A DNA stretch of 64,000 nt, taken from Candidozyma auris. Taxonomy: Eukaryota > Ascomycota > Pichiomycetes > Serinales > Metschnikowiaceae. Below the pieces are notes generated by a model. The model had not been told where the DNA came from. It made no database searches and was given only the letters and a program-made list of their open reading frames with translations. A program made the translations under genes and the position numbers. The stretch lies in assembly GCF_003013715.1 (NCBI RefSeq), contig NC_072812.1, forward strand, positions 1,984,001 through 2,048,000, written 5' to 3'. Below, piece after piece: positions 1 to 64,000 of the stretch. Every line of letters starts with the position of its first letter. Position 1 is the stretch's first letter.

Positions 1-100
1 CCCTTATAGAATGGTGTGTGCGCAGTCTACGTTAACTAGTGTCGCATACTACTTGTCTCACAGTACCTCGACTACACGACAAAAGTAAATATATCTAGAC

Positions 101-1264
101 ATGGGAAAGCAGTATATTCTGACAGTCACGGCGTCACACGCCCACCAGCTGGATATTCTGGGGGTGGCTATGACAGACAAATACACTGTCACGGTTTCCA
201 GTGACGGCTACGCGGCTTTCTGGGATAACAAGAAAGACGAAGTCCACAATCCATCGGAGCATGTTGTGAGGAAATTGATAGACCCGATCGGCATTCACCA
301 TGTTGCTGCATACCAGAATATTCCCCCAGATCTGACAAACAAGGTTGTCTTGTTGGCTTTTGCCTGTTTCGATGGCTCCATCAGGTTTCGCTACTACGTC
401 AACGATGACCTTGAAACCTTCACCGAATTACCCACCGGATCCACATTTAAAGCTAACTTCTGGACGCCTGGCTTTTACAAAGACCCAAAGTCAAAGCAGG
501 ATATGTTCATTGCCACAAAAGCTAGTGGCCTGGCTGCAGTGTATGCTTTAAATGTCAAGGATGAAGATGGCAAGATACAGATCGTTATCTCTCTGTTACT
601 AGGCGAGCTTCACATCACAGTCAACAATGCTTCATTTCCAAACTCCTTGGGCGTGTCAAAAGGACCTGAGGGCCTTGTAGCTGTGGGTTACACTTCCGGC
701 GATGTTGCTGTATTCAGTTTGCATGGTCTCAAAGCATTGTTTACTTTTTACTCGACCGACCTTCAGATCGCCGAGAACATAGGGTCTAGCTCAGTTCCTC
801 GTGTTCTTGAATTCTCTCCTGGTGGTTCACTTTTGGCTGTTGCCAGAGACAACCAGTCTGCCGGTCTGATCACGCTTTACGATGTGGAGTACGGCGAGAG
901 TGTGGGTTCGTTAACCACGTCGTCACATTCAGCCAAAACTACTGTCGGAGGGTTTGCACATGAGGGGTGGATAATGGGTCTTGATTTCAATGAAGACGGC
1001 CTGCTTCTAGCCAGTTGTGGATTCGACAAATGCATAAGGGTATGGAATATTGAAAGCCGTGAACGTGAAGCTACCATTCAGGTCAACGTCACTGACTTGG
1101 AAAACACTGAACACGACGAAAGCATAGATAGCAGTGTTTGCAGTGGCGTTGCCTTCATCAATAGAGGAATTAGAGCTGGAGCTGGTGGTGATTCCAATGA
1201 GGGTCTCTGCGTGGTGAGCTTTGACCGTGGTGTGCGCTGGTACAGAGAGGCAGGAGGGATCTGA
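101..1264 (+). CDS. SKI8: Ski8-like WD40 protein of the Ski complex
   Basis: The product is 387 residues, close to the 397 of yeast Ski8. In the family, Ski8 is a seven-bladed WD40 propeller that holds Ski2 and Ski3 together for cytoplasmic 3'-5' mRNA decay by the exosome, and it also acts in meiotic recombination. Visible support is the N-terminal AHxxDI pattern followed by SSDGYAAFWDNK, and a late repeat, LLASCGFDKCIRVWNIESRE, with the classic WD (here WN) ending. The ATG at 101 is the first in frame. It lies next to CTF3 in the same orientation, about 280 bp upstream of it. Identification rests on recognising the overall sequence; WD40 proteins resemble each other, so some doubt remains. 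Confidence 0.87.
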   Translation: MGKQYILTVTASHAHQLDILGVAMTDKYTVTVSSDGYAAFWDNKKDEVHNPSEHVVRKLIDPIGIHHVAAYQNIPPDLTNKVVLLAFACFDGSIRFRYYVNDDLETFTELPTGSTFKANFWTPGFYKDPKSKQDMFIATKASGLAAVYALNVKDEDGKIQIVISLLLGELHITVNNASFPNSLGVSKGPEGLVAVGYTSGDVAVFSLHGLKALFTFYSTDLQIAENIGSSSVPRVLEFSPGGSLLAVARDNQSAGLITLYDVEYGESVGSLTTSSHSAKTTVGGFAHEGWIMGLDFNEDGLLLASCGFDKCIRVWNIESREREATIQVNVTDLENTEHDESIDSSVCSGVAFINRGIRAGAGGDSNEGLCVVSFDRGVRWYREAGGI

Positions 1265-1487
1265 GCCAGGCGAAACGAGATTTGAAGATAAACCCAAGGT
1301 TCATCTAGAGTCAAATACAGAGTTACTGGTGTCTTTGAACGCGACGCTAGTCTATCGCGTTATATAGATTACCACAATACTGGCGATGGGAACGGAAAAG
1401 TGTAACAAATCCAGTCTAAAGTAGATCTAATATAATTACGTTGACACAATTAAAACATAAACAAATAACATCAATTGGAAGTCTTTC

Positions 1488-1495
1488 TATAAAAG
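1488..1495 (+). promoter_or_regulatory. TATA box of CTF3
   Basis: TATAAAAG lies 49 bp before the first ATG (1544) and 103 bp before the third in-frame ATG (1598). Yeast transcription usually starts 40-120 bp after TATA, so the transcript could begin close to or after 1544. Confidence 0.5.
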
Positions 1496-1543
1496 GCCCA
1501 AAGGTATCATCCTCCACCATCTTCGCTTCCTTCCAACGTATTC

Positions 1544-3790
1544 ATGCAGGTGATGCTTTGTTTACATCAACCTTCCATCACACCTATTTCCACAGAGATG
1601 CATCAACTGGATGAAGTTTCTGAAAATCTAAGGAAGCTTTTCGAGAGATCATCTGAAAGCCAGGAAGCTCTTGAGAAATTGAGGCGCATTGCCCTGCAAG
1701 AAGGGCTCACTGAGCCAGAGCTAAACATGGTACTAGATATCGTTTTTGACTACTCGTTACGAAACTCTTTCAGACTGAGTTTGATCTCGGAATGTCTCGT
1801 ACCAAATGGAGAGTATTTGGTATCAACTGATGTCATTTGCAGAATACTAGGTGCAATTGGCGTGTCCGAAGTATACTTCAAAGATGGAAAGCAGTTTAAG
1901 CTGAAGAGACTACCGCCTAACACACAAAATTTGCTTTTGGAATGGTTGATTTGCGGGCTGCACTTGTTTGGCAGGGCATTGTTTGTAGAGCTACACAGAT
2001 TGCTTCCTTTGCTATTTGGTTTACTATCCTTTGAATACCTGAGATCAAATATCACAACTCTAATTATCATTGGGCTTTCTCAACAACGAAAAGCAAAAGA
2101 CATTTTAACAGGACAGGGATTATCATCGCTCAAGCCTTGGCATGTCAAAACTACACTAGATTTTGCCGTGAGGTTCCCATTTGATTCTCATATCAAGGCT
2201 CTTCTTGCGTATATGAGACGGCTACACCCTACGTTGGACCTCCGCGGGGGCCCTGACATCAGAAGCTTGGAAATGGCAAAGTCAATTGTTATTCTGTATC
2301 CAAACCATGATATAGTGTCACGTTTGAGCAAATGTCTATCATCATCCAGTGAAGTGGCATGGGAGACCAGGGAAGTGAAGGAGAAAGTACAAAGGCTCTT
2401 TGATCTTTTTTCCACACCAGCTCTCAAAAAGAGGAAAGTTGCGGTGGAGAGCATCAATGACCTAGACTTATTGTCTTCTTCATCTGAAATAGACTCCATA
2501 TCTATTGGGTCGGTCGAGTCTCTTCGGACTTTGGTCGATGAGTTTGACAAGATTTCCATGGCAAACCCCGGATCATTGTTCAACTTTACAAACATGACAA
2601 ACGAAAGACTCAGGAAGTACTATTTAATTTTTCACTTGGCACTTGGCCACAACGATCTGCATGTCATTAAGAAGCTAATTCAAGCCTCTCAATTCCACGC
2701 CCTTGATTCACTGACGTCAACTCATGCCTTCGATCAAATAAGGTCTCTCGCATTGATGGGCAATTTCGATCAGATTACAGAACTCATGCTGAAAGCAATA
2801 CGAACCCACAAGCTTGATTTGATTAGGTCCATAATGCTCTTGGAGGTACTTCCACCAAACAAGCAGTTATTCGAAGAGGTGCTTCAAGCATTGGAAGCTG
2901 ACAATAACACTGAATATCTCCAAATTTTTTTACAGGTGGCGTCAAATGTGGTCATTAAATGGCATACCCTTCATAGTGAGTACGGATTCTTTGAAGAGGT
3001 ACGTCCGATAATTTTTCATATAAGTGAAAGTCTCAATCGCATCATGGAAGTGAGATGGCGCTTGCTTACTTTAAAAACAAAAATTGAATTTTTGTGCTTT
3101 TACAGAAGCCTTCGTAAGGTCAATTTAAGCGAGATTGCCGAAGGTGATGAGCCTTCATGGCTCATACCGGGTCCTACGTTGATGTACCAGATGGTCATTT
3201 CGATGCACCCATTCGTGATTTCTGAAGCATTTGGCCTCATTGCGTTCCTCCGATCGCTCAAACTCAAGGAGGATGGCAAGGTCTTGCATTTGCGCCATGC
3301 TTATATAATGGACTCCATCAACCTTACATGGCTTGACCTGGCATTCAAAATTGAAGAGGGCTCCCATAACAAGGGAATGTTCTTAGATTCCGAATATGCA
3401 AGAAAGTTAGCTGGACTAAACTTCTTCACATACTCCGATCTTATGGAGCTCAAGAGCATTGGAAGCTTGTCTCACAGTCCTGGCTTCTCATACCTTGTTG
3501 CTGAAATATTATGGATCCTCGAAGATGAAGCTGAGGATATTACAATCAGGCATCCAGGTCCTCTTTCTGCCAATTCAGTGGCTCAATTACAACAGACTCC
3601 AGACGCACAATGGCTCAAGAAGAGTTACTCGGAAATCAAAGTGAGCATACTAAATAAGCTCGATACTCTTGGATACTCCGGGCTCTGTGATCTCCTATTC
3701 TCTTCATTAAGGCCGTTGGCTTATTTACGTGAAAGAGGCAAAGTGCAAAGCAAAGGTCGAAGTAGATCCCAGAGCAGGGAACCGGTATAG
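1544..3790 (+). CDS. CTF3: Inner kinetochore protein Ctf3/CENP-I (Mis6 family)
   Basis: The product is 748 residues and largely helical, against 733 in yeast Ctf3. Ctf3/CENP-I is part of the Ctf19 complex (CCAN), which links centromeric chromatin to the outer kinetochore. Recognisable parts are the LLLEWLICGLHLF segment near residue 130, and a C-terminal part with YIMDSINLTWLD, a Phe-Ser-Tyr segment and a final helix rich in Leu and Arg, lining up with the C-terminal order of Ctf3. The start is uncertain: ATGs at 1544, 1553 and 1598 are in frame, and the one at 1598 (MHQLDE) would align best with the short N-terminus of yeast Ctf3. It ends 127 bp before the NAM2 start. CENP-I proteins diverge fast, so the call rests on weak but consistent similarity. 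Confidence 0.72.
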   Translation: MQVMLCLHQPSITPISTEMHQLDEVSENLRKLFERSSESQEALEKLRRIALQEGLTEPELNMVLDIVFDYSLRNSFRLSLISECLVPNGEYLVSTDVICRILGAIGVSEVYFKDGKQFKLKRLPPNTQNLLLEWLICGLHLFGRALFVELHRLLPLLFGLLSFEYLRSNITTLIIIGLSQQRKAKDILTGQGLSSLKPWHVKTTLDFAVRFPFDSHIKALLAYMRRLHPTLDLRGGPDIRSLEMAKSIVILYPNHDIVSRLSKCLSSSSEVAWETREVKEKVQRLFDLFSTPALKKRKVAVESINDLDLLSSSSEIDSISIGSVESLRTLVDEFDKISMANPGSLFNFTNMTNERLRKYYLIFHLALGHNDLHVIKKLIQASQFHALDSLTSTHAFDQIRSLALMGNFDQITELMLKAIRTHKLDLIRSIMLLEVLPPNKQLFEEVLQALEADNNTEYLQIFLQVASNVVIKWHTLHSEYGFFEEVRPIIFHISESLNRIMEVRWRLLTLKTKIEFLCFYRSLRKVNLSEIAEGDEPSWLIPGPTLMYQMVISMHPFVISEAFGLIAFLRSLKLKEDGKVLHLRHAYIMDSINLTWLDLAFKIEEGSHNKGMFLDSEYARKLAGLNFFTYSDLMELKSIGSLSHSPGFSYLVAEILWILEDEAEDITIRHPGPLSANSVAQLQQTPDAQWLKKSYSEIKVSILNKLDTLGYSGLCDLLFSSLRPLAYLRERGKVQSKGRSRSQSREPV

Positions 3791-3791
3791 G

Positions 3792-3801
3792 TGGCTGCGA
3801 A
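3792..3801 (+). promoter_or_regulatory. TGGYTGCRAA motif upstream of NAM2
   Basis: TGGCTGCGAA, continuing AAAGA, begins just after the CTF3 stop and 117-126 bp before the NAM2 ATG. The same 15 bases recur upstream of CCM1 (9129). Confidence 0.5.
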
Positions 3802-3917
3802 AAAGAAGCAGTACAAGAGACGATATTCCTGCACTGCGCGCTTATAGTATCAAGAATTCTACCGCGACAACGGCTGAAAATATAGCGCTAGACAACAGTC
3901 TTAGAAAATTAGAGCGA

Positions 3918-6698
3918 ATGTCACAAGGATTGACGAGGGCGTCCTTCTCACTAGGCATTGCTCGCTCTTTTGTATCCTCTTCACATCCTCAAACACAGCT
4001 CAAATTAAACGAAATCGACAAGAAGTGGGTACAGAAATGGAAAGAGTCACCTCCAAGATCCAACGACAACCAAAATTCAGCAAAACAACGAGAGCTGTTT
4101 TACTGTCTATCGATGTTTCCCTACCCTTCTGGTGTCCTACATTTGGGGCATCAGCGAGTATACACGATTAGTGATGTCATTTCTCGTTTCAAGAAATTAA
4201 AAGGATACGACGTTATACATCCGATGGGCTGGGATGCCTTTGGCTTGCCAGCAGAGAACGCTGCCGTCGAGCGTGGAATCAATCCTGCTGTCTGGACTGA
4301 AACGAATATCAGTAAAATGAAGGATCAAATGGAACTAATGCTAGCTGATTTTGATTGGGATAAAGAGATCAATACCTCCTCTCCAGATTACTATAAGTGG
4401 ACGCAGAAGATCTTCACACTTCTTTTCAAGCATGGCTTGGCCTATAGAAAAGGCGCAGAAATCAATTGGGACCCTGTGGATCAGACAGTGTTGGCTAACG
4501 AGCAGGTCGACTCGGAGGGCAGGTCCTGGAGATCGGGTGCTAAAGTTGAGAAGCGTACCTTGGAGCAATGGTTCATTGGGATCACTAAGTATGCAAGCGC
4601 TCTTCAAAAGGATCTAGCTTTGCTTGATCATTGGCCAGAAAAAGTGAAAGCGATGCAAAGAAACTGGATCGGTGAAAGCCACGGTGCCAATATTCGGTTT
4701 CCTTGCAATGGTGCCCATCAAGATTCCATCACTGTATTTACCTCAAGACCAGATACGTTGTTTAGTGTTCAGTTCATTGCTCTAGCTTTGGATCATCCAA
4801 TTGTCAAAAAACGTGCGGAGACTGACAACAAATTGGCAGAGTTCATAACGTTGATGAAAAAGGATGATGATCCAAACTCCAAGAATGGGTTTAAGCTTGA
4901 AAGCGTAAAAGCCTCAATTCCCATTGATGTACACGGCTCGCCAAGCCTTCGCTATGACATTCCAGTTTACGCCGCCCCGTACGTCTTAGGATCATATGGT
5001 TCAGGTGCTGTTATGGGTTGTCCAGCTCATGATGAACGCGACAATGACTTTTGGGACATCCATCAGCCAGGTGTTCCCGTGAGACCAACAGTCGGACCTT
5101 CCAAAAAGGAGAAAGCAGCAGCATTAGATGGCTTGTTTACTCAAAAGGAAGGAAAGGTTTATGATTCGACTGTTTTAAAGGGTGGGGTTGACGACTTAGG
5201 TGAACTTTCTGGGATGAAATGTACTGATGCAGGCAAGAAGATCCTGGAATGGCTTGAATCAACCAAAAACGGTGGCCACGCTGTACAATTCAAGATTAGG
5301 GATTGGCTTATTTCCAGGCAAAGGTATTGGGGAGCTCCAATTCCAATAGTTCACTGTGACCTGTGCGGGCCTGTAGCCGTCCCTGATGAAAAGCTCCCTG
5401 TTTTGCTTCCACCAATTGACGGTAAGAGCTTCGGTAATGGCAATCCTCTTGACAAACTCGAGTCCTTCATTCACACGCAGTGCCCTTCGTGTGGTGGTCC
5501 AGCTAAGCGTGACACAGACACCATGGATACTTTTATTGACTCGTCATGGTACTTTTTCAGATACCTTGACACCCACAATGACAAAGCAATATTTGACACC
5601 GAGAAGGCGACCCGCAATATGCCTGTCGATCTTTACGTGGGAGGTGTGGAGCATGCTATTTTACATCTTCTCTACTCCAGGTTCATTGCTAAGTTCTTGG
5701 GCGACATTGGATTGTGGAGTGGAAGCGAAATGAACAATGAACCAATTAAAAGACTCGTTACTCAGGGTATGGTTCATGGCAAAACCTTCACTGATCCTGA
5801 GAATGGAAGGTTTTTAAAACCAGATGAGTTAGACTTCTCAGACCCTAGCAAACCCAAAATAAAAGCTAGTGGCCTACTTCCCAGTGTGAGTTATGAAAAG
5901 ATGTCGAAGTCGAAATATAATGGGGTAGATCCGGCAAAGTGTATCGAAACATATGGTGCTGACGCCATAAGAGCCCATATTCTCTTCTCAGCCCCAATCT
6001 CCGATCAACTCAATTGGAATGAGGACCAAATACAGGGAATCGAAAGATGGCTTAAAAAGGTTTTGAACCTAAAAGAAGCGGTGATCAACATCGCATCAAA
6101 AGATCATGTTTCTCCTGCTGGAGGAATAGAATACAAGGACATCGAAATTGATGGTGTCACCTACGATAAAATCGTACTTACTGAAACCGAATTGCAGTTG
6201 TACAACGACATACGTCACTACACGAATAGAATTGCGAAATCGGTTGACGTTGACCTATCCTTCAACACCATCGTTTCAGATTATATGAAAATGACGAATG
6301 CCTTGTATAATGCGATCAAGCAAGACTCCATAAACCCTGCATTAGTGCTTGACGCGTACAAGAAACTCTTGATAGTGATGTCTCCGGTCACACCTGCGAT
6401 TTCAGAGGAGTGTTGGGAGGGCTTGGCCAAGAGTATGGGGAAGCAGGTTAGCTCCGTTCTAGAACAAAGGTTTCCTTCCTCTAAGCCCATAGCTTCTCCA
6501 TACACAAACTTTAACGTCTTCGTTGATGGAAAGGCAAGACACACCATGCAAGCGCTCCGTTCACTAGCTTCCGAACCCGATGAAAAAGTTCTTGATATTG
6601 CACTTGCAGAACCCAATGTTAAGAAATTTGTGGATGAAAGAACTATCAAGAAGGTAATTATAAAGGAGGGACTCATCAGCATCATCACTTGTAAATAG
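3918..6698 (+). CDS. NAM2: Mitochondrial leucyl-tRNA synthetase
   Basis: This 926-residue class I aminoacyl-tRNA synthetase charges mitochondrial tRNA-Leu; in yeast it also helps splice mitochondrial group I introns. The signature HLGH is at residues 75-78, GWDAFGLPAENAA follows shortly after, the editing domain (TSRPDTLF and the GAVMGCPAHDERD block) is in the middle, and KMSKS is at 661-665. The N-terminus, rich in Ser and Arg with few acids, looks like a mitochondrial presequence. The frame is open upstream to 3729, but only from a GTG; the first ATG is at 3918. Codon 482 is CTG inside a CxxC zinc-binding pair, where Ser fits better than Leu. The gene converges on CCM1, with 47 bp between the stops. 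Confidence 0.95.
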   Translation: MSQGLTRASFSLGIARSFVSSSHPQTQLKLNEIDKKWVQKWKESPPRSNDNQNSAKQRELFYCLSMFPYPSGVLHLGHQRVYTISDVISRFKKLKGYDVIHPMGWDAFGLPAENAAVERGINPAVWTETNISKMKDQMELMLADFDWDKEINTSSPDYYKWTQKIFTLLFKHGLAYRKGAEINWDPVDQTVLANEQVDSEGRSWRSGAKVEKRTLEQWFIGITKYASALQKDLALLDHWPEKVKAMQRNWIGESHGANIRFPCNGAHQDSITVFTSRPDTLFSVQFIALALDHPIVKKRAETDNKLAEFITLMKKDDDPNSKNGFKLESVKASIPIDVHGSPSLRYDIPVYAAPYVLGSYGSGAVMGCPAHDERDNDFWDIHQPGVPVRPTVGPSKKEKAAALDGLFTQKEGKVYDSTVLKGGVDDLGELSGMKCTDAGKKILEWLESTKNGGHAVQFKIRDWLISRQRYWGAPIPIVHCDLCGPVAVPDEKLPVLLPPIDGKSFGNGNPLDKLESFIHTQCPSCGGPAKRDTDTMDTFIDSSWYFFRYLDTHNDKAIFDTEKATRNMPVDLYVGGVEHAILHLLYSRFIAKFLGDIGLWSGSEMNNEPIKRLVTQGMVHGKTFTDPENGRFLKPDELDFSDPSKPKIKASGLLPSVSYEKMSKSKYNGVDPAKCIETYGADAIRAHILFSAPISDQLNWNEDQIQGIERWLKKVLNLKEAVINIASKDHVSPAGGIEYKDIEIDGVTYDKIVLTETELQLYNDIRHYTNRIAKSVDVDLSFNTIVSDYMKMTNALYNAIKQDSINPALVLDAYKKLLIVMSPVTPAISEECWEGLAKSMGKQVSSVLEQRFPSSKPIASPYTNFNVFVDGKARHTMQALRSLASEPDEKVLDIALAEPNVKKFVDERTIKKVIIKEGLISIITCK

Positions 6699-6745
6699 CA
6701 TCGTATGCATCGTTATATGTACAGTAAATTAGTAAGGTCTATATA

Positions 6746-9025
6746 TCAAAAACCGTTTTCCATGACATATTTTTTATAATCACGTCTTCTTATCTTTCCC
6801 TCAAAATTGATCTGAGACCGCTTAGCAATTCCTCGAAGGGTCAGTGCTATCTTGTTATTACCAATCTCGACGGCTGCTTTGTATAATTGGGTAAAATGAT
6901 GTCTTTTCCACCTGAATTGATACTCCGTACTCATAATTATAGCAAGAGCATCATCGAAAAGACCAAATTGCGTCAAACAATTCACCATCGTTATGGCAAA
7001 ATCAAAATCAAGTTTATCTTTTTCATCCCTGGAGAGCTTGCTCCAGTGAACAGACTTACGATAAAGACCTCTTTCAGTCCACATAGTTTGAGCCATCGCA
7101 TAGTCATTACCCTTAGCTGCTGCTTTGAGGGCTATAAGGTAAGTGATTGTATTCCTGGGGACCTTCAATTGATTATTGGAGTGCTCTGCGAGTCTTTGAA
7201 GTGCCGGTGATTTAGCGAGGGCCGTGCTCTCACTTGAAGCTCTTTGATCAACATGCTGCGGCTCTTCAACCTCCAAACATTGCTCAGGCTCAATGATACT
7301 TCTTGTTCCCGGAATACCTTCACGGTCCAAGTAGGTGAACTGATTAAACCTATCGCGGAATTCCTCAAGCGTACCAATATTTGCAGCTATGTTAAGGAAT
7401 GTGTTTACACTTTCGATGTTGATCAACAGATTGTTCATCATCAACGAATGTGCCATGACAGCGCTAGATTCGGCCAAAACCTCTTTAGGTGAAGTAAAAG
7501 TTTGTATTGGCAAGAATGGAATTGCCTTTTGAGGATCATCCATTTTGGCTGTGAGGTCAGTGCTAGAGATGATGTTGTGACGGAAACGACGACCTGTGTC
7601 ATTAAACTCTATCATTGGGACGTCCGTATCAAGGGAAGCATTAGCATATGCGAGAAGAAGAAACGAAAATGAACGTGGATTGGCATTATTTGCCAAATTA
7701 AGCTGTTGATAAAGGACACGGGCTAGTGGTAAGTCACCATCTTTCAGGGCCAAATAGAGCATGTATTCGGCGGTGTGGACAGTAGGAGTCCAACCTCTCT
7801 TGTGTATCTCAAACATAAAATCCCACGCTCTTGCCTTAAGCTCATCACGACTGACGCACCCCCTTGCCAATGCAACCAAAATTTTTTGATTGACTTCCAC
7901 CCGATTAGTTAGCATCTCCTGGTACAAGTCTAACGCCTTTTCGATGTCGTCATTATTGACGTAACTAACAATGATGTCTTGGTACTCACGGGTTGACGGC
8001 TGCGTCTTTTGCAGAAAGAACTTCATTGAGTCGAAGAGCAGGACTGCTGTGGCATGAGACTTAGTTTTGTAGACACATGTGGCAAGGACGTTGGAGTAGA
8101 CAACTTTCAGGGGTTCCAAACCTTGTTCTTTCATTTCGGTGATAACGGCATTCACCTTATCGATGTTGGAGTTTTTTCCGTATGCTTCCACCAAGATCTC
8201 ATATGACTCACGACCAAGCTTTCCCTTCTTATTGAGCTGTCTGATAGTGTCTATGCACTTCTCAACTTCTTGCATTTCAACCCGGTCAACTGAGTTGCGG
8301 TGAATAACACTTCTCATATATGCATTGATTATTTTGGGAGATTTTTGCATCCCTGCTGCTTCCAAGAGTTCCTCGATCTTTGGAAATATGTATCGAAGTT
8401 GATCTCTAGGCACAGCATACACAAGCTTGCGGACATCTCTCTCCGGGAGATCTTTGAATCCTCCCTCCTTCTCAAGTTGATATAACAATAAGTCCCAGTT
8501 TTGATTCTCTTGAGTGAGAAGATATTTTACCGAGAGGCCAAGTTTATCCCTGATGGTGTCTGGTAGCTCCACTGCTGGAGTGGTTTTCTCAAATTTGAAA
8601 ACCACTGAGTTGTCGTCATTCTTTTCTTGGTCTGTGAATGTGATGTTTTCTTTACTTCTTATTGCTTGATAAATTTCGTCGGCTTTCTCCTCAATGGGCA
8701 GGGATTCCTCGATAAGCTCTGTTTCCTCAATGTGGCCCCCACGAGTAGCCAAAGTCTTATGCTGTAGGTACTGATTTACACTTTTTGTAAGGTTCTTGAA
8801 CTCTTTTATTCGTCTGATATGCTCCAAATGCTGTGCTTTTTCTTCTTTTGAGGGTGTCCTCTCACGTACCTCAGGCACTCGTTTTGCCGGTAGCTTGGGC
8901 TTTGCAGCAGGCCTCCTTGGTCGCATCTTTCTTTCACTGCTCATGACGAAGATGCCCCTCCGAGGTATCAAGTCCTGTACGGAGAGTCGACCAAAATTCC
9001 CACAAAGAGGTCGTAGACTAGACAT
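6746..9025 (-). CDS. CCM1: Mitochondrial PPR protein Ccm1
   Basis: The product is 759 residues (yeast Ccm1 is 864). Ccm1 is a pentatricopeptide repeat protein needed in mitochondria for removal of group I introns of COB and COX1 and for 15S rRNA stability. The start is basic and Arg-rich, typical of a mitochondrial presequence. The block LGLSVKYLLTQENQNWDLLL (near 160-180) followed by LVYAVPRDQLRYIFPKIEEL resembles the conserved N-terminal region of Ccm1. Degenerate PPR helices follow, for example near residues 270-430 with patterns such as YEILVEAYGKNSNIDKVNAV. The ATG at 9025 is followed by no better candidate. It is convergent with NAM2 and in tandem with DPH6. Confidence 0.82.
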   Translation of the reverse strand: MSSLRPLCGNFGRLSVQDLIPRRGIFVMSSERKMRPRRPAAKPKLPAKRVPEVRERTPSKEEKAQHLEHIRRIKEFKNLTKSVNQYLQHKTLATRGGHIEETELIEESLPIEEKADEIYQAIRSKENITFTDQEKNDDNSVVFKFEKTTPAVELPDTIRDKLGLSVKYLLTQENQNWDLLLYQLEKEGGFKDLPERDVRKLVYAVPRDQLRYIFPKIEELLEAAGMQKSPKIINAYMRSVIHRNSVDRVEMQEVEKCIDTIRQLNKKGKLGRESYEILVEAYGKNSNIDKVNAVITEMKEQGLEPLKVVYSNVLATCVYKTKSHATAVLLFDSMKFFLQKTQPSTREYQDIIVSYVNNDDIEKALDLYQEMLTNRVEVNQKILVALARGCVSRDELKARAWDFMFEIHKRGWTPTVHTAEYMLYLALKDGDLPLARVLYQQLNLANNANPRSFSFLLLAYANASLDTDVPMIEFNDTGRRFRHNIISSTDLTAKMDDPQKAIPFLPIQTFTSPKEVLAESSAVMAHSLMMNNLLINIESVNTFLNIAANIGTLEEFRDRFNQFTYLDREGIPGTRSIIEPEQCLEVEEPQHVDQRASSESTALAKSPALQRLAEHSNNQLKVPRNTITYLIALKAAAKGNDYAMAQTMWTERGLYRKSVHWSKLSRDEKDKLDFDFAITMVNCLTQFGLFDDALAIIMSTEYQFRWKRHHFTQLYKAAVEIGNNKIALTLRGIAKRSQINFEGKIRRRDYKKYVMENGF

Positions 9026-9128
9026 GATTTCTATAGAAGGAAGTCGTAGTTCTAATATTCAAATCATCGCCTTGCCTGCAGAGCCTTCATGGAACAACTT
9101 TTCTCACGGCACCTGTGCGCGACCAAAA

Positions 9129-9138
9129 TGGCTGCGAA
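9129..9138 (+). promoter_or_regulatory. TGGYTGCRAA motif upstream of CCM1
   Basis: TGGCTGCGAA, continuing AAAGA, lies 104-113 bp upstream of the CCM1 ATG in the 130-bp gap between DPH6 and CCM1. Relative to CCM1 it is on the opposite strand. Confidence 0.5.
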
Positions 9139-9155
9139 AAAGAGCTTCCGCAACA

Positions 9156-11096
9156 CTACGCTACCCAGGTAATTGCATATTCATACTCTTCACAGTCGCT
9201 GTCCCAGACTCTGACGACAGGAATCCATTCTGCCGGGAGACCTAGAGCGACAAGTTTGTGTATATTTGAGAGAGTCGTCATGACGGAGACATGGGAGTTG
9301 CCGAGGGCAGGACTGCGGAGGAAGTCGATCACAGCATTGATATCGTTGCCCATCATCTTGACAAGGTTAAAATTCTCATTGACACTGACAATATTCGTTT
9401 TAAATTTTTCCTTTTGCTCAGTGGCCAATGATAACAACCTAGGGGCCTCGATCTCGTCTTCATCTTCATACATATTGACAACCTTTTCGAAGGCCAACCC
9501 CGCCCACTCAATGGGAGCGTTTCTGGGCAAACCTGTTACTTGGGCGATGATGAGGCGGTTCACAAAGTCTTGTCCACATTCAACCTCTTGTACGTAGTCA
9601 TGCCACACTTGAGAAACAATATGTGGGGAGGTAGTTGTCACAAAACACACCGCCGCAGCCAACTGTTTCACGCTGATGAGTGACTTCACTTTGTAAAGAT
9701 GTTGAAGGCTAAGTATGGCCGCAGTCACCAAATCTTTGTCAAAGAGCAACATATTGGCAGGCTGCAACGGAATTTGACCAGAGAGAGTGGCTGTTTTGAA
9801 CGAATCACGAACCTCAACGATTGCCTGCGAGTAGGGCCCAATGTTCTGAGGGGCCCAAAAAGACCTAGATCTTATATGTATCCCATGTCTTGTCTCCACT
9901 GGAGGCTTGAGGGCGATGCACGAAACTTGTAGACAGTAAGGCTCCGGAAGAGTGGTTTGGACGCAAACACGAGATGGTGGCAAGTAGGTGTTTGCAAAAA
10001 AAGACGCATAAACACTATTAATTTTAGCAAAGTCTCCCATGTCACGAACCAAAATGGTAACGTGCTGAAGATCAGCTATGGAGGCATCGTTGCTTCTAAG
10101 AATACTCGTGATATGTGTCATGATGTTTTGCGTTTGGCTTTGAACATCTAAAGCTGCATCGACTGCGTTTGAGATGTAGAGTCTTAAGGGTGTTTTGAAA
10201 ACGGTTGGACTCAACGAAAATGACGACTCTTTGACATCAGGAATTGAGATTGCCTTTTCAGCCTTGATGCCTTTCAGTATAGCACTAAATTCCCCATGTA
10301 GCATCTTTCGAATTGTGTTCTCGTCTTCCTTTGATGATCCCTCAGTGACAGAGTCTGAATGATCCTTCTCCACAACTTTTACCAGGAGTTTGAGGTAAGA
10401 ACAGTCAGAAGAATGAGCAACGGCCTCCTGATCCAAAATTTCTAGCCTGTTCTCAAAGAAAGGCGCATCGAATACCAAGGTTTCGAACTCACCGCCTTCT
10501 CCACATATATGAACATCGTACATTTGATTGAGCTTGGTGAGAATTGGAAGCATATGGGTAATCAGCTTGCCTAAATGAGTCTCGTTGAGTCCAATAGCAG
10601 CACATTTGATCAATCGTGCGTCAAGACCCAGAGAACACATCTCCAGCATCAATTCAGCTTGATCTCTCTGCCACAAGTATGCTAAACACGTGAGTCCCAA
10701 TCTCTCACAGACATTCTCCACTCTTGTTCTTTGATAATGGGACAAGATGGCACCACAACTCACTCCTTCGATGTCTGGATGCTCATCCTTTACCTTGGCC
10801 AAAAGCTCATATAGATCCTCGATCTCGTCATCTGGTGTTGGCAAGTACTCGAGCTGCACATTAGTCGAGCCCCCAGAAAGCGCCTGTCGATATAGAGGAA
10901 TCAGAGGCATGCATCGGGCGTAGTAGCCGACGATATCGTGCCCCACTGTTTGGAACATGAAGGAGTCGGTTTCGCTCTGGGCCTCGTTCTGTGGGTGCAA
11001 ATTGGCCAAAGCCACAAGCACATGGCCTTGCCTTTTGCACTGTATGATATTGAAGAAGGAGTCTTTGCCTCCAGATATCAAGGCAACAAATTTCAT
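9156..11096 (-). CDS. DPH6: Diphthine--ammonia ligase
   Basis: The product is 646 residues (yeast Dph6 is 685). Dph6 uses ATP and ammonium to amidate diphthine to diphthamide on elongation factor 2, in the cytosol. The N-terminal PP-loop ATP-binding motif SGGKDS is at residues 8-13; conserved stretches GAILSHYQRTRVENVCERLGL, YLWQRDQAELM and HICGEGGEFETLVFDAPFF complete the ligase domain. Two YjgF/RidA-like domains follow, as in the eukaryotic enzyme, the second with WAPQNIGPYSQA. In-frame CTG codons at 10644-10646 and 10629-10631 lie in the segment after AELM, where Ser is at least as plausible as Leu. It is divergent from RPS9 across 739 bp. Confidence 0.95.
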   Translation of the reverse strand: MKFVALISGGKDSFFNIIQCKRQGHVLVALANLHPQNEAQSETDSFMFQTVGHDIVGYYARCMPLIPLYRQALSGGSTNVQLEYLPTPDDEIEDLYELLAKVKDEHPDIEGVSCGAILSHYQRTRVENVCERLGLTCLAYLWQRDQAELMLEMCSLGLDARLIKCAAIGLNETHLGKLITHMLPILTKLNQMYDVHICGEGGEFETLVFDAPFFENRLEILDQEAVAHSSDCSYLKLLVKVVEKDHSDSVTEGSSKEDENTIRKMLHGEFSAILKGIKAEKAISIPDVKESSFSLSPTVFKTPLRLYISNAVDAALDVQSQTQNIMTHITSILRSNDASIADLQHVTILVRDMGDFAKINSVYASFFANTYLPPSRVCVQTTLPEPYCLQVSCIALKPPVETRHGIHIRSRSFWAPQNIGPYSQAIVEVRDSFKTATLSGQIPLQPANMLLFDKDLVTAAILSLQHLYKVKSLISVKQLAAAVCFVTTTSPHIVSQVWHDYVQEVECGQDFVNRLIIAQVTGLPRNAPIEWAGLAFEKVVNMYEDEDEIEAPRLLSLATEQKEKFKTNIVSVNENFNLVKMMGNDINAVIDFLRSPALGNSHVSVMTTLSNIHKLVALGLPAEWIPVVRVWDSDCEEYEYAITWVA

Positions 11097-11835
11097 CTGG
11101 ACGTTTTAAGGCCAGTGCTTCTCAGTGCAATCCTTATCCAGATATCGCGAACCTTAATATGCATAGATAACTGAAGACACGGCAGCCTATGAGAGGAAGT
11201 TAAACTTGAAGTTAGTAAAAAGGCATGGCAGGGGAGGATTTAGGTGAAAATTTAAGAATTGAGTCTTTTCATTGGAAAATTTGAGATGAATTGAGTGCAA
11301 AGACGCGTACATGTCAGTGACTTCAATTGGCTGCAAATTATGGTTGAGACTATACACAAGCTATTAAGAGAGCTATAGATTACGTCGAGCTTGCTCCTTT
11401 ATTTCACTATTCCGTGAAAGCAGGATCTTCGAATTTATTAGCCCAACAATATTGAGGTTTCTGTTGATCTAATAAAGTAAACCATCGAAATCAAGTTCTA
11501 ACGCCCACATACCAATTTATACAATCTTTGTTAACGTATTCTGAAGTCCTGGTTATTCAGCGCACTAGAATCTACTCAAAAAAAGGGAAAACAACAAGAT
11601 TATGCTTCTTATACTCCGACAGTCGTAGTACCCAAATACCTCTAGCCAGACTGAGCTTAACGCTCGCGCGCAGTTAAGTGAGGACTGGAGAGCTCTAAAA
11701 AAAAGTGGGCTCCATCGACTCGTTTGGGACACACACGACCAAAGTAAATTTTTCACCATCTTTTTTCGCACTATAAGTATGCTGGCATTCCCTCTTTCTA
11801 AATTTTTTTCCTCTCATCCCCAGAACTAAGTCAAC
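11097..11835. other. Divergent intergenic region DPH6/RPS9
   Basis: This 739-bp region must hold both promoters. I see one copy of the recurrent motif (11328-11337), AT-rich tracts and a pyrimidine-rich stretch just before the RPS9 start. No open frame here looks coding, and no RTCACGTG box was found. Confidence 0.5.
11328..11337 (+). promoter_or_regulatory. TGGYTGCRAA motif between DPH6 and RPS9
   Basis: TGGCTGCAAA lies 232 bp upstream of the DPH6 ATG and 499 bp upstream of the RPS9 ATG. Confidence 0.45.
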
Positions 11836-12735
11836 ATGCCTCGTATGTTTCGATAATTACAACTCAAGCTTCAACACTTCATTAATAGACAGCACTCGGT
11901 GCGTCTATGAGGTTTCGGGCCCTCTACAATCAAAATTGGAGTCGACTTATGTCTCCCGTAACTGAACCCCCGACACTTCAGTTACACCTAGCCATAAAGT
12001 CTGGGATAGCAAATAGCTTCCAGGACTTTTGCAAGACTTTTGCAAGCTTTCGTTTTTTTTTTTCCAGGAGATTTCTTTTTAGAACTCTTTTTCGAAAATC
12101 GAAAGGTGGTGGATTTTGATTGTAGTAGCCCGGCGGAAGTTTTAATCGCCGTTTCTCTAAACTAACACCCAGGTGCCCCAAGAACTTACTCCAAGGTTTA
12201 CTCTGTGCCAAAGCAGCCATACGAGTCTGCTCGTTTGGATGCTGAGTTGAAGTTAGCTGGTGAGTACGGTCTCAAGAACAAGAGAGAGATCTACAGAATT
12301 GGTTTCCAATTGTCTAAGATCAGAAGAGCTGCTCGTGACTTGTTGACCAGAGACGACAAGGATGAGAAGAGATTGTTCGAAGGTAACGCTTTGATCAGAA
12401 GATTGGTGAGAGTCGGTGTCTTGCCAGAGGACAAGATGAAGTTGGATTACGTCTTGGCCTTGAGACCAGAGGACTTCTTGGAGAGAAGATTGCAGACCCA
12501 GGTGTTCAAGTTGGGTCTTGCCAGATCTATCCACCACGCCAGAGTGTTGATCACCCAGAGACACATTGCCGTTGGTAAGCAGATTGTCAACGTTCCTTCC
12601 TTCATGGTGAGATTGGACTCCCAGAAGCACATTGACTTTGCTCCTAACTCCCCATACGGTGGTGGCAGACCTGGTAGAGTGAAGAGAAGAAACCAGAACA
12701 AGAACGCTGAAGGTGCCGAGGAGGAAGAGGAGTAA
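11836..12735 (+). CDS. RPS9: 40S ribosomal protein uS4 (Rps9), two exons
   Basis: The exons are 11836-11842 and 12173-12735, giving 189 residues. Joining them reads [19 protein letters not shown], as in Rps9 of other yeasts; the second codon pair is split after the first base of the Arg codon. Rps9 binds 18S rRNA early in small-subunit assembly and is important for decoding accuracy; the S4 RNA-binding domain covers roughly residues 105-170. The C-terminus is acidic, ending in a run of Glu. Leucine is encoded almost only by TTG, with no CTG seen, as expected for a highly expressed gene of this group. The seven-base first exon is also the arrangement in S. cerevisiae RPS9 genes. Confidence 0.97.
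11843..12172 (+). other. RPS9 intron (330 nt)
   Basis: The donor is GTATGT at 11843 and the acceptor CAG ends at 12172. The branch site CTAAC is at 12162-12166, with its A only 7 nt from the final G. A T-rich tract at about 12053-12063 lies well upstream of the branch point. I found no convincing snoRNA boxes inside. Confidence 0.93.
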
Positions 12736-13074
12736 GCGTCTTGCTTTCCTTAATTAGTGTACTAATAGTTGGTTAAACTTTTCCAAAAAAAAAGGTCGGT
12801 TGGGTAGACATTGCACTGAACAGTGCTCAGTAGATTATTAGAAGTAATTGGTGTGTTGAGACTGAGGCTATCAGCACCGCAAGAATTTCAACTTGTCGTT
12901 GGCCAGCAAAATGAACCTCGTTACTTAAGTCTTCAACGCTGAGTTCAACTAAGTGTCTGGCACTAGCGTATATTTCGTTAAGTATGGTGGTTCTCAGGAT
13001 ACATAAATGTGCAGTCAGCTCAAGGCTAAGTACTCGCGGCAGAATTAATGTGAGGTGTGATCTGTGGCAGTACA
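12736..13074. other. Intergenic region RPS9/COY1
   Basis: These 339 bp hold the RPS9 3' end (an A9 run near 12785) and the COY1 promoter. I see no gene and no recurrent motif. Confidence 0.4.
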
Positions 13075-15111
13075 ATGGCAGAGACTACTCAGACGAAGCA
13101 GAATGCGTTTCATAATGCTCTTCAGTCATGGAAAGAAATAGACTTACCCTCGTTACAGAGAAAACTTGACGAGCAAGGAATTGAGCTCAAGTCAGAACAA
13201 AAGGCCTCCTTAACGAGTCGAAAGAACCTAGCGTCCAAGACAAAGGAGTTTAAGAAGCTAGAAGATGAGGCCAAGCTCACAGAGATGAAACCCCTTCTCA
13301 AATTGTACCAGAATGAAATCGACAGCATGCACTCGAAACAGAAGAAAGTTGAGTCTTTCTTCTTTGGATTTTATAGAGTTATCGCTGAGGCTCCCGATCC
13401 TAAACCCCTTTTGGAGCTTTGCCTTGATGCTGTGAGTGAACTGAACGAGGTGGGACAATTGAAGCAAGAAGTGACTGAGCTTAAAGAGGAGTTGGCGAAG
13501 AAGGCTGATTATGAGGTGTTGAAGCAGCGCTTACTACAAAGTGAGCAAGAACTGGCAGCGCTTCTAAGTACCAAACTAAAAGTTAAAGAGGACGAGCTTC
13601 AATCCTTGATGCAAGAAAAAGAAACTAACTGGGCCAATAAGGAGAAGCAGCACCAGGAGCAGATTGCATCGTACAAGCTTACTATTGAGGAGCTTAAAAC
13701 CACCATGGAAGTTACGAAACTTCAATTAAGCTCGCATAATAAACAGCTCAATAATGGTGGCAATGACTCAGTCACCGGTCAAGACGCAGCATCGACTTTG
13801 GTGGAGTTGGACATGGCAAATCGTGATGCGGAGATGTGGAAAAAGCGGGTTTTGGATCTCGAGAAAAGAAATGAAAGCTTACGCCAAGAGTTGAGCGTTG
13901 CTCTGAACGATGCAACCAACACGGCTATGAAAGCAGAATTTCAGAAGAGAGTGGCTGATTTGGAAAGTGAAAACGCTCTCTTAATGGCTAACTTGAACCA
14001 GGTGAAGTCGAGAGTATCTCAGACCACTGAAGAGAACGCATTGAAGGTAACGCAGCTAGCAAGAGACCTACAGCATGCATCAGATGAGATCAAGCACTTG
14101 AAAGAAAAATTAGAGAGAACCAGTGACTACGATGAGATAAAACACGAGCTAAAACTATTACGTCAGATAGAATTTGGTGATAGCGTTCAGGAGGGAACAG
14201 ATGACGCACCCGATGAGGCTAAACAAATAGATGCTTTACTTATCGAGAAGAACAAGGCTATGACCACAGAGCTTGCAAATTTCAGAGCTGAGCATGATGG
14301 GTTAGTAGCTCAAGTGGATCAGTTGCAAGGACAAATTGAAAATATTACAGAGGAGAATGCCAGACTCAACCAGCTCAACTCCAAGCTTGAGAATGACTTA
14401 GCACTCATGCAAGACTCTTCAAGTTCCCACATCAACGACACCGCTAGCATGATGTCGGGAATGACGAGAATGACGAAGAACACACGACTTGGCCCAGTAG
14501 GAAACCCAAACTCTAATGAGGAAAACTCCATTCTACCTATTGTCACCAAGCAAAGAGATCGTTTCAGAGATAAGAACAAAGAGCTCGAGGACGAACTCAG
14601 GCGCCAAATCAATTTGGTCAACGAGTTGAAGAGACAAAATCGTGCATTGAAAAGCGACAATGAGGATCTCTACGAAAAGTCGAGGTATGTAGCTCAGCTC
14701 AAGAAAGGCGAGATTGACCAGGGTGTGGAAAGTGCTGGCAGCTCACTGCGCCGCTTCTTCACACCAAAACCCAATGCATCGGTGGATCTCGAGCAAAACG
14801 CATACCAGACTGAGTACGAGTCTAAATTGCACCCAATCGAACGATTCAGAATGAGAGAGCAAGAACGAATTAGTGCAAGGCTCTCACCGCTCGAAAGAAT
14901 TTTTATTCTGATTACTCGAAGTATCTTGGCCACAAGGACAACTAGGATGCTCTTCTTGGCTTACTGTGTATTCCTTCACTTTTTAGTCATGTTCACCACT
15001 ATCCATTCCATGAACATAAGCACTAAAATGATACCTGAGGTTGGACTTAATCAAAGCACCGGAGGGTCTGCCGATGTCGGCGCTGGATTTGAGCCAGGCA
15101 ATCGAGCATAA
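13075..15111 (+). CDS. COY1: Golgi CASP-type coiled-coil membrane protein
   Basis: The product is 678 residues, close to yeast Coy1 (679). Coy1/CASP is a Golgi tail-anchored protein that acts in retrograde transport with Gos1 and tethers. Most of the chain is heptad-rich coiled coil (about residues 15-560). The conserved CASP C-terminus is clear: HPIERFRMREQER, then LSPLERIFILITRSIL, then a transmembrane segment RMLFLAYCVFLHFLVMF near residues 624-640 and a short lumenal tail. The frame opens earlier at 13057, but from GTG; the first ATG at 13075 gives an N-terminus (ALQSWKEIDLPSLQRKLDE) that aligns with Coy1. Confidence 0.93.
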   Translation: MAETTQTKQNAFHNALQSWKEIDLPSLQRKLDEQGIELKSEQKASLTSRKNLASKTKEFKKLEDEAKLTEMKPLLKLYQNEIDSMHSKQKKVESFFFGFYRVIAEAPDPKPLLELCLDAVSELNEVGQLKQEVTELKEELAKKADYEVLKQRLLQSEQELAALLSTKLKVKEDELQSLMQEKETNWANKEKQHQEQIASYKLTIEELKTTMEVTKLQLSSHNKQLNNGGNDSVTGQDAASTLVELDMANRDAEMWKKRVLDLEKRNESLRQELSVALNDATNTAMKAEFQKRVADLESENALLMANLNQVKSRVSQTTEENALKVTQLARDLQHASDEIKHLKEKLERTSDYDEIKHELKLLRQIEFGDSVQEGTDDAPDEAKQIDALLIEKNKAMTTELANFRAEHDGLVAQVDQLQGQIENITEENARLNQLNSKLENDLALMQDSSSSHINDTASMMSGMTRMTKNTRLGPVGNPNSNEENSILPIVTKQRDRFRDKNKELEDELRRQINLVNELKRQNRALKSDNEDLYEKSRYVAQLKKGEIDQGVESAGSSLRRFFTPKPNASVDLEQNAYQTEYESKLHPIERFRMREQERISARLSPLERIFILITRSILATRTTRMLFLAYCVFLHFLVMFTTIHSMNISTKMIPEVGLNQSTGGSADVGAGFEPGNRA

Positions 15112-15370
15112 TTGATGCATAAACCTGTTCCTCAGACGTGTAATAATATCCCTAACTTTGACAATGACTCGTAGATTTCAATTGAGCCAATCTACTAAAT
15201 ACCCATTTCGTGGTCTCCGGATATATACTACCCATCTCCTGCCTCTAAAGGCACCTTAGGATACCGCTCTCGGTTAGGTCCATGGTGTGGCTTATCCGCA
15301 AATTCCTTCCAGCCGCTCACATCCTATATATCCGTCTTCATCCCACCAAAACTCCGAAATTACTCCCATA

Positions 15371-16279
15371 ATGTCTTTTTCTGTCAATATCTTCCAATAT
15401 AAAACCAACTTGCCTGCAATTGAGTACGCCTCAGACGGAACGCCGCAAAACTTCCTCATTTTCATAGGCGGTTTGGGAGACGGGCTCCTTTGCACCAAGT
15501 ACATTCCGTTGATAGCCGACTACTTCAACACTCAATTAGAAGGTAAATGGGCTGTGGTGGAAACATTGATTTCCTCGTCATATATTGGTTGCGGCACGGG
15601 CAGTTTGAAGCGAGATGTCCGTGAGTTGGGTCAACTCGTGAAGTACCTTAGAACAGAAAGAGGATCTAAAGACTCGAAGGTCGTGCTTATGGGCCACTCA
15701 ACTGGGTGTCAGGACACTTTGGAGTACCTTTCCAAGTACACATTTCAAGAGGACTTCGAAGAAATCCTGAGATTAGACGGTGGTATCTTGCAGGCGCCAG
15801 TATCGGATACGGAAGCCTCGGAGTACTTCCACAATGTCAAGGAGATGCCGAAGCTCTTAGAGGAGGCCAAGAAACTTATAGATGAAGGAAGAGGCGAGGA
15901 ATTGGCTTCAGAGGAGGCAAGAAAGGCATCTTTTGGTGTGCCAGTTTCGGCATACAGATTCTACTCGTTGAATGCTAGAAGAACAGATGATGACTACTTC
16001 TCCTCGTATCTCGAGGACGACGACTACAAGCAAACATTTGCCAAGATTCAGCTGCCTATTCTTGTCTTGGTAGGTGAGAAGGATGAGTTTATTCCTCCAA
16101 CCGTTGATCGCCAGGCGTTGCTAGAGCACTGGAAGAGAAATACCCCTGCTAAGTTGTGGAGTGCTTACAGTAAAGTTGTCAAAGGTGCTGATCATAAGGG
16201 AGGTGGCCCATTATCGGAAGAAGGTGCCGCTGACGATATTGCAAAGACTGTAGTAAAGTATATAACTGAGACGTTCTAA
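15371..16279 (+). CDS. DUF1749 (UPF0613) alpha/beta-hydrolase
   Basis: The product is 302 residues. It belongs to the fungal DUF1749/UPF0613 group of putative serine esterases with an alpha/beta-hydrolase fold; some filamentous-fungus members hydrolyse siderophores, but the role here is not known. The nucleophile elbow is GHSTG with Ser110; a likely acid is Asp in GEKDEFIPP and a likely base is His in KGADHKGGGPL near the C-terminus. FIGGLGDGLL (31-40) would form the oxyanion-hole loop. No signal peptide or membrane segment is visible, suggesting a cytosolic enzyme. The frame extends upstream to a GTG at 15287, but 15371 is the first ATG. It converges on NEL1 with overlapping stop regions: 15371-16279 ends 3 bases beyond the NEL1 end. 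Confidence 0.85.
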   Translation: MSFSVNIFQYKTNLPAIEYASDGTPQNFLIFIGGLGDGLLCTKYIPLIADYFNTQLEGKWAVVETLISSSYIGCGTGSLKRDVRELGQLVKYLRTERGSKDSKVVLMGHSTGCQDTLEYLSKYTFQEDFEEILRLDGGILQAPVSDTEASEYFHNVKEMPKLLEEAKKLIDEGRGEELASEEARKASFGVPVSAYRFYSLNARRTDDDYFSSYLEDDDYKQTFAKIQLPILVLVGEKDEFIPPTVDRQALLEHWKRNTPAKLWSAYSKVVKGADHKGGGPLSEEGAADDIAKTVVKYITETF

Positions 16280-18762
16280 AAGTCGTCTTGTATCTTGAAT
16301 GAATGAGCACGCGTCAAAACCTCCTCAAGATACTTCTCCGAGCTGATATCCTCTTTCGTTATTTGCTTCTGGAGTTTCTCTCGTTGCCACCATCTCCTCT
16401 TTGTCTTCTTTCCATCCACTAAAATGTTGTTTGGGGGCAGAAGTCGTGATAACAAGAACCTTGCCTGAGAATGACCGGTCTGGGTCAAGACAAGCTTGGG
16501 TACAAAAGTACGCGACGTGGTGAGCTCAGACTCCACAATGTCAAGTATGCGATTGATTTTTTCTAATTTCCGTCCATAAATGATGTCGTCGTTGTCTGAG
16601 CTGTGAAGCCGTAGCTTGTTCTTGTTGCAATGCAAATATATGATGATGGTGTGATAGGTATCCAAAACGTAGAATATACCATCATCCTTACTTTGAATTG
16701 AAGTAGTCAAAAGAGGTCTTGGAGATAAGGCCCTTCCGCAAACTTCATACAACTTCGGTTGAATAAAAATACAGGATTCTTCAACCCCGAAACCCATAAA
16801 AATATGGTGAAAATACGCTGTTTCATCAGGCGAGCTGTTGAAAATTGAGACAAGCTGAGGATTTCTTCTTAGATAGTACCCATAAATAGGCAAGCTTTTG
16901 AAATGTTCATCAATCAGATAGAGAGTTTTCAATTTCTCAAATGGGTTTTCCGAAACAGATGCTTCCTTTTGTATGTTGCCAAAAAGGTTCGTGATCCTGA
17001 TGAGAGTGCTGTCCATTATATCAATCACCTCCTCAAAGGACTCAAAGCCAAGCGTTGTATCAATCTTATTGATGAGGAGTCTCGTTAATATCGTGATCCA
17101 CGTGTCAGGATTGAAGCTGGAAAGCAACGCTTTATGCCTTGCGGACTCACTGACCTTTTTGGTTATTTTACTGAATTCACCAACTTTCCCAAGAAAGGTA
17201 CTCAAAGTAGTTTGTTTTCTAAGAGTAGAAGAACGAATGACTCTTTTCTGTAACTCATGACTCCACCATTCTAGTTGAAATTGAATGTATACGTCCTTTC
17301 CGTTCAATGCAAGAGGATCCACCTCAAATAGCACACAGCTGACTGAATCTCTAAGGTCACCTAGATACCATCTATTTGTGAAGTAGCGCTTGCGCAACAG
17401 AGATTCAAAACCTGTGATGGTATCAGAAATTCTTTGATGGTGAAAATTCGATGCATTTCCGTATTGATATGACGATTGATAGGGAGTACCATAGTTGAGT
17501 GAGTAGGAAACTTTTAATCCAGTAGATGTCATCACCGTTATGCAATTATCCTGATCTGATAATGTAGGTGTGATTGCCATTAGTTTGCTCCCAAATGAAT
17601 GGCTTTCAAAAGAGTCGCTAAAAATGATTGAACCACCAGTTCCTGATGACATAGGGCTCATTTCGTATAGACCCACTTGATCTAGGGCGCCAAAGAATAA
17701 GTTTATTGAAAACTTTGGAGCAGACGGCTTCACAGCAAAGTCTGTAAGTGATACATTTAAGGAAAAGGCGGCGTCATTAGCTTGGCTCAAAGTGTAGCCG
17801 CATGCAACGTATGAGAGTGCCCTGTAGAATTTGGAAGAATCTGCGAAGTGTCTGGCTTTCATGTTAGCAATATCATCGTGAGTTCTAATGTTCTCGGCTG
17901 ATTTTACGACCAAGCCAGGCCCGATCGTACATGGTCCTGAAGAAAAGAACATAACTTTTCCTAGAAGTGATGAAGAAGAAGCTGACAGAAGCAACAACGA
18001 TGCAACTAGTAAAGCTAATCCAGAGGCACGCTCAGACTTAAAGCTTCGCGTTGGCATCGAAGATAATTCATTAACCCTTTGGATCAATTCTGAGGGGCTA
18101 AAGAAATAACCAGACTGCAAGAGGTTTTGCCCCTTCCAAATATTATTTTTCGAGTTGTTGGCAATTTTTAGAAGAATGTGCGCTAGCATAGGTTTGTTAC
18201 CGAGAATGTCATTAAGATCGCTTGTCAGGGGGAAGTCGTCAACCGAAATATCAATGTCCGAAATCTTCAGGTGAAGAGTGACATCTCGATTAAAAGTGAT
18301 TAGTCCAACAGGTGTTTCTGGCGGGATTTCCAGGATGCATTCTATCAACCTTTTCTTCAATGCTGCCATCTCCTTTGGACACTCGACATGCTGATAAGTG
18401 TCAACGACGAAAAGAACAACAGGGCCACGAGAAACAATTGGCTGAGCTATGTCAGTAGGCAAGACGTAGTCGAAAGTGTCATCTGACTCACCAATACTTT
18501 GGAAGTCAATTTCTTGTGGATAAGTGCCTGTCTCCAATTTCGAGTTCGACTGGCAAAAGGGGCAAAAAATTGTATCAGACGTTGTGTAATATTTCGTATA
18601 GATGCTAGTGAAGGCTCCACAGTTTGAGCACTTGGTTGGAAATGAGGTCAAAGTGGGAACCTTCGCCGAGTTCTTTCGAATTAGACAACCCAAGGGAGTC
18701 AGCAATCGGGACGCCTCAAGCTTTGTGGACGGGAGCGCATCCCAGTTGAATTTGACCTCCAT
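16276..18762 (-). CDS. NEL1: Sec23-like GTPase activator, probable Nel1
   Basis: The product is 828 residues. The Sec23 architecture is visible: N-terminal FNWDALPST and PLGC as in Sec23, a zinc finger with Cys45, Cys48, Cys67 and Cys70, a trunk starting VLFVVDTYQH, a beta-sandwich, a helical region, and a gelsolin-like end with GHSQARFLLSRL. Sec23 activates Sar1 in COPII coats; Nel1 is its divergent paralogue, a Sar1 GAP that does not assemble on the coat in yeast. I prefer Nel1 because residues strongly conserved in Sec23 are replaced throughout, but no authentic SEC23 is in the window for comparison. Yeast Nel1 is shorter (about 630). The frame continues upstream to a TTG at 18933; 18762 is the first ATG. 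Confidence 0.75.
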   Translation of the reverse strand: MEVKFNWDALPSTKLEASRLLTPLGCLIRKNSAKVPTLTSFPTKCSNCGAFTSIYTKYYTTSDTIFCPFCQSNSKLETGTYPQEIDFQSIGESDDTFDYVLPTDIAQPIVSRGPVVLFVVDTYQHVECPKEMAALKKRLIECILEIPPETPVGLITFNRDVTLHLKISDIDISVDDFPLTSDLNDILGNKPMLAHILLKIANNSKNNIWKGQNLLQSGYFFSPSELIQRVNELSSMPTRSFKSERASGLALLVASLLLLSASSSSLLGKVMFFSSGPCTIGPGLVVKSAENIRTHDDIANMKARHFADSSKFYRALSYVACGYTLSQANDAAFSLNVSLTDFAVKPSAPKFSINLFFGALDQVGLYEMSPMSSGTGGSIIFSDSFESHSFGSKLMAITPTLSDQDNCITVMTSTGLKVSYSLNYGTPYQSSYQYGNASNFHHQRISDTITGFESLLRKRYFTNRWYLGDLRDSVSCVLFEVDPLALNGKDVYIQFQLEWWSHELQKRVIRSSTLRKQTTLSTFLGKVGEFSKITKKVSESARHKALLSSFNPDTWITILTRLLINKIDTTLGFESFEEVIDIMDSTLIRITNLFGNIQKEASVSENPFEKLKTLYLIDEHFKSLPIYGYYLRRNPQLVSIFNSSPDETAYFHHIFMGFGVEESCIFIQPKLYEVCGRALSPRPLLTTSIQSKDDGIFYVLDTYHTIIIYLHCNKNKLRLHSSDNDDIIYGRKLEKINRILDIVESELTTSRTFVPKLVLTQTGHSQARFLLSRLLPPNNILVDGKKTKRRWWQREKLQKQITKEDISSEKYLEEVLTRAHSFKIQDDF

Positions 18763-19430
18763 ATGTGCGCTACTACTGTCTTTTGGTAGGAGCCATGTGT
18801 GGGGACAATATATGATAAGTGCGATGCGAATGCGGAAATCACCGAGAGGAAACGCTGCGGGTGAAGCTTCTGCCTGTGAGATAAGAGACAAATTGCTTGA
18901 ATTTTTCTCTTTAATCGAGTTATGCTTATTCAATTAGGTTTTTAGAGAAGCTTCGATTCAACATTCTTGTCTCTTCCAAATCTAAAATGATATTTATTGT
19001 TTCCTCAGAAGGTTGGCTTTTTTGCAGCCAATCTGAGAACAGACGCAGTCATCACTGGCAAACTTCACTCGACATTAAATGATAATAACTTTAGGCACTT
19101 GAATAATAAAATCAAACGACTTTAACTTTTTTCATATATAACGTTCTCGTAACCAAATTTTAGTCTTGATCAAGTTACATAAATGTGCACAGCTACGATC
19201 GGCTACATAGTAGTATAGGGGAGACTGGAGATGTTGTTGACAAATATGTGATATGTATATATTCGCCTCTTTCAACCCAATCATCTCTTTATTATTTTAG
19301 ACATAGGATATATGAAAGGGAGTCGCTGTAAGACTAGGTGCTGCGTACTGCACATGTAAGTTGATCTACCTACTCGATGAGATGCGATAACACTTTTCAC
19401 TACATAGAGCATTATTACTACTAGAAACTG
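18763..19430. other. Divergent intergenic region NEL1/LOC1
   Basis: The region is 668 bp and AT-rich in the middle. It contains the recurrent motif at 19021-19030 on the minus strand. A TATA-like ATATGTATATAT lies near 19250. I see no additional gene. Confidence 0.4.
19021..19030 (-). promoter_or_regulatory. TGGYTGCRAA motif between NEL1 and LOC1
   Basis: TGGCTGCAAA on the minus strand, 259 bp upstream of NEL1 and 401 bp upstream of LOC1. Confidence 0.45.
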
Positions 19431-20060
19431 ATGGGGGCCCGCCAGAAACAAGCTGAAAAGAGGAGGGGTAAAGCAAATCTCGCAAAGACGGTGGAGAGCG
19501 AGGTGTTCTCTGACTCTCAAGCCAGAAATCTATTAGCTGACCAACCCAAGTTAACGCCGAAGTCAAAGGTCAAGAAGCCTAGCAAACAGGCGATAAAGAA
19601 AAGAGAGGCAAAGATAAGACTTTACGGTGCTCGAAATGGCAAGGAGTACAGGGAAGAGGAATTGAACATTCCTACACTTAACAGAGCTATTGTCCCAGGT
19701 GTCAAGCCTAAGAAAGGCAAGAAAGGAAAGAAGTTCGTTGATGACCATGATAGTCTAATGTTGAATCGTTTGGTCAAGTCCATTAATGATAAACACGATC
19801 AGGTGAATGAATCCAAATTGGAGAAGGCCAGGCGATTGGAGGAAATCAGAGAATTGAAGAGAGCTGAAATAGAGAGAAAGGAACAAGAAAAGGCGAATAA
19901 ATTGAATGACAAGAAAGCTGAGATCAAAAACAAGTCGAATCTAGCGAGAGCAGCTAGGCGAAAAAATGCCAGGGCTGCCAAGAGAGCAGAGTATAACGAA
20001 GAAGATGAAAATGAGGAGCAGGAACCTAGGAAGAAGAAGAAGTCCGTATCCTTTGCATGA
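19431..20060 (+). CDS. LOC1: Loc1, 60S assembly and mRNA-localisation factor
   Basis: The product is 209 residues, very basic, against 204 in yeast. Loc1 is a nucleolar RNA-annealing protein required for 60S subunit assembly and for localisation of ASH1 mRNA. The conserved core is plain: [13 protein letters not shown], then [39 protein letters not shown] and the helix [18 protein letters not shown]. The protein ends [10 protein letters not shown], as Loc1 does. The ATG at 19431 gives a short basic N-terminus. It converges on PCP1, with 50 bp between stops. Confidence 0.95.
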
Positions 20061-20110
20061 AATCTTGTGTATAATATTTACAATAAAATTATGTATAAAT
20101 CGAGCGTTTA

Positions 20111-21004
20111 TCAAAAGACAATTCTTCTACGCCTGCGTTTCTTCCTTTCTTCATTAGCTCTCCAGCCATAGTAAATTCCTGCCACACTACCCCCAATATG
20201 TGCTGCAAAATCGAATGGTCCACGATAGAACAAGCCAGCCACGTTGAAGGCAAATGATGCCAAGAAAAGCATCCAGGCACCGCCAGGAACAGGAATGAAG
20301 AAGAGGGCAACACCAGCGTTGGGGAATAGATATGAGAACACACCAAGGATGCCGAAGATACCGCCTGAGGCACCCAAGGAAAGAATAACCAGGCTCAGGG
20401 AGATTGTCCGGAAAGCGAGGGAGGCAAACGATGAACAAACGATTGAGCCCAAGTAAACCAGAAGGAAAGTAGATGGCCCGAGCACACCGCAAAGAGCTGG
20501 AGCAAATGACTGGAAACAGAACATGTTGAAGAACAAGTGGGTGAAGCTTTGATGGGAGAAACCAGAACCCAACATAGACCAAACGCTAAAAGGACGAGCA
20601 TTGACGAGAAGGAAGTATTTTCTCAATAAGGGCAATAATCGAGGCAGTCTATGAGCAAAGAAAATTCCCACGTTGATACCAATAATGGGGATCGTAACAA
20701 GTGAGGGATTGCGCTTGAGAGCTGGGATGGAATCCACAATATAAGGTAAAATATAAGGAGTTATTGCACAAAAAGCACCAGTAAACAAGGCAGGGTACAC
20801 CAACTCTCCCCATCTGATGTTGTTGAAGCGGTGGCGCAAGTTTCTAGGTTGAAACTGATGGAACCTTGGTGGAGGCCTATAACCTCTGAGTTGTAGCAAT
20901 GACGTAGGAGAAAATAGCTTCATTGGGCGAGCCTTTAAGCCAACATTCAGAGAAAAAGCATTTCGGCTGCCGATGCTGAAAAGTGTTCGAGGTATACTGA
21001 TCAT
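20111..21004 (-). CDS. PCP1: Mitochondrial rhomboid protease
   Basis: The product is 297 residues (yeast Pcp1 is 346). It is an intramembrane serine protease of the mitochondrial inner membrane that cleaves Ccp1 and Mgm1. Catalytic residues are visible: GASG with Ser213, His269 in FAAHIGG, and Asn160 in HLFFNMF for the oxyanion hole. The first 65 residues are Arg-rich without acids, consistent with an import signal, and six or seven hydrophobic segments follow. The C-terminus is a striking run of basic residues. The frame opens at a TTG (21031), but the first ATG is 21004. MGM1, its expected substrate, is encoded about 9 kb downstream. Confidence 0.94.
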   Translation of the reverse strand: MISIPRTLFSIGSRNAFSLNVGLKARPMKLFSPTSLLQLRGYRPPPRFHQFQPRNLRHRFNNIRWGELVYPALFTGAFCAITPYILPYIVDSIPALKRNPSLVTIPIIGINVGIFFAHRLPRLLPLLRKYFLLVNARPFSVWSMLGSGFSHQSFTHLFFNMFCFQSFAPALCGVLGPSTFLLVYLGSIVCSSFASLAFRTISLSLVILSLGASGGIFGILGVFSYLFPNAGVALFFIPVPGGAWMLFLASFAFNVAGLFYRGPFDFAAHIGGSVAGIYYGWRANEERKKRRRRRIVF

Positions 21005-21289
21005 AGGTTGATTGTACTTGGTAGGATGCAATGTATAGAGGCGACTACTGATAGTGCTCCCAAACGTTCAAACCTGCACAAGGCACAACCAGGCGGTTTA
21101 ACGAATACTGAATTCGAAGGACACGACTATGACGATGAGTTCCGCAAACTATCAATATGTGGCCAGCATACCGTCTTGTAAATACTTACATATTCTCACC
21201 ACAACCACGTTATTCTTCCTGAAGAAAGAGAGGATAGCAGATGTCTGAGGCTATTTCGCACATAGGTCAGCTAGTTACAGCCATAGCGA

Positions 21290-21299
21290 TTTGCAGCCA
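21290..21299 (-). promoter_or_regulatory. TGGYTGCRAA motif upstream of PCP1
   Basis: TGGCTGCAAA on the minus strand, in the same orientation as PCP1 and 286 bp before its ATG. Confidence 0.45.
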
Positions 21300-21480
21300 T
21301 TACTTTGACAAGAAGAAGGTTCAATAGAGAACTAGAAATTACATCTTTTAAAAGAGCCTTAGTGATTCCGAATCGTATTGGCAAAGGATTTAGAACAGAA
21401 AACACGTGAGCTACCTTAAAGCACTTGCGAGTATATTGAATTCATTGTAGCGGGAGCTAAGTAAGATTCGGCCAAATATT

Positions 21481-21501
21481 AATATTCTCAGCGAGAATAT
21501 T
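21481..21501. repeat. Perfect 9-bp inverted repeat, possible heat-shock element
   Basis: AATATTCTC, the spacer AGC, then GAGAATATT. The right arm runs into GAATATTC, which fits the GAAnnTTC arrangement bound by Hsf1. Assignment as a heat-shock element is inference. Confidence 0.4.
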
Positions 21502-22184
21502 CAATTCTACCTATAGACAATCTGGAGGTAACTTTAAAGAGGCCAAAACCCACTAATCCTTCAAATTGTGCGTTGCAAGCAATGACTACTAGGGTCGTCG
21601 TGAGGTGGCTACTAGATCGTTTCAGTCCAAATCTAATACTGTCAGTCTTTCGCGCCATCTTCCTAATAATTTTCTCACGCAGACTTGCCTCTGAGTAAAC
21701 TGCTGCAAACGCTCTGCAAAGGAGATGTGGAGAATTTGCATGAGCATAAAAAATTTACAAAGTAAAATTCACGTTTTTATGCAATAAGTGAGACCACGTG
21801 TTTGAGCCTTCTTCGTAGAATGCACTCTTCATTCGAAATCACATTAAAAAGTCCCTCTAAACATAGCTCTAAAGGCATTTAGCAGACAGTCAAGGTATTT
21901 GAATAGTTGATTGTCGTTTCTAAACTTGTCTAGTTCCAATTGATGAAATGGCCTTTGGAGGCTTCGGGATATTGGGTGGCAAATAGAAAGTGGAATAATT
22001 TCCCCAGGTTCTGACTCAGACGGCTGATGACATGATGCAGCTTACTGAGCAGGCTTAATAATGATGATTCATAGTATGACCGATTGGGATCTTCTCCGAC
22101 GCAGGACACTCGTAAGTTTTAGCCGCACATTTCTCAGAGACAACGGGCAACGCTAGGGCTTGGACCCTCCACGAAATCTGCGCG

Positions 22185-22190
22185 CACGTG
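22185..22190. promoter_or_regulatory. Cbf1-type CACGTG box upstream of P1
   Basis: CACGTGAT, the reverse of RTCACGTG, lies 73-78 bp before the P1 ATG. Cbf1 with Tbf1 is known to control ribosomal protein genes in Candida albicans. Confidence 0.55.
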
Positions 22191-22262
22191 ATCGCAGGAT
22201 CCGCACCAACACAATCAAATTTTTGAAAAAAATGTCCACCAACTTATCATCATCCATATATA

Positions 22263-22601
22263 ATGTCTGCTGAAGCTTCTGTTTCGTACGCCGCCCTTAT
22301 CTTGGCCGACGCTGGTGTTGAGATCTCCGCCGACAACTTGTTGTCCGTCACCAAGGCTGCCGGTGCCTCCGTCGACAACGTCTGGGCCGACATCTTCGCT
22401 AAGGCCTTGGAAGGTAAGGACTTGAAGGACTTGCTCTTCTCCATGGCCGCTGCCGCCCCATCTGGTGGTGCTGCTGCTGGCGGTGCTGCTGCTGGCGGTG
22501 CTGCTGCTGGCGGTGCTGCTCCAGAGGCTGCTGCCGAGGAGAAGGAGGAAGAGGCTGCTGAGGAGTCTGATGAGGACATGGGCTTCGGTTTGTTCGACTA
22601 A
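22263..22601 (+). CDS. RPP1: 60S acidic ribosomal stalk protein P1
   Basis: The product is 112 residues. P1 pairs with P2 on P0 to form the ribosomal stalk that recruits translation GTPases. The N-terminal dimerisation domain begins [18 protein letters not shown], a P1 rather than P2 pattern, followed by an Ala/Gly hinge, an acidic stretch and the universal tail [10 protein letters not shown]. The hinge contains three exact tandem 15-bp units encoding GAAAG. I cannot say whether it corresponds to the A or B form of S. cerevisiae. Leucine codons are nearly all TTG. Confidence 0.95.
22467..22511 (+). repeat. Three exact 15-bp tandem copies in the P1 hinge
   Basis: GGTGCTGCTGCTGGC occurs three times head to tail, plus a partial fourth copy to 22520. 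It is in frame, so copy changes would alter hinge length without a frameshift. Confidence 0.9.
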
Positions 22602-22718
22602 GCGAGTTATTCCACATTCCATACCATTAATACATCAAGCATAGAACTTTGATTTGTAGAAAGAGGTTGTGTCCATCGTCAGTGAAGAAGAGTCTGTAAG
22701 CGAAGGTATTCGCTTGGA

Positions 22719-22728
22719 TTTGCAGCCA
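22719..22728 (-). promoter_or_regulatory. TGGYTGCRAA motif
   Basis: TGGCTGCAAA on the minus strand, 118 bp after the P1 stop. Confidence 0.4.
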
Positions 22729-22979
22729 ACTCGGGCCACACACATTGGATGAATTTGCGGTTTTGACACAATGATCAGATTGTAGATATCGTTAATACCA
22801 CTATCTAGTAAACAGTTGGTTGCCGATTGCTAATGGTGTAGCTTGGTCATCTCTAGTCTCTGTTTGACCCCAAGTGTAAGCTTGGATCCTCGTTTTCATC
22901 AAAAGACTCTTAACTAAAAGCAAACTAGGCCTCTAATTGTTTCTTCGTTTACTACTTAACGAATGAATAACAAGCTTAA

Positions 22980-22989
22980 TGGCTGCAAA
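22980..22989 (+). promoter_or_regulatory. TGGYTGCRAA motif
   Basis: TGGCTGCAAA on the plus strand, in gene-free DNA between P1 and the acidic protein gene. Confidence 0.4.
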
Positions 22990-23396
22990 ATAACTCAGCA
23001 AGTGTACGGAATGCCTACACCAAGGATTCCTCATCCGACAAATCCTCAATCTAGCCTTCAGCCATACCCCAAGCTACGATGGATGAATGCATTGCCGTCG
23101 ACGTAAACTCTCGTGCTTCGAGAAATGGCACAATGTGGGAAACATGGCTCGAGATCCCGGCAACGGCTCTTATCACACAGTATAGGAACGCAAGCGTCCT
23201 TCTGTTTTCTATACCAGGGCGACGTGTGCAGAAGAGACGAAATTAGCAGCGGAGATCCATCTCCACGAGCGAACTAGCCGATGGAGAAAAGAGGTGATAT
23301 TGTGGAGCAACAATGAGCACAGATCACAGTAGAACGAGGATATGAAAAGCACCCACCCACTTACCAGAACTCTTTTCTAGACTTGTTGAAGAAAGG

Positions 23397-23420
23397 TTCA
23401 CTCGTTCACTCGTTCACTCG
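23397..23420. repeat. 8-bp tandem repeat, three copies
   Basis: TTCACTCG is repeated three times head to tail. Confidence 0.85.
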
Positions 23421-23756
23421 CACCTTTGACTTCTTACTTCACTAGCCACCAGTCAACAGAAATCGGGCCGGTGTAGAGCGGTAAAAGTTGGAGCCAGGCG
23501 TCCAGATAGCCGGTCGTGTACTATATGTGGCAAGTGTTGCTAGTTTCTAGATCCGAGCAACGGTTGCGAAAAAGATATGGATCGCATACGCATCAGGCAA
23601 GACGTCAGATCCACACTGGCAACGAAAACCGCAACCTCAAAAATACCCAGGCTAAGAAGCCAAGGTCTTGTAGCGTTTCCCACAGAGATCCTAGAATTTG
23701 AGGCGAAGCACCGGTGCCCTGAGGCAGCCGGGGTAGAAGACATTACTCGAGCACTT

Positions 23757-23766
23757 TTTGCAACCA
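23757..23766 (-). promoter_or_regulatory. TGGYTGCRAA motif
   Basis: TGGTTGCAAA on the minus strand, about 890 bp before the ATG of the acidic protein gene. Confidence 0.4.
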
Positions 23767-24582
23767 TTACGTCGCATTCCTGCCCCCAGGTTTTAATTCT
23801 CGCTGCCGCGAATTGCTCTTCTTCCAGGGAGAAAAAAATTAGCGCGGCAGGCCTAAGGAGCGGTTTTATCTCGCCGAGGTTTTTTTAGCGCTCTGTGCAA
23901 CTTACCAGGCCCATGAGAAGCGACCCTACTGCCCAGAGCCCGAGCCTGAGCAGAACACAGTTAAGAACACAAGAGAGCTTGGCGGAACACACAATACTCG
24001 GCCCACCGCCACAGTACTATTCAGGAATGGAGAGTATAAAGTAAGACCATAAAAAAAAATGAACTGAGTCGAATATTGTTTAATGGTCTGATTAACGAAA
24101 TCAAGTGGGAACCACAGTTGGGGGGTTCGTGGGGCATGAGTTAATCAGTACTGGAAGCGGAGGCTCCGTTTTCTCCGGCAAGAGTCATGGCAGGAAAAAA
24201 ACAAAAAAAAAAGTTACTGCCGCGGCAGCGAGCCTAGCCGGGCCGAACCACCTGGAACGAGGATTTAGCTTTACGAGCAGCCAGAAGGAAAAGGTCGAAA
24301 AAAAAGAGAAATTATTCTGAAAAGACTTTGCAACTGTGTGACTCATTGACGCAGCTACTCAATTCTTCAATCTCCTCTTTCGACTACAATTCTCCTGACT
24401 GGTACCCTTCTTCTCAAAACCTCTGCTATGACAAATCCTGTCTCATTCGTGCAGGCATACACCCGACGGGTGGAACACAAACCCTGCTTCCAGGGCCAAC
24501 GTTTTGTCCGTGTGCGCATTGACGCACTGCAGCAGCTTGCATCCCGCCGTCGGAGCGTTTGTCATCAGCTGTGCCCCAGAAA

Positions 24583-24590
24583 TATATAAA
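24583..24590 (+). promoter_or_regulatory. TATA box of the acidic protein gene
   Basis: TATATAAA lies 66-73 bp before the ATG at 24656, the usual spacing for a strongly regulated yeast promoter. Confidence 0.65.
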
Positions 24591-24655
24591 GACAGCGATT
24601 CCTCCTCAGCTTCCCTAGATTTTTTTCGTCCTCACCAATTGAACCTTATCTAGCC

Positions 24656-25474
24656 ATGTCTTTTGCCGAACTGTACGTGCTTGCCTCCAAAGTGAGGTCG
24701 AAGCTTACGCGAGAGGCCTCCAACCCTAAAACTAGTCTCCGCCTGTTGGTGCTTCAGGCCAACATGTTGGACAACTTGATGGATCACATTGCGGTCGAGA
24801 CAGAGAAGAAGAAGAAGGCCACAGCAGCAGCAGCTACTAGCCGTGCCCCACGCGTCTCATTTTCTTTGCCTGAGAAGCCCAAGGTGGCGCCTGTGGCTGG
24901 CCCCTCGATCACCGAGTACGAGATCGACTACGACTCTGCGTCTGACTCAGACGAGGATGACTACTATGACGACTTTGAGCTGGCTGCCGCCGGCAACAAC
25001 TCTAATGCCGTGTACTACTCGGGCTCTGACGAGGATGAGAGCGAGTCCGACTCGGATGACTACTACTACTACCTGTCTGACGAAGAAGAGGAAGACGCGG
25101 AAGAAGAGTACCGCCTCACGCCTTCCCTGTCGTACAGGCAGCTTTCCGATTTGCGCAGCTTTGAAATGCCTCTTCACAGAACGCTATCGGTCATTGAAGA
25201 GGAAGCTGAGGAGGATATGCCTGAGTTGGCGAGATCGACGCTGGTGTCTGACCTGGACTCTGAGATTGAAGACACCACCTCTGCCAACTCGAATGCTAAC
25301 GCTAACGTCACCGTTGCTACCAGTGACGAGCACTTGGTGCACGAGGAGCCCCTTCCATCGTTGAAGACAGGACCCGTGGTGGATCTACCTGCGTCCACGA
25401 TGGTGACTCACCACCCTCACTCTCCAAGCCATGTGAGACACGACGCCGTGTATCTGATAGAGCACGTCTTCTAG
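24656..25474 (+). CDS. Acidic Asp/Ser/Tyr-rich protein, possibly Ecm13/YJR115W-like
   Basis: The product is 272 residues. Residues 1-50 form a helical domain (LYVLASKVRSKLTRE, then LRLLVLQANMLDNLMDHI). A basic, Ala-rich linker follows, then a long acidic low-complexity region (about 85-160) with runs of Asp, Glu, Ser and Tyr, and a Ser/Thr-rich tail ending YLIEHVF. No membrane segment or signal peptide. The N-terminal LRxLVxxANMLDxLM pattern reminds me of the small fungal Ecm13/YJR115W family, whose function is unknown; this is memory of a pattern, not a search. A good TATA box and a clean ATG support a real gene. The acidic region could be an activation-type or phosphorylated disordered segment. 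Confidence 0.7.
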   Translation: MSFAELYVLASKVRSKLTREASNPKTSLRLLVLQANMLDNLMDHIAVETEKKKKATAAAATSRAPRVSFSLPEKPKVAPVAGPSITEYEIDYDSASDSDEDDYYDDFELAAAGNNSNAVYYSGSDEDESESDSDDYYYYLSDEEEEDAEEEYRLTPSLSYRQLSDLRSFEMPLHRTLSVIEEEAEEDMPELARSTLVSDLDSEIEDTTSANSNANANVTVATSDEHLVHEEPLPSLKTGPVVDLPASTMVTHHPHSPSHVRHDAVYLIEHVF

Positions 25475-26115
25475 ACACTTACACCGGTGCATATCTATTG
25501 ATACCTTATGACAACCACTGCAACAACGACGACGACACGACAGCATTTCATTTCTCCATACATATTTATTTATTAGAACATTCGCTTCAATTCACGGTTA
25601 CATTATGCTTAAGCGTAATACGTAGTTCCACCATCAAAATTTCGCATGCTTGTTAGCTCGAACCCCAGATTTCAGCTGGCGCGCCGATTTGGGCCGCTGG
25701 AATGCGCTGCAAAGTCAGCAGGCAGCCTGACTGCCTCATTGTGTGTGTTCTACAGTCTCCTTCACCGAGCCGACACCAGCCGTACGGTCGGGAAAATTCG
25801 TCTTCTTCATGCTTCTTCCCCATGACGGCCTTGTTCACGTGCCGATTGTTTGCTGAAAGGTGCAACTTCTGCTTCGAGCAATACGGCCGCTGCTCCTATG
25901 CACCACGTCAAAGTGCGACAGCACTTCGGCTCGGTAGTCAAACCCCAAGCCGAGAAGCAAGCACGCAAAACATGCAAAGAAAAGGGGGAAAGAGATGGTG
26001 CTTTTTTGTTGATGAGTGGTGTGTTTGAAGACGGAGAAATGGAGATAACCCAGCCGATGAATTTCCCGGTCGGGTTGGTTTTTGCCCACTGCCGAATAGC
26101 GCCGAACTGACCGAA

Positions 26116-26125
26116 TGGCTGCAAA
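26116..26125 (+). promoter_or_regulatory. TGGYTGCRAA motif in a convergent intergenic region
   Basis: TGGCTGCAAA, 642 bp past the stop of one gene and 704 bp past the stop of the other. It is not upstream of any gene I recognise. Confidence 0.4.
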
Positions 26126-26241
26126 TGGCGAGGACAGACAGAATTTCAAGGGCTTAGACAGTGAGTCATTTGTAAGCACAGTGGGTGACCGATTTCGTAG
26201 TTTGAGCTTTTTTGGTATACATTCGGATTGCTAGATTGTAT

Positions 26242-26262
26242 GCTGCCGCTGCTGCTGCTGCT
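26242..26262. repeat. Short GCT-type trinucleotide repeat
   Basis: Six or seven tandem GCT-like units, with one interruption near the start. Confidence 0.8.
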
Positions 26263-26828
26263 GTCAGTAACAGTGCAGCCTGTTCATATGCTGTAGGTGT
26301 AGTGAGACAACTGGGGATCAGTTCCAGGTGCCATCGACTCGTTTCAAATTATTCTGCAACTAGGCAAAAAGTTGGTTGTTTCAAGTGGACGCTTTGATTT
26401 CATGGCCTTTTTCTGCTTTCAGGGAACTCTGCGCTTAAGTCTGCCATACTTCTTACCGAGGGAGTTTGCACAAGCCATGGGACCAAGTGGGTGAGGCTCA
26501 GTGGTTGCTCTATTTGCCCAGTGAACATAATCTACTTATAGCATACTTTGACGAATTTTGGGTATGGAATTAGGTCTTGATGATTTTGTCGAGAAAAGAA
26601 TCGACACATAGCTGGAAATCTTATTTCTCTGTATTGCAGAACTAGAAGCAGATGCAACAGCTGAGACTTCGAGACAATGAGCTTAGAGTGTGCTAGTCCA
26701 CTACTGAGCATAATTGGACTCCTCAAGGGGCTCTCCACTGGCTACACACAATATACTGGCTTGATCTATAGTGCATTAATACATGCTATGCGTAATAAAT
26801 ATGAATAAATAACAGAGTGCTTGTAATT

Positions 26829-27413
26829 TTACTTGAGCGGAGGAATCATCCCACACACAAAGAGCCATGCAAGAATAGCATAGGTTGCAACCTTCACAAT
26901 GTAGAAAAGCTCCACCCACACTTCGGCAACTGCCTGCTTATGGTACACTGCTCTGTAGTCGGTACAGTCGGGAGCCACCCTGGTGACTTTGCGCCAGGGC
27001 ATCCCTGTGTCTCCTGGCCGACGTCCTCGTTCCTTGAGCTCGTTGAACTGCGACCGATACAACAACTCCCGGGGCCTGCCCTCGGTTGTCTCGGCCACCT
27101 CGACCGTGGTCACCTGGACTGACGGTGTTGGAGAGGCGCTTTTCTCTTTGCTCACGTCTTCGCCCACACACTCCATGTACAGAGGAGGGTCTCCTGATGC
27201 TGGCTTGCTGAGGTTGTCACGGTGCTCCAAGCGTGCCTCTTCTGCCTTATCAAGGGTATGCGATGGGGGAGGTGAGGAAACCACTTCAGCGTGATCCCAC
27301 GATGGCTTCTCTGCCACTTTAGGAACGGCATGGATGTATTTAGATCTCTGCCGGGCCCTTTTCTTCCTGTGGGCGGCGCCCAACCTTCTGGCGTACTTGA
27401 TGACGACTTTCAT
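26829..27413 (-). CDS. Unknown basic protein with a C-terminal membrane anchor
   Basis: The product is 194 residues and I do not recognise it. The N-terminus is strongly basic (VVIKYARRLGAAHRKKRARQ, residues 3-22). The middle is hydrophilic and rich in Pro, Ser and Glu. Near the end, after a segment with DCTDYRAVYHKQ, lies one hydrophobic stretch, IVKVATYAILAWLFVCGMI, followed by only five residues, the layout of a tail-anchored membrane protein. The frame can be read from a GTG at 27473, but the first ATG is 27413. A TATA-like GTATATATAC at 27461-27470 lies 48 bp upstream of that ATG. The reading frame, TATA and anchor support a real gene; I infer no function. Confidence 0.6.
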   Translation of the reverse strand: MKVVIKYARRLGAAHRKKRARQRSKYIHAVPKVAEKPSWDHAEVVSSPPPSHTLDKAEEARLEHRDNLSKPASGDPPLYMECVGEDVSKEKSASPTPSVQVTTVEVAETTEGRPRELLYRSQFNELKERGRRPGDTGMPWRKVTRVAPDCTDYRAVYHKQAVAEVWVELFYIVKVATYAILAWLFVCGMIPPLK

Positions 27414-27460
27414 GGAAGAAGGTGGATGAGTGGGTGGGTTAGCGAGGTGGGCACCTCGCA

Positions 27461-27470
27461 AGTATATATA
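27461..27470 (-). promoter_or_regulatory. TATA box of the tail-anchored protein gene
   Basis: GTATATATAC, a palindrome, ends 48 bp before the ATG at 27413. Confidence 0.55.
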
Positions 27471-28303
27471 CACACACAGTGAGGCTAATCTTTCGCAGCG
27501 GGCTAAATGTAAGAGAAGCCAGCGTGAGAGCTTTGCGTTTCCTGCAGCGCCTGCGGTGGATGCGCACCACGAGATATTTCGTACCCCTAAGTGGAAGTCC
27601 TTAAAGTTCGATAAAGATTGATACCAACATTTGAGTATTCGTGAAAGGGCTCCTATGAAGAGTCAGCATGTCGGGGCTTTCATCGCCTGGCAAAACCCGC
27701 ACGACCGTCAGATCGCGATCTTTCAGTCATGGACCCTGCTCATTCACAGGCTGCTCCCCACTCGCACTCAGGGCAAGGCCCATGATTTTTACGCAGTGAT
27801 TTGCGAGCAGACTCCCTGCCAAGCCTACTTGGTGACTTGACCACCAAAGACCTGGAGACAAAAAAGAATTCATGCTAAAGGCAATCCGTGACGCCCCTGA
27901 TGTGCCCAGATTTTAGTGGCGTGATGTCTCCAAGAGGCAGGGATTGCTAAACTAATTGCTTTGTTTGAGGGTTTCTTGGGGAAGTAGCATTTGGATCGGC
28001 CAAGTTGCCGGCCGATGTGCTTAGGGTGATCAGAAAAGGAAGACTCAGCGAAAAGTGTGTGTTGAGTGCGACTGTGGGGTACAGGGTTCCCTCAGTCCGA
28101 GGCGGTCGCTCACGAAGGTTATGTGAAATAGGGTAACGTGAATAGCAATAGCTCTGGGGAGAAAATCTACCGCCGAAAGTGGTGCTTCTCAAACAGATGT
28201 GAGCGTCACTTCGCGAGGAAGCACTCGTGTGGCCAGGAGCGGTATCTCCGAACGATTCGCATCTGCTTCCCGCGTGGGCCCCTGCTGCCTCGCACTCATA
28301 TTA

Positions 28304-28313
28304 TTCGCAACCA
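28304..28313 (-). promoter_or_regulatory. TGGYTGCRAA motif
   Basis: TGGTTGCGAA on the minus strand, same orientation as the tail-anchored gene, about 890 bp upstream of it. Confidence 0.4.
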
Positions 28314-29513
28314 TTATCTCTCGATGCTCACGCCCCTCCCCAAAAAGCGCAATTCCCGCTGCCTCAGCAGCAAGCAGATATCTTGACGTATTGTGTCACC
28401 GCGGTGTTTTACAGCGAGGTGAGGCATTTTTTTTTCTCGAGATAATCGTGCGTAGTGTTGTTGTCACTGCTTCCGAAACAGATGCTGTCAAACTCGCACG
28501 CCGATCCTTCTTTGTTCCTCTACTGCATGCGCTGCGAGTAGGTTTCGCTCCGTGGTTTTTTGCACTCGTGAGGTCTCCTTCAGGGTCGCTTCTTTATGAC
28601 AAGGTGCTCGGTACGGGTAGCCAACGCACGCTTCAGCCTTTGAAAACCTCCCTTTTCATCAAAGTATGTTCTTGATGTAAAGTACGAGCACCCCTCGGTC
28701 AAAGAAAGTCTCGAGCATATGATGCTGACAAACCCCCAAAACCCTTTGTCTGAAGTTCGCCCGACTTTGGCCGTTCCACTGTATGCTTCAAGCAGGTCGC
28801 TGTTTCTTTTGGATGGGCGTAAGAAACCTTGATGAAGGAAATATGGTCACTATTTGGGAACAATACGGTGATAATGGGGACCGCCTGAATTATTGCTGTG
28901 TTGCTTGCTTCCCCCGTGATGGGCGATACATTAGAAATCCCGATGGACCAATTTTTTTGGTAGGGTTTGTTAAAATCCCCTATTTGACGCTGAAACTCGC
29001 CACAAATTTTTTTATTGGTGACAGCAGGAAATGTAGGGTGCGGCTTGACGCTAATGGTTTGGTCGAGCGGCTCCTCTTGCCCATTTAGCTGCGATGAATG
29101 TCAGCCGAGCCTCAAATCTCCAAAGTCAATCGTGTCTTGAGCGCAACTTCCACAGACTTACTCATACAATTTGTAAGCTCTTCAATCATTTCAGGAACCT
29201 TGAAATCCGACCGAAAGCGTCAATATATGGCCGAGGATGGCTAAAATAGGTAGCATTCTTTGGTTACGGAAACGCTAGTTTGAATATCTATGATATGGAA
29301 TCGCCATTCATGATCATGCTGAGGATCCCAGCTTCCACATTCCGATGAGACCGTGCGCAACTAGCTTGTGTAATCTCTATGCGATAAGAGACCTGAAACA
29401 ACCTTCTCCTCATCAAGGATTTATTCCAAGGCAAAACCACCAATTTCTTTCATTTGCGAAACAACCTCAAATTCTTTTAAAAAGAACTTCTAAACATAGT
29501 AGATTAACATATA

Positions 29514-29822
29514 TTACAATTTCTGGTTGAGAAGTGACTTTAGATAGGTGATCTCTTCATTTAACTGTCTCTCTCTAGACCCATCTTTAACACAAACAAA
29601 TACTAATGCAATAAGCAATCCTATACTTGTCAGCATCAAGAGCGCCAAGACTAATTTAATCTTTAGTAATGCTTTCCGTATTGATTGGATCTCTTTATTG
29701 TTGCCAAGTCCGTACGTCGTAGGATTAGTAGGTAGATGAACTTCACTTTCATCAAAATTCAACCTCTCAAACGGAATCATCTCGACGTAAGCCTCTTGAC
29801 TGCTTGATACTAAGGGTAACAT
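29514..29822 (-). CDS. Small single-pass membrane protein, unknown
   Basis: The product is 102 residues and not recognised. A hydrophilic N-terminal half (about 1-50) is followed by a clear membrane segment, LVLALLMLTSIGLLIALVFVCV (about 58-79), then a short charged tail of about 23 residues with a heptad-like LNEEITYLKSLLNQKL. This could be a small SNARE-like or adaptor protein, but no defining motif is present. The ATG at 29822 is the first in frame and an ATAAAAAG stretch lies about 50 bp upstream. The strong hydrophobic segment makes a chance ORF less likely. Confidence 0.5.
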   Translation of the reverse strand: MLPLVSSSQEAYVEMIPFERLNFDESEVHLPTNPTTYGLGNNKEIQSIRKALLKIKLVLALLMLTSIGLLIALVFVCVKDGSRERQLNEEITYLKSLLNQKL

Positions 29823-30006
29823 TAAATTGAGTCTTCAAGCCATCCACTAAAACTTATCCTCTTTTTATCCTCAAAGAGCCATACTATTCCTCGCTTATAG
29901 AGGTTCGAACAATATGCAGTACAAGCATATATGCCTAATTATGGTGTACGGATTTGATATGGCTTGACTGGATATGATGCACCTCAAATTTTACCCCCTG
30001 CAGATT

Positions 30007-30078
30007 GCCTCCTTAGCTTAGTGGTAGAGCGTTGCACTTGTAATGCAAAGGTCGCTAGTTCAATTCTGGCAGGGGGCA
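30007..30078 (+). tRNA. tRNA-Thr (anticodon TGT)
   Basis: The 72-nt cloverleaf has acceptor arms GCCTCCT and AGGGGGC with discriminator A78, anticodon loop CTTGTAA between TTGCA and TGCAA, and T arm GCTAG/CTGGC with loop TTCAATT. Anticodon TGT reads ACA threonine codons. No intron. A T5 terminator is at 30082-30086. Confidence 0.95.
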
Positions 30079-30203
30079 TTCTTTTTACCAAATCTTATAC
30101 CCATCATTCAGCACCCTATTGGTTTGTTCATTTTCCAAGCATTTGCCCCCACTATTTCGTCTGTCGAGTGTAGACCATCTTAGTCGTGTTTTTGGCGGCG
30201 AGT

Positions 30204-30209
30204 CACGTG
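30204..30209. promoter_or_regulatory. Cbf1-type CACGTG box upstream of MGM1
   Basis: GTCACGTG, 97-102 bp before the MGM1 ATG. Confidence 0.5.
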
Positions 30210-30305
30210 CGTGACGTATCACTAACTCCATACTTTCGCGAGATGTATCCCAAAACACCGATCTCATCCTCCTTACTTCGTACCTAGGAGCTTTACGTTT
30301 CACAA

Positions 30306-33002
30306 ATGTTTAAAGCTGGACTAGTGCTGCGGCACCTGCTACGGTCATTTAGATCCGTCCAGCCTAGGCTTTTTTTCCACATCATCAACAGATCGCCTAT
30401 CACCCGATCAGCACACACTCGCAACCTCCTACTTTCGAGACCTTCCGGGGTGGTCTTCAAGAGGAACATTGGCTTCATCAAAGTCATCGCTAAGGCAACC
30501 AGGGTACCCGCGTATATTGGAGGCACTATGGCTGCTGGGGGCACCTATATCGCTTATAAGGTCGAACAGGCGCAACAATATACCTCTGATCGGTTCAGTG
30601 CAATCAAGGATTTTACCAGTGAGTTGTTCGACAAAACTGGGGACGTATTCAAAGGTCTTGGTGGTGATAAGAGTAATTCAGGAGATGGAAGTGGCGGAGG
30701 AGGTGGTAGTGGCGGCTCGGAAGATGCTGCTGCTTTAGGTGCCACCGCAGCTGCGGTAGGACTATCGTCAGATGAAGAGAGTGATTCGATTGTTGGGGAT
30801 GACGAAGACACAGAGGAAGACGAAGAAACGTTAATCGATCAGGATGACGACGAGCCTCCTGATCTCGAGAATGACGAGACAACCGATGATATGCTCAACT
30901 TAACAAGGCAAATGATTGAGATAAGAAATATTCTCAGCGCTGTTGATCCACAGTCTGAGACTTTGAAACTTCCGCTGATTGTTGTCATCGGGTCTCAATC
31001 GAGCGGCAAGTCGTCTGTGTTAGAAGCCATCGTCGGCCAGGAGTTCTTGCCAAAGGGGAGCAACATGGTCACCAGACGCCCTATTGAGCTCACACTCGTT
31101 AACTCCCCGGACTCAGCCAGCGAAGTTGCCGAGTTTCCCGCGTTGAAAATGTTTAATTTGACTGATTTTACGCAAGTACAGAAAACACTTTTCGACTTGA
31201 ACATGGCAGTCCCAGCTTCCGAATGCATCTCTAACGATCCAATTCAGATCACTGTCAGATCTCCTAGGGTTCCTGATTTGTCCTTAGTGGACTTACCCGG
31301 ATACATTCAGGTTGAGGCCGCTGATCAGCCTACTGAGCTTAAGCAAAAGATTCGTTCGCTTTGCAATCGCTATCTAGAGGCACCTAATATTATTTTGGCA
31401 ATCTCAGCCGCTGATGTTGATTTGGCGAACTCTTCTGCATTGAGAGCCGCAAAGTTAGCGGACCCGTTAGGAGAGCGTACACTTGGTGTAATCACCAAGC
31501 TAGATTTGGTTGAACCAGAAAAAGCTCGCGCCATTTTACTCAACAGGAAATATCCATTAAAGATGGGTTACGTCGGTGTGATAACCAGGGCACCAGATAG
31601 CGGGAAGTCTTCAGGAGGTGGGTTGTTCGGAAGAAAAAGGATAACAGGCTATCAAGCATACGTCGCTCAGCAGAATTTCGAATACCAATTTTTGAAGGAC
31701 AATAAGGAAGCCTTCATCGGAACCATTACTGGTTCAAGAAACCTCAAGAAGAAACTCATGAAAGTATTGGAGAAGTCGATGTCAGCGTCTTTGAGACCAA
31801 CGCATCTCGCGATCCAGCAAGAACTTGAGGAAACCGCCTATCAATTCAAAGTTGAGTTTAATGATCGGTCTCTCACTCCCCAGATGTACTTGGCTAACAA
31901 TATAGACTTGTTGAAGGTTGCCATCAAGGAGTTGAGTCAGAAATTCTCGAGAAACGAGTTGAAGGCTCTCCTTAAGAATGAATTAGATCAAAAAGTTTTG
32001 GACTTGCTTGCGGAAAGGTACTGGAACAAGCCGTTTGATCTTAAAGGTGATGTATATGCATCAACTGAGCCAGACTTGCGTGAACTTTCACAGCTTTCGA
32101 GTGTTGAGGAGGAAAGTTACTGGCACAAAAAATTAGACCTAGCCACTAGCTCTCTCACAAAGCTCGGGGTTGGAAGGCTTTCTACTTCGATGTTAGCAGA
32201 GGCCATTGTCACAGAGATCAACAACATTGTTGACAAAACTCAATTGGCTAACCATCCAATGGCAAAGAAAGCAGTGGAGGATGCTGCAAAGTCCGTTCTA
32301 AAATCGAAGTATTACTCAACTGCCGATCAAGTGGAGAATTGCATTAAACCATACAAGTATGAGGTTGAAATTGAAGATCGTGAGTGGAATGCAAGCAGAG
32401 ATTCTGCGGTGAATCTCATCAAAGAGGAGCTTAGACAGTGTGAAAATGTTTACAGTGCCCTCAAAAAGCTGGTCGGGGGTCGCAAGTTGCAGCAAATTGT
32501 AACCTATTTGGAAAAGCTCAATGGTGAAAGAAAAACTGAAATAGATAGTGACTCGAATGAGACTCTTGGTTTTTCTAAAACTTTGATTGAGCGAGGCAAG
32601 TATGCCATTTTTCTCAAGGAACGGCAAAAGCTTTTGAAGATGAGATACCTGTTCGTCAAAAACCTGAAGAAATGCAAACTGAAAGATAACAAATACCAGT
32701 GTCCTGAAATTTTTATGGATGCCGTTTCTTCAAAGTTGACCTCGACTGCGATCTTGTTTTTGAATGTGGAGCTTTTGAGTGACTTTTACTACAATTTTCC
32801 GAGAAAGCTTGATGAGGAGTTCTTTGGCAATTTGAGTAAAGAACAGATGGAGAGTTTCGCTAAAGAAGACCCAAAGATCAAAAAACATATCGAACTTCAA
32901 GAAAGGAAGGATCTTTTAGAAGATGCTATGCGCAAAATCGAAGGAATATTAGCGTTTCAAAGGCAGAAGATAGAGGATCGACCAAACTCAACGTGGTGGT
33001 GA
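30306..33002 (+). CDS. MGM1: Mitochondrial inner-membrane fusion dynamin
   Basis: The product is 898 residues (yeast Mgm1 is 902; OPA1 in animals). It is a dynamin-like GTPase required for inner-membrane fusion and cristae shape. A basic presequence is followed by a hydrophobic stretch near residues 57-83, the first anchor, and a Gly/Asp/Glu-rich linker at about 118-205 in the region where the rhomboid cuts. The G1 loop GSQSSGKSS is at 229-237, then VDLPGY and ITKLDL for G3 and G4. Codon 224, in LPxIVVIGSQ, is CTG; Ser is the residue I recall in yeast Mgm1. PCP1, the protease that makes short Mgm1, is about 9 kb upstream. Confidence 0.96.
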   Translation: MFKAGLVLRHLLRSFRSVQPRLFFHIINRSPITRSAHTRNLLLSRPSGVVFKRNIGFIKVIAKATRVPAYIGGTMAAGGTYIAYKVEQAQQYTSDRFSAIKDFTSELFDKTGDVFKGLGGDKSNSGDGSGGGGGSGGSEDAAALGATAAAVGLSSDEESDSIVGDDEDTEEDEETLIDQDDDEPPDLENDETTDDMLNLTRQMIEIRNILSAVDPQSETLKLPLIVVIGSQSSGKSSVLEAIVGQEFLPKGSNMVTRRPIELTLVNSPDSASEVAEFPALKMFNLTDFTQVQKTLFDLNMAVPASECISNDPIQITVRSPRVPDLSLVDLPGYIQVEAADQPTELKQKIRSLCNRYLEAPNIILAISAADVDLANSSALRAAKLADPLGERTLGVITKLDLVEPEKARAILLNRKYPLKMGYVGVITRAPDSGKSSGGGLFGRKRITGYQAYVAQQNFEYQFLKDNKEAFIGTITGSRNLKKKLMKVLEKSMSASLRPTHLAIQQELEETAYQFKVEFNDRSLTPQMYLANNIDLLKVAIKELSQKFSRNELKALLKNELDQKVLDLLAERYWNKPFDLKGDVYASTEPDLRELSQLSSVEEESYWHKKLDLATSSLTKLGVGRLSTSMLAEAIVTEINNIVDKTQLANHPMAKKAVEDAAKSVLKSKYYSTADQVENCIKPYKYEVEIEDREWNASRDSAVNLIKEELRQCENVYSALKKLVGGRKLQQIVTYLEKLNGERKTEIDSDSNETLGFSKTLIERGKYAIFLKERQKLLKMRYLFVKNLKKCKLKDNKYQCPEIFMDAVSSKLTSTAILFLNVELLSDFYYNFPRKLDEEFFGNLSKEQMESFAKEDPKIKKHIELQERKDLLEDAMRKIEGILAFQRQKIEDRPNSTWW

Positions 33003-33092
33003 TTTTACGACGATGACGATAGCGCTCTTATATAAAATAATGTACATTTTGATGCAAAAGAAGAATCTATAAAATGATGATGCAGACTTATT

Positions 33093-35705
33093 TCATTGCA
33101 CGGCCCTTACAATACGCTCAAACAACGTGTCCAATGCAATTCCGTCGATGTTCGTGAAAATAGGCTCAATGTGTGCGAGATCAAGAAGACGCTGAGAGGT
33201 CCATTTTTCGGTATCATTAGTGTCATCTACTTCAAGACCCGCCAGACCATCCACGGAACGTGCGTGCAACACATTAGCTGCTGCTTGGGCGTTTACCAAC
33301 AAATTGTTCATCTGCTCAGCCAAATTCTCTGTACTGTCCAAATCTCTGGCGACAGGACTTATCAACGAGGCACGAGAGGCAGAATCAACGAAGACAAAAC
33401 CAGAAGGCAGAGCAGTTAACGAAACCACCAATTGCTTATGCACAATTTCGTGAACTGGACTGAGCCTACTTGGTGAGAAGATCAGGATTTTGCAACCAAA
33501 ACCCTGACCTTCGTATGGCTTGGGCTGGTTCACTGCAACAGCTATTATGTTCCTCAGGGTATCTGCGGCTATCAAGTTGCGTGCACCATAGTCGAGAAAC
33601 TTAACTGCCAATGAAGTCTCCTCACCTTTCACAAGGTCAAACAGCAACACCAGCGTTGCCAGTGCAAGAACAAGATGAGACTCCAAGAGAGCCACGAACT
33701 CCACTGGAGCAGAAAGACGTGGGAACGTGAAATCAACAGGCTCAAGCAGTTGTGGATCGTACGCTTTCGTTTCTGTATTATGACTGACAACCAAGAGAGA
33801 AGAGTCCGTAGCCCAAGCAGCTGCCACTGGAGCAGGGGCCAGTGCTGAGGGAGGAAGAGCACGACGAAGAGTCCACACAGTTTGAGACCTTGTGGCCGCC
33901 GTTTTTCCTTTAGCATTGTTGCGAGTAGCAGCGGGACGAGGACGCCAGATACGCACGCCACCATGAGAGTCCACAGTGGCGACAATTTCTGAAGTCGGCA
34001 GAACAACAATGGCACCAACAACAAGACCTGGACCATGAGGATCAACTATCTTCAGCGCAAGGTGCCATTGAGAATCCTCGGCTGACCAGGACCAAAACTT
34101 AAGAGCAAACGCCGTATCGTTCTTGGAAAGAAGATTATCCAAGTCAGACTTGGGCATCAGATCGAATGTACACATCCATTTACCGTTCTTTGTGAATGCA
34201 AGCTTTTCAACCTGAGGATCCACAATCTTGTGTTCGCTCTTGACTCTACCGATATCGAGCTGAGGTGCAACATGTTGAATGAAAGCTTGTTCACCACGGG
34301 CAAGATCGAATGCTTGAATAGACAGCCCGTTTGGGAGGTAAAGATGATTCGTTTTAAAGTTGACCATAGTGAGAGCACTAATATCCGGCCTAATGAAGTC
34401 ATATTTCTCGAGAATTCTAGGCTTTGAGTTGACTTGTTTTTGGTCCTCTTCGTCCTCATTCCCGCTCTCTTCATCGCTGTCGTGGGCTCCAACTACTTCT
34501 TTTTTCTTCAAATACTGACGAACTTTACGTCTGAATGTATCTGTAGTTGATGTCATCTGTGGGCGACATGAGGAAACCGCAAGACGAGATACAAGGTCCA
34601 CTGCAGAAATCACGACAATTTCACTTTGGGCAAGATTTACTGCACCGCTTCCAACGGCTATGGGTGAAAGCATAATGTTGTACACGTCAGGGCGGTTTGG
34701 GTCAATAGAAATAGCAGTGATAGAACCACTAAGACGAGGCAAAAACTGCGTTTTACCCAGCTCAAGGTTCCAAATGACCAATACTTTCTCTGAACCTCCC
34801 GAAATAAGATATCTCTGATCAGCTGAAAAAGCAACGTCGTGAGCGCCCTCAAAATGCCATTTCAACGCACGCTGATTTCCGCTATCATCTTTACTGTCCT
34901 TTCTGTCTCGCTCCTGAGGATACAAAAGGTAGATTGGTCCATGAGTGGAAGCAACTGCCGCGATGCCCTGATCACTCACAGCTAATGCCAGAGCTGGAGG
35001 ACCTGAATAATTCATCACGAGCCTTGTTTGATCTAAAACGTCATTCACGGAGGCAGATGACGTTGAGCCATTTTGGAGATGACTTTTCAGCTCCAGAGTT
35101 ATGTGTCTCTTCATCATTTGCACGCCCACTTTTAGGTCGTAAATTAGTACATGACCCTTTTTCGACACTGCCAAGTGGTTTCGACTTCTGGAAACTCCAT
35201 ACTTATATACATTGGGGACGGTGAGCATGCGATGAGAAATGCCGGTCTCTTTCTCGATTTGATACACATTAAGCGTTTTTGGACCATGTTCAGATGCAAA
35301 ACTTTGCTCTGAAAAGAGCCCAATGCCATAGTAGCTGGTATCATCAATCAAAAAAATGTCCTGTAGATGCAAGTTTCCTGGAGTGATGTGCTGCCTGGCA
35401 ACTACTGGATGTGCCACATTTTCCTTCCAATTGACGTAGAGTACTTTTTGTTTTGAAGTGAAAATGATAACTTGACAGTCATTTTCGTCATCTATAAAGG
35501 CAGCAATGGCATCATGAATATCCAAGTCTACCACACGAACACACTGTCTTGTGGAGTTGTAGTAGACTCTGATTTGGTACGCAAGAAGCACGATAGTGTG
35601 GGTCCCGTCTTTCGAAGAAACCGCTGGAAAAGTCAGCCCTTGCTTAAAAGGGATAGGAGATCCTCCTGACGACACAGTAACACGCCAGGATCTGGGAAGC
35701 TTCAT
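33093..35705 (-). CDS. NAN1: U3 snoRNP t-UTP subunit Utp17/Nan1
   Basis: The product is 870 residues (yeast Nan1 is 896; human WDR75). It is part of the t-UTP (UTP-A) subcomplex of the small-subunit processome, which couples rDNA transcription with pre-18S processing in the nucleolus. Two WD40 propellers are expected; visible repeat signatures include VAFSADQRYLISGGSEKVLVIWNLE and IVATVDSHGGVRIWRPR. A linker of charged residues (about 400-440) with an acidic DSDEESGNEDEEDQ segment separates them. The ATG at 35705 begins MKLPRSWRVTVSSGGSPIPF. It is divergent from RPB10 across 335 bp and convergent with MGM1 (90 bp between stops). Confidence 0.87.
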   Translation of the reverse strand: MKLPRSWRVTVSSGGSPIPFKQGLTFPAVSSKDGTHTIVLLAYQIRVYYNSTRQCVRVVDLDIHDAIAAFIDDENDCQVIIFTSKQKVLYVNWKENVAHPVVARQHITPGNLHLQDIFLIDDTSYYGIGLFSEQSFASEHGPKTLNVYQIEKETGISHRMLTVPNVYKYGVSRSRNHLAVSKKGHVLIYDLKVGVQMMKRHITLELKSHLQNGSTSSASVNDVLDQTRLVMNYSGPPALALAVSDQGIAAVASTHGPIYLLYPQERDRKDSKDDSGNQRALKWHFEGAHDVAFSADQRYLISGGSEKVLVIWNLELGKTQFLPRLSGSITAISIDPNRPDVYNIMLSPIAVGSGAVNLAQSEIVVISAVDLVSRLAVSSCRPQMTSTTDTFRRKVRQYLKKKEVVGAHDSDEESGNEDEEDQKQVNSKPRILEKYDFIRPDISALTMVNFKTNHLYLPNGLSIQAFDLARGEQAFIQHVAPQLDIGRVKSEHKIVDPQVEKLAFTKNGKWMCTFDLMPKSDLDNLLSKNDTAFALKFWSWSAEDSQWHLALKIVDPHGPGLVVGAIVVLPTSEIVATVDSHGGVRIWRPRPAATRNNAKGKTAATRSQTVWTLRRALPPSALAPAPVAAAWATDSSLLVVSHNTETKAYDPQLLEPVDFTFPRLSAPVEFVALLESHLVLALATLVLLFDLVKGEETSLAVKFLDYGARNLIAADTLRNIIAVAVNQPKPYEGQGFGCKILIFSPSRLSPVHEIVHKQLVVSLTALPSGFVFVDSASRASLISPVARDLDSTENLAEQMNNLLVNAQAAANVLHARSVDGLAGLEVDDTNDTEKWTSQRLLDLAHIEPIFTNIDGIALDTLFERIVRAVQ

Positions 35706-36040
35706 CTATGGGATTGATGACTTGATGCTGGGGAATTTTTATGAGATGCCTGAGAAGAGATGCCGGAAGTGGGCTAGTCACGTGCAGCGCTTCGGAAAAG
35801 CCTAAAGTCGGGATATTAAACCACTCGAATTTGAATTAAAAAATCATGAAGTATTTATTAAAGACGTCTGTATTGCCACAAAGCTCTATGCTTCACGAAC
35901 TAGATCATCTGTACGTTTGCTTGACCCCTCTTGGCAAATTCGTTTCTTTGCACCTGTACATTGCACCTCAGATACGGGAACACAGAAAAAAAATTATCTA
36001 GTATCTACATCTTCAAGACTTTGGTCCATAGACAACAGCG
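35706..36040. other. Divergent promoter region NAN1/RPB10
   Basis: 335 bp, with a GTCACGTG box about 74 bp from the NAN1 ATG and AT-rich DNA towards RPB10. No gene seen. Confidence 0.45.
35779..35784. promoter_or_regulatory. Cbf1-type CACGTG box upstream of NAN1
   Basis: GTCACGTG, 74-79 bp before the NAN1 ATG. Confidence 0.5.
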
Positions 36041-36259
36041 ATGATTATTCCTATTCGCTGCTTCTCTTGTGGTAAAGTTGTTGGTGACAAGTGGGAGACA
36101 TACTTGACTTTGTTGCAAGATGAGACCTTGACTGAGGGCGATGCTCTTGACCAGCTCAAGTTGAAAAGATACTGTTGCAGAAGAATGGTGTTAACCCACG
36201 TGGATTTGATCGAGAAATTTTTGAGATACAATCCTTTGGAGAAGAAGGATTTGAACTAA
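36041..36259 (+). CDS. RPB10: RNA polymerase I/II/III subunit ABC10-beta
   Basis: The product is 72 residues (70 in yeast). Rpb10 is a zinc-binding subunit shared by the three nuclear RNA polymerases. The zinc ligands Cys7, Cys10, Cys45 and Cys46 are present in [14 protein letters not shown] and KRYCCRRM, and the C-terminus [19 protein letters not shown] is nearly invariant across fungi. No intron. Confidence 0.98.
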
Positions 36260-36608
36260 TTATTTGGACATCTTTGCATTCGATCTTGTGGTGATGCTCA
36301 TTGAAGTATCGCTGCCGTGTACTATAGGAAACGGAATTAGTAATATAGTTTGAACGACAATGAGTGTAGGGTTTAAGGAATTTGATATTGCAATATGAGA
36401 TTGCGTTGTCGAGAGAGGACATTAACAGAAGTCAAGTCTGTTTTTCAATGTAGAGCTGTCCCTACGTTCGAAGTACAAGCTCTTGTTTAATTCTACGTTG
36501 TACAGTAAACAATGTTGCAGAATGAAGAATATTCAACGTACGATAATTCTAGATTTCAGCTCTAAATCATTCTCCCGAAGCAACTAGAGTGCCTGAACAA
36601 GGTCTCGC
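36260..36608. other. Convergent intergenic region RPB10/CPS1
   Basis: 349 bp between two stops, AT-rich. No gene or motif noted. Confidence 0.4.
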
Positions 36609-38315
36609 TTACTGCTGCACTACCTGGATGAATTCATAGAAAAAGGCAAGCAAGCGCAAATGGTTGTCGAACTCAATGTGCTCGTCAACGCTGTGAACGT
36701 TGGTGTCCTTCAAGAAGTCCAACATAAACATAGGGCTGTATCTGTAAATATGATCAGTCAAGTTCCAGTAGTGTCTGGTGTCGGTATTACCAGTCATGAT
36801 TGCAGGTGCAACCACAACAGGGTCAGTCAAGTTGGTGAAGACATAGTCCTCAAAAATATGTCTTGTTACACCAGCCACATAACCCCAAAGCTCATCGCCA
36901 ACTGGAGTCACAGGTGCAGTTTCCGTAGACTTACCCGATACGTGGACATCAAAGTTGCCCTTCGCAGTTGGCTCAAGCAACTTTTTACCAAATGCATTGA
37001 GACCCACATCGTGTTTCTTTGCAACAGCCAACACTTTTTTGGTGATTGCTTCCTTGACAGAGTCTACATTTTTCTCGATTGCAACTCTGTGGTTGACCAA
37101 TAACTTGGCGTTTTCAGGTAAAGCGTTGTTCTTCTCACCACCGCTTATGATATCCAAAGCCTGTGAGGTTTGCATCAAGTAACGGAGAGAGGGGATCTTG
37201 GATAATTGTTTGAGCACGAACGAGTTAGCAACCTTGTCATAACCAGCACGCAAAATCAGCTTCCTCAAAATTCCTGGAATTTTCTTCCTATGGTCGTGGG
37301 CAGCCTGGCATTGCAACATATGCAAGGTAGGATTCAATTCGGTGAGAACTGGCTCATACTGCTCCTGTTCGATAACATAGGCCAATTCAGACAATATACC
37401 GATTGAGGTGTGATCTGGTGGAACAGATGAGTGGCCACCAGGGGTTGTAAGAGATATCTCGACGTCTACGTAGCCTTTCTCACCAGTACCAGGCATGGCA
37501 ATAATGTTACCAGTGAAAGGGTCCTTAGTGAGACCGGCGCCCTCGTCAATGATGGCATAGATACCATCCTTGCCAAATCTCTCCTCCAAATAGCCTGCGA
37601 TGTGCAGAGCGCCGTGCCAGCCTGATACCTCTTCATCCATACCAAAAGCAGCAATGATACCTCTTTCAGGCTTGAAGTCTTGCTTGATCAAAATCTCCAA
37701 CGTCTCCATGATCGACACAAGCACGTTCTTGCAGTCCGACACACCACGTCCAAACATGGTCTTTCCATCGAAGTAACCCTCAAATGGTGGGTGTGACCAG
37801 TCTCCCAAGGTTTCTTCTTGAACGGGAACAACGTCTTGGTGAGCGGTCAACATCAATGGCTTGAGCTTGGAGTTTGAACCTTTCCAATAGAAAACTAGGC
37901 CATACGTATTGACAGTGTTCACTTCCAAGTGCTCGTAGACAGTAGGGAAAGTCTTCTCCAAGTACTTATGAAACTTCTTAAACTTGGCCCAGTACTCTGG
38001 GTTGGAGTCCACTTCTGGAGGATCATCGTAGATCTGAGTATCGACCTGAACAGCTTTCAGGAGCTTTTCGGCTGAAACTTTCCTAAATTCGTCACCTTGC
38101 AAAATGTTGGTTACCGTGGAGTTGTCCTTGTAGAACAGCTCTGGTCTTTCTATTTTCACAATGGGACAGATATCGGTGTCCTGGCCCAAGAGGAGGATCT
38201 TGCTCCAAGCGAACAAGTTAGTGCTGAAGAACACAATTACCACTACAATTGCGGCAATTGATACGGCACCGTATTTTTTCGATTTCTTCGAATTTTCGTC
38301 AGGAAGCCCAATCAT
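36609..38315 (-). CDS. CPS1: Vacuolar Gly-Xaa carboxypeptidase S
   Basis: The product is 568 residues (576 in yeast). Carboxypeptidase S is a zinc M20 metallopeptidase of the vacuole that releases amino acids from peptides. A short cytosolic tail rich in Lys and one membrane segment (about 17-37, GAVSIAAIVVVIVFFSTNLF) make it type II, sorted through the multivesicular body pathway. Metal ligands include His159 in TAHQDVVPV and Asp194 in GVSDCK; the general base lies in DEEVSG, and GGHSSVPPDHTS follows. The frame opens at a GTG (38348), but 38315 is the first ATG; a TATATAA on the minus strand lies about 50 bp further upstream. Confidence 0.95.
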   Translation of the reverse strand: MIGLPDENSKKSKKYGAVSIAAIVVVIVFFSTNLFAWSKILLLGQDTDICPIVKIERPELFYKDNSTVTNILQGDEFRKVSAEKLLKAVQVDTQIYDDPPEVDSNPEYWAKFKKFHKYLEKTFPTVYEHLEVNTVNTYGLVFYWKGSNSKLKPLMLTAHQDVVPVQEETLGDWSHPPFEGYFDGKTMFGRGVSDCKNVLVSIMETLEILIKQDFKPERGIIAAFGMDEEVSGWHGALHIAGYLEERFGKDGIYAIIDEGAGLTKDPFTGNIIAMPGTGEKGYVDVEISLTTPGGHSSVPPDHTSIGILSELAYVIEQEQYEPVLTELNPTLHMLQCQAAHDHRKKIPGILRKLILRAGYDKVANSFVLKQLSKIPSLRYLMQTSQALDIISGGEKNNALPENAKLLVNHRVAIEKNVDSVKEAITKKVLAVAKKHDVGLNAFGKKLLEPTAKGNFDVHVSGKSTETAPVTPVGDELWGYVAGVTRHIFEDYVFTNLTDPVVVAPAIMTGNTDTRHYWNLTDHIYRYSPMFMLDFLKDTNVHSVDEHIEFDNHLRLLAFFYEFIQVVQQ

Positions 38316-38325
38316 GAATAATAAG

Positions 38326-38335
38326 TGGTTGCAAA
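38326..38335 (+). promoter_or_regulatory. TGGYTGCRAA motif beside the CPS1 ATG
   Basis: TGGTTGCAAA, only 11 bp upstream of the CPS1 ATG and so probably in its 5' leader. On the strand opposite to CPS1. Confidence 0.35.
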
Positions 38336-38613
38336 AAAGTTCTCTCACGGAATGAGAGTTTCACTTATATAGAGCTTCAATTCCGCGAGCTTACCAAATA
38401 GGTGCCGGCTAATCAGCTGGCTCCGAACGATGCTCGGTGATACCGAGCAGGTCTCGGAATCCCCAATTCCATTATTCCAGCGCTCAGTTTTAATCAAAAA
38501 TAGCTTATAATACGAGTTGAGTAAGTAATTGAATGAGGACCAATGATATTTGGGCAAATGGATATTACTATTCTCTGGTATTCCTCTATAAAGCTTCCTC
38601 TTGATGAGGGCAG

Positions 38614-38623
38614 TGGCTGCAAA
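38614..38623 (+). promoter_or_regulatory. TGGYTGCRAA motif upstream of CPS1
   Basis: TGGCTGCAAA, 299 bp before the CPS1 ATG. Confidence 0.45.
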
Positions 38624-38810
38624 ATACGTCCTCTTCTATTGTGATCAAGTGTAGACAAAATTAGCGAAAAATAATAACACCAATTAACAAAGCATTAGAT
38701 GAACAATGCTAAGTACGAGTTACACTGTTGATTGTAGTTCATAAATGCACCCTGCCTACAAGAGGTTTTACCATCTCTCCTCATTCCTATGTACATGTAT
38801 ACGCCTCAGC

Positions 38811-39938
38811 TTAGGGGAAGGCGTCAGTAGTTCTCACCACCCTTCTGAAAATCTTCTTCACTGGATCAAATGTCTTAACCTCCACAGCGTTCTTAGGCAA
38901 TTTCTTGCCCTTCGGAATGTCAAGCACTGTACCTGGGACAGTCTCTGGCAATACCTTGGGGATGTACTTATGTCTGAACTCTATGATCTCCTCGTGAGTG
39001 AAAACGCCTGGCGTGTTTAAAAGCTCGTTGATTGCCTGCTTGTGTTCTGCTTTGAGGATAATGTTCGTGAACTCGGCATCTAGCTTGGCGAGAATATCCG
39101 TCTTCTTCTGCTGGATCGCTTCTGCGGTAAGTGGTTTATGAACTTGGGTCATATGGTCCAAAACAACAGCAGCATCTAACTCAGAGGCGAACTTTTTGTA
39201 TTCGTCAGATTTCTTCTTAACTTCTTGTTCCAGAAGCTCACCACGTCTTTGTGCCAACTGAAGCTCGAAGATTTCAGTGAATGTTACCTGGTCTCTTGCC
39301 TCCTCCAACGATTGGCCTATCTTCATGAGCGAACCGATTTTGAACAACCTCTCTGTAGCCTTGTCAGAATCTTTGAGTTCTGGAAACGTCTTTTGAATTT
39401 GTTGCTCCATCCACGACCTGTATTTTTGTGCAGAAGCTTGTCTCTTCTCTTCTGCTCTCTTCAACTCATCTTGGGCTAGGTATTCTTTCCTGCTCATGTG
39501 ATCCTCCTCTTTCTTGGCCTCGGCCTCATCTAATATTTGCTCATACCCAAACCTTCTCAATCGTGGATCGAAGTGGTTTTTTGGTAACGTCTGGTCTTTT
39601 TTTAATGCAACACCCACAAACTTCCTCAATGGGTGGAAAGGGTCCAAGTAGAACTTCACGTAACCTGGCTCCATGGCAAAAATCGTGTGATCACGGCCAA
39701 TAGCTACGTTTTCACCTGGGTGGATCTTGGTACCCCTTTGTCTCATTATAATCTCACCTGTATTGACAAACGTGTTCTCGTATGCCTTGGGCCCTAATCT
39801 ACGACCCGCAGAGTCATTTTTGTTGGTCTTGGAACCGCTGACTCTTTTCGTGGCAGTACGGATCTGTGATAAGCCACCAAATGCACATGACTGGGAGATG
39901 CTGGAAAAAGACCCAGAAGACGTTCTCAAGAGCGACAT
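38811..39938 (-). CDS. MRP7: Mitochondrial large-subunit ribosomal protein bL27m
   Basis: The product is 375 residues (371 in yeast Mrp7). The bL27 domain is near the start: SGSKTNKNDSAGRRLGPKAY, then GEIIMRQRGTKIHPGENV and IGRDHTIFAMEPGYVKFY. Bacterial L27 reaches the peptidyl-transferase centre; the yeast protein carries a long extra C-terminal region, also present here (about 150-375, helical, charged). The first 35 residues are Ser- and Arg-rich, a mitochondrial presequence. The ATG at 39938 is the first in frame. Confidence 0.95.
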   Translation of the reverse strand: MSLLRTSSGSFSSISQSCAFGGLSQIRTATKRVSGSKTNKNDSAGRRLGPKAYENTFVNTGEIIMRQRGTKIHPGENVAIGRDHTIFAMEPGYVKFYLDPFHPLRKFVGVALKKDQTLPKNHFDPRLRRFGYEQILDEAEAKKEEDHMSRKEYLAQDELKRAEEKRQASAQKYRSWMEQQIQKTFPELKDSDKATERLFKIGSLMKIGQSLEEARDQVTFTEIFELQLAQRRGELLEQEVKKKSDEYKKFASELDAAVVLDHMTQVHKPLTAEAIQQKKTDILAKLDAEFTNIILKAEHKQAINELLNTPGVFTHEEIIEFRHKYIPKVLPETVPGTVLDIPKGKKLPKNAVEVKTFDPVKKIFRRVVRTTDAFP

Positions 39939-40276
39939 ATGTAAAATGGTGGTGGTCTTGAAGTTTCACGGCTACTGAAAATTTAGACAGAATAGTGCGA
40001 TGTATGCCGGACATCCTCAGAACAAAGGATGGACCTTGCAAGCTCAAACCTGATCGATGACCGATGCTACTTAAAGAGGACATATTTTATCGCCTTTTAT
40101 GAAGTAAAGTTTCTATCATGTTAAAATTGTGCTCAGTGTGTATCGACTTGTGATGTCCCTCGTAGGTGTAGAGGGCACTCAGTGCGCACTTGACCTGACC
40201 ATAATGAAGGTGAGACTTCTCACCGTAAGCTATGCCAGATGCCAAAAAATAAACATTTAGGTTTGGAAAAAGAAAT

Positions 40277-40347
40277 TGCGCAAGCCCGGAATCGAACCGG
40301 GGGCCCAACGATGGCAACGTTGGATTTTACCACTAAACCACTTGCGC
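40277..40347 (-). tRNA. tRNA-Gly (anticodon GCC)
   Basis: 71 nt. Acceptor arms GCGCAAG and CTTGCGC with discriminator A; anticodon stem CAACG/CGTTG around TTGCCAT; T arm with GTTCGATTC. It looks essentially identical to the yeast tRNA-Gly(GCC). A T5 terminator lies just downstream on the minus strand (40267-40271). Confidence 0.96.
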
Positions 40348-40359
40348 TGTGGAAAGGTG

Positions 40360-40431
40360 CTCCGAGACGGGGAATTGAACCCCGGTCTACCACGCGACAA
40401 GCGGTAATTCTAGCCACTAAACTATCTCGGA
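40360..40431 (-). tRNA. tRNA-Asp (anticodon GTC)
   Basis: 72 nt. Acceptor arms TCCGAGA and TCTCGGA with discriminator G; anticodon region CGCTTGTCGCG as in yeast tRNA-Asp; T arm GGGGTTCAATTCCCC. It lies 12 nt upstream of tRNA-Gly in the same orientation, with no T4 or longer run between them. Confidence 0.96.
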
Positions 40432-41243
40432 TGTGCTTGGAAATATACAGGGGCATCATGTTCTATACAATGCAAAAACATGTCTTATTACTTGGTTTTT
40501 TCCGGTCAACTTTTCACTGGATTAATTTTAAACCTCATCAATTATATCTTTGATGTTTTGAAGCCACTCAGCGAAATTGGCAACACTGAAGTCAATCGCT
40601 CCTCTAATACATGAAGTCTTTAAAAAAAAAAGCGATACCTGTGATCGTTGTACCAGGTTACAGCAGTCAGAGGATCCGGGTTGTTCCATCTCAAAACTCA
40701 TAACCTGATGAACGCCATTTGGCACAACGCCTATGGCTTCAGAAATTTACAGAATTTGCGGTTGTCAGACACTTCCTATCTTGACCTTAGCGACCCTCAA
40801 TCAATGTATCCATCAAAAAGAAAGAAAGAAAGAGAATTAAGAAATAAAAAATGGTTCTCCAATATCATCGCTCTCATCTTGTCAAAACTCTTGACACTTC
40901 GGATCGGGCCGTTAACAACATCCGATATTATCGCATGTACAAAGCCACTCCCGAATCCCCGTTTCTCCTTTGCATCGGTGACAGTTTTTCGGCCACCACC
41001 TTCTTTTTTCCGCTGTCTATGCTTGCCAAAACGGTACTAAGCCCGCGCGAAGGGCATCTGATCTTGCTCTTCCATCGGCGATGCCGCTAGTCATTATATG
41101 CCAGAACCTGCTTGAGCTACATTGGGCATTAGTCAGAATGTTGCAATATATATATGCGCTCTGCCTGTCCCCACGCACAACAGCGTAATCAATAAACTTC
41201 TGAGGCATTGTGCGTTTCAACATCAACTATACGGAGCTCCACC

Positions 41244-42806
41244 ATGTCCAGACAAGAAGAAGCTTTTGTGGAGCGAAAAGACAATCCGGAATCTCTGTCA
41301 TTACCGTCATCCGTGGTCTCCCAAGATGTGGAAGTCACCGACTTTCGTGGTCCCGGCGAGGACGAAACACAAAACAACTTGGAAAGGACACCGAGTATGC
41401 TACAAAGAGTGCAGACTCGACTTTCTTTTTTCAACGAGCGTCTTCTGAAGCACAGAAAGCTGTTAGCTTTGAGATTCCTCACCGTGTATTTGATCATGAG
41501 CTTTTTTATTTTAGGAATCTTTTCTATTTATTGGGGGACTGGTTACAAGCGTAACACCAGATATGACCGTCTCAGAATGTTGGTGGTCATCGAGGATGCT
41601 CAGGTTGTCAACGGTACTGAGCCTGTCATTGGCAACACCCTAAAGCATATCTTGGAGGAGCCTCTGCTGCACGAGCTCGGAAACTGGTTGATTCAGAATC
41701 TTACGGAGTTTGAGGACACTGCCCGCAGCCATGGCAATTCGATTTACGACGAGGTGGCTCGCCAGGTGCACCATCAGGAATACTGGGCCGGAATTTACGT
41801 CCCTGCAAATGCCTCCAATGACCTCAAGAACGCTATCGTTGCTGGTGATACCTCTTACAACGTGAGCCAGGAGTCTGTTAAGGTGTACTACGAAACGGGT
41901 CGTGACATGATGGCGATGAACTCGTACGTCACACCAAATATTCAAAAGATCTCTGCGAGATTCGCTGCAAACACAAGCGGAGTCGTCAATGGTCTACTAG
42001 CTGGCATGGACGCCTCTAGCATTTTTTCAAACATAGACTCTCGCGAAGTTGCAACAACTCCTCTTCAATTTTACATGTATGATGCCCGTCCATGGAATGA
42101 CCCAACACTTTTTGCTCCATCACAGGTTGGCCTTATTTATATGATCATTGTGACCTTTTTTGGCTTCAATTTCTTTCTCGAAATCCACCAATCCGTGGCA
42201 AGCTTTGGCCTCAAAACTATCCACTTAATTTTATACAGAGTTTTGTCCTCGATTTTCACTTTCTTTATCGTCAGTTTGGTGTACTCTCTTGTCACGCTAG
42301 CATTTCAAGTTGACTTCACGGTTGCATTTGGTCATTCAGGCTTTTTAGTGTACTGGATGACAAACTTTTTAACTATGTGGGCGGTTGGTGCTATGAATGA
42401 GACCATGGCGATGTGGTGTATCATGTACTACCCACCACTTCTCGGCTTCTGGATGTTGTTCTGGGTCATTGTTAACATCTCTTCAACTTTTACTCCAATC
42501 GCCCTTTTGCCTAAGTTTTACAGGTATGGCTACGCCTTGCCAATTCATGCCTCGTACGAAATCACAAAAGTAATTTTTTTCGACACTTACAAAGGTGCCA
42601 TGGGCAGAAACTTCGGTATCTTGGTCGCATGGGACGCATTTGGCACAATTGCATTGCTTTTGACCTCCAAAAAATTCGGCCAGAAAATGGGTGCAAAAGC
42701 TAAGGCTTCAAAGGAGAAGATCAAGCAAGAAGTGAGAGAGGAGTACGAGAAGAAGAACATTGACCACAGCGTCTCCGAGTCTCCAAGGGAAAGAGCTGAA
42801 CAATGA
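41244..42806 (+). CDS. Sng1-family membrane protein (DUF3533)
   Basis: The product is 520 residues (yeast Sng1 is 547). The family is named for resistance to nitrosoguanidine when overexpressed in yeast; members are plasma-membrane proteins, some tied to lipid asymmetry or drug resistance. Layout: a hydrophilic N-terminus, one membrane segment near residues 78-98 (LRFLTVYLIMSFFILGIFSIYWG), a large outer domain with an Asn-glycosylation-type site, then about five membrane segments (about 295-480) and a basic cytosolic tail. FGFNFFLEIHQSV and PPLLGFWMLFWVIVNISST fit the DUF3533 pattern. The frame opens at a TTG (41208); the first ATG is 41244. SNG1 itself and its paralogue YJR015W cannot be told apart here. 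Confidence 0.87.
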   Translation: MSRQEEAFVERKDNPESLSLPSSVVSQDVEVTDFRGPGEDETQNNLERTPSMLQRVQTRLSFFNERLLKHRKLLALRFLTVYLIMSFFILGIFSIYWGTGYKRNTRYDRLRMLVVIEDAQVVNGTEPVIGNTLKHILEEPLLHELGNWLIQNLTEFEDTARSHGNSIYDEVARQVHHQEYWAGIYVPANASNDLKNAIVAGDTSYNVSQESVKVYYETGRDMMAMNSYVTPNIQKISARFAANTSGVVNGLLAGMDASSIFSNIDSREVATTPLQFYMYDARPWNDPTLFAPSQVGLIYMIIVTFFGFNFFLEIHQSVASFGLKTIHLILYRVLSSIFTFFIVSLVYSLVTLAFQVDFTVAFGHSGFLVYWMTNFLTMWAVGAMNETMAMWCIMYYPPLLGFWMLFWVIVNISSTFTPIALLPKFYRYGYALPIHASYEITKVIFFDTYKGAMGRNFGILVAWDAFGTIALLLTSKKFGQKMGAKAKASKEKIKQEVREEYEKKNIDHSVSESPRERAEQ

Positions 42807-44664
42807 AGTACCCCTGCTTTTTCTTAAAGCTACCCGTGTATAGACGCATAATAATGAACTATTTAATAGAACGAACGCAGTGCAGGAAATGGCTTCCACC
42901 TTTGATGAAAGATGGCAGAACAAGATTGATTATTTTGTAAGGATATCAAGGCGGTTCACAAACATGTCGAAAAATTATCGCTACACATTAAGCCGAGGCA
43001 ATTACTTAAGGTATACACCCAGGGTGAAGAAAAGAAGAATAGACCTATTTCGAGAGCAATATCATTGTGAATGTGAAATACGCTAAAATTTAACCCTGAT
43101 ACATCTTTGTAACCATGCATCTTGTGATACCAGGCATGATATATAGTCGACAGAAGAGAAATCTACTGTTTGGTGCCTTTCATGTTTCATGAGGGTGAGG
43201 ACGATTGGTATTCGGGAACAACTCGACCAAGAATACCCTGGGTGGAAGCAGCCAAAACTTCCAGGCCCGATGCAATTGTTTTAAATGCCCCGTTCTTCTG
43301 GACACAACATACAAGATTTCAAGACGTCAAATTGAGTTTGTCACACATCACATACTAGAAGAGAAAGAAGCGACAGCTCGGAAACGATCACCAAACTTTT
43401 TTTTTCTGCTCCCGGAAATCAAAGCGGGCAACTTACTCGGTTTCCCCTAGGGGGCATTGACAGAAGCATGAATGTCCAATTTCAATGAGTCTGTTGTATG
43501 GTATTCCACTTGGCTCAGGACCACCAATTTTGGAGGCAGCCACTATGGAATTGAATAAATAAAAAGTAATCAAGTAACAAATTGATCTCTAGGCGTCACT
43601 GGTTGAATTCACTTAAAAAAAAGGCTTTCATTTTCACTCCACATCATTTATGCCTCTCGTATATTGTGATACTCATATAATTGGATACCGTTTTTGATTC
43701 CTTCACCCTTTGAAGCACTCATTACTAGGGAACCCACCCTAGCACGCATTGAGCGTATAGAAAGTTGAATGAGCAAGCGAATGATTAATTGCGATGTATC
43801 AGCTGAATAAGCAAAACTACGGTCTCCTCGTGAAAGGTTGAAATTTATCCTGGGTCTCTCTCGGGGCGCCGCAAAAGTTCACGACGCTATGAAGGGCCCT
43901 TCATTCAATGAATCAGCTTATCCTTCCTCGGCTAATTGGATTTGAAGAGCTTTTCAAGGCAAAACTTCGATGATTAAAGTGGTTTGAAGCGTCTAGTAAA
44001 AAGGACGCCAAAAGTTCATATCGCTTCGTGGCTGCACTACAAGACTTCTCACTTTCTAGGCTAAGACTTATCCAAGCCCTCCTTTGTTTCGGGGATTTAC
44101 TACTGATTTTGCTCTACGATATTCCAAATGGGCAATCCAATCGTCTCGTTTAGGCACAACTATGGATTTGACTGTTCATATTGAGAAATTCTGCTTCGAA
44201 ATCATAATCGAGCTCTCTTGGTTCCAGGTCCGACCAACAATCGTGTCAAATAAGGTTTGGGGTATGAGAGCTGTCGGAGCAAAGTCATTGCTGTGTAGCA
44301 CTCAACTTTGAAATAAACAAAAACAAAAGCCTCGGGTCCCAGGAGTTATACCAAGAATAGAACGAGTCATTTGAAATGCTCTCATTGAACTACATTCATC
44401 AATAGATCGAGGAGGCGCGACCTTCAGGGGAACGGCTGCAAAAGCCACCGTGTTATGCATACTGATCTAAATATACTAGTCATCTCAAAATACTTCAGGT
44501 AGAGACACACGGTCACCCTTGGCCGGTTGCGGATTTTGCCTACGGAGATACTTCGGCTCCTACGTGACCCGTTGATGACTGGTCAATGATTCTATATATA
44601 GTAGTTTGACGAAGTATATAAAATGAATGCTTTTGCTCCTCAACAACTCGCGTGGTAAAACAAC
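42807..44664. other. Gene-poor region before the secreted protein gene
   Basis: 1,858 bp. Open frames near 42889-43086 and 44084-44311 lack recognisable features. A near-match to the recurrent motif, CGGCTGCAAA, is at 44434-44443, and TATA-like sequences lie near 44,594 and 44,615. No tRNA or repeat element seen. Confidence 0.45.
44614..44621 (+). promoter_or_regulatory. TATA box of the secreted protein gene
   Basis: TATATAAA-type sequence about 44-50 bp before the ATG at 44665; a second candidate, CTATATATAG, lies about 20 bp further upstream. Confidence 0.5.
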
Positions 44665-45147
44665 ATGATCAGATACTTCGTCGCACTCTTCCTCTTTGCT
44701 TTCCTTACCTCGGCAACAATTGATCCAAAATATTTTGCGCTCCATGTCATTGATCCGGGAAATGACGATATCTTCGTCGTGAGAAACTATTCTCGTTATC
44801 CTATATTGGTGTCGCATCTGGACTACGAAGATCTCGACGGGCCAGTACTGGGTCCCCAAGTTTTCTATTTCGATGACGACGAAAAATTAAGAAGCTCCAA
44901 GAACGATGATTTCGTGTCGGTTCAGACATGGAACTCATGGGGGGAGAACAAGCAGACTCTTCTCTTTAATGACACGGTTTCGTTCGACGGTTTTCACAAG
45001 CAGGATGGTTACTTAGCCCACAACGGTAATACGACCTTCTTCTCATGCAATGCATATCCGACCGACAAATATGTTGAGTTTTTGACCATTGACGACAGTT
45101 GCTTCTTAGCCCATCCAGTGCAGTTACGACTCGTATATCCGGTATAA
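44665..45147 (+). CDS. Small secreted protein, unknown function
   Basis: The product is 160 residues and not recognised. It has a typical signal peptide (MIRYFVALFLFAFLTSA, residues 1-17), likely cut after the Ala. The mature part, about 140 residues, is acidic and aromatic, with three Asn-glycosylation sequons (NYS, NDT, NTT) and two Cys residues near the C-terminus (in FFSCNAYP and DSCFLAHP) that could form one disulphide. There is no C-terminal hydrophobic tail, so no GPI anchor is predicted; it should be secreted or loosely wall-bound. Beta-rich sequence with many aromatic residues recalls small yeast cell-wall proteins, but I cannot place it in a family. It converges on PGS1 with 26 bp between stops. 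Confidence 0.7.
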   Translation: MIRYFVALFLFAFLTSATIDPKYFALHVIDPGNDDIFVVRNYSRYPILVSHLDYEDLDGPVLGPQVFYFDDDEKLRSSKNDDFVSVQTWNSWGENKQTLLFNDTVSFDGFHKQDGYLAHNGNTTFFSCNAYPTDKYVEFLTIDDSCFLAHPVQLRLVYPV

Positions 45148-45173
45148 TGAATAGCTTGCTTTCAGAAATTGCG

Positions 45174-46853
45174 TCAGAGTTTCCCTCCAAAGAATTTCAA
45201 TGCCAAGTGAACACCGTAACTAATCTTACGGTCCTCGCCAACCTCATACACCTCAAGAGGTGTAATGGGGTTTCCTTGAGCATCGAGCTTCTCTTCTTGT
45301 TTTTCCGTAGGTTGTTTCAACTTGGGTTTAAAGTCTTCGAGCTGCAAGCGATGAGCGTGCAACATTAAATTATCAATTTCTGACCGCATACGATGCTTCA
45401 AGTCTTCATCCTTGGTGATGACAATTGCATTTGTCTCTAAATCTAACGAATATGCACGTTTGGTGAAGTTGGAAGATCCGATGACGGTGATGCAAGGTTC
45501 ATCTTCTTCTGGAACTGTAATCCACAATCCCTTGGCATGATATGACCAGCCACCAGGAGTGTTTACGACACCATTTTGCCATTCATATAATTTGATGAGT
45601 TCGTCTTTTTCTCTGCGCTTGAGCTCCTCCAAGAACTTTTTTGCGATCAATAAATACGCCTCCGGGATGTAATAAGAAACACCGGGGGATTTGTAGAATG
45701 AATTTGCCTTGGCAGATGCTGTAATCACGGTGCCTGCTGCTTTACCGTTGCACAACTTGTCTTGAATTTGCGGAAGCATGTTGAAGTACCCCGCTGTGAA
45801 CCACCACTTGATTTTTGATGAATCTAAAAATGTCAAAAGACGCAAAATAGCTGGTTTCTCGGTTGAAGCGTCGTTCTGAGCATGAAATAAAGGAGTGAAT
45901 TGAGAAACAGGGTAAACAATGGTGTCGAAATCGTCCGTATCAGTATACTGCTCAAAGTCATTGAGTTGGTGCTGCTTCAACAAGGGCTCGAGCAAATGAG
46001 ATGAGTCGGAAATAAAGCGGTGGAAGTTTATATCTGGCTCGCACGACTTGTTTGAAGTTGGCCACGACAAACGGAAAGTCTGATGTTTATGAGGCTTCGC
46101 AGTTGTCAAGAGCTGATAAGAAAGACTGGCCACGGCTTTATGGATTTTGAAATAATAGTCAGTTATGGCAGCATCCTTGAACAAATAGTATCTGTCCTGA
46201 CGGTCAGTGAAGTAATCTTGGGACAAGTTGGCCCCAGAAAGCATCACCTCATTGTCAAAACCATAGAGCTTCATATGCTGGAGGCCGAAGCTCTCGTTGA
46301 CACGTTTCGGAGCCAAATTCTTCTTGAAACCACTCAAGTGAGGGGTGTGGTACATTCTAATGTCGACTCTGTGTTTGCCGTACTTTTCCACGAGCGTAAC
46401 AAGCAAAGATGCAGAGGACGGGTTGTTGGGAGCTTCACGAGTGCCGCGTAGAGCGTCGGTCAAGATGTACACTTTCAACTCTTCGTTTTTCGCCAACGCC
46501 TCTGAAAGCGTCTCGACAAGCTCCACCTGGCCCTTCCCCACGTACAAAGAGCTGAGAAACACTTTCGACTGAGCGTTCAAGATTTTTTGTTTCAACTTGG
46601 CATAGAAGTCAGTTGGATTCGTCAAGACCTCAATGTTGGAGCCTTTGGTGGTGAACCTGGGCGCGATGGCATCCAACTGTTGGAAGATGGTGGTCAAGCG
46701 AGGATGGAACAGCGACGAAACCTCTGGAGGAAACGCCACATTGTTGGTGGCGTACAGACGAGCCTTTGGCGAAGCCGCTTGCCTGGCACCAAAGAAGTAG
46801 TTGTAGACGGACCCGAGCATACGATTGTGAGCAGCAGCGAGTCTAATCACCAT
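45174..46853 (-). CDS. PGS1: Phosphatidylglycerophosphate synthase
   Basis: The product is 559 residues (521 in yeast). Pgs1 makes phosphatidylglycerophosphate from CDP-diacylglycerol and glycerol-3-phosphate, the first committed step to cardiolipin, in mitochondria. It belongs to the phospholipase D superfamily: the first HKD motif is His193, Lys195 and Asp200 in HMKLYGFDNEVMLSGAN; the second is in SYHAKGLWI, with GSSNFTKRAY downstream. The first 40 residues are basic and Ala-rich, a mitochondrial signal. The ATG at 46853 is the first in frame. Confidence 0.95.
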   Translation of the reverse strand: MVIRLAAAHNRMLGSVYNYFFGARQAASPKARLYATNNVAFPPEVSSLFHPRLTTIFQQLDAIAPRFTTKGSNIEVLTNPTDFYAKLKQKILNAQSKVFLSSLYVGKGQVELVETLSEALAKNEELKVYILTDALRGTREAPNNPSSASLLVTLVEKYGKHRVDIRMYHTPHLSGFKKNLAPKRVNESFGLQHMKLYGFDNEVMLSGANLSQDYFTDRQDRYYLFKDAAITDYYFKIHKAVASLSYQLLTTAKPHKHQTFRLSWPTSNKSCEPDINFHRFISDSSHLLEPLLKQHQLNDFEQYTDTDDFDTIVYPVSQFTPLFHAQNDASTEKPAILRLLTFLDSSKIKWWFTAGYFNMLPQIQDKLCNGKAAGTVITASAKANSFYKSPGVSYYIPEAYLLIAKKFLEELKRREKDELIKLYEWQNGVVNTPGGWSYHAKGLWITVPEEDEPCITVIGSSNFTKRAYSLDLETNAIVITKDEDLKHRMRSEIDNLMLHAHRLQLEDFKPKLKQPTEKQEEKLDAQGNPITPLEVYEVGEDRKISYGVHLALKFFGGKL

Positions 46854-47319
46854 AAGGTGGACGAAGGTACAAAGGAGGGAATAACGGAGAGGGTCGCTGG
46901 TATTCTTTTTATTGGATAGGAGACTGGAAACCGCCTATATGTATGCGTCGCTGAAACCTTGGAAGAAAAAAAAAAGTGTATGCTTTGGGTCCGGAAAGGA
47001 AGTTTGAGATAAGATATGCGAGATAGGTTGGTGGGGAGGGCACACACTGAGGAAGAGAAAAAAAAATACAGTGCTGAGACCAGTAAAAAGCACACTGGCA
47101 GACGTTGAGAGTATGAAGGAAGTGCGAAAGAGAAAAAAAAAAAATGTCTGGCAGTGCCTCTGTCAGAGGGGAAGGCGGAGACCCAGGAGGAGACTGGCGG
47201 GAGCAAAGACTATACCAAAAGAAATAGCCCCTTAAGGTGCATTGATCTCATTGGATTTCATGCTCGGATCTTTGAAGTTCCCGCTCCTCGCATCACTCAC
47301 AATAGGCGTTCTCATTTTG

Positions 47320-47352
47320 CTCTCTCTCTCTCTTTCTCTCCCTCTCTCTCTC
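47320..47352 (+). repeat. CT-dinucleotide tract
   Basis: About 33 bases of nearly pure TC repeat, interrupted by single T and C insertions. Confidence 0.9.
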
Positions 47353-47564
47353 GTCTTTCGCATCTCTTCCTGCCTCACCTCGTTACTGCTTCTGGAGTTC
47401 GGTCTTGTGACTGGCACATTGTTCTGGAGGCATTGTTGAAATGGGATGACGTGCGGATTACGGTACCGAACGGCAATTGTCTGTTTGTTTAGTGAATGTG
47501 ATGCCAGTTGCCAAGGGTGTTGTTGCTCAGCTGTCTGGCCTGGAGGGAGCATTACACTGTGGGA

Positions 47565-47574
47565 TTTGCAACCA
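47565..47574 (-). promoter_or_regulatory. TGGYTGCRAA motif upstream of PGS1
   Basis: TGGTTGCAAA on the minus strand, same orientation as PGS1, about 710 bp before its ATG. Confidence 0.4.
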
Positions 47575-47917
47575 TTCAGGGGGCTGTGATTGTGCAACCA
47601 AAGCAAAATCAAGTAGAAGTAGAAGAGTTAATTTTACGGGTAAGAAGATTTATTGCCGTTAAGAATTCAAGAATATTTGGCTCCTCTTCTTCTTCTATAC
47701 CTGGATGAGACTGTTCAGGAGACTCGTGGCTTGTAGGTGTGAACGGCTTCTAAACAGGTGAATTACCTTAATATAGGCAAAGTGTTTCTGTTCAGGACTG
47801 GGTTTCAAACATACTAGGTCTACGTGAATTTTTGGTAGTATTTTTGTCAAATTTTAGGAGCGGTCCGGCAACGCTGGTGGTGGCCTATCTTTTCCATATA
47901 TCGCATAATTTTCCCGC

Positions 47918-47927
47918 TGGTTGCGAA
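47918..47927 (+). promoter_or_regulatory. TGGYTGCRAA motif
   Basis: TGGTTGCGAA, about 1,065 bp upstream of PGS1 and 270 bp beyond the YLF2 stop. Confidence 0.35.
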
Positions 47928-48197
47928 AACACGCTAGAGATAAGCAGTGAGCAACAAAAAGTGCAAATCAAAAAGCCCTTCATAATTGTAGATAGGAGAC
48001 TACCCTTCTCTTTTTACATCGTGTTCTCTTGCCCTTGCTCTTGCTGACGAAAATCTTTAGGAATGAAAGTAGCCCACTTACGATTTTTTTTTATTTTTCT
48101 ACCCTTTTTCTACTTTGAGTAATTCGCTAGACCCCTCCATAACTATATTTACACTATTTCCTCGAAATGCACCTATTAATTTCCCTCACCCCCCGCT

Positions 48198-49433
48198 TCA
48201 TCTCGACTTTCCTCCAGCGGCCTTGACCACTAGCACGTCTCCGTCCTCTATAATGTATGCTTTGCCTTGGCGGTATTGCTTTCCTTTCGATTTTAGATTT
48301 GCCTCGTCTAGGGGTGCATCTTGCTTCTCCAAGTCCTCCCATTTGTACACTTGTGCAGAGATAAATGTCTTCTGCAAATCCGTATGAATGGCTCCCGCTG
48401 CTTCTGGGGCAGTGGTGCCCTCTCTGACAGTCCATTGATGAGCCTCCTTGGGCCCACAAGTGTAGAAAGACACAAGTCGGAGCGCTGCCCTCATCTTGTC
48501 GACAATTTCACCCATAGCACTGCCAGCATTGTTAAATTCGCTCATGTAGCTTGCTAGCAGTTCAGGATCGTCCCTCAACTCATTGAGCTTTGTCTCATAT
48601 GCTGCTGAAAATAACATCATCTCGTCCTGTGGACAATTTTCATCGATCCATGCTTGTACGGCTTCCTTGAACTCATTAGTGTTGCTCAGGTAATCCTTCT
48701 CATTGACATTAAGCAACACCACTGTGGGCTTCGCAGTGAGAAGGTTCAACGGATTGATTACCTCAATCTCCTCACTGGTCCACTCCCCAGTAGTAACCTT
48801 CATACCCAGGTACAAATGATCCAGGAGCTTACTAAGAGTGTCAATTTCGAATTGAATACGTTTGCGATCCACCTGTGGCTTCCTCAACGTCTTCTGAGCT
48901 TGCTCCAAAGCAGTTTCGATGTAGTCCAAGTCCTTAAGGATAAGCTCATCCGTGACTATGGTTAAGTCCCTCACTGCATCCACATTGGTCTCGACGTGTG
49001 TGATGTCATCGTCTCTGAAGCCCCTCACCACATGAAATACACCATCCACTTGCCTAATGTCGGACAAAAATTTGTTACCTAGTCCTTCACCCAGCGCGGC
49101 GTTTCTTGTGAGACCTGCGATATCGTAAATAGTCATGGATGTGGGCACCTTCTTCGCTGATCCATATAACTGCTGAAGATGATCTAGCATTGGGCTTTGA
49201 ACAACCACTTGTGACATGCATGGGTCGATGGTTGCGTATGGATAGTTGGCAGGCTTCCCTAAGCTTGATCTGGTAATGGCTTGAAAGAACGTAGATTTTC
49301 CAACGTTTGCAAGCCCTACCACGCCCAGCGAGAGGTTATTACTCACTCTCCCAAGCTGGCTTTGCTTAGCTGCCAGAGCCAGCTTTTTTGCATGACGAAT
49401 TGCACTGGTTGCAAAATTTCTTATTTGCTTCAT
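48198..49433 (-). CDS. YLF2: Mitochondrial YchF/Obg-like ATPase
   Basis: The product is 411 residues (405 in yeast YHL014C/Ylf2). YchF proteins have the Obg fold but prefer ATP. The P-loop GLANVGKS is at 40-47, DIAGLTRNAALGEGLGNKFL is the switch region, and the NKxD of GTPases is replaced by NVNE, as in the family. The C-terminal TGS-like domain contains YTCGPKEAHQWTVREGTTAPEAAGAIHTD. The first 30 residues are basic and Ser/Ala-rich, which supports the mitochondrial paralogue rather than cytosolic Ola1. The frame opens at TTG (49454); the first ATG is 49433. A match to the recurrent motif lies within codons 7-10. Confidence 0.9.
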   Translation of the reverse strand: MKQIRNFATSAIRHAKKLALAAKQSQLGRVSNNLSLGVVGLANVGKSTFFQAITRSSLGKPANYPYATIDPCMSQVVVQSPMLDHLQQLYGSAKKVPTSMTIYDIAGLTRNAALGEGLGNKFLSDIRQVDGVFHVVRGFRDDDITHVETNVDAVRDLTIVTDELILKDLDYIETALEQAQKTLRKPQVDRKRIQFEIDTLSKLLDHLYLGMKVTTGEWTSEEIEVINPLNLLTAKPTVVLLNVNEKDYLSNTNEFKEAVQAWIDENCPQDEMMLFSAAYETKLNELRDDPELLASYMSEFNNAGSAMGEIVDKMRAALRLVSFYTCGPKEAHQWTVREGTTAPEAAGAIHTDLQKTFISAQVYKWEDLEKQDAPLDEANLKSKGKQYRQGKAYIIEDGDVLVVKAAGGKSR

Positions 49434-49578
49434 CGATGCCGAGTAGTCCTGCAAAAATTTAGTGCTGCTTCAGTTTCTATGTTATGCAGGTGACAGTTAA
49501 ATTGACACGATGGAAGTGCCAATCGATCATCATTTGGACAAGAATTCAATGAAGGGGTCAAAGAAGTATAGACTGTTC

Positions 49579-50325
49579 CTATTGTGGTAATATTTTCTTC
49601 CCTCCCTTGTAGATTTGCAGCTGGTATAGAAGTATTGCTAGACAGACCCAGGTGACAAGAAGCGTTTCTGAAGAGAGAATATTGGTAGGCAATTCATACC
49701 ACTCCTGATTATTGACTTTGTAGTGGAGCAAGGATGCGGTAAGGAAGAATGTTGACAAGGTTTGCACGAGCAAGTAATGTCTATGAAGAACATGGAATCG
49801 CAGGAAGTACCAATTGGTGGAACATTGAGGTATTAGACGAAATATGGCACCAAAGTAGGATATGACGTAGAAGTAATTTGCAATATCAAGCTCATTAAGT
49901 GTAGCCCAGCCATGGAGGTAGTACCAAACGAGTACCAAAAGTCCGCAGCCAAGTAAGCTCAGAAAGAAGTAGAAGGGGAGACTCAATGCCTCGTGATGTC
50001 GACGAGAACCTTTGAACTTTTTAAAGGTCTGCCATGCCAAGTAAAAGGTCACAATTGAGCCAACCAGGTCCAAAAGAACAACAATAGGAGAAGTGTAGTA
50101 TGATGTGTACAAAGGGTATCTCTTGCTGTACTGAGCAGCCAATTTGGATGATATTAAATAAGACGCCCCGTAGATACAAGAGGCAGTGAGCCAAAGAAAG
50201 GAGTAGGCCACAAAGTCACAAGAAAGACCAAGCACTGAACCTTTTCTAGAAACCCTTTCAGCTATCAAACCATAGGAGAGTATTTGGATGAAGTGGCCCG
50301 CAATATATAAGGTTTCTGATATCAT
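49579..50325 (-). CDS. PQ-loop (cystinosin/Ers1-like) membrane protein
   Basis: The product is 248 residues with about seven hydrophobic segments. The family includes cystinosin and yeast Ers1, which move cystine or similar solutes out of the vacuole or endosome. Order matches Ers1: SVLGLSCDFVAYSFLWLTAS near the first PQ repeat (compare SAISMDFVMLNTAGYS), and RLIPQCSTNW with a real Pro-Gln pair near residue 165 for the second. In the first repeat the Pro-Gln pair is missing, which is a deviation from the family. I am fairly sure of the PQ-loop group and less sure of orthology to ERS1. Confidence 0.68.
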   Translation of the reverse strand: MISETLYIAGHFIQILSYGLIAERVSRKGSVLGLSCDFVAYSFLWLTASCIYGASYLISSKLAAQYSKRYPLYTSYYTSPIVVLLDLVGSIVTFYLAWQTFKKFKGSRRHHEALSLPFYFFLSLLGCGLLVLVWYYLHGWATLNELDIANYFYVISYFGAIFRLIPQCSTNWYFLRFHVLHRHYLLVQTLSTFFLTASLLHYKVNNQEWYELPTNILSSETLLVTWVCLAILLYQLQIYKGGKKILPQ

Positions 50326-50644
50326 TGTGGCTGATCACCCAATGATTAATTTGAATGTTTTCCATACAATTGCTAGTTTCAAGGAGATGATGCAAAAGTC
50401 AAACTTGCGAGCTGCTATCTCGCGTTGATATGTGAAGGGGTATCGACAACTGAGTAGTAGTTTCTGTAGGGAGTGAACGTCAATGCGCGGAAGTGTAACA
50501 CTAAGGTCTAGTACATTATCAACACTTTTAGTCGAAGGCTATCAATAATACACTGCAGACAATTAAACTGCTAAAAGTGGACTGACTTAATAAGCTCTTT
50601 CGGTGAAAGCATCCTTCAATCAAAATATTTGATCTACATACAGC
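50326..50644. other. Divergent promoter region ERS1-like/SGF29
   Basis: 319 bp, AT-rich, no gene or recurrent motif found. Confidence 0.4.
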
Positions 50645-51433
50645 ATGGCGGTGGATGATACTGAAGGATACTGGGACATTGTGATATCGTCTCTTCAAGA
50701 TATTTGTAATGCCAATGAGTCCCTTTCATTCGACAACATATTTGCTGACCATACAGATACTTCACTCAAGAAGCTCGGCGAGAATGATTTAGAGACCCTA
50801 AAAGAGGAGATAAACGACCATATGTTGAATATAGGAACCGCCACAAGGCTCATTTCAACGGCCCAACAAAACTTGCAGACGCTTATAACGAATTTAGAAA
50901 AGGCTCAGCTGAAACAGGAAGTGACTACGCGTTCGTCCAAGCTGTCAGTCACTAGAGATGGCAAACGAGCGAGCAGCAGGAAAGGCAACAAGAAATACGG
51001 GCGTCAATTTTGGGTATCAAAATACGATCCTTCAGAACCCATAATAATAGGATCAGAAGTTGCTTTCAAACTTAAAAACCGTCATTTCGAAGAATGGATT
51101 CAGTGTGAAGTTACAAAAATTCTTGGTGACGGAACACGATACGAAATTAGAGACCCTGAACCGGATGAGAACAACAATCCAGGGCAAACTTTCAAAGCAA
51201 ACTACAAAGATATCCTACTTATACCGTCAGTGCTGGAGGTGCCTAACCTCATATCGTACCCTCACGGTACGAAAGTGTTGGCGAGATATCCAGAGACTAC
51301 CACCTTCTATCCTGCAGTTGTCGAGGGCCAGAAGAAGGATGGAACAGTGAAGCTTAAGTTCGACGGGGAAGAGGAAGTTAATAAAGTTACTGAAGTGGAG
51401 AGACGTCTAGTTCTTCCATTTCCTCAAAGGTGA
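50645..51433 (+). CDS. SGF29: SAGA subunit Sgf29 (tandem Tudor)
   Basis: The product is 262 residues (259 in yeast). Sgf29 reads H3K4 di- and trimethylation for the SAGA, SLIK and ADA complexes. The N-terminal half is a coiled helix (about 1-90); the tandem Tudor domain follows, starting at VGSEVAFKL-like sequence (IIGSEVAFKLKNRHFEEWIQCEV), with GTRYEIRDPEPDE and a second Tudor in HGTKVLARYPETTTFYPAVV ending in LKFDGEEEV. Aromatics that line the methyl-lysine pocket are present. It begins the block shared with the S. cerevisiae LEU2 region (YCL010C). Confidence 0.95.
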   Translation: MAVDDTEGYWDIVISSLQDICNANESLSFDNIFADHTDTSLKKLGENDLETLKEEINDHMLNIGTATRLISTAQQNLQTLITNLEKAQLKQEVTTRSSKLSVTRDGKRASSRKGNKKYGRQFWVSKYDPSEPIIIGSEVAFKLKNRHFEEWIQCEVTKILGDGTRYEIRDPEPDENNNPGQTFKANYKDILLIPSVLEVPNLISYPHGTKVLARYPETTTFYPAVVEGQKKDGTVKLKFDGEEEVNKVTEVERRLVLPFPQR

Positions 51434-51641
51434 TGCTTGAGGCATATGTGCATTATTGGATAAGGTCATTTTAAAGTCGCTCGAGAAACGAGTTAAAACA
51501 ATTACAATGTATTAAGAAAGAAAGTGAGTATTTCTGTGCAATTCTCTCATCTATGATTTTCTCTCTAGAATTTTTTGAGTGCAATTGTTACCCGTTATGA
51601 AAAATCGTTCCTCATGGTTCTCAATAGTGAGTTTAGACCAA

Positions 51642-51651
51642 TTCGCAGCCA
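51642..51651 (-). promoter_or_regulatory. TGGYTGCRAA motif upstream of GBP2
   Basis: TGGCTGCGAA on the minus strand, 262 bp before the GBP2 ATG. Confidence 0.45.
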
Positions 51652-51831
51652 CGCAGTAACCATTCCGTCCAATATGCTAAAAATTTGAATCTTTCAACAC
51701 CACTAAGATAGTTGAAGAGTTCTAAAGGGCATATCCAAGTCTCACACAAATTTTGAAAATCTTCAACAGCACTACAAAAGCCTTATTTTTCGAGTTTCGA
51801 AGGAAGAACCTCCACGGCGAAACGGGGCCCG

Positions 51832-51837
51832 CACGTG
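51832..51837. promoter_or_regulatory. Cbf1-type CACGTG box upstream of GBP2
   Basis: CACGTGAC, the reverse of GTCACGTG, 76-81 bp before the GBP2 ATG. Confidence 0.5.
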
Positions 51838-51912
51838 ACTGACCGGCGATGCGATGGACGAAAAACAGTGATGAAAGTGGAAAACCTCATTCATCTCTTC
51901 ATCAACTAAATC

Positions 51913-53387
51913 ATGTCGGAGGAGTTTGATATTGACGACTATTCAAGAGTATGTTGGTAGTGTGATACGAATGGAATAATAACATTCGCGTTGTGTTTGT
52001 TTGTCGACGCTGCTTGTGGTAACCGACTGAATGGTGACAAACTGCAACAAAAGGTGTTAAGTGACTTTTGCTTTGGGATGCTTTTCGTTGGAGCTTTGGC
52101 TGTAAGTGGACCCAACATGCGGACAACAATTATTTTTTTTTTTTTCAGGTTTTGATGCTAATACAGTAGGATAGGTCAAGATCCCCTGTGAGAGACAGAG
52201 ACCTGTCGCCAGGCAGGAACTCTAGGAAGGACTATGAGGCTCCTCGTGGCAGTGAAAGAAGAGGTGGCTACCCTAGAAGAGCCAGAGAAGGCTCTGAGCG
52301 TGCTTGGAAAGCAAGAAATGCTCGTCGTGAAAGAACCGGCCGTGGTGACCGTCGCGACAGGGGTGACAGAGGTGACAGAGGCGACAGAGGTGAAAGAAGA
52401 GGCCGTATCTCCATGGCTGATGCGCTGACTGTTCCAGGTGACGAGGAGCAGCGTAGCAAAGTGGAGCGCAACTATGAGAAGTCCATTTTCGTCGGCAACA
52501 TCCCATTTGAATCGACTGCTAAAGATATTGAACAGATCTTCAGTAAAGACTTTGATGTAGTGCGTGCTGACATCGTCACCAGACGTGGCCTCTCTCGTGG
52601 TATGGCTACCGTCGAGTTCTCGTCCATTGAAGATGTTGAGAAGGCTATTGCCCAATTCGATCGTACCGAGTACCAAAACAGAGAGATTTTTGTTAGACAG
52701 GATCACCCACCTCCAGAGGAAAAGAGACGTGAACCCGAGTCCAGATCAACGCCTGCCAAAGACGATGATCGTGAGCCCAACCCTGAGGTGTTTGTCGGCA
52801 ACTTGCCTTACAGTGTCTCTTGGCAGACGTTAAAGGATGAGTTCAGAAGCATTGGTTCCATCGTTCGTGCTGACATCCTCACTGACCGTTCTGGTAGATC
52901 TCGGGGCTACGGTACTGTTGTGTTTAGAAGTACCGCTGATGCACAGGCTGCTATTGACAAGTACAACGGCTTTGAGTTGGAGGGCCGCAGAATTGAGGTT
53001 CGCTTTGGCAGGGAAAAGAAGGAGGCCAAGACCAAGAAAAACTCTTCCTTCACTGAAGGTGTCATTGGCGGCGGTGAGCCCTCCAAGACCATTTTTGTCG
53101 GAAACTTGCCCTACATCACCACTAAGGCCGACTTGTTCGACCTCTTTGAGACTGTTGGTCGTGTCACTCGCGCTGAGATTCAGTTGGAAGCTCGTGGCAG
53201 GGCCTCTGGAAACGCTGTTGTCGAGTTTGAGATGCCTGAGCTCGCTGAATTGGCCATCAAGAACTTGGATAATTACAATTACGGTGGCCGTCCTTTGCTG
53301 ATTGCCTACGCTAAGTATCCAGCCAATGTGGAGAACGACGAAGAGAACGACGAGAAGTTCGCCGACGCTGAGATGGGCGACCAATAG
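51913..53387 (+). CDS. GBP2: SR-type RNA-binding protein Gbp2, two exons
   Basis: The exons are 51913-51948 and 52170-53387, giving 417 residues (427 in yeast Gbp2). Gbp2 and its paralogue Hrb1 are SR-like shuttling proteins that bind mRNA with the TREX complex and hold back unspliced transcripts. The joined start is MSEEFDIDDYSRDRSRSPV, then an Arg/Asp/Gly-rich stretch (RGDRGDRGDRGERRGR, about 75-91). Three RRMs follow: IFVGNIPF (about 118), VFVGNLPY (about 219) and IFVGNLPY (about 319), each with an RNP1. Neighbours SGF29 and the UPF0357 gene match YCL010C and YCL012C, so GBP2 (YCL011C) is preferred over HRB1. An in-frame CTG after RDRD reads best as Ser. Confidence 0.93.
51949..52169 (+). 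other. GBP2 intron (221 nt)
   Basis: The donor is GTATGT at 51949 and the acceptor TAG at 52167-52169. The branch site TGCTAAT is at 52156-52162, with its A 8 nt from the final G. Two other AG choices (CAG at 52146-52148 and 52164-52166) run straight into TAG in frame, so TAG at 52169 is the likely site. A T-rich tract lies just before the first of these. Confidence 0.85.
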
Positions 53388-53503
53388 TGCCCCGAGTAAT
53401 TAACTTTCACGAAATAGCAAAACTAGATATACTGTATCGCACTCCCTGTATGTTACTTTAAGCCCTCTGGACTCCGAACCCCTTTTGGTACCACTTGATC
53501 TTC

Positions 53504-53935
53504 ATGCTATTAGAGACAATTATCAGCTTTTTCTACGCCTTGTGGGCGTTTGTAAAGCCTTTCTTATGGCTCATCATCGTTATCGTCCTTGCATGTGTTG
53601 CTTACCTAAAGCGCCGAGAATTGGCTGAGATTGCAGAGAGACTCAGAAATAGGCGCCGGTGGTATAATAGAATGCAACAGAGCTCTCTGTTTGAACAGGA
53701 CCTAGAAAACGGACTATCAAGTGGCAATTTTGACATCTCGGGCAACATCGGCAACGACTCGAGGGATGGGCTTGATGAGAATGCCAAAGCCGAAATACGG
53801 CGTATCATGCAAAGAGAGAGTCTTCCCTTTGACGAGGCCCGGCTTCGGTATTTCAGAGCCGAGCTTTCACGTAATGGCGTTGCGAGCGACGGTTTACCCA
53901 CAGATAAGCGCACCGTGACCTTTGATAGACTATGA
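53504..53935 (+). CDS. UPF0357 (DUF2015) protein, YCL012C-like
   Basis: The product is 143 residues. Fungal DUF2015/UPF0357 proteins include yeast YCL012C; function unknown. One membrane segment is near the start (about 13-35, ALWAFVKPFLWLIIVIVLACVAY). The conserved family block is DSRDGLDENAKAEIRRIMQR followed by LPFDEARLRYFRAELSRNGV and GLPTDKRTVTF. The frame opens at TTG (53495); the first ATG is 53504. Its place between GBP2 and BUD3 matches the position of YCL012C. Confidence 0.88.
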   Translation: MLLETIISFFYALWAFVKPFLWLIIVIVLACVAYLKRRELAEIAERLRNRRRWYNRMQQSSLFEQDLENGLSSGNFDISGNIGNDSRDGLDENAKAEIRRIMQRESLPFDEARLRYFRAELSRNGVASDGLPTDKRTVTFDRL

Positions 53936-54907
53936 TGGCATGTCTACGAATGAGTCGGAAGCCTCGGATTGTGGAAAAGTGCGAAAAACGCTCGTCAAGG
54001 GATAGAATGATCTTGATTTATGCTTCAAATCTGGTTATCGACGGGAGAGTGGTTTAATTCTATATGGTATAACAGGTTTCCGCTGGGGCTAGTGAGATGG
54101 GGTTGAGTGCGGTGTTCTGCTAGCAGTAATTTGAGCGGAGGGTTCTATGATTGGAATCTTCTCAATCAACGCAAGTTCGCAAGTACCGAAAATATGTCTC
54201 GTTCAAAGCCTGCTGTGTTTATTGTGAGAATTCACGGCCCAGCTAACGTATATGGTGTCAGAACAAAATTCTGGGCCCGCAAGTAGTCCACAAATATATG
54301 CTAGATACTATTATTCAGGCGCCTAATAGGGCGCCGCCTCTGGAATGCCAGCAATTCTTTTCTATTTTCTCTTTTTTCACTGGTGGTCCCTTTTAACTGC
54401 CAGGATTCTTTCATTGGTTGCAAAATTCAACAAATGCCCTTAGAAGGCTTTTACAAAAAATGAAAACTCCCAATCAATGAGAAAATGCGGGTAAAAAAAC
54501 GATCTGGAACACTTTCCTCATCCATCTAGCACCGACTTATATTTCATTTCAAAAGACTCTTCGATTTTCCTAATTGTGCTACATCGCCTTCCTCCGAGTA
54601 GCGTACTTTAGACCTGTCGCATTAGCGAGGAATAATCATATATAATGCACTTCCGAAATGGAAACATCATATACATAGAAAAAAAAACAAATATATTTCC
54701 TACGACTTCATAGGGTTTTCTACCTTTTCAATGCATGACACAAAATCTTTCTCTTTCGTTCGTCACAAAGAAACGCCTCTACGTGATTGACAATCATTGT
54801 TTACATTATCGCCTAATGTGGAAATCGTATCAATATCATCAAATGTATGTACATGTACTCTAACTACAACTCCATCTGACAAACCAAGTTGGACTCTTTT
54901 TTAGAAT
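53936..54907. other. Intergenic region UPF0357/BUD3
   Basis: 972 bp, AT-rich towards BUD3, with the recurrent motif at 54415-54424. A-runs near 54680. No gene seen. Confidence 0.45.
54415..54424 (+). promoter_or_regulatory. TGGYTGCRAA motif upstream of BUD3
   Basis: TGGTTGCAAA, 484 bp before the BUD3 ATG. Confidence 0.4.
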
Positions 54908-57900
54908 ATGGACATTTACAAGAGGTATGCCTCGGGCGAACACGACAGGGAGTTTTTTGCAAAGCATAATAATAACGAACTAATTAAGCTACGACCTTTA
55001 CTGGGACAGTTCGACAATGTTGATGCAAAATCAGTTTCAAGACCAGTGCTGTACTGGCAAGCAATCTTCCCACAAGCGGCGTTTTTCGCTGGTTACGACC
55101 ATGAGCTTTTCGGTCATGTTGTAACTGTCGTGTACAAGAACGAGGTTACTTCGAAATTGAGTGCTGTTTCAATTACTAAATATGGCTGCAACGTCTATGA
55201 AAACCTCTTGCTTGATGTCAGGCTGCGCTTCTGGCCAGCTTGCGAGAACTTGGATGAGAAACACAAAGATTCCAATGTCAGAAGAGCTCTTGCCATAGCC
55301 AATTTGAAAAATCATAATCAACTTCATAATAATAGCGAGAGCTTCCATTCCCGTTGGGACGAGACAAACGCAGGTGCCTTGGCAAGCTCTATGGATGTAT
55401 TGACAGGGAAGGTCCCTGTGGAATTGGGCGAGAAATTGTTACAGTTGGGCCTTCTTCAGGATCACTGGGTGTCCTCAATGCTTGTAGATGTGGTCTATGA
55501 CTCGAAAACGCCTTTGAACGGCGAGAATACAATTGAAGAGAACAACAAGCTTGTATTTGCCTTGGGAAAACAAATGGACCAACTTTTTGATCCCTTACTC
55601 GAATACTCCCCTCAGGCCATGGACTACCACTATGTTATTCCCCAGCATCCCGTTCCTACAGTTCTCCAAAACAATGTTCAAGTGAATAAGGTTCTAGACG
55701 AGCTCTTTGATGTTCAAGCTAATTATGCTATGGACTTAATAGCCATTTTACAGGACCTCATCAATCCTCTCAGAGCTAAAGTGCTTTCATCGAAATCTTC
55801 CTTGGGCATTCAGAAAGTCAACCTCATATTTCCACCAACCATCGATGAGATTTGTCGAATTAACTGCATCCTCCATGACTCTTTGACCCGTGCAAGAAAG
55901 TATGGATATGTTGAAGTATTTCATGTGTTTGAGAACATTCTTCCTTACTTCTACAAAGCATTCATTAGGCACGAAGCTAATCTACGCAATTTCCATTCCC
56001 GCTTATCAAAATTTTTGGAGAAGGAGTCCAAGCTCATGTCGTCACCTGAAATAAATCGGAGAAAATTTTCTGCAAGATCTATCGAGGCAATCGTCTCAGG
56101 ATCCATTTTGGAATTACCAAGATTAAAGCTCATCCTCAAACGTCTTCACTCCCTGATCGAAATGGAGAAGGCTAGGTACAAAGACATTGAGCAAGCTAAT
56201 AATAGTGAGGCTCCAATTCTCGATAAGGCCTTTAACACATGTGTCGAAATAATTGATAGTTTCGGGTATAATGAACAGGAGCAAGAGCCTTCAACTAAAA
56301 ATCGTGTCTTCACACCATCCGGCAAACTACTCACTGAGATTGCCACAGAATGGCCAAATGAGCTTCAATATGGCTGGATAAATCGAAAAGTCATAGGCGT
56401 CCATGAAATGAAAGAGGTGATTTCGACACCTGCCAGTTCACAAATACTTATCATCTTCTCCGACAGTCTTCTATTTCTTGATCTGTTTCTGAATGAAACA
56501 GATTCTTCCTTGCTGGTTCCATCAGTTTTGATGAATTCCCTTATCAACGAGAAGCCATTGCCGAAGCTCTCTCAATTTCCTCAACTAAAGGTCAAATTCT
56601 GGTGTCCTGTCACGGACGTCATTGCTCAGGGTTATCAGTTTCAAGACGAGACTTTCCTTTCGTTCATGGCGTTTGGGGAGTCTGAGTTTAGAGATCGCAA
56701 TGGAAGTCCACAGAATCTGGTTCAGACTTTCAAGGTGGTGGATTGCGCAGAGCATTCAATTACTTCTAGTCTCCAGAAAGCCAAAGTCCTCCAAAAGACA
56801 ACCTCCTTTCATCTTTTCAGTGATCAGGAAGGCGGAATTCTGCGATTATATTGTGCCCACGAAAGACATGCTTACAAATCTGAAGCCTCAACAGCTCCAA
56901 TTGTGATTCTTCTCAACCTTAATCATGATGAAATTGAGCGGTTATTCAATGATCATCCACACGTCTACCTAGTTCTTAATGCCTCTTTCTTGAACCATCA
57001 CACAGTGCATATTTCCGGCCATGATCGTTCAGGGAAGTATAAAGTTGAAGAAATCGTCGGAATAGCAGATCTTCGGGAATCAGTAAGAGAGATGCTTTCG
57101 CAAGCTATTGATGCATTTTACCATTCGTCCCATTTTTCAAATGTGGTCATCCAAGGTTACGAGAAATCACTTGCTTATTTCGCCGATAGCTACGCTAAGG
57201 AGACCCTGGGTAAAGCTATCCTGAAAGTGGCGAAGGATATGCCTTCAGGGCAAGAAATGAATAAAATTACTAGTGAGAGTCTCACCGCAGGTGAACAAGA
57301 ACGAAATGTGTCCGGAAGGTCTAGGAATATCAGCGCAGAAAGGTCGAAGCCCTTGAAAAACTACGGCGAACCAAATGCGGATTCTGAGAATTTGAGCGTT
57401 GAGGCAGCCAGTACTTGTATGCCAAAACTTTTCTTGCTCAGCTTATTTCATAAATTGGGAAAGAAGAAGAGGAAAACACCACGGAAAAGTGTTCCTGCTG
57501 ATATTCGTGTCAAAGAGAGTGAGAAGAAAGTTCCCGGAACGGAAAACCCATGTGGAAAGAAGCAGGTGTACGAAAGTATCTACAAGCCTGTTCCTACTTT
57601 ACGAGAAAGTTCTATATCGTCAGCGCCTGTCTCTGAACGTGAGCCTCAGCATAGGAGCCTCTCGACCAACACTGGAAGCTCGTCTCATTATACCAATACT
57701 TCCTTACAGGTGCAATCCAACTTCCAATTCCCTCCCGGCCCTGCTGTGGAGAATGCAATCACAGATGGGTCCCATAGCAAGCCAGCGACCTTGCCGGTAA
57801 AGCGTGTTGTTTCTACTGTACATGAAGAAGGTCAAATTCCGGACGACCAATTGCCTAATACAACTATCACAGACATTAATCTGTCTGACATCGAAAAGAA

Positions 57901-58852
57901 TGATGTTATGCTCGATACAGTGGTTGACCGTGTTTTGGAAAGCAAGGAAGCTGCTCCTCAGTCCCCACAGTATAGAGTCACTCAAGGGAAGAAGTTGTTT
58001 TCTGAGAGCGGAATTCCATCGAAACCAAAGAAGAGAGTTTTCCTGAGTCAAGACATTGCGAATGCATTGGAACAGATCAATGCAGCTGGAATATCTCCAG
58101 AAACGTACGCAAAGTACAAAAAATATGAGGAACTACCTACCGTCGATTTTTACAGTGACGGGGAGGCAAACTGGATAACTATCACAAGGGAGGATTCTTC
58201 CAATTTGGCAAGAGAAGTACGAGCCATGAAGGAGGAAGCCAATATGGACACATTGGATGTGATTGACGTTGGCAATGCCGGATCTCCGTTGAGAATGACT
58301 CCACAGAAAATACGCTACAACACCAGTGATGGTACCATTTCAAGCACTGATAATGATGGCATCGACGAGAATTTAAGTCAAGACACAGTCAAACTTCAGC
58401 CACCTCAACCACCAGCTCATAACGTTCTTCCTACAGAAGAGTCTCAAGAGTCCCTTAGCTCATTCCAATACATGAGTGAGTTTGGAAGAAAGTTGGATGA
58501 GGGTTTCCATCTTGAGGATCTGTGGGACCAGAGGTCTTTGCCGTTTACTGTAGACACCTTGGTCGTGGAAGAAAAGGAGGAGCCAGAGAACAAGTCCACC
58601 TCTGACATGCATTCGCTTACCGTCTCATCAGAAGAGTACTTCTCGCCAGAAGAGTACATGAGTGCATTAAAAAGTGAGCTTTTTCCCGAGGAAGTAGATG
58701 TTGGCCACACCTTAACCCTGTCTTCAAGTGAGAAGACACTTATGAATGTTGCAAGGGAGTTTGAGAAGGCAGATGACGACAACGGATTTCAAATAAAGTT
58801 CGATTCGGTCGCCTATCTTTCGGATATTCTTAATGGCACCGTCAAGATCTAA
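54908..58852 (+). CDS. BUD3: Axial bud-site protein Bud3 with a RhoGEF-like domain
   Basis: The product is 1,314 residues (1,636 in yeast). Bud3 associates with septins at the bud neck, marks axial bud sites with Bud4, and acts as a GEF for Cdc42 in early G1. The N-terminal region (about 1-200) and a helical DH-like domain (about 240-430, with EICRINCILHDSLTRARKYG and LRNFHSRLSKFLEKESKLM) precede a PH-like part (about 465-700). The second half is Ser-, Pro- and Glu-rich and poorly conserved. Gene position between UPF0357 and the LEU2/NFS1 pair matches YCL014W. The ATG at 54908 is the first in frame. Confidence 0.9.
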   Translation: MDIYKRYASGEHDREFFAKHNNNELIKLRPLLGQFDNVDAKSVSRPVLYWQAIFPQAAFFAGYDHELFGHVVTVVYKNEVTSKLSAVSITKYGCNVYENLLLDVRLRFWPACENLDEKHKDSNVRRALAIANLKNHNQLHNNSESFHSRWDETNAGALASSMDVLTGKVPVELGEKLLQLGLLQDHWVSSMLVDVVYDSKTPLNGENTIEENNKLVFALGKQMDQLFDPLLEYSPQAMDYHYVIPQHPVPTVLQNNVQVNKVLDELFDVQANYAMDLIAILQDLINPLRAKVLSSKSSLGIQKVNLIFPPTIDEICRINCILHDSLTRARKYGYVEVFHVFENILPYFYKAFIRHEANLRNFHSRLSKFLEKESKLMSSPEINRRKFSARSIEAIVSGSILELPRLKLILKRLHSLIEMEKARYKDIEQANNSEAPILDKAFNTCVEIIDSFGYNEQEQEPSTKNRVFTPSGKLLTEIATEWPNELQYGWINRKVIGVHEMKEVISTPASSQILIIFSDSLLFLDLFLNETDSSLLVPSVLMNSLINEKPLPKLSQFPQLKVKFWCPVTDVIAQGYQFQDETFLSFMAFGESEFRDRNGSPQNLVQTFKVVDCAEHSITSSLQKAKVLQKTTSFHLFSDQEGGILRLYCAHERHAYKSEASTAPIVILLNLNHDEIERLFNDHPHVYLVLNASFLNHHTVHISGHDRSGKYKVEEIVGIADLRESVREMLSQAIDAFYHSSHFSNVVIQGYEKSLAYFADSYAKETLGKAILKVAKDMPSGQEMNKITSESLTAGEQERNVSGRSRNISAERSKPLKNYGEPNADSENLSVEAASTCMPKLFLLSLFHKLGKKKRKTPRKSVPADIRVKESEKKVPGTENPCGKKQVYESIYKPVPTLRESSISSAPVSEREPQHRSLSTNTGSSSHYTNTSLQVQSNFQFPPGPAVENAITDGSHSKPATLPVKRVVSTVHEEGQIPDDQLPNTTITDINLSDIEKNDVMLDTVVDRVLESKEAAPQSPQYRVTQGKKLFSESGIPSKPKKRVFLSQDIANALEQINAAGISPETYAKYKKYEELPTVDFYSDGEANWITITREDSSNLAREVRAMKEEANMDTLDVIDVGNAGSPLRMTPQKIRYNTSDGTISSTDNDGIDENLSQDTVKLQPPQPPAHNVLPTEESQESLSSFQYMSEFGRKLDEGFHLEDLWDQRSLPFTVDTLVVEEKEEPENKSTSDMHSLTVSSEEYFSPEEYMSALKSELFPEEVDVGHTLTLSSSEKTLMNVAREFEKADDDNGFQIKFDSVAYLSDILNGTVKI

Positions 58853-58943
58853 TCGACTACTAATATACGTTAATGACCTAATAGACACTGGATGTTTTAT
58901 AAATATTTTATGTAGCCTCCAAGGAAAAGATCCACAAAGCTGC

Positions 58944-60050
58944 TTATTTCTGCAAAAGCTTCTTTACCTCAGCAGCAATGGCATCGCCCACTTCCTGAGT
59001 GGAACTTGAGCCCTTCAAATCTGCGGTTCGAATACCAGAGTCCAAAACGTTACGAACAGCCTTCTCCAAGGCCTCTGCCTCTCTGAGGCAGTCTAATGAC
59101 AAGCGCAACATCATAGCGGCCGACAAAATCGTGGCGACAGGGTTGACCTTGTTTTCTGGTAAGTCCGGAGCCGAACCGTGGCATGGTTCGTACAAACCAA
59201 ACGCCTTATTTGTATCTGGTAATGAAGCCAAAGATGCAGAAGGTAAAAGACCCAAGGAGCCAGGGATCACGGAAGCCTCGTCGGAAATAATATCACCAAA
59301 CATGTTTGACGTGATCACAACACCGTTCAATTTAGTTGGGCTCTGCACCAAAATCATGGCAGCAGAGTCAATGAGCTGGTGGTTGATGGTCAATTGAGGG
59401 AACTCCTCGCTCATCACCTTGTCGACCGTCTTTCTCCACAATCTAGATGAGGCAAGCACGTTGGCCTTGTCTAAGGACCAGATGGGCAAAGGAGGGTTGT
59501 GCTGCAAAGCCATGAAGGCAGCCATTCTGGTGATTCTTTCAACTTCAGAGACACTGTACTTCTCGGTGTCCCAAGCGCTCTGACCGTCGGCAGACTCTTC
59601 CTGTTCTTGTCTCTCACCAAAGTAGATACCACCGACCAATTCACGCACCACGGTGAAATTGGTTCCTTTGACAACACTGGCCTTCAATGGAGAAAGGTCC
59701 AAAAGCGAGTCAGATGCAAAGTTGCAAGGTCTCAAGTTCGCATAAAGGCCCAATTCCTTTCTGATCTTGAGAAGACCCTGCTCTGGTCTAACGGCACCAG
59801 TACCCCATTTGGGGCCACCAACGGCTCCCAACAAGACAGCGTCTGACTTTTTGGCAGCCTCGAGGGCTTCATCGGGCAAAGGCACTCCGGTCTTGTCAAT
59901 GGCTGCACCACCAATTAGATGGGTTGAAAAATTGAATTTGATATCTTGAGACGTTGCTTCCTCAATGGCTTTCAAAACCTTGACGGCCTCGTTTACAACC
60001 TCGGTGCCCACGTGGTCACCAGGAAGAAGAACAATATTTTTCTGAACCAT
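58944..60050 (-). CDS. LEU2: 3-isopropylmalate dehydrogenase
   Basis: The product is 368 residues (364 in yeast). Leu2 oxidises and decarboxylates 3-isopropylmalate with NAD+ in cytosolic leucine synthesis. Family signatures are [11 protein letters not shown] at the start, GAVGGPKWG (about 75-83), [14 protein letters not shown] (about 134-147) and [20 protein letters not shown] near 250, with the Asp residues that bind metal. The promoter has a Leu3-type site (60140-60149) and a TATA on the minus strand near 60105. It lies tail to head with NFS1 here, both on the minus strand. Confidence 0.98.
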
Positions 60051-60103
60051 TTGAAAATAGGGTAGTAAAGTTGGTGATATGTGTCCGCCGTGGATATCAC
60101 TTC

Positions 60104-60110
60104 ATATATA
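60104..60110 (-). promoter_or_regulatory. TATA box of LEU2
   Basis: TATATATG on the minus strand, about 54 bp before the LEU2 ATG. Confidence 0.55.
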
Positions 60111-60139
60111 GGTGCGAGAATCAACGGCCGGAAACGGCG

Positions 60140-60149
60140 CCGGCACCGG
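60140..60149. promoter_or_regulatory. Leu3-type binding site upstream of LEU2
   Basis: CCGGCACCGG fits the Leu3 consensus CCGGNNCCGG and lies 90-99 bp before the LEU2 ATG. In yeast, Leu3 activates leucine genes when bound by alpha-isopropylmalate. Confidence 0.75.
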
Positions 60150-60322
60150 GGGTCGCGACTAACTACTATAACATACTTCTGAACGTGAAAGCTGTGCAAT
60201 CATCACTATAGACAAATCAAAACATAAAACTCCGCTGTCAACAGGCCTGGGGCCCTTGTGTCTTTCGTCTCATCATACCCATGTAGAACGTGTATATCGC
60301 TGGATTTATAGCGTCAGTGGCT

Positions 60323-61726
60323 TTAATGGCCACTCCACTCAATGGTGTTCAAGTCAATACCTTCTTGCACCATCTCCCACAATGGAGACATCTTTCTCAA
60401 GAAGTCAACTCTTTCGTTGATGGCACGCACAACGTAGTCAATTTCTGCCTCAGTGGTGAAACGGCCAATACCAAATCTGATGGAAGAGTGGGCCAAGGCA
60501 TCGTCAGCACCCAAAGCATGCAACACGTATGAGGGTTCCAAAGATGCAGATGTACAAGCAGAACCTGACGAAAGAGCAATGTCTTTCAAAGCCATGAGCA
60601 ATGACTCACCTTCAATGTATGCAAAAGAAACATTCACACAGCCAGCATACTGCTTGCTTGGGTCAGACAAGACTCCGTTGAATTGGGTCTCTGGGATGGA
60701 CAACAAGCCCTTCTTCAACTTCTCCGAGAGTCTCTTGATGTAGGCCTGGTCGTAAGCCATATCCTTTTTCATAAGTCTGGCAGCCTCACCGAAACCACAC
60801 ACCAAAGGTGGCGCCAATGTACCTGATCTCAATCCTCTCTCCTGACCACCACCAGTGATGATCGGATCCAATCTCACTCTTGGACGTCTTCTCACGTAGC
60901 ACGCGCCAATGCCCTTGGGCCCGTAAATCTTATGAGAAGAAATGGACAACATGTCGATGTTCATCTCGTTGACATCAATTGGAATCTTTCCGTACGCCTG
61001 GACTGCATCGGTATGGAAAAACACCTTGTTCTCTCTGCAAATTTTACCAATTTCCTTAAGCGGCTGGATCACACCGATTTCGTTATTAACAGCCATCACG
61101 GACACAAGGGCAGTGTCCTTTCTGATAGCCTTCTTCAAATCCTCCAAGTTGATTAACCCTTCGTTGTTAACTGGCAAATAGGTCACTTCGAAACCCTCGT
61201 CTTGCATATGTCTTGCTGAGTCCAAAACACACTTGTGCTCTGTCTGTGTTGTGATGATGTGTTTCTTTGTCTTCTTGTAGAATCTAGGCACACCTTTGAT
61301 GCACATGTTGTTCGACTCGGTCGCACCAGACGTGAATATGATTTCCTTTGGATCAGCGTTTATCAACTCAGCAACATGGCTACGGGCTTTTTCCACCTCC
61401 TTCTCAGTCTCCCATCCGTAAGCGTGGGTAGAAGAATGAGGATTTCCGTATAAACCCGTGTAAAACTGTAACATCTTGTCCAACACACGAGGATCCGTTG
61501 GAGTCGTAGCTTGCACGTCCAAATAAATGGGTCTTGTACCGAATTTGGAATCATCTCTCGTTGCCAGCTTCAACGATATCAGAGAACCTTCAGGAGCAAC
61601 CGCCACTTCTGGAGGAGTCGGAACCGCTGTGGCTAACGAACGAGCTGTGGAGCGAGCTGGGACGCTTGTGGAGAGAGACCTGACGGCCTTCAAGGCAAGC
61701 CTTGAACGTCTTATATTCGACAACAT
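60323..61726 (-). CDS. NFS1: Mitochondrial cysteine desulfurase
   Basis: The product is 467 residues (497 in yeast). Nfs1 takes sulphur from cysteine with PLP for Fe-S cluster synthesis and tRNA thiolation; mainly in mitochondria with Isd11 and Isu1. The PLP lysine is Lys266 in [10 protein letters not shown], and the persulphide cysteine is Cys391 in [10 protein letters not shown]. The C-terminus [19 protein letters not shown] is near-identical to yeast. The first 35 residues are Arg/Ser/Ala-rich, an import signal. It is next to LEU2, as in many yeasts. Confidence 0.98.
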
Positions 61727-62134
61727 ATTGTGATGTGCTGTTGATGAGTAAAAAAAAGAAGTAATATAAAGATGAGTAGAACTGAGCTGATGAAGAGTGA
61801 CCCACGGTGCTTTTTTTAATGCTCTTTTTTTGTTCCGTTATACTAATTAGTAAGAAGTGAGAGTCCTTTTTTTTTGTATGCCGAGATTCAGTCCGTACGT
61901 CGTGCGATGCACACCTGATAGATTATGGAACAGAAGCTGGCAAAGGCTAAGGAAGAAGTATGTAGCAATTTGGCTAGCTTGGGAAAACAAATATCCTCCA
62001 CCAACGAGTGAAATGAAGAATAAATTCTCGCCATAAAACACTTTTCAAATATCTTATTGTCCATTGCCACTCACGGATGCTCCCATGCATACAAATTTCG
62101 CAGCCAATATTCCGTATCTTAGTAAAAGGCTCTA
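61727..62134. other. Intergenic region NFS1/PET8
   Basis: 408 bp holding the NFS1 promoter and the PET8 3' end. T-runs at 61811-61830 and 61866-61876; recurrent motif at 62097-62106. No gene seen. Confidence 0.45.
62097..62106 (-). promoter_or_regulatory. TGGYTGCRAA motif upstream of NFS1
   Basis: TGGCTGCGAA on the minus strand, same orientation as NFS1 and 371 bp before its ATG. Confidence 0.45.
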
Positions 62135-63020
62135 TCATTGCAACGTTCCGGATCTCTTCACGTACCCTTCTAGCACGGAATGAGCCAACTCGTAGCAGCC
62201 TAAAAATATGGCTCCTCCAGCACTAATCCACGCTGTCCTAGGGCCCACTCCACTGAGGAAAACCCCAAGACCTTCTTCATGGGCCATTTGCCTCACTAGA
62301 GCCACCACACCAACACGCTCCTTATGTAACATGATTCTAGTTTTGATCACATCGAGGGGAGTCGTAGCGGCTGCTGCTATGCCACCGGCAACAGAGCCAC
62401 AGAGGGCTCCCTTTAATAGCGATATCGACTTCTTGTCGTAACTGGTCCAGAGCTGCTTTAGCTTCTCGTACAAGGGGAATTGGATCATCGTGAACGGAAT
62501 TTCTCTTAGTATGGTAGAATTCCAACCTCTATAAAGCCCTCGAAGAGTTCCTTCTCCCAGCTTGTTCAAGAGCAAGTATTTGAGGTTTGCCCACAGGGTC
62601 GCCTTGTTCCCCACCCCAATGTGTCCTGCTTGAGTTCTCTGCTTCACAATCTCAGCAGGAACACGCACAAGGCACGCAGCAATCTCTCCAGCAGAAGCAG
62701 CTAGCATGTGGCTGGCTGTTTGCGGGAGCTTATCTTTAGTTGTTGTCTTCAATGTGTCGTAGGTAACGAAGAACAAGGAAGCAGACGGAGCCGAAGCCAC
62801 CACAGCAGATCCCAATCCTTTGTAAATACCATGCCAACCGCCATTAGCGAAAAACCCACCCTTGGCCTGTAGTCTGGTCTTTAAGGTGTCTATGGGAAAG
62901 AATGCGAGATCGGTACTAGTACCAGCACATCCACCGCTCTATTGTTAGTTAGCCATTGTATATTTGTGGTTTTCAATTGTGACATACGATCAATGAGATC
63001 AAAAACGACGTATTGTCCAT
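62135..63020 (-). CDS. PET8: Mitochondrial S-adenosylmethionine carrier, two exons
   Basis: Exon 1 is 63020-62988 and exon 2 is 62938-62135 (minus strand), giving 278 residues (284 in yeast Pet8/Sam5). It brings S-adenosylmethionine into mitochondria in exchange for its products. Joined, the start is MDNTSFLISLISGGCAGTSTDLAFFP, which aligns with the yeast protein. Three mitochondrial-carrier repeats carry PIDTLKTR, PAEIVKQR and PLDVIKTR, and the SAM-carrier stretch GLGSAVVASAPSASLFF and GVGPRTAWISAGGAIFLG are typical. Without the intron only a 226-residue TTG-initiated piece would remain. It sits between NFS1 and DCC1, where S. cerevisiae has no PET8. Confidence 0.96.
62939..62987 (-). other. 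PET8 intron (49 nt)
   Basis: The donor GTATGT starts at 62987 and the acceptor TAG ends at 62939. The branch site CTAAC has its A at 62945, only 6 nt from the final G. Splicing restores an uninterrupted carrier protein in frame. At 49 nt it is near the lower limit for yeast introns. Confidence 0.93.
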
Positions 63021-63184
63021 GAATTTGGTCTCGAGCTGTGGGCGTGGGTCAAAAACCTCGGAGAGTTCTTGAGGAAGTAGGTTTGGCGTCTGAGTAAAGC
63101 GAGTTTTTTCACGTTGCGACTCATGCACCAAAAATGCACCCGGAGATAATGTAGCGAGTCAGGACTAGTCAACTATTGACTTGA

Positions 63185-64000
63185 TTACCTGGGACACACG
63201 ACGAACTTATTTTTGCCAACCCTTTTTTTCCTTGCAAACTTTACAATGACAGAATCCTTTTTCTTTGTTGCAGGGATGAAACTGTCAATAAATGAGAGAA
63301 ACTCTTCGTAGTCCCATTCCTTCACCATTTGGAACAACTCCTTGATTCTCGCGTGGAGGTCTTTTGAAAGCATTTCTGGATTAAGGTAGCGGATCTTGTC
63401 GCTTTGTGGACGACAGAAGTTGCCTCTAAGGAATGATAGGTCTAGTGAGGCGCTGAAAAAGGGGGGTAGACTCAGCTTCCACTTGAGCATGAACTCTTTC
63501 TCTGTGAGAAGAGAGGGTGACGCTTTCTTCATGGTCTCCACTCCAAACCACCAAGCGCATTTATTTTGGTTGAGCTTGAACCTGCTCGGAGAAGTCTCCT
63601 CCCCAAAGCGATGCAGCAAAGTAGCGACAATTTCTTTCGTAAGCTTAGTATTCTGGGATTCACATTTGGAAGCGACCTGCTGCAAATCATACTCTTCATT
63701 GGCTTTCGAAAGTGATAGGAGAATCGAGATTAGCGTATAGAGAGCGTCAGTGATGAAGTCTGTTTCCAAAAGCACGGCATATCCGTCGATGGTGCTGCCA
63801 CAGAGCCCGTACCACTGCTTTTCGAAATGGGCGGCATCCACAGGAGAGTCTGCTTTCACCTGATCAATATTTTTGCTTGACTTGACATCTCCACCAGGGT
63901 ACTTTGCTATGCCAGCGGTATCGATGTATCCAGACAGTTTGGTGAGTTCGTAAGTGTAGGAGAGCTGCTCAATTCCCACTAAAGAGCTGTCAGTAGTCTC
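63185..64000 (-). CDS. DCC1: Sister chromatid cohesion protein Dcc1, 5' part beyond the window
   Basis: The C-terminal 271 residues are present; the frame is open to the window edge, so the start lies beyond 64000 (yeast Dcc1 is 380 residues). Dcc1 with Ctf8 and Ctf18 forms an alternative RFC clamp loader that acts in cohesion and leading-strand synthesis. The end DSVIVKFARKKRVGKNKFVVCPR matches the yeast C-terminus, and FMLKWKLSLPPFFSASLDLSFLRGNF and ARIKELFQMVKEWDYEEF match its conserved winged-helix region. It is on the minus strand, adjacent to PET8, and corresponds to YCL016C. Confidence 0.94.
   Translation of the reverse strand, partial: ETTDSSLVGIEQLSYTYELTKLSGYIDTAGIAKYPGGDVKSSKNIDQVKADSPVDAAHFEKQWYGLCGSTIDGYAVLLETDFITDALYTLISILLSLSKANEEYDLQQVASKCESQNTKLTKEIVATLLHRFGEETSPSRFKLNQNKCAWWFGVETMKKASPSLLTEKEFMLKWKLSLPPFFSASLDLSFLRGNFCRPQSDKIRYLNPEMLSKDLHARIKELFQMVKEWDYEEFLSFIDSFIPATKKKDSVIVKFARKKRVGKNKFVVCPR

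Follow-up and report, generated by a model that had tools for sequence, protein, structure and literature searches.

A 64,000-nucleotide stretch of the genome of the yeast Candidozyma auris (contig NC_072812.1, positions 1,984,001 to 2,048,000; called the window here, with coordinates counted from its first letter) raises the question of what the ten-base word TGGYTGCRAA does there. A preceding reading of the letters alone, the sequence-only reading, had listed 19 exact copies and had considered a general regulatory factor (GRF) site as one explanation. The answer favored here, with a probability of about 0.72 on the analysis described below, is that a slightly wider form, TGGBTGCRAAW (B = C, G or T), would be bound by a single sequence-specific protein that is abundant and acts as a GRF in this yeast. 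The question is of interest because C. auris is a yeast of great medical concern whose regulatory DNA is dominated by a single word of ten bases, and the motif provides a concrete handle on the protein that would bind it and on when and how a general factor may have been replaced.

The window contains exactly 19 exact copies of TGGYTGCRAA, all those of the sequence-only reading, while 100 dinucleotide shuffles of it gave a mean of 0.85 and a maximum of 3, close to the earlier hand estimate of about 0.5 by chance. The form TGGCTGCGAA is found 121 bp upstream of an ORF with leucyl-tRNA synthetase domains (3792..3801, forward strand; ORF 3918-6698), 108 bp upstream of that of a PPR protein (9129..9138, forward; ORF 6746-9025), 766 bp upstream of an ORF with RRM domains (51642..51651, reverse; ORF 52413-53387) and 375 bp upstream of that of a class V aminotransferase (62097..62106, reverse; ORF 60323-61726). 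The form TGGCTGCAAA lies 236 bp upstream of an ORF with a diphthamide synthase domain (11328..11337, forward; ORF 9156-11096), 290 bp upstream of a rhomboid ORF (21290..21299, reverse; ORF 20111-21004) and, in a divergent promoter, 263 bp from an ORF with Sec23/24 domains (16276-18762) and 405 bp from an ORF with no Pfam hit (19431-20060) (19021..19030, reverse). It also occurs twice in the gap between the short and doubtful ORFs 22215-22622 and 23577-23888 (22719..22728, reverse, and 22980..22989, forward) and 303 bp upstream of an M20 peptidase ORF (38614..38623, forward; ORF 36609-38315), which has in addition a copy of TGGTTGCAAA only 15 bp upstream (38326..38335, forward). The latter form is present 488 bp upstream of an ORF with Bud3 domains (54415..54424, forward; ORF 54908-58852) and 17 bp upstream of the short ORF 47232-47552 (47565..47574, reverse), in a gap shared with TGGTTGCGAA (47918..47927, forward). 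The other copy of TGGTTGCGAA (28304..28313, reverse) is in a divergent gap, where the upstream distance is 895 bp for ORF 26829-27413 and 474 bp for the short ORF 28783-29088.

Three copies of TGGTTGCAAA are located inside ORFs: one in NAN1 (33489..33498, reverse; ORF 33093-35705), which is probably a chance copy, one near the 5' end of ORF 48198-49433 (49406..49415, forward), less than about 30 bases from its first ATG, which may be upstream of its gene should translation in fact begin at a later ATG, and one in the doubtful 103-aa ORF 23577-23888 (23757..23766, reverse). The sequence-only reading had counted 17 intergenic and two coding copies; its two coding assignments, 33489 and 49406, hold, and the copy at 23757 joins them, so that, for ORFs of 100 aa or more, 16 copies lie between them and three inside. 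Its statement that most copies lie 100-500 bp upstream of genes agrees with the distances, as 12 of the 15 sites with a downstream ORF are 100-500 bp from the nearest ATG, two are closer and one is at 766 bp, some of these ORFs being short and doubtful. The exception to promoter placement which it had pointed out, a TGGCTGCAAA copy far from any start (26116..26125, forward), does lie in a convergent gap, of 1354 bp (25475-26828), between ORFs of at least 150 aa, and the one-mismatch copies which it had reported are both present, CGGTTGCGAA at 23561..23570 and CGGCTGCAAA at 44434..44443, both on the forward strand. In the convergent gap, neither a stop-to-stop frame longer than 131 codons nor an Rfam match was seen; an unannotated transcript in this 1.35 kb with its one motif copy is possible. 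A Pfam scan of ten window genes adjoining sites found domains of varied function in nine (e.g., tRNA synthetase, Sec23/24, Bud3, RRM and aminotransferase), a survey of site-adjacent genes only and not an enrichment test. Apart from the motif, the NAN1 of the window is 99% identical to a protein present on 269 contigs, 68% identical to its relative in Candidozyma haemuli and 66% to that in C. duobushaemuli, and a pair of tRNA genes for Gly and Asp, 11-12 bp apart (40277-40431), recurs at positions 3511-3664 of locus L015 with identical Rfam scores for both members.

The abundance of the motif is not peculiar to the window. The whole genome (12.25 Mb in 7 contigs, 45% G+C) contains 2,682 copies of TGGYTGCRAA, 1,367 on the forward and 1,315 on the reverse strand, versus 69 (36 and 33) for a control of identical base composition, the motif read backwards, which is an approximately 39-fold excess. 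Allowing any base at position 4 raises the two numbers to 3,269 and 129, or about 25-fold. Coding and intergenic DNA were compared in a 314-kb sample composed of the window, 50 kb of contig 4 and 100 kb from each of contigs 2 and 3, in which ORFs of at least 100 codons were called; short or spliced genes escape this threshold, and some of the ORFs that pass it are doubtful. Sixty-seven of the 77 copies of TGGBTGCRAA in this sample are intergenic and 10 are coding, with two and two for the reversed control; intergenic DNA makes up 30% of the sample, so the intergenic excess has a p of about 4e-25. When intergenic 8-mers occurring at least 12 times in 264 kb were ranked by over-representation, words of the motif came next below poly-A, and after masking of the motif and of A/T runs the top leftover words were Cbf1-like (GCACGTGA, 14 versus 2.3 expected). 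TGGYTGCRAA is a very strong genome-wide cis-element, a real and solid observation, and it is probably of the GRF type, a mechanism that we infer from its placement.

An iterated matrix gave T G G [C 64%, T 23%, G 12%] T G C [A 73%, G 25%] A A [A 57%, T 32%], and position 4 accordingly tolerates G as well (TGGGTGCRAA). The exact motif served as the seed of the matrix, which was then run on the sample it came from, and at its cut-off there were 168 hits versus 43 for the reversed control, so that its weaker members are partly noise. The informative core spans 11 bp, TGG[C>T>G]TGC[A>G]AA[A/T]; beyond this core there is a weak A two bases upstream, and no conserved flank was seen around the sites of the sampled DNA. 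A 15-bp form, which had been suggested for pull-down of binding proteins, is accordingly unsupported. Bases 4 and 8 are not independent: among the first 100 genome places listed, the combinations CA, CG, TA and TG occur 35, 38, 23 and 4 times, respectively, TGGT..G being the rare one (Fisher p 0.001).

With respect to genes, TGGBTGCRAA is promoter-proximal. In the 314-kb sample, 52 sites lie at most 500 bp upstream of the nearest ATG (0.97 per kb of available DNA) versus 9 beyond (0.31 per kb; p about 7e-4). Inside the first 500 bp no peak is visible, the density being 0.53 to 1.38 per kb over eight bins, and where tandem ORFs of 150 codons or more flank a gap, the sites in it are evenly spread, 15 being closer to the downstream ATG and 13 to the upstream stop. 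This lack of a sharp positional peak is unlike what is expected for a factor anchored to the transcription start site (TSS) and counts against the GRF reading. Also against it, the 33 convergent gaps between ORFs of the same minimum length contain five sites in 9.1 kb, and one in 3.2 kb when gaps longer than 700 bp are set aside; four of the five are in such long gaps, which may hide genes. Orientation is indifferent, with 24 sites pointing towards and 25 away from the nearest gene in 264 kb. At least one site is present in 47 of the 123 promoter gaps sampled, and the median gap length is 869 bp with a site versus 312 bp without; because site-free gaps are shorter, the presence of a site partly reflects promoter length. 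The density from the shortest to the longest class of gaps is 1.03, 0.71, 1.05, 0.86 and 0.53 per kb, that is, not higher in long gaps, and therefore the length effect is mostly one of opportunity. A poly-A/T tract is found within 100 bp of 41% of 61 sites versus 36% of matched controls, which is no clear effect, and the site flanks are AT-richer, which for nucleosome depletion is suggestive at most. One of the long gaps, of 1.6 kb (L029, 1412-3033), carries three TGGCTGCGAA copies upstream of a P450 ORF and has a PEP-carboxykinase-like ORF as a neighbor, both named by eye.

The copies are also arranged with respect to each other. Same-direction pairs of TGGYTGCRAA with a gap of 0-30 bp number 48 (26 and 22) at 37 places in the genome, with none for the control. 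The commonest gap is exactly 1 bp, i.e., a spacing of 11 bp, with 20 matches at 16 places where about 0.74 would be expected for any one gap length; five and three matches have gaps of 0 and 2 bp, and 20 have gaps of 3-30 bp, versus about 21 expected. Inverted pairs are rare, at one place tail-to-tail and at four head-to-head, where about 11.5 of each kind are expected (5 versus 23 in total). These expectations are derived from mean density only, with 87% of the sites distributed uniformly in 30% of the genome and clustering ignored. The 11-bp pairs could also arise by local tandem duplication; in several pairs the two copies differ from each other and the consensus is kept in both. Head-to-tail arrays of five copies exist at C7:589213 and C3:1751055. 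In array L041 a 282-codon ORF has five copies at its 5' end, and in array L042 six copies, including one TGGGTGCAAA, precede an ORF of 165 codons by about 50-110 bp; inspection of the two genes preceded by these arrays revealed no recognizable regulator.

On the explanation favored here, a single protein would bind as an asymmetric unit to promoter DNA, in both orientations and usually at most about 500 bp from the start codon. It would work at roughly 40% of promoters, whatever the function of the gene, keeping them clear of nucleosomes and giving other factors access, by analogy with Reb1, Abf1 and Rap1. Head-to-tail sites 11 bp apart, about one turn of the helix, could let several molecules line up along the same face of the DNA, and the members of a pair may be bound cooperatively. 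The GRF site of the sequence-only reading is in this sense the best fit, and what was found on abundance, on intergenic and promoter-proximal placement and on orientation independence, together with the mixed neighbors (the ten site-adjacent genes only), speaks for it.

The reader of such a site might be a known general factor, Rap1, Reb1/Nsi1, Tbf1 or Cbf1, with a sequence preference that drifted in this lineage, which is unlikely but deserves attention, as the specificities of Rap1, Tbf1 and Hmo1 do differ between S. cerevisiae and C. albicans according to PMC2834713, and the genome has a DNA-binding domain of Rap1 as well as 17 matches to the Myb domain. The consensus words of such factors were counted in the 314-kb sample. 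Those of Abf1, Reb1, Cbf1, Tbf1 and Mcm1 differ from the motif and are far less enriched: the Abf1 word has 20 intergenic copies versus 31 for its reversed control, the Rap1-core word 27 versus 39, Reb1 TTACCCG 9 versus 11 (with four in coding DNA), and the Tbf1 and Mcm1 words fewer than their controls. CACGAC of C. albicans, with 26 versus 52, is not enriched either. The exception is RTCACGTG, with 17 intergenic and four coding copies versus four and seven for the reversed word, and 893 versus 478 genome-wide; it is enriched as a separate word, and therefore Cbf1 seems to keep its own site, which speaks against drift of this factor. As for Nsi1, in C. albicans it binds TTACCCGG (Tebbji et al. 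2020, PMC7565893), a point against Nsi1 as the drifted factor. Rap1 was rejected as the owner of the motif, for the telomere repeat is still GGTGTCTGGGTTT, near known Rap1 sites and unlike the motif; repeats like TTAGGTGGTGTCTGGGTTTC were seen at five of the six contig ends read, with no motif copy inside them, and together with the Rap1 domain they are consistent with an ordinary Rap1. The repeats are about 20 bp long and CTTAGGTGGTGTCTGGGTTT-like with variable A runs (L030-L033 and L035). Abf1 was likewise rejected, its consensus not being enriched in the 314 kb; a Pfam search gave no match to Abf1, which does not show that the protein is absent. Word counts and telomere repeat together support the earlier statement that the motif matches no Cbf1, Rap1, Reb1, Abf1 or Tbf1 consensus.

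A rather unlikely alternative is a single specific regulator that controls a very large regulon, in place of a chromatin-organizing factor. Regulated genes tend to have long upstream gaps, as the gaps with a site are, and three sites each are present upstream of the P450 gene and of a presumably MIG1-like gene (L043). Such a regulon would have 2,682 copies in a yeast genome, next to neighbors without an evident common theme (judged partly by eye), and the length effect is, as described above, mostly opportunity. The proteasome element (PACE) of Rpn4, or a direct derivative read by Rpn4, is highly improbable. Rpn4 sites are GGTGGCAAA, and GRAGGCAAAA in C. albicans, as given in PMC526180; when aligned, TGGTTGCAAA is one base from the former, with GG..GCRAA common to both elements, but the Rpn4 core is GGCAA where the motif has TGCRAA. 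Five proteasome alpha-subunit genes were located by their N-terminal domain and the 400 bp upstream of that domain were read: RGTGGCRA is present in all five (about 2e-7 by chance with equal base use, not corrected, for one of five patterns tried), strict GGTGGCRA in one, C. albicans-type GRAGGCAAA in none and TGGBTGCRAA in none of the five (1.9 expected, P 0.14). Therefore, an Rpn4-type element seems to be intact and separate, and the loose resemblance to it that had been noted before is refuted as an identity; GGTGGCRAA, moreover, is not widespread, with three intergenic and three coding copies in 314 kb. The alpha-subunit promoters show that a known regulon is readable from this genome. In three of the five genes (L044, L045 and L046) a TACTAA branch-point-like sequence lies just 5' of the conserved N-terminal domain, suggesting introns near the start of these proteasome genes. 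An intergenic location would also suit a replication origin mark, i.e., an ORC recognition element, which is very unlikely on the numbers alone, 2,682 copies in 12 Mb being several-fold more than the few hundred origins of budding yeasts; besides, the core is not AT-rich and the density drops beyond 500 bp from start codons. Finally, the short arrays of five copies might recall a dispersed-repeat remnant, and an element acting at the RNA level is conceivable; the lack of a conserved flank at single sites speaks against the former and the equal use of both strands relative to the gene against the latter, and the odds of either are close to negligible.

The preferred reading, a GRF, calls for a binding protein. 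The genome has 38 C2H2 and 71 Zn2Cys6 matches besides the Myb domains, and their positions were compared by eye with the places of close pairs, a route by way of self-regulation, in which none of the three classes gave a match assignable as the binder. One C2H2 match (C2:1454117, L043) is near a close pair, with three sites upstream of its gene, which we take to be MIG1-like from its finger sequences, and another (C5:217269) is 2.4 kb from a close pair. MIG1-type fingers bind GC-rich sites, and the gene at C2:1454117 was dropped on this ground. Two Zn2Cys6 matches of the same score and frame length, 146 kb apart (C6:303433 and C6:449277), are possibly a recent duplication.

The motif was not found by name in open-licence PMC papers, supplements apart, either by motif string, where no yeast regulatory-motif title was among those listed, or by topic, as judged from titles and the starts of abstracts. 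The nearest precedent is the work of Tsankov et al. (2010; PMC2897762). As reported there, Abf1 is absent and the contribution of Reb1 reduced in the Candida clade, the dominant GRF changes between lineages, and candidate GRF sites are Cbf1-like and Rsc3-like in D. hansenii and CACGAC in C. albicans. The motif resembles these sites in the idea of lineages swapping their dominant GRF, and neither TGGC nor GCAGCC is found in the main text of that paper, Table S6 apart. Elsewhere, promoters are described as shaped by GRFs and RSC (PMC9481977), and the Mrr1 site of C. lusitaniae is given as CGGAGWTAR (PMC12607694). A more specific version of the favored reading, which is tentative and on balance doubtful, is that a GRF of the Candidozyma lineage with no orthologue among the characterized GRFs took over the promoter-organizing role of Abf1 and Reb1 and reads TGGBTGCRAAW at about 2,700-3,300 sites, some of them in head-to-tail stacks one helical turn apart.

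It is with the GRF sites of S. cerevisiae that the motif is best compared. Those of Reb1, Abf1 and Rap1 are short, over-represented, promoter-proximal and orientation-independent, and they precede genes of mixed function. The motif of C. auris differs from them in its sequence and in having no sharp positional peak here, and its copy number is greater than is known for any S. cerevisiae factor. Abundance, promoter proximity, independence of orientation and neighbors of mixed function are common to both.
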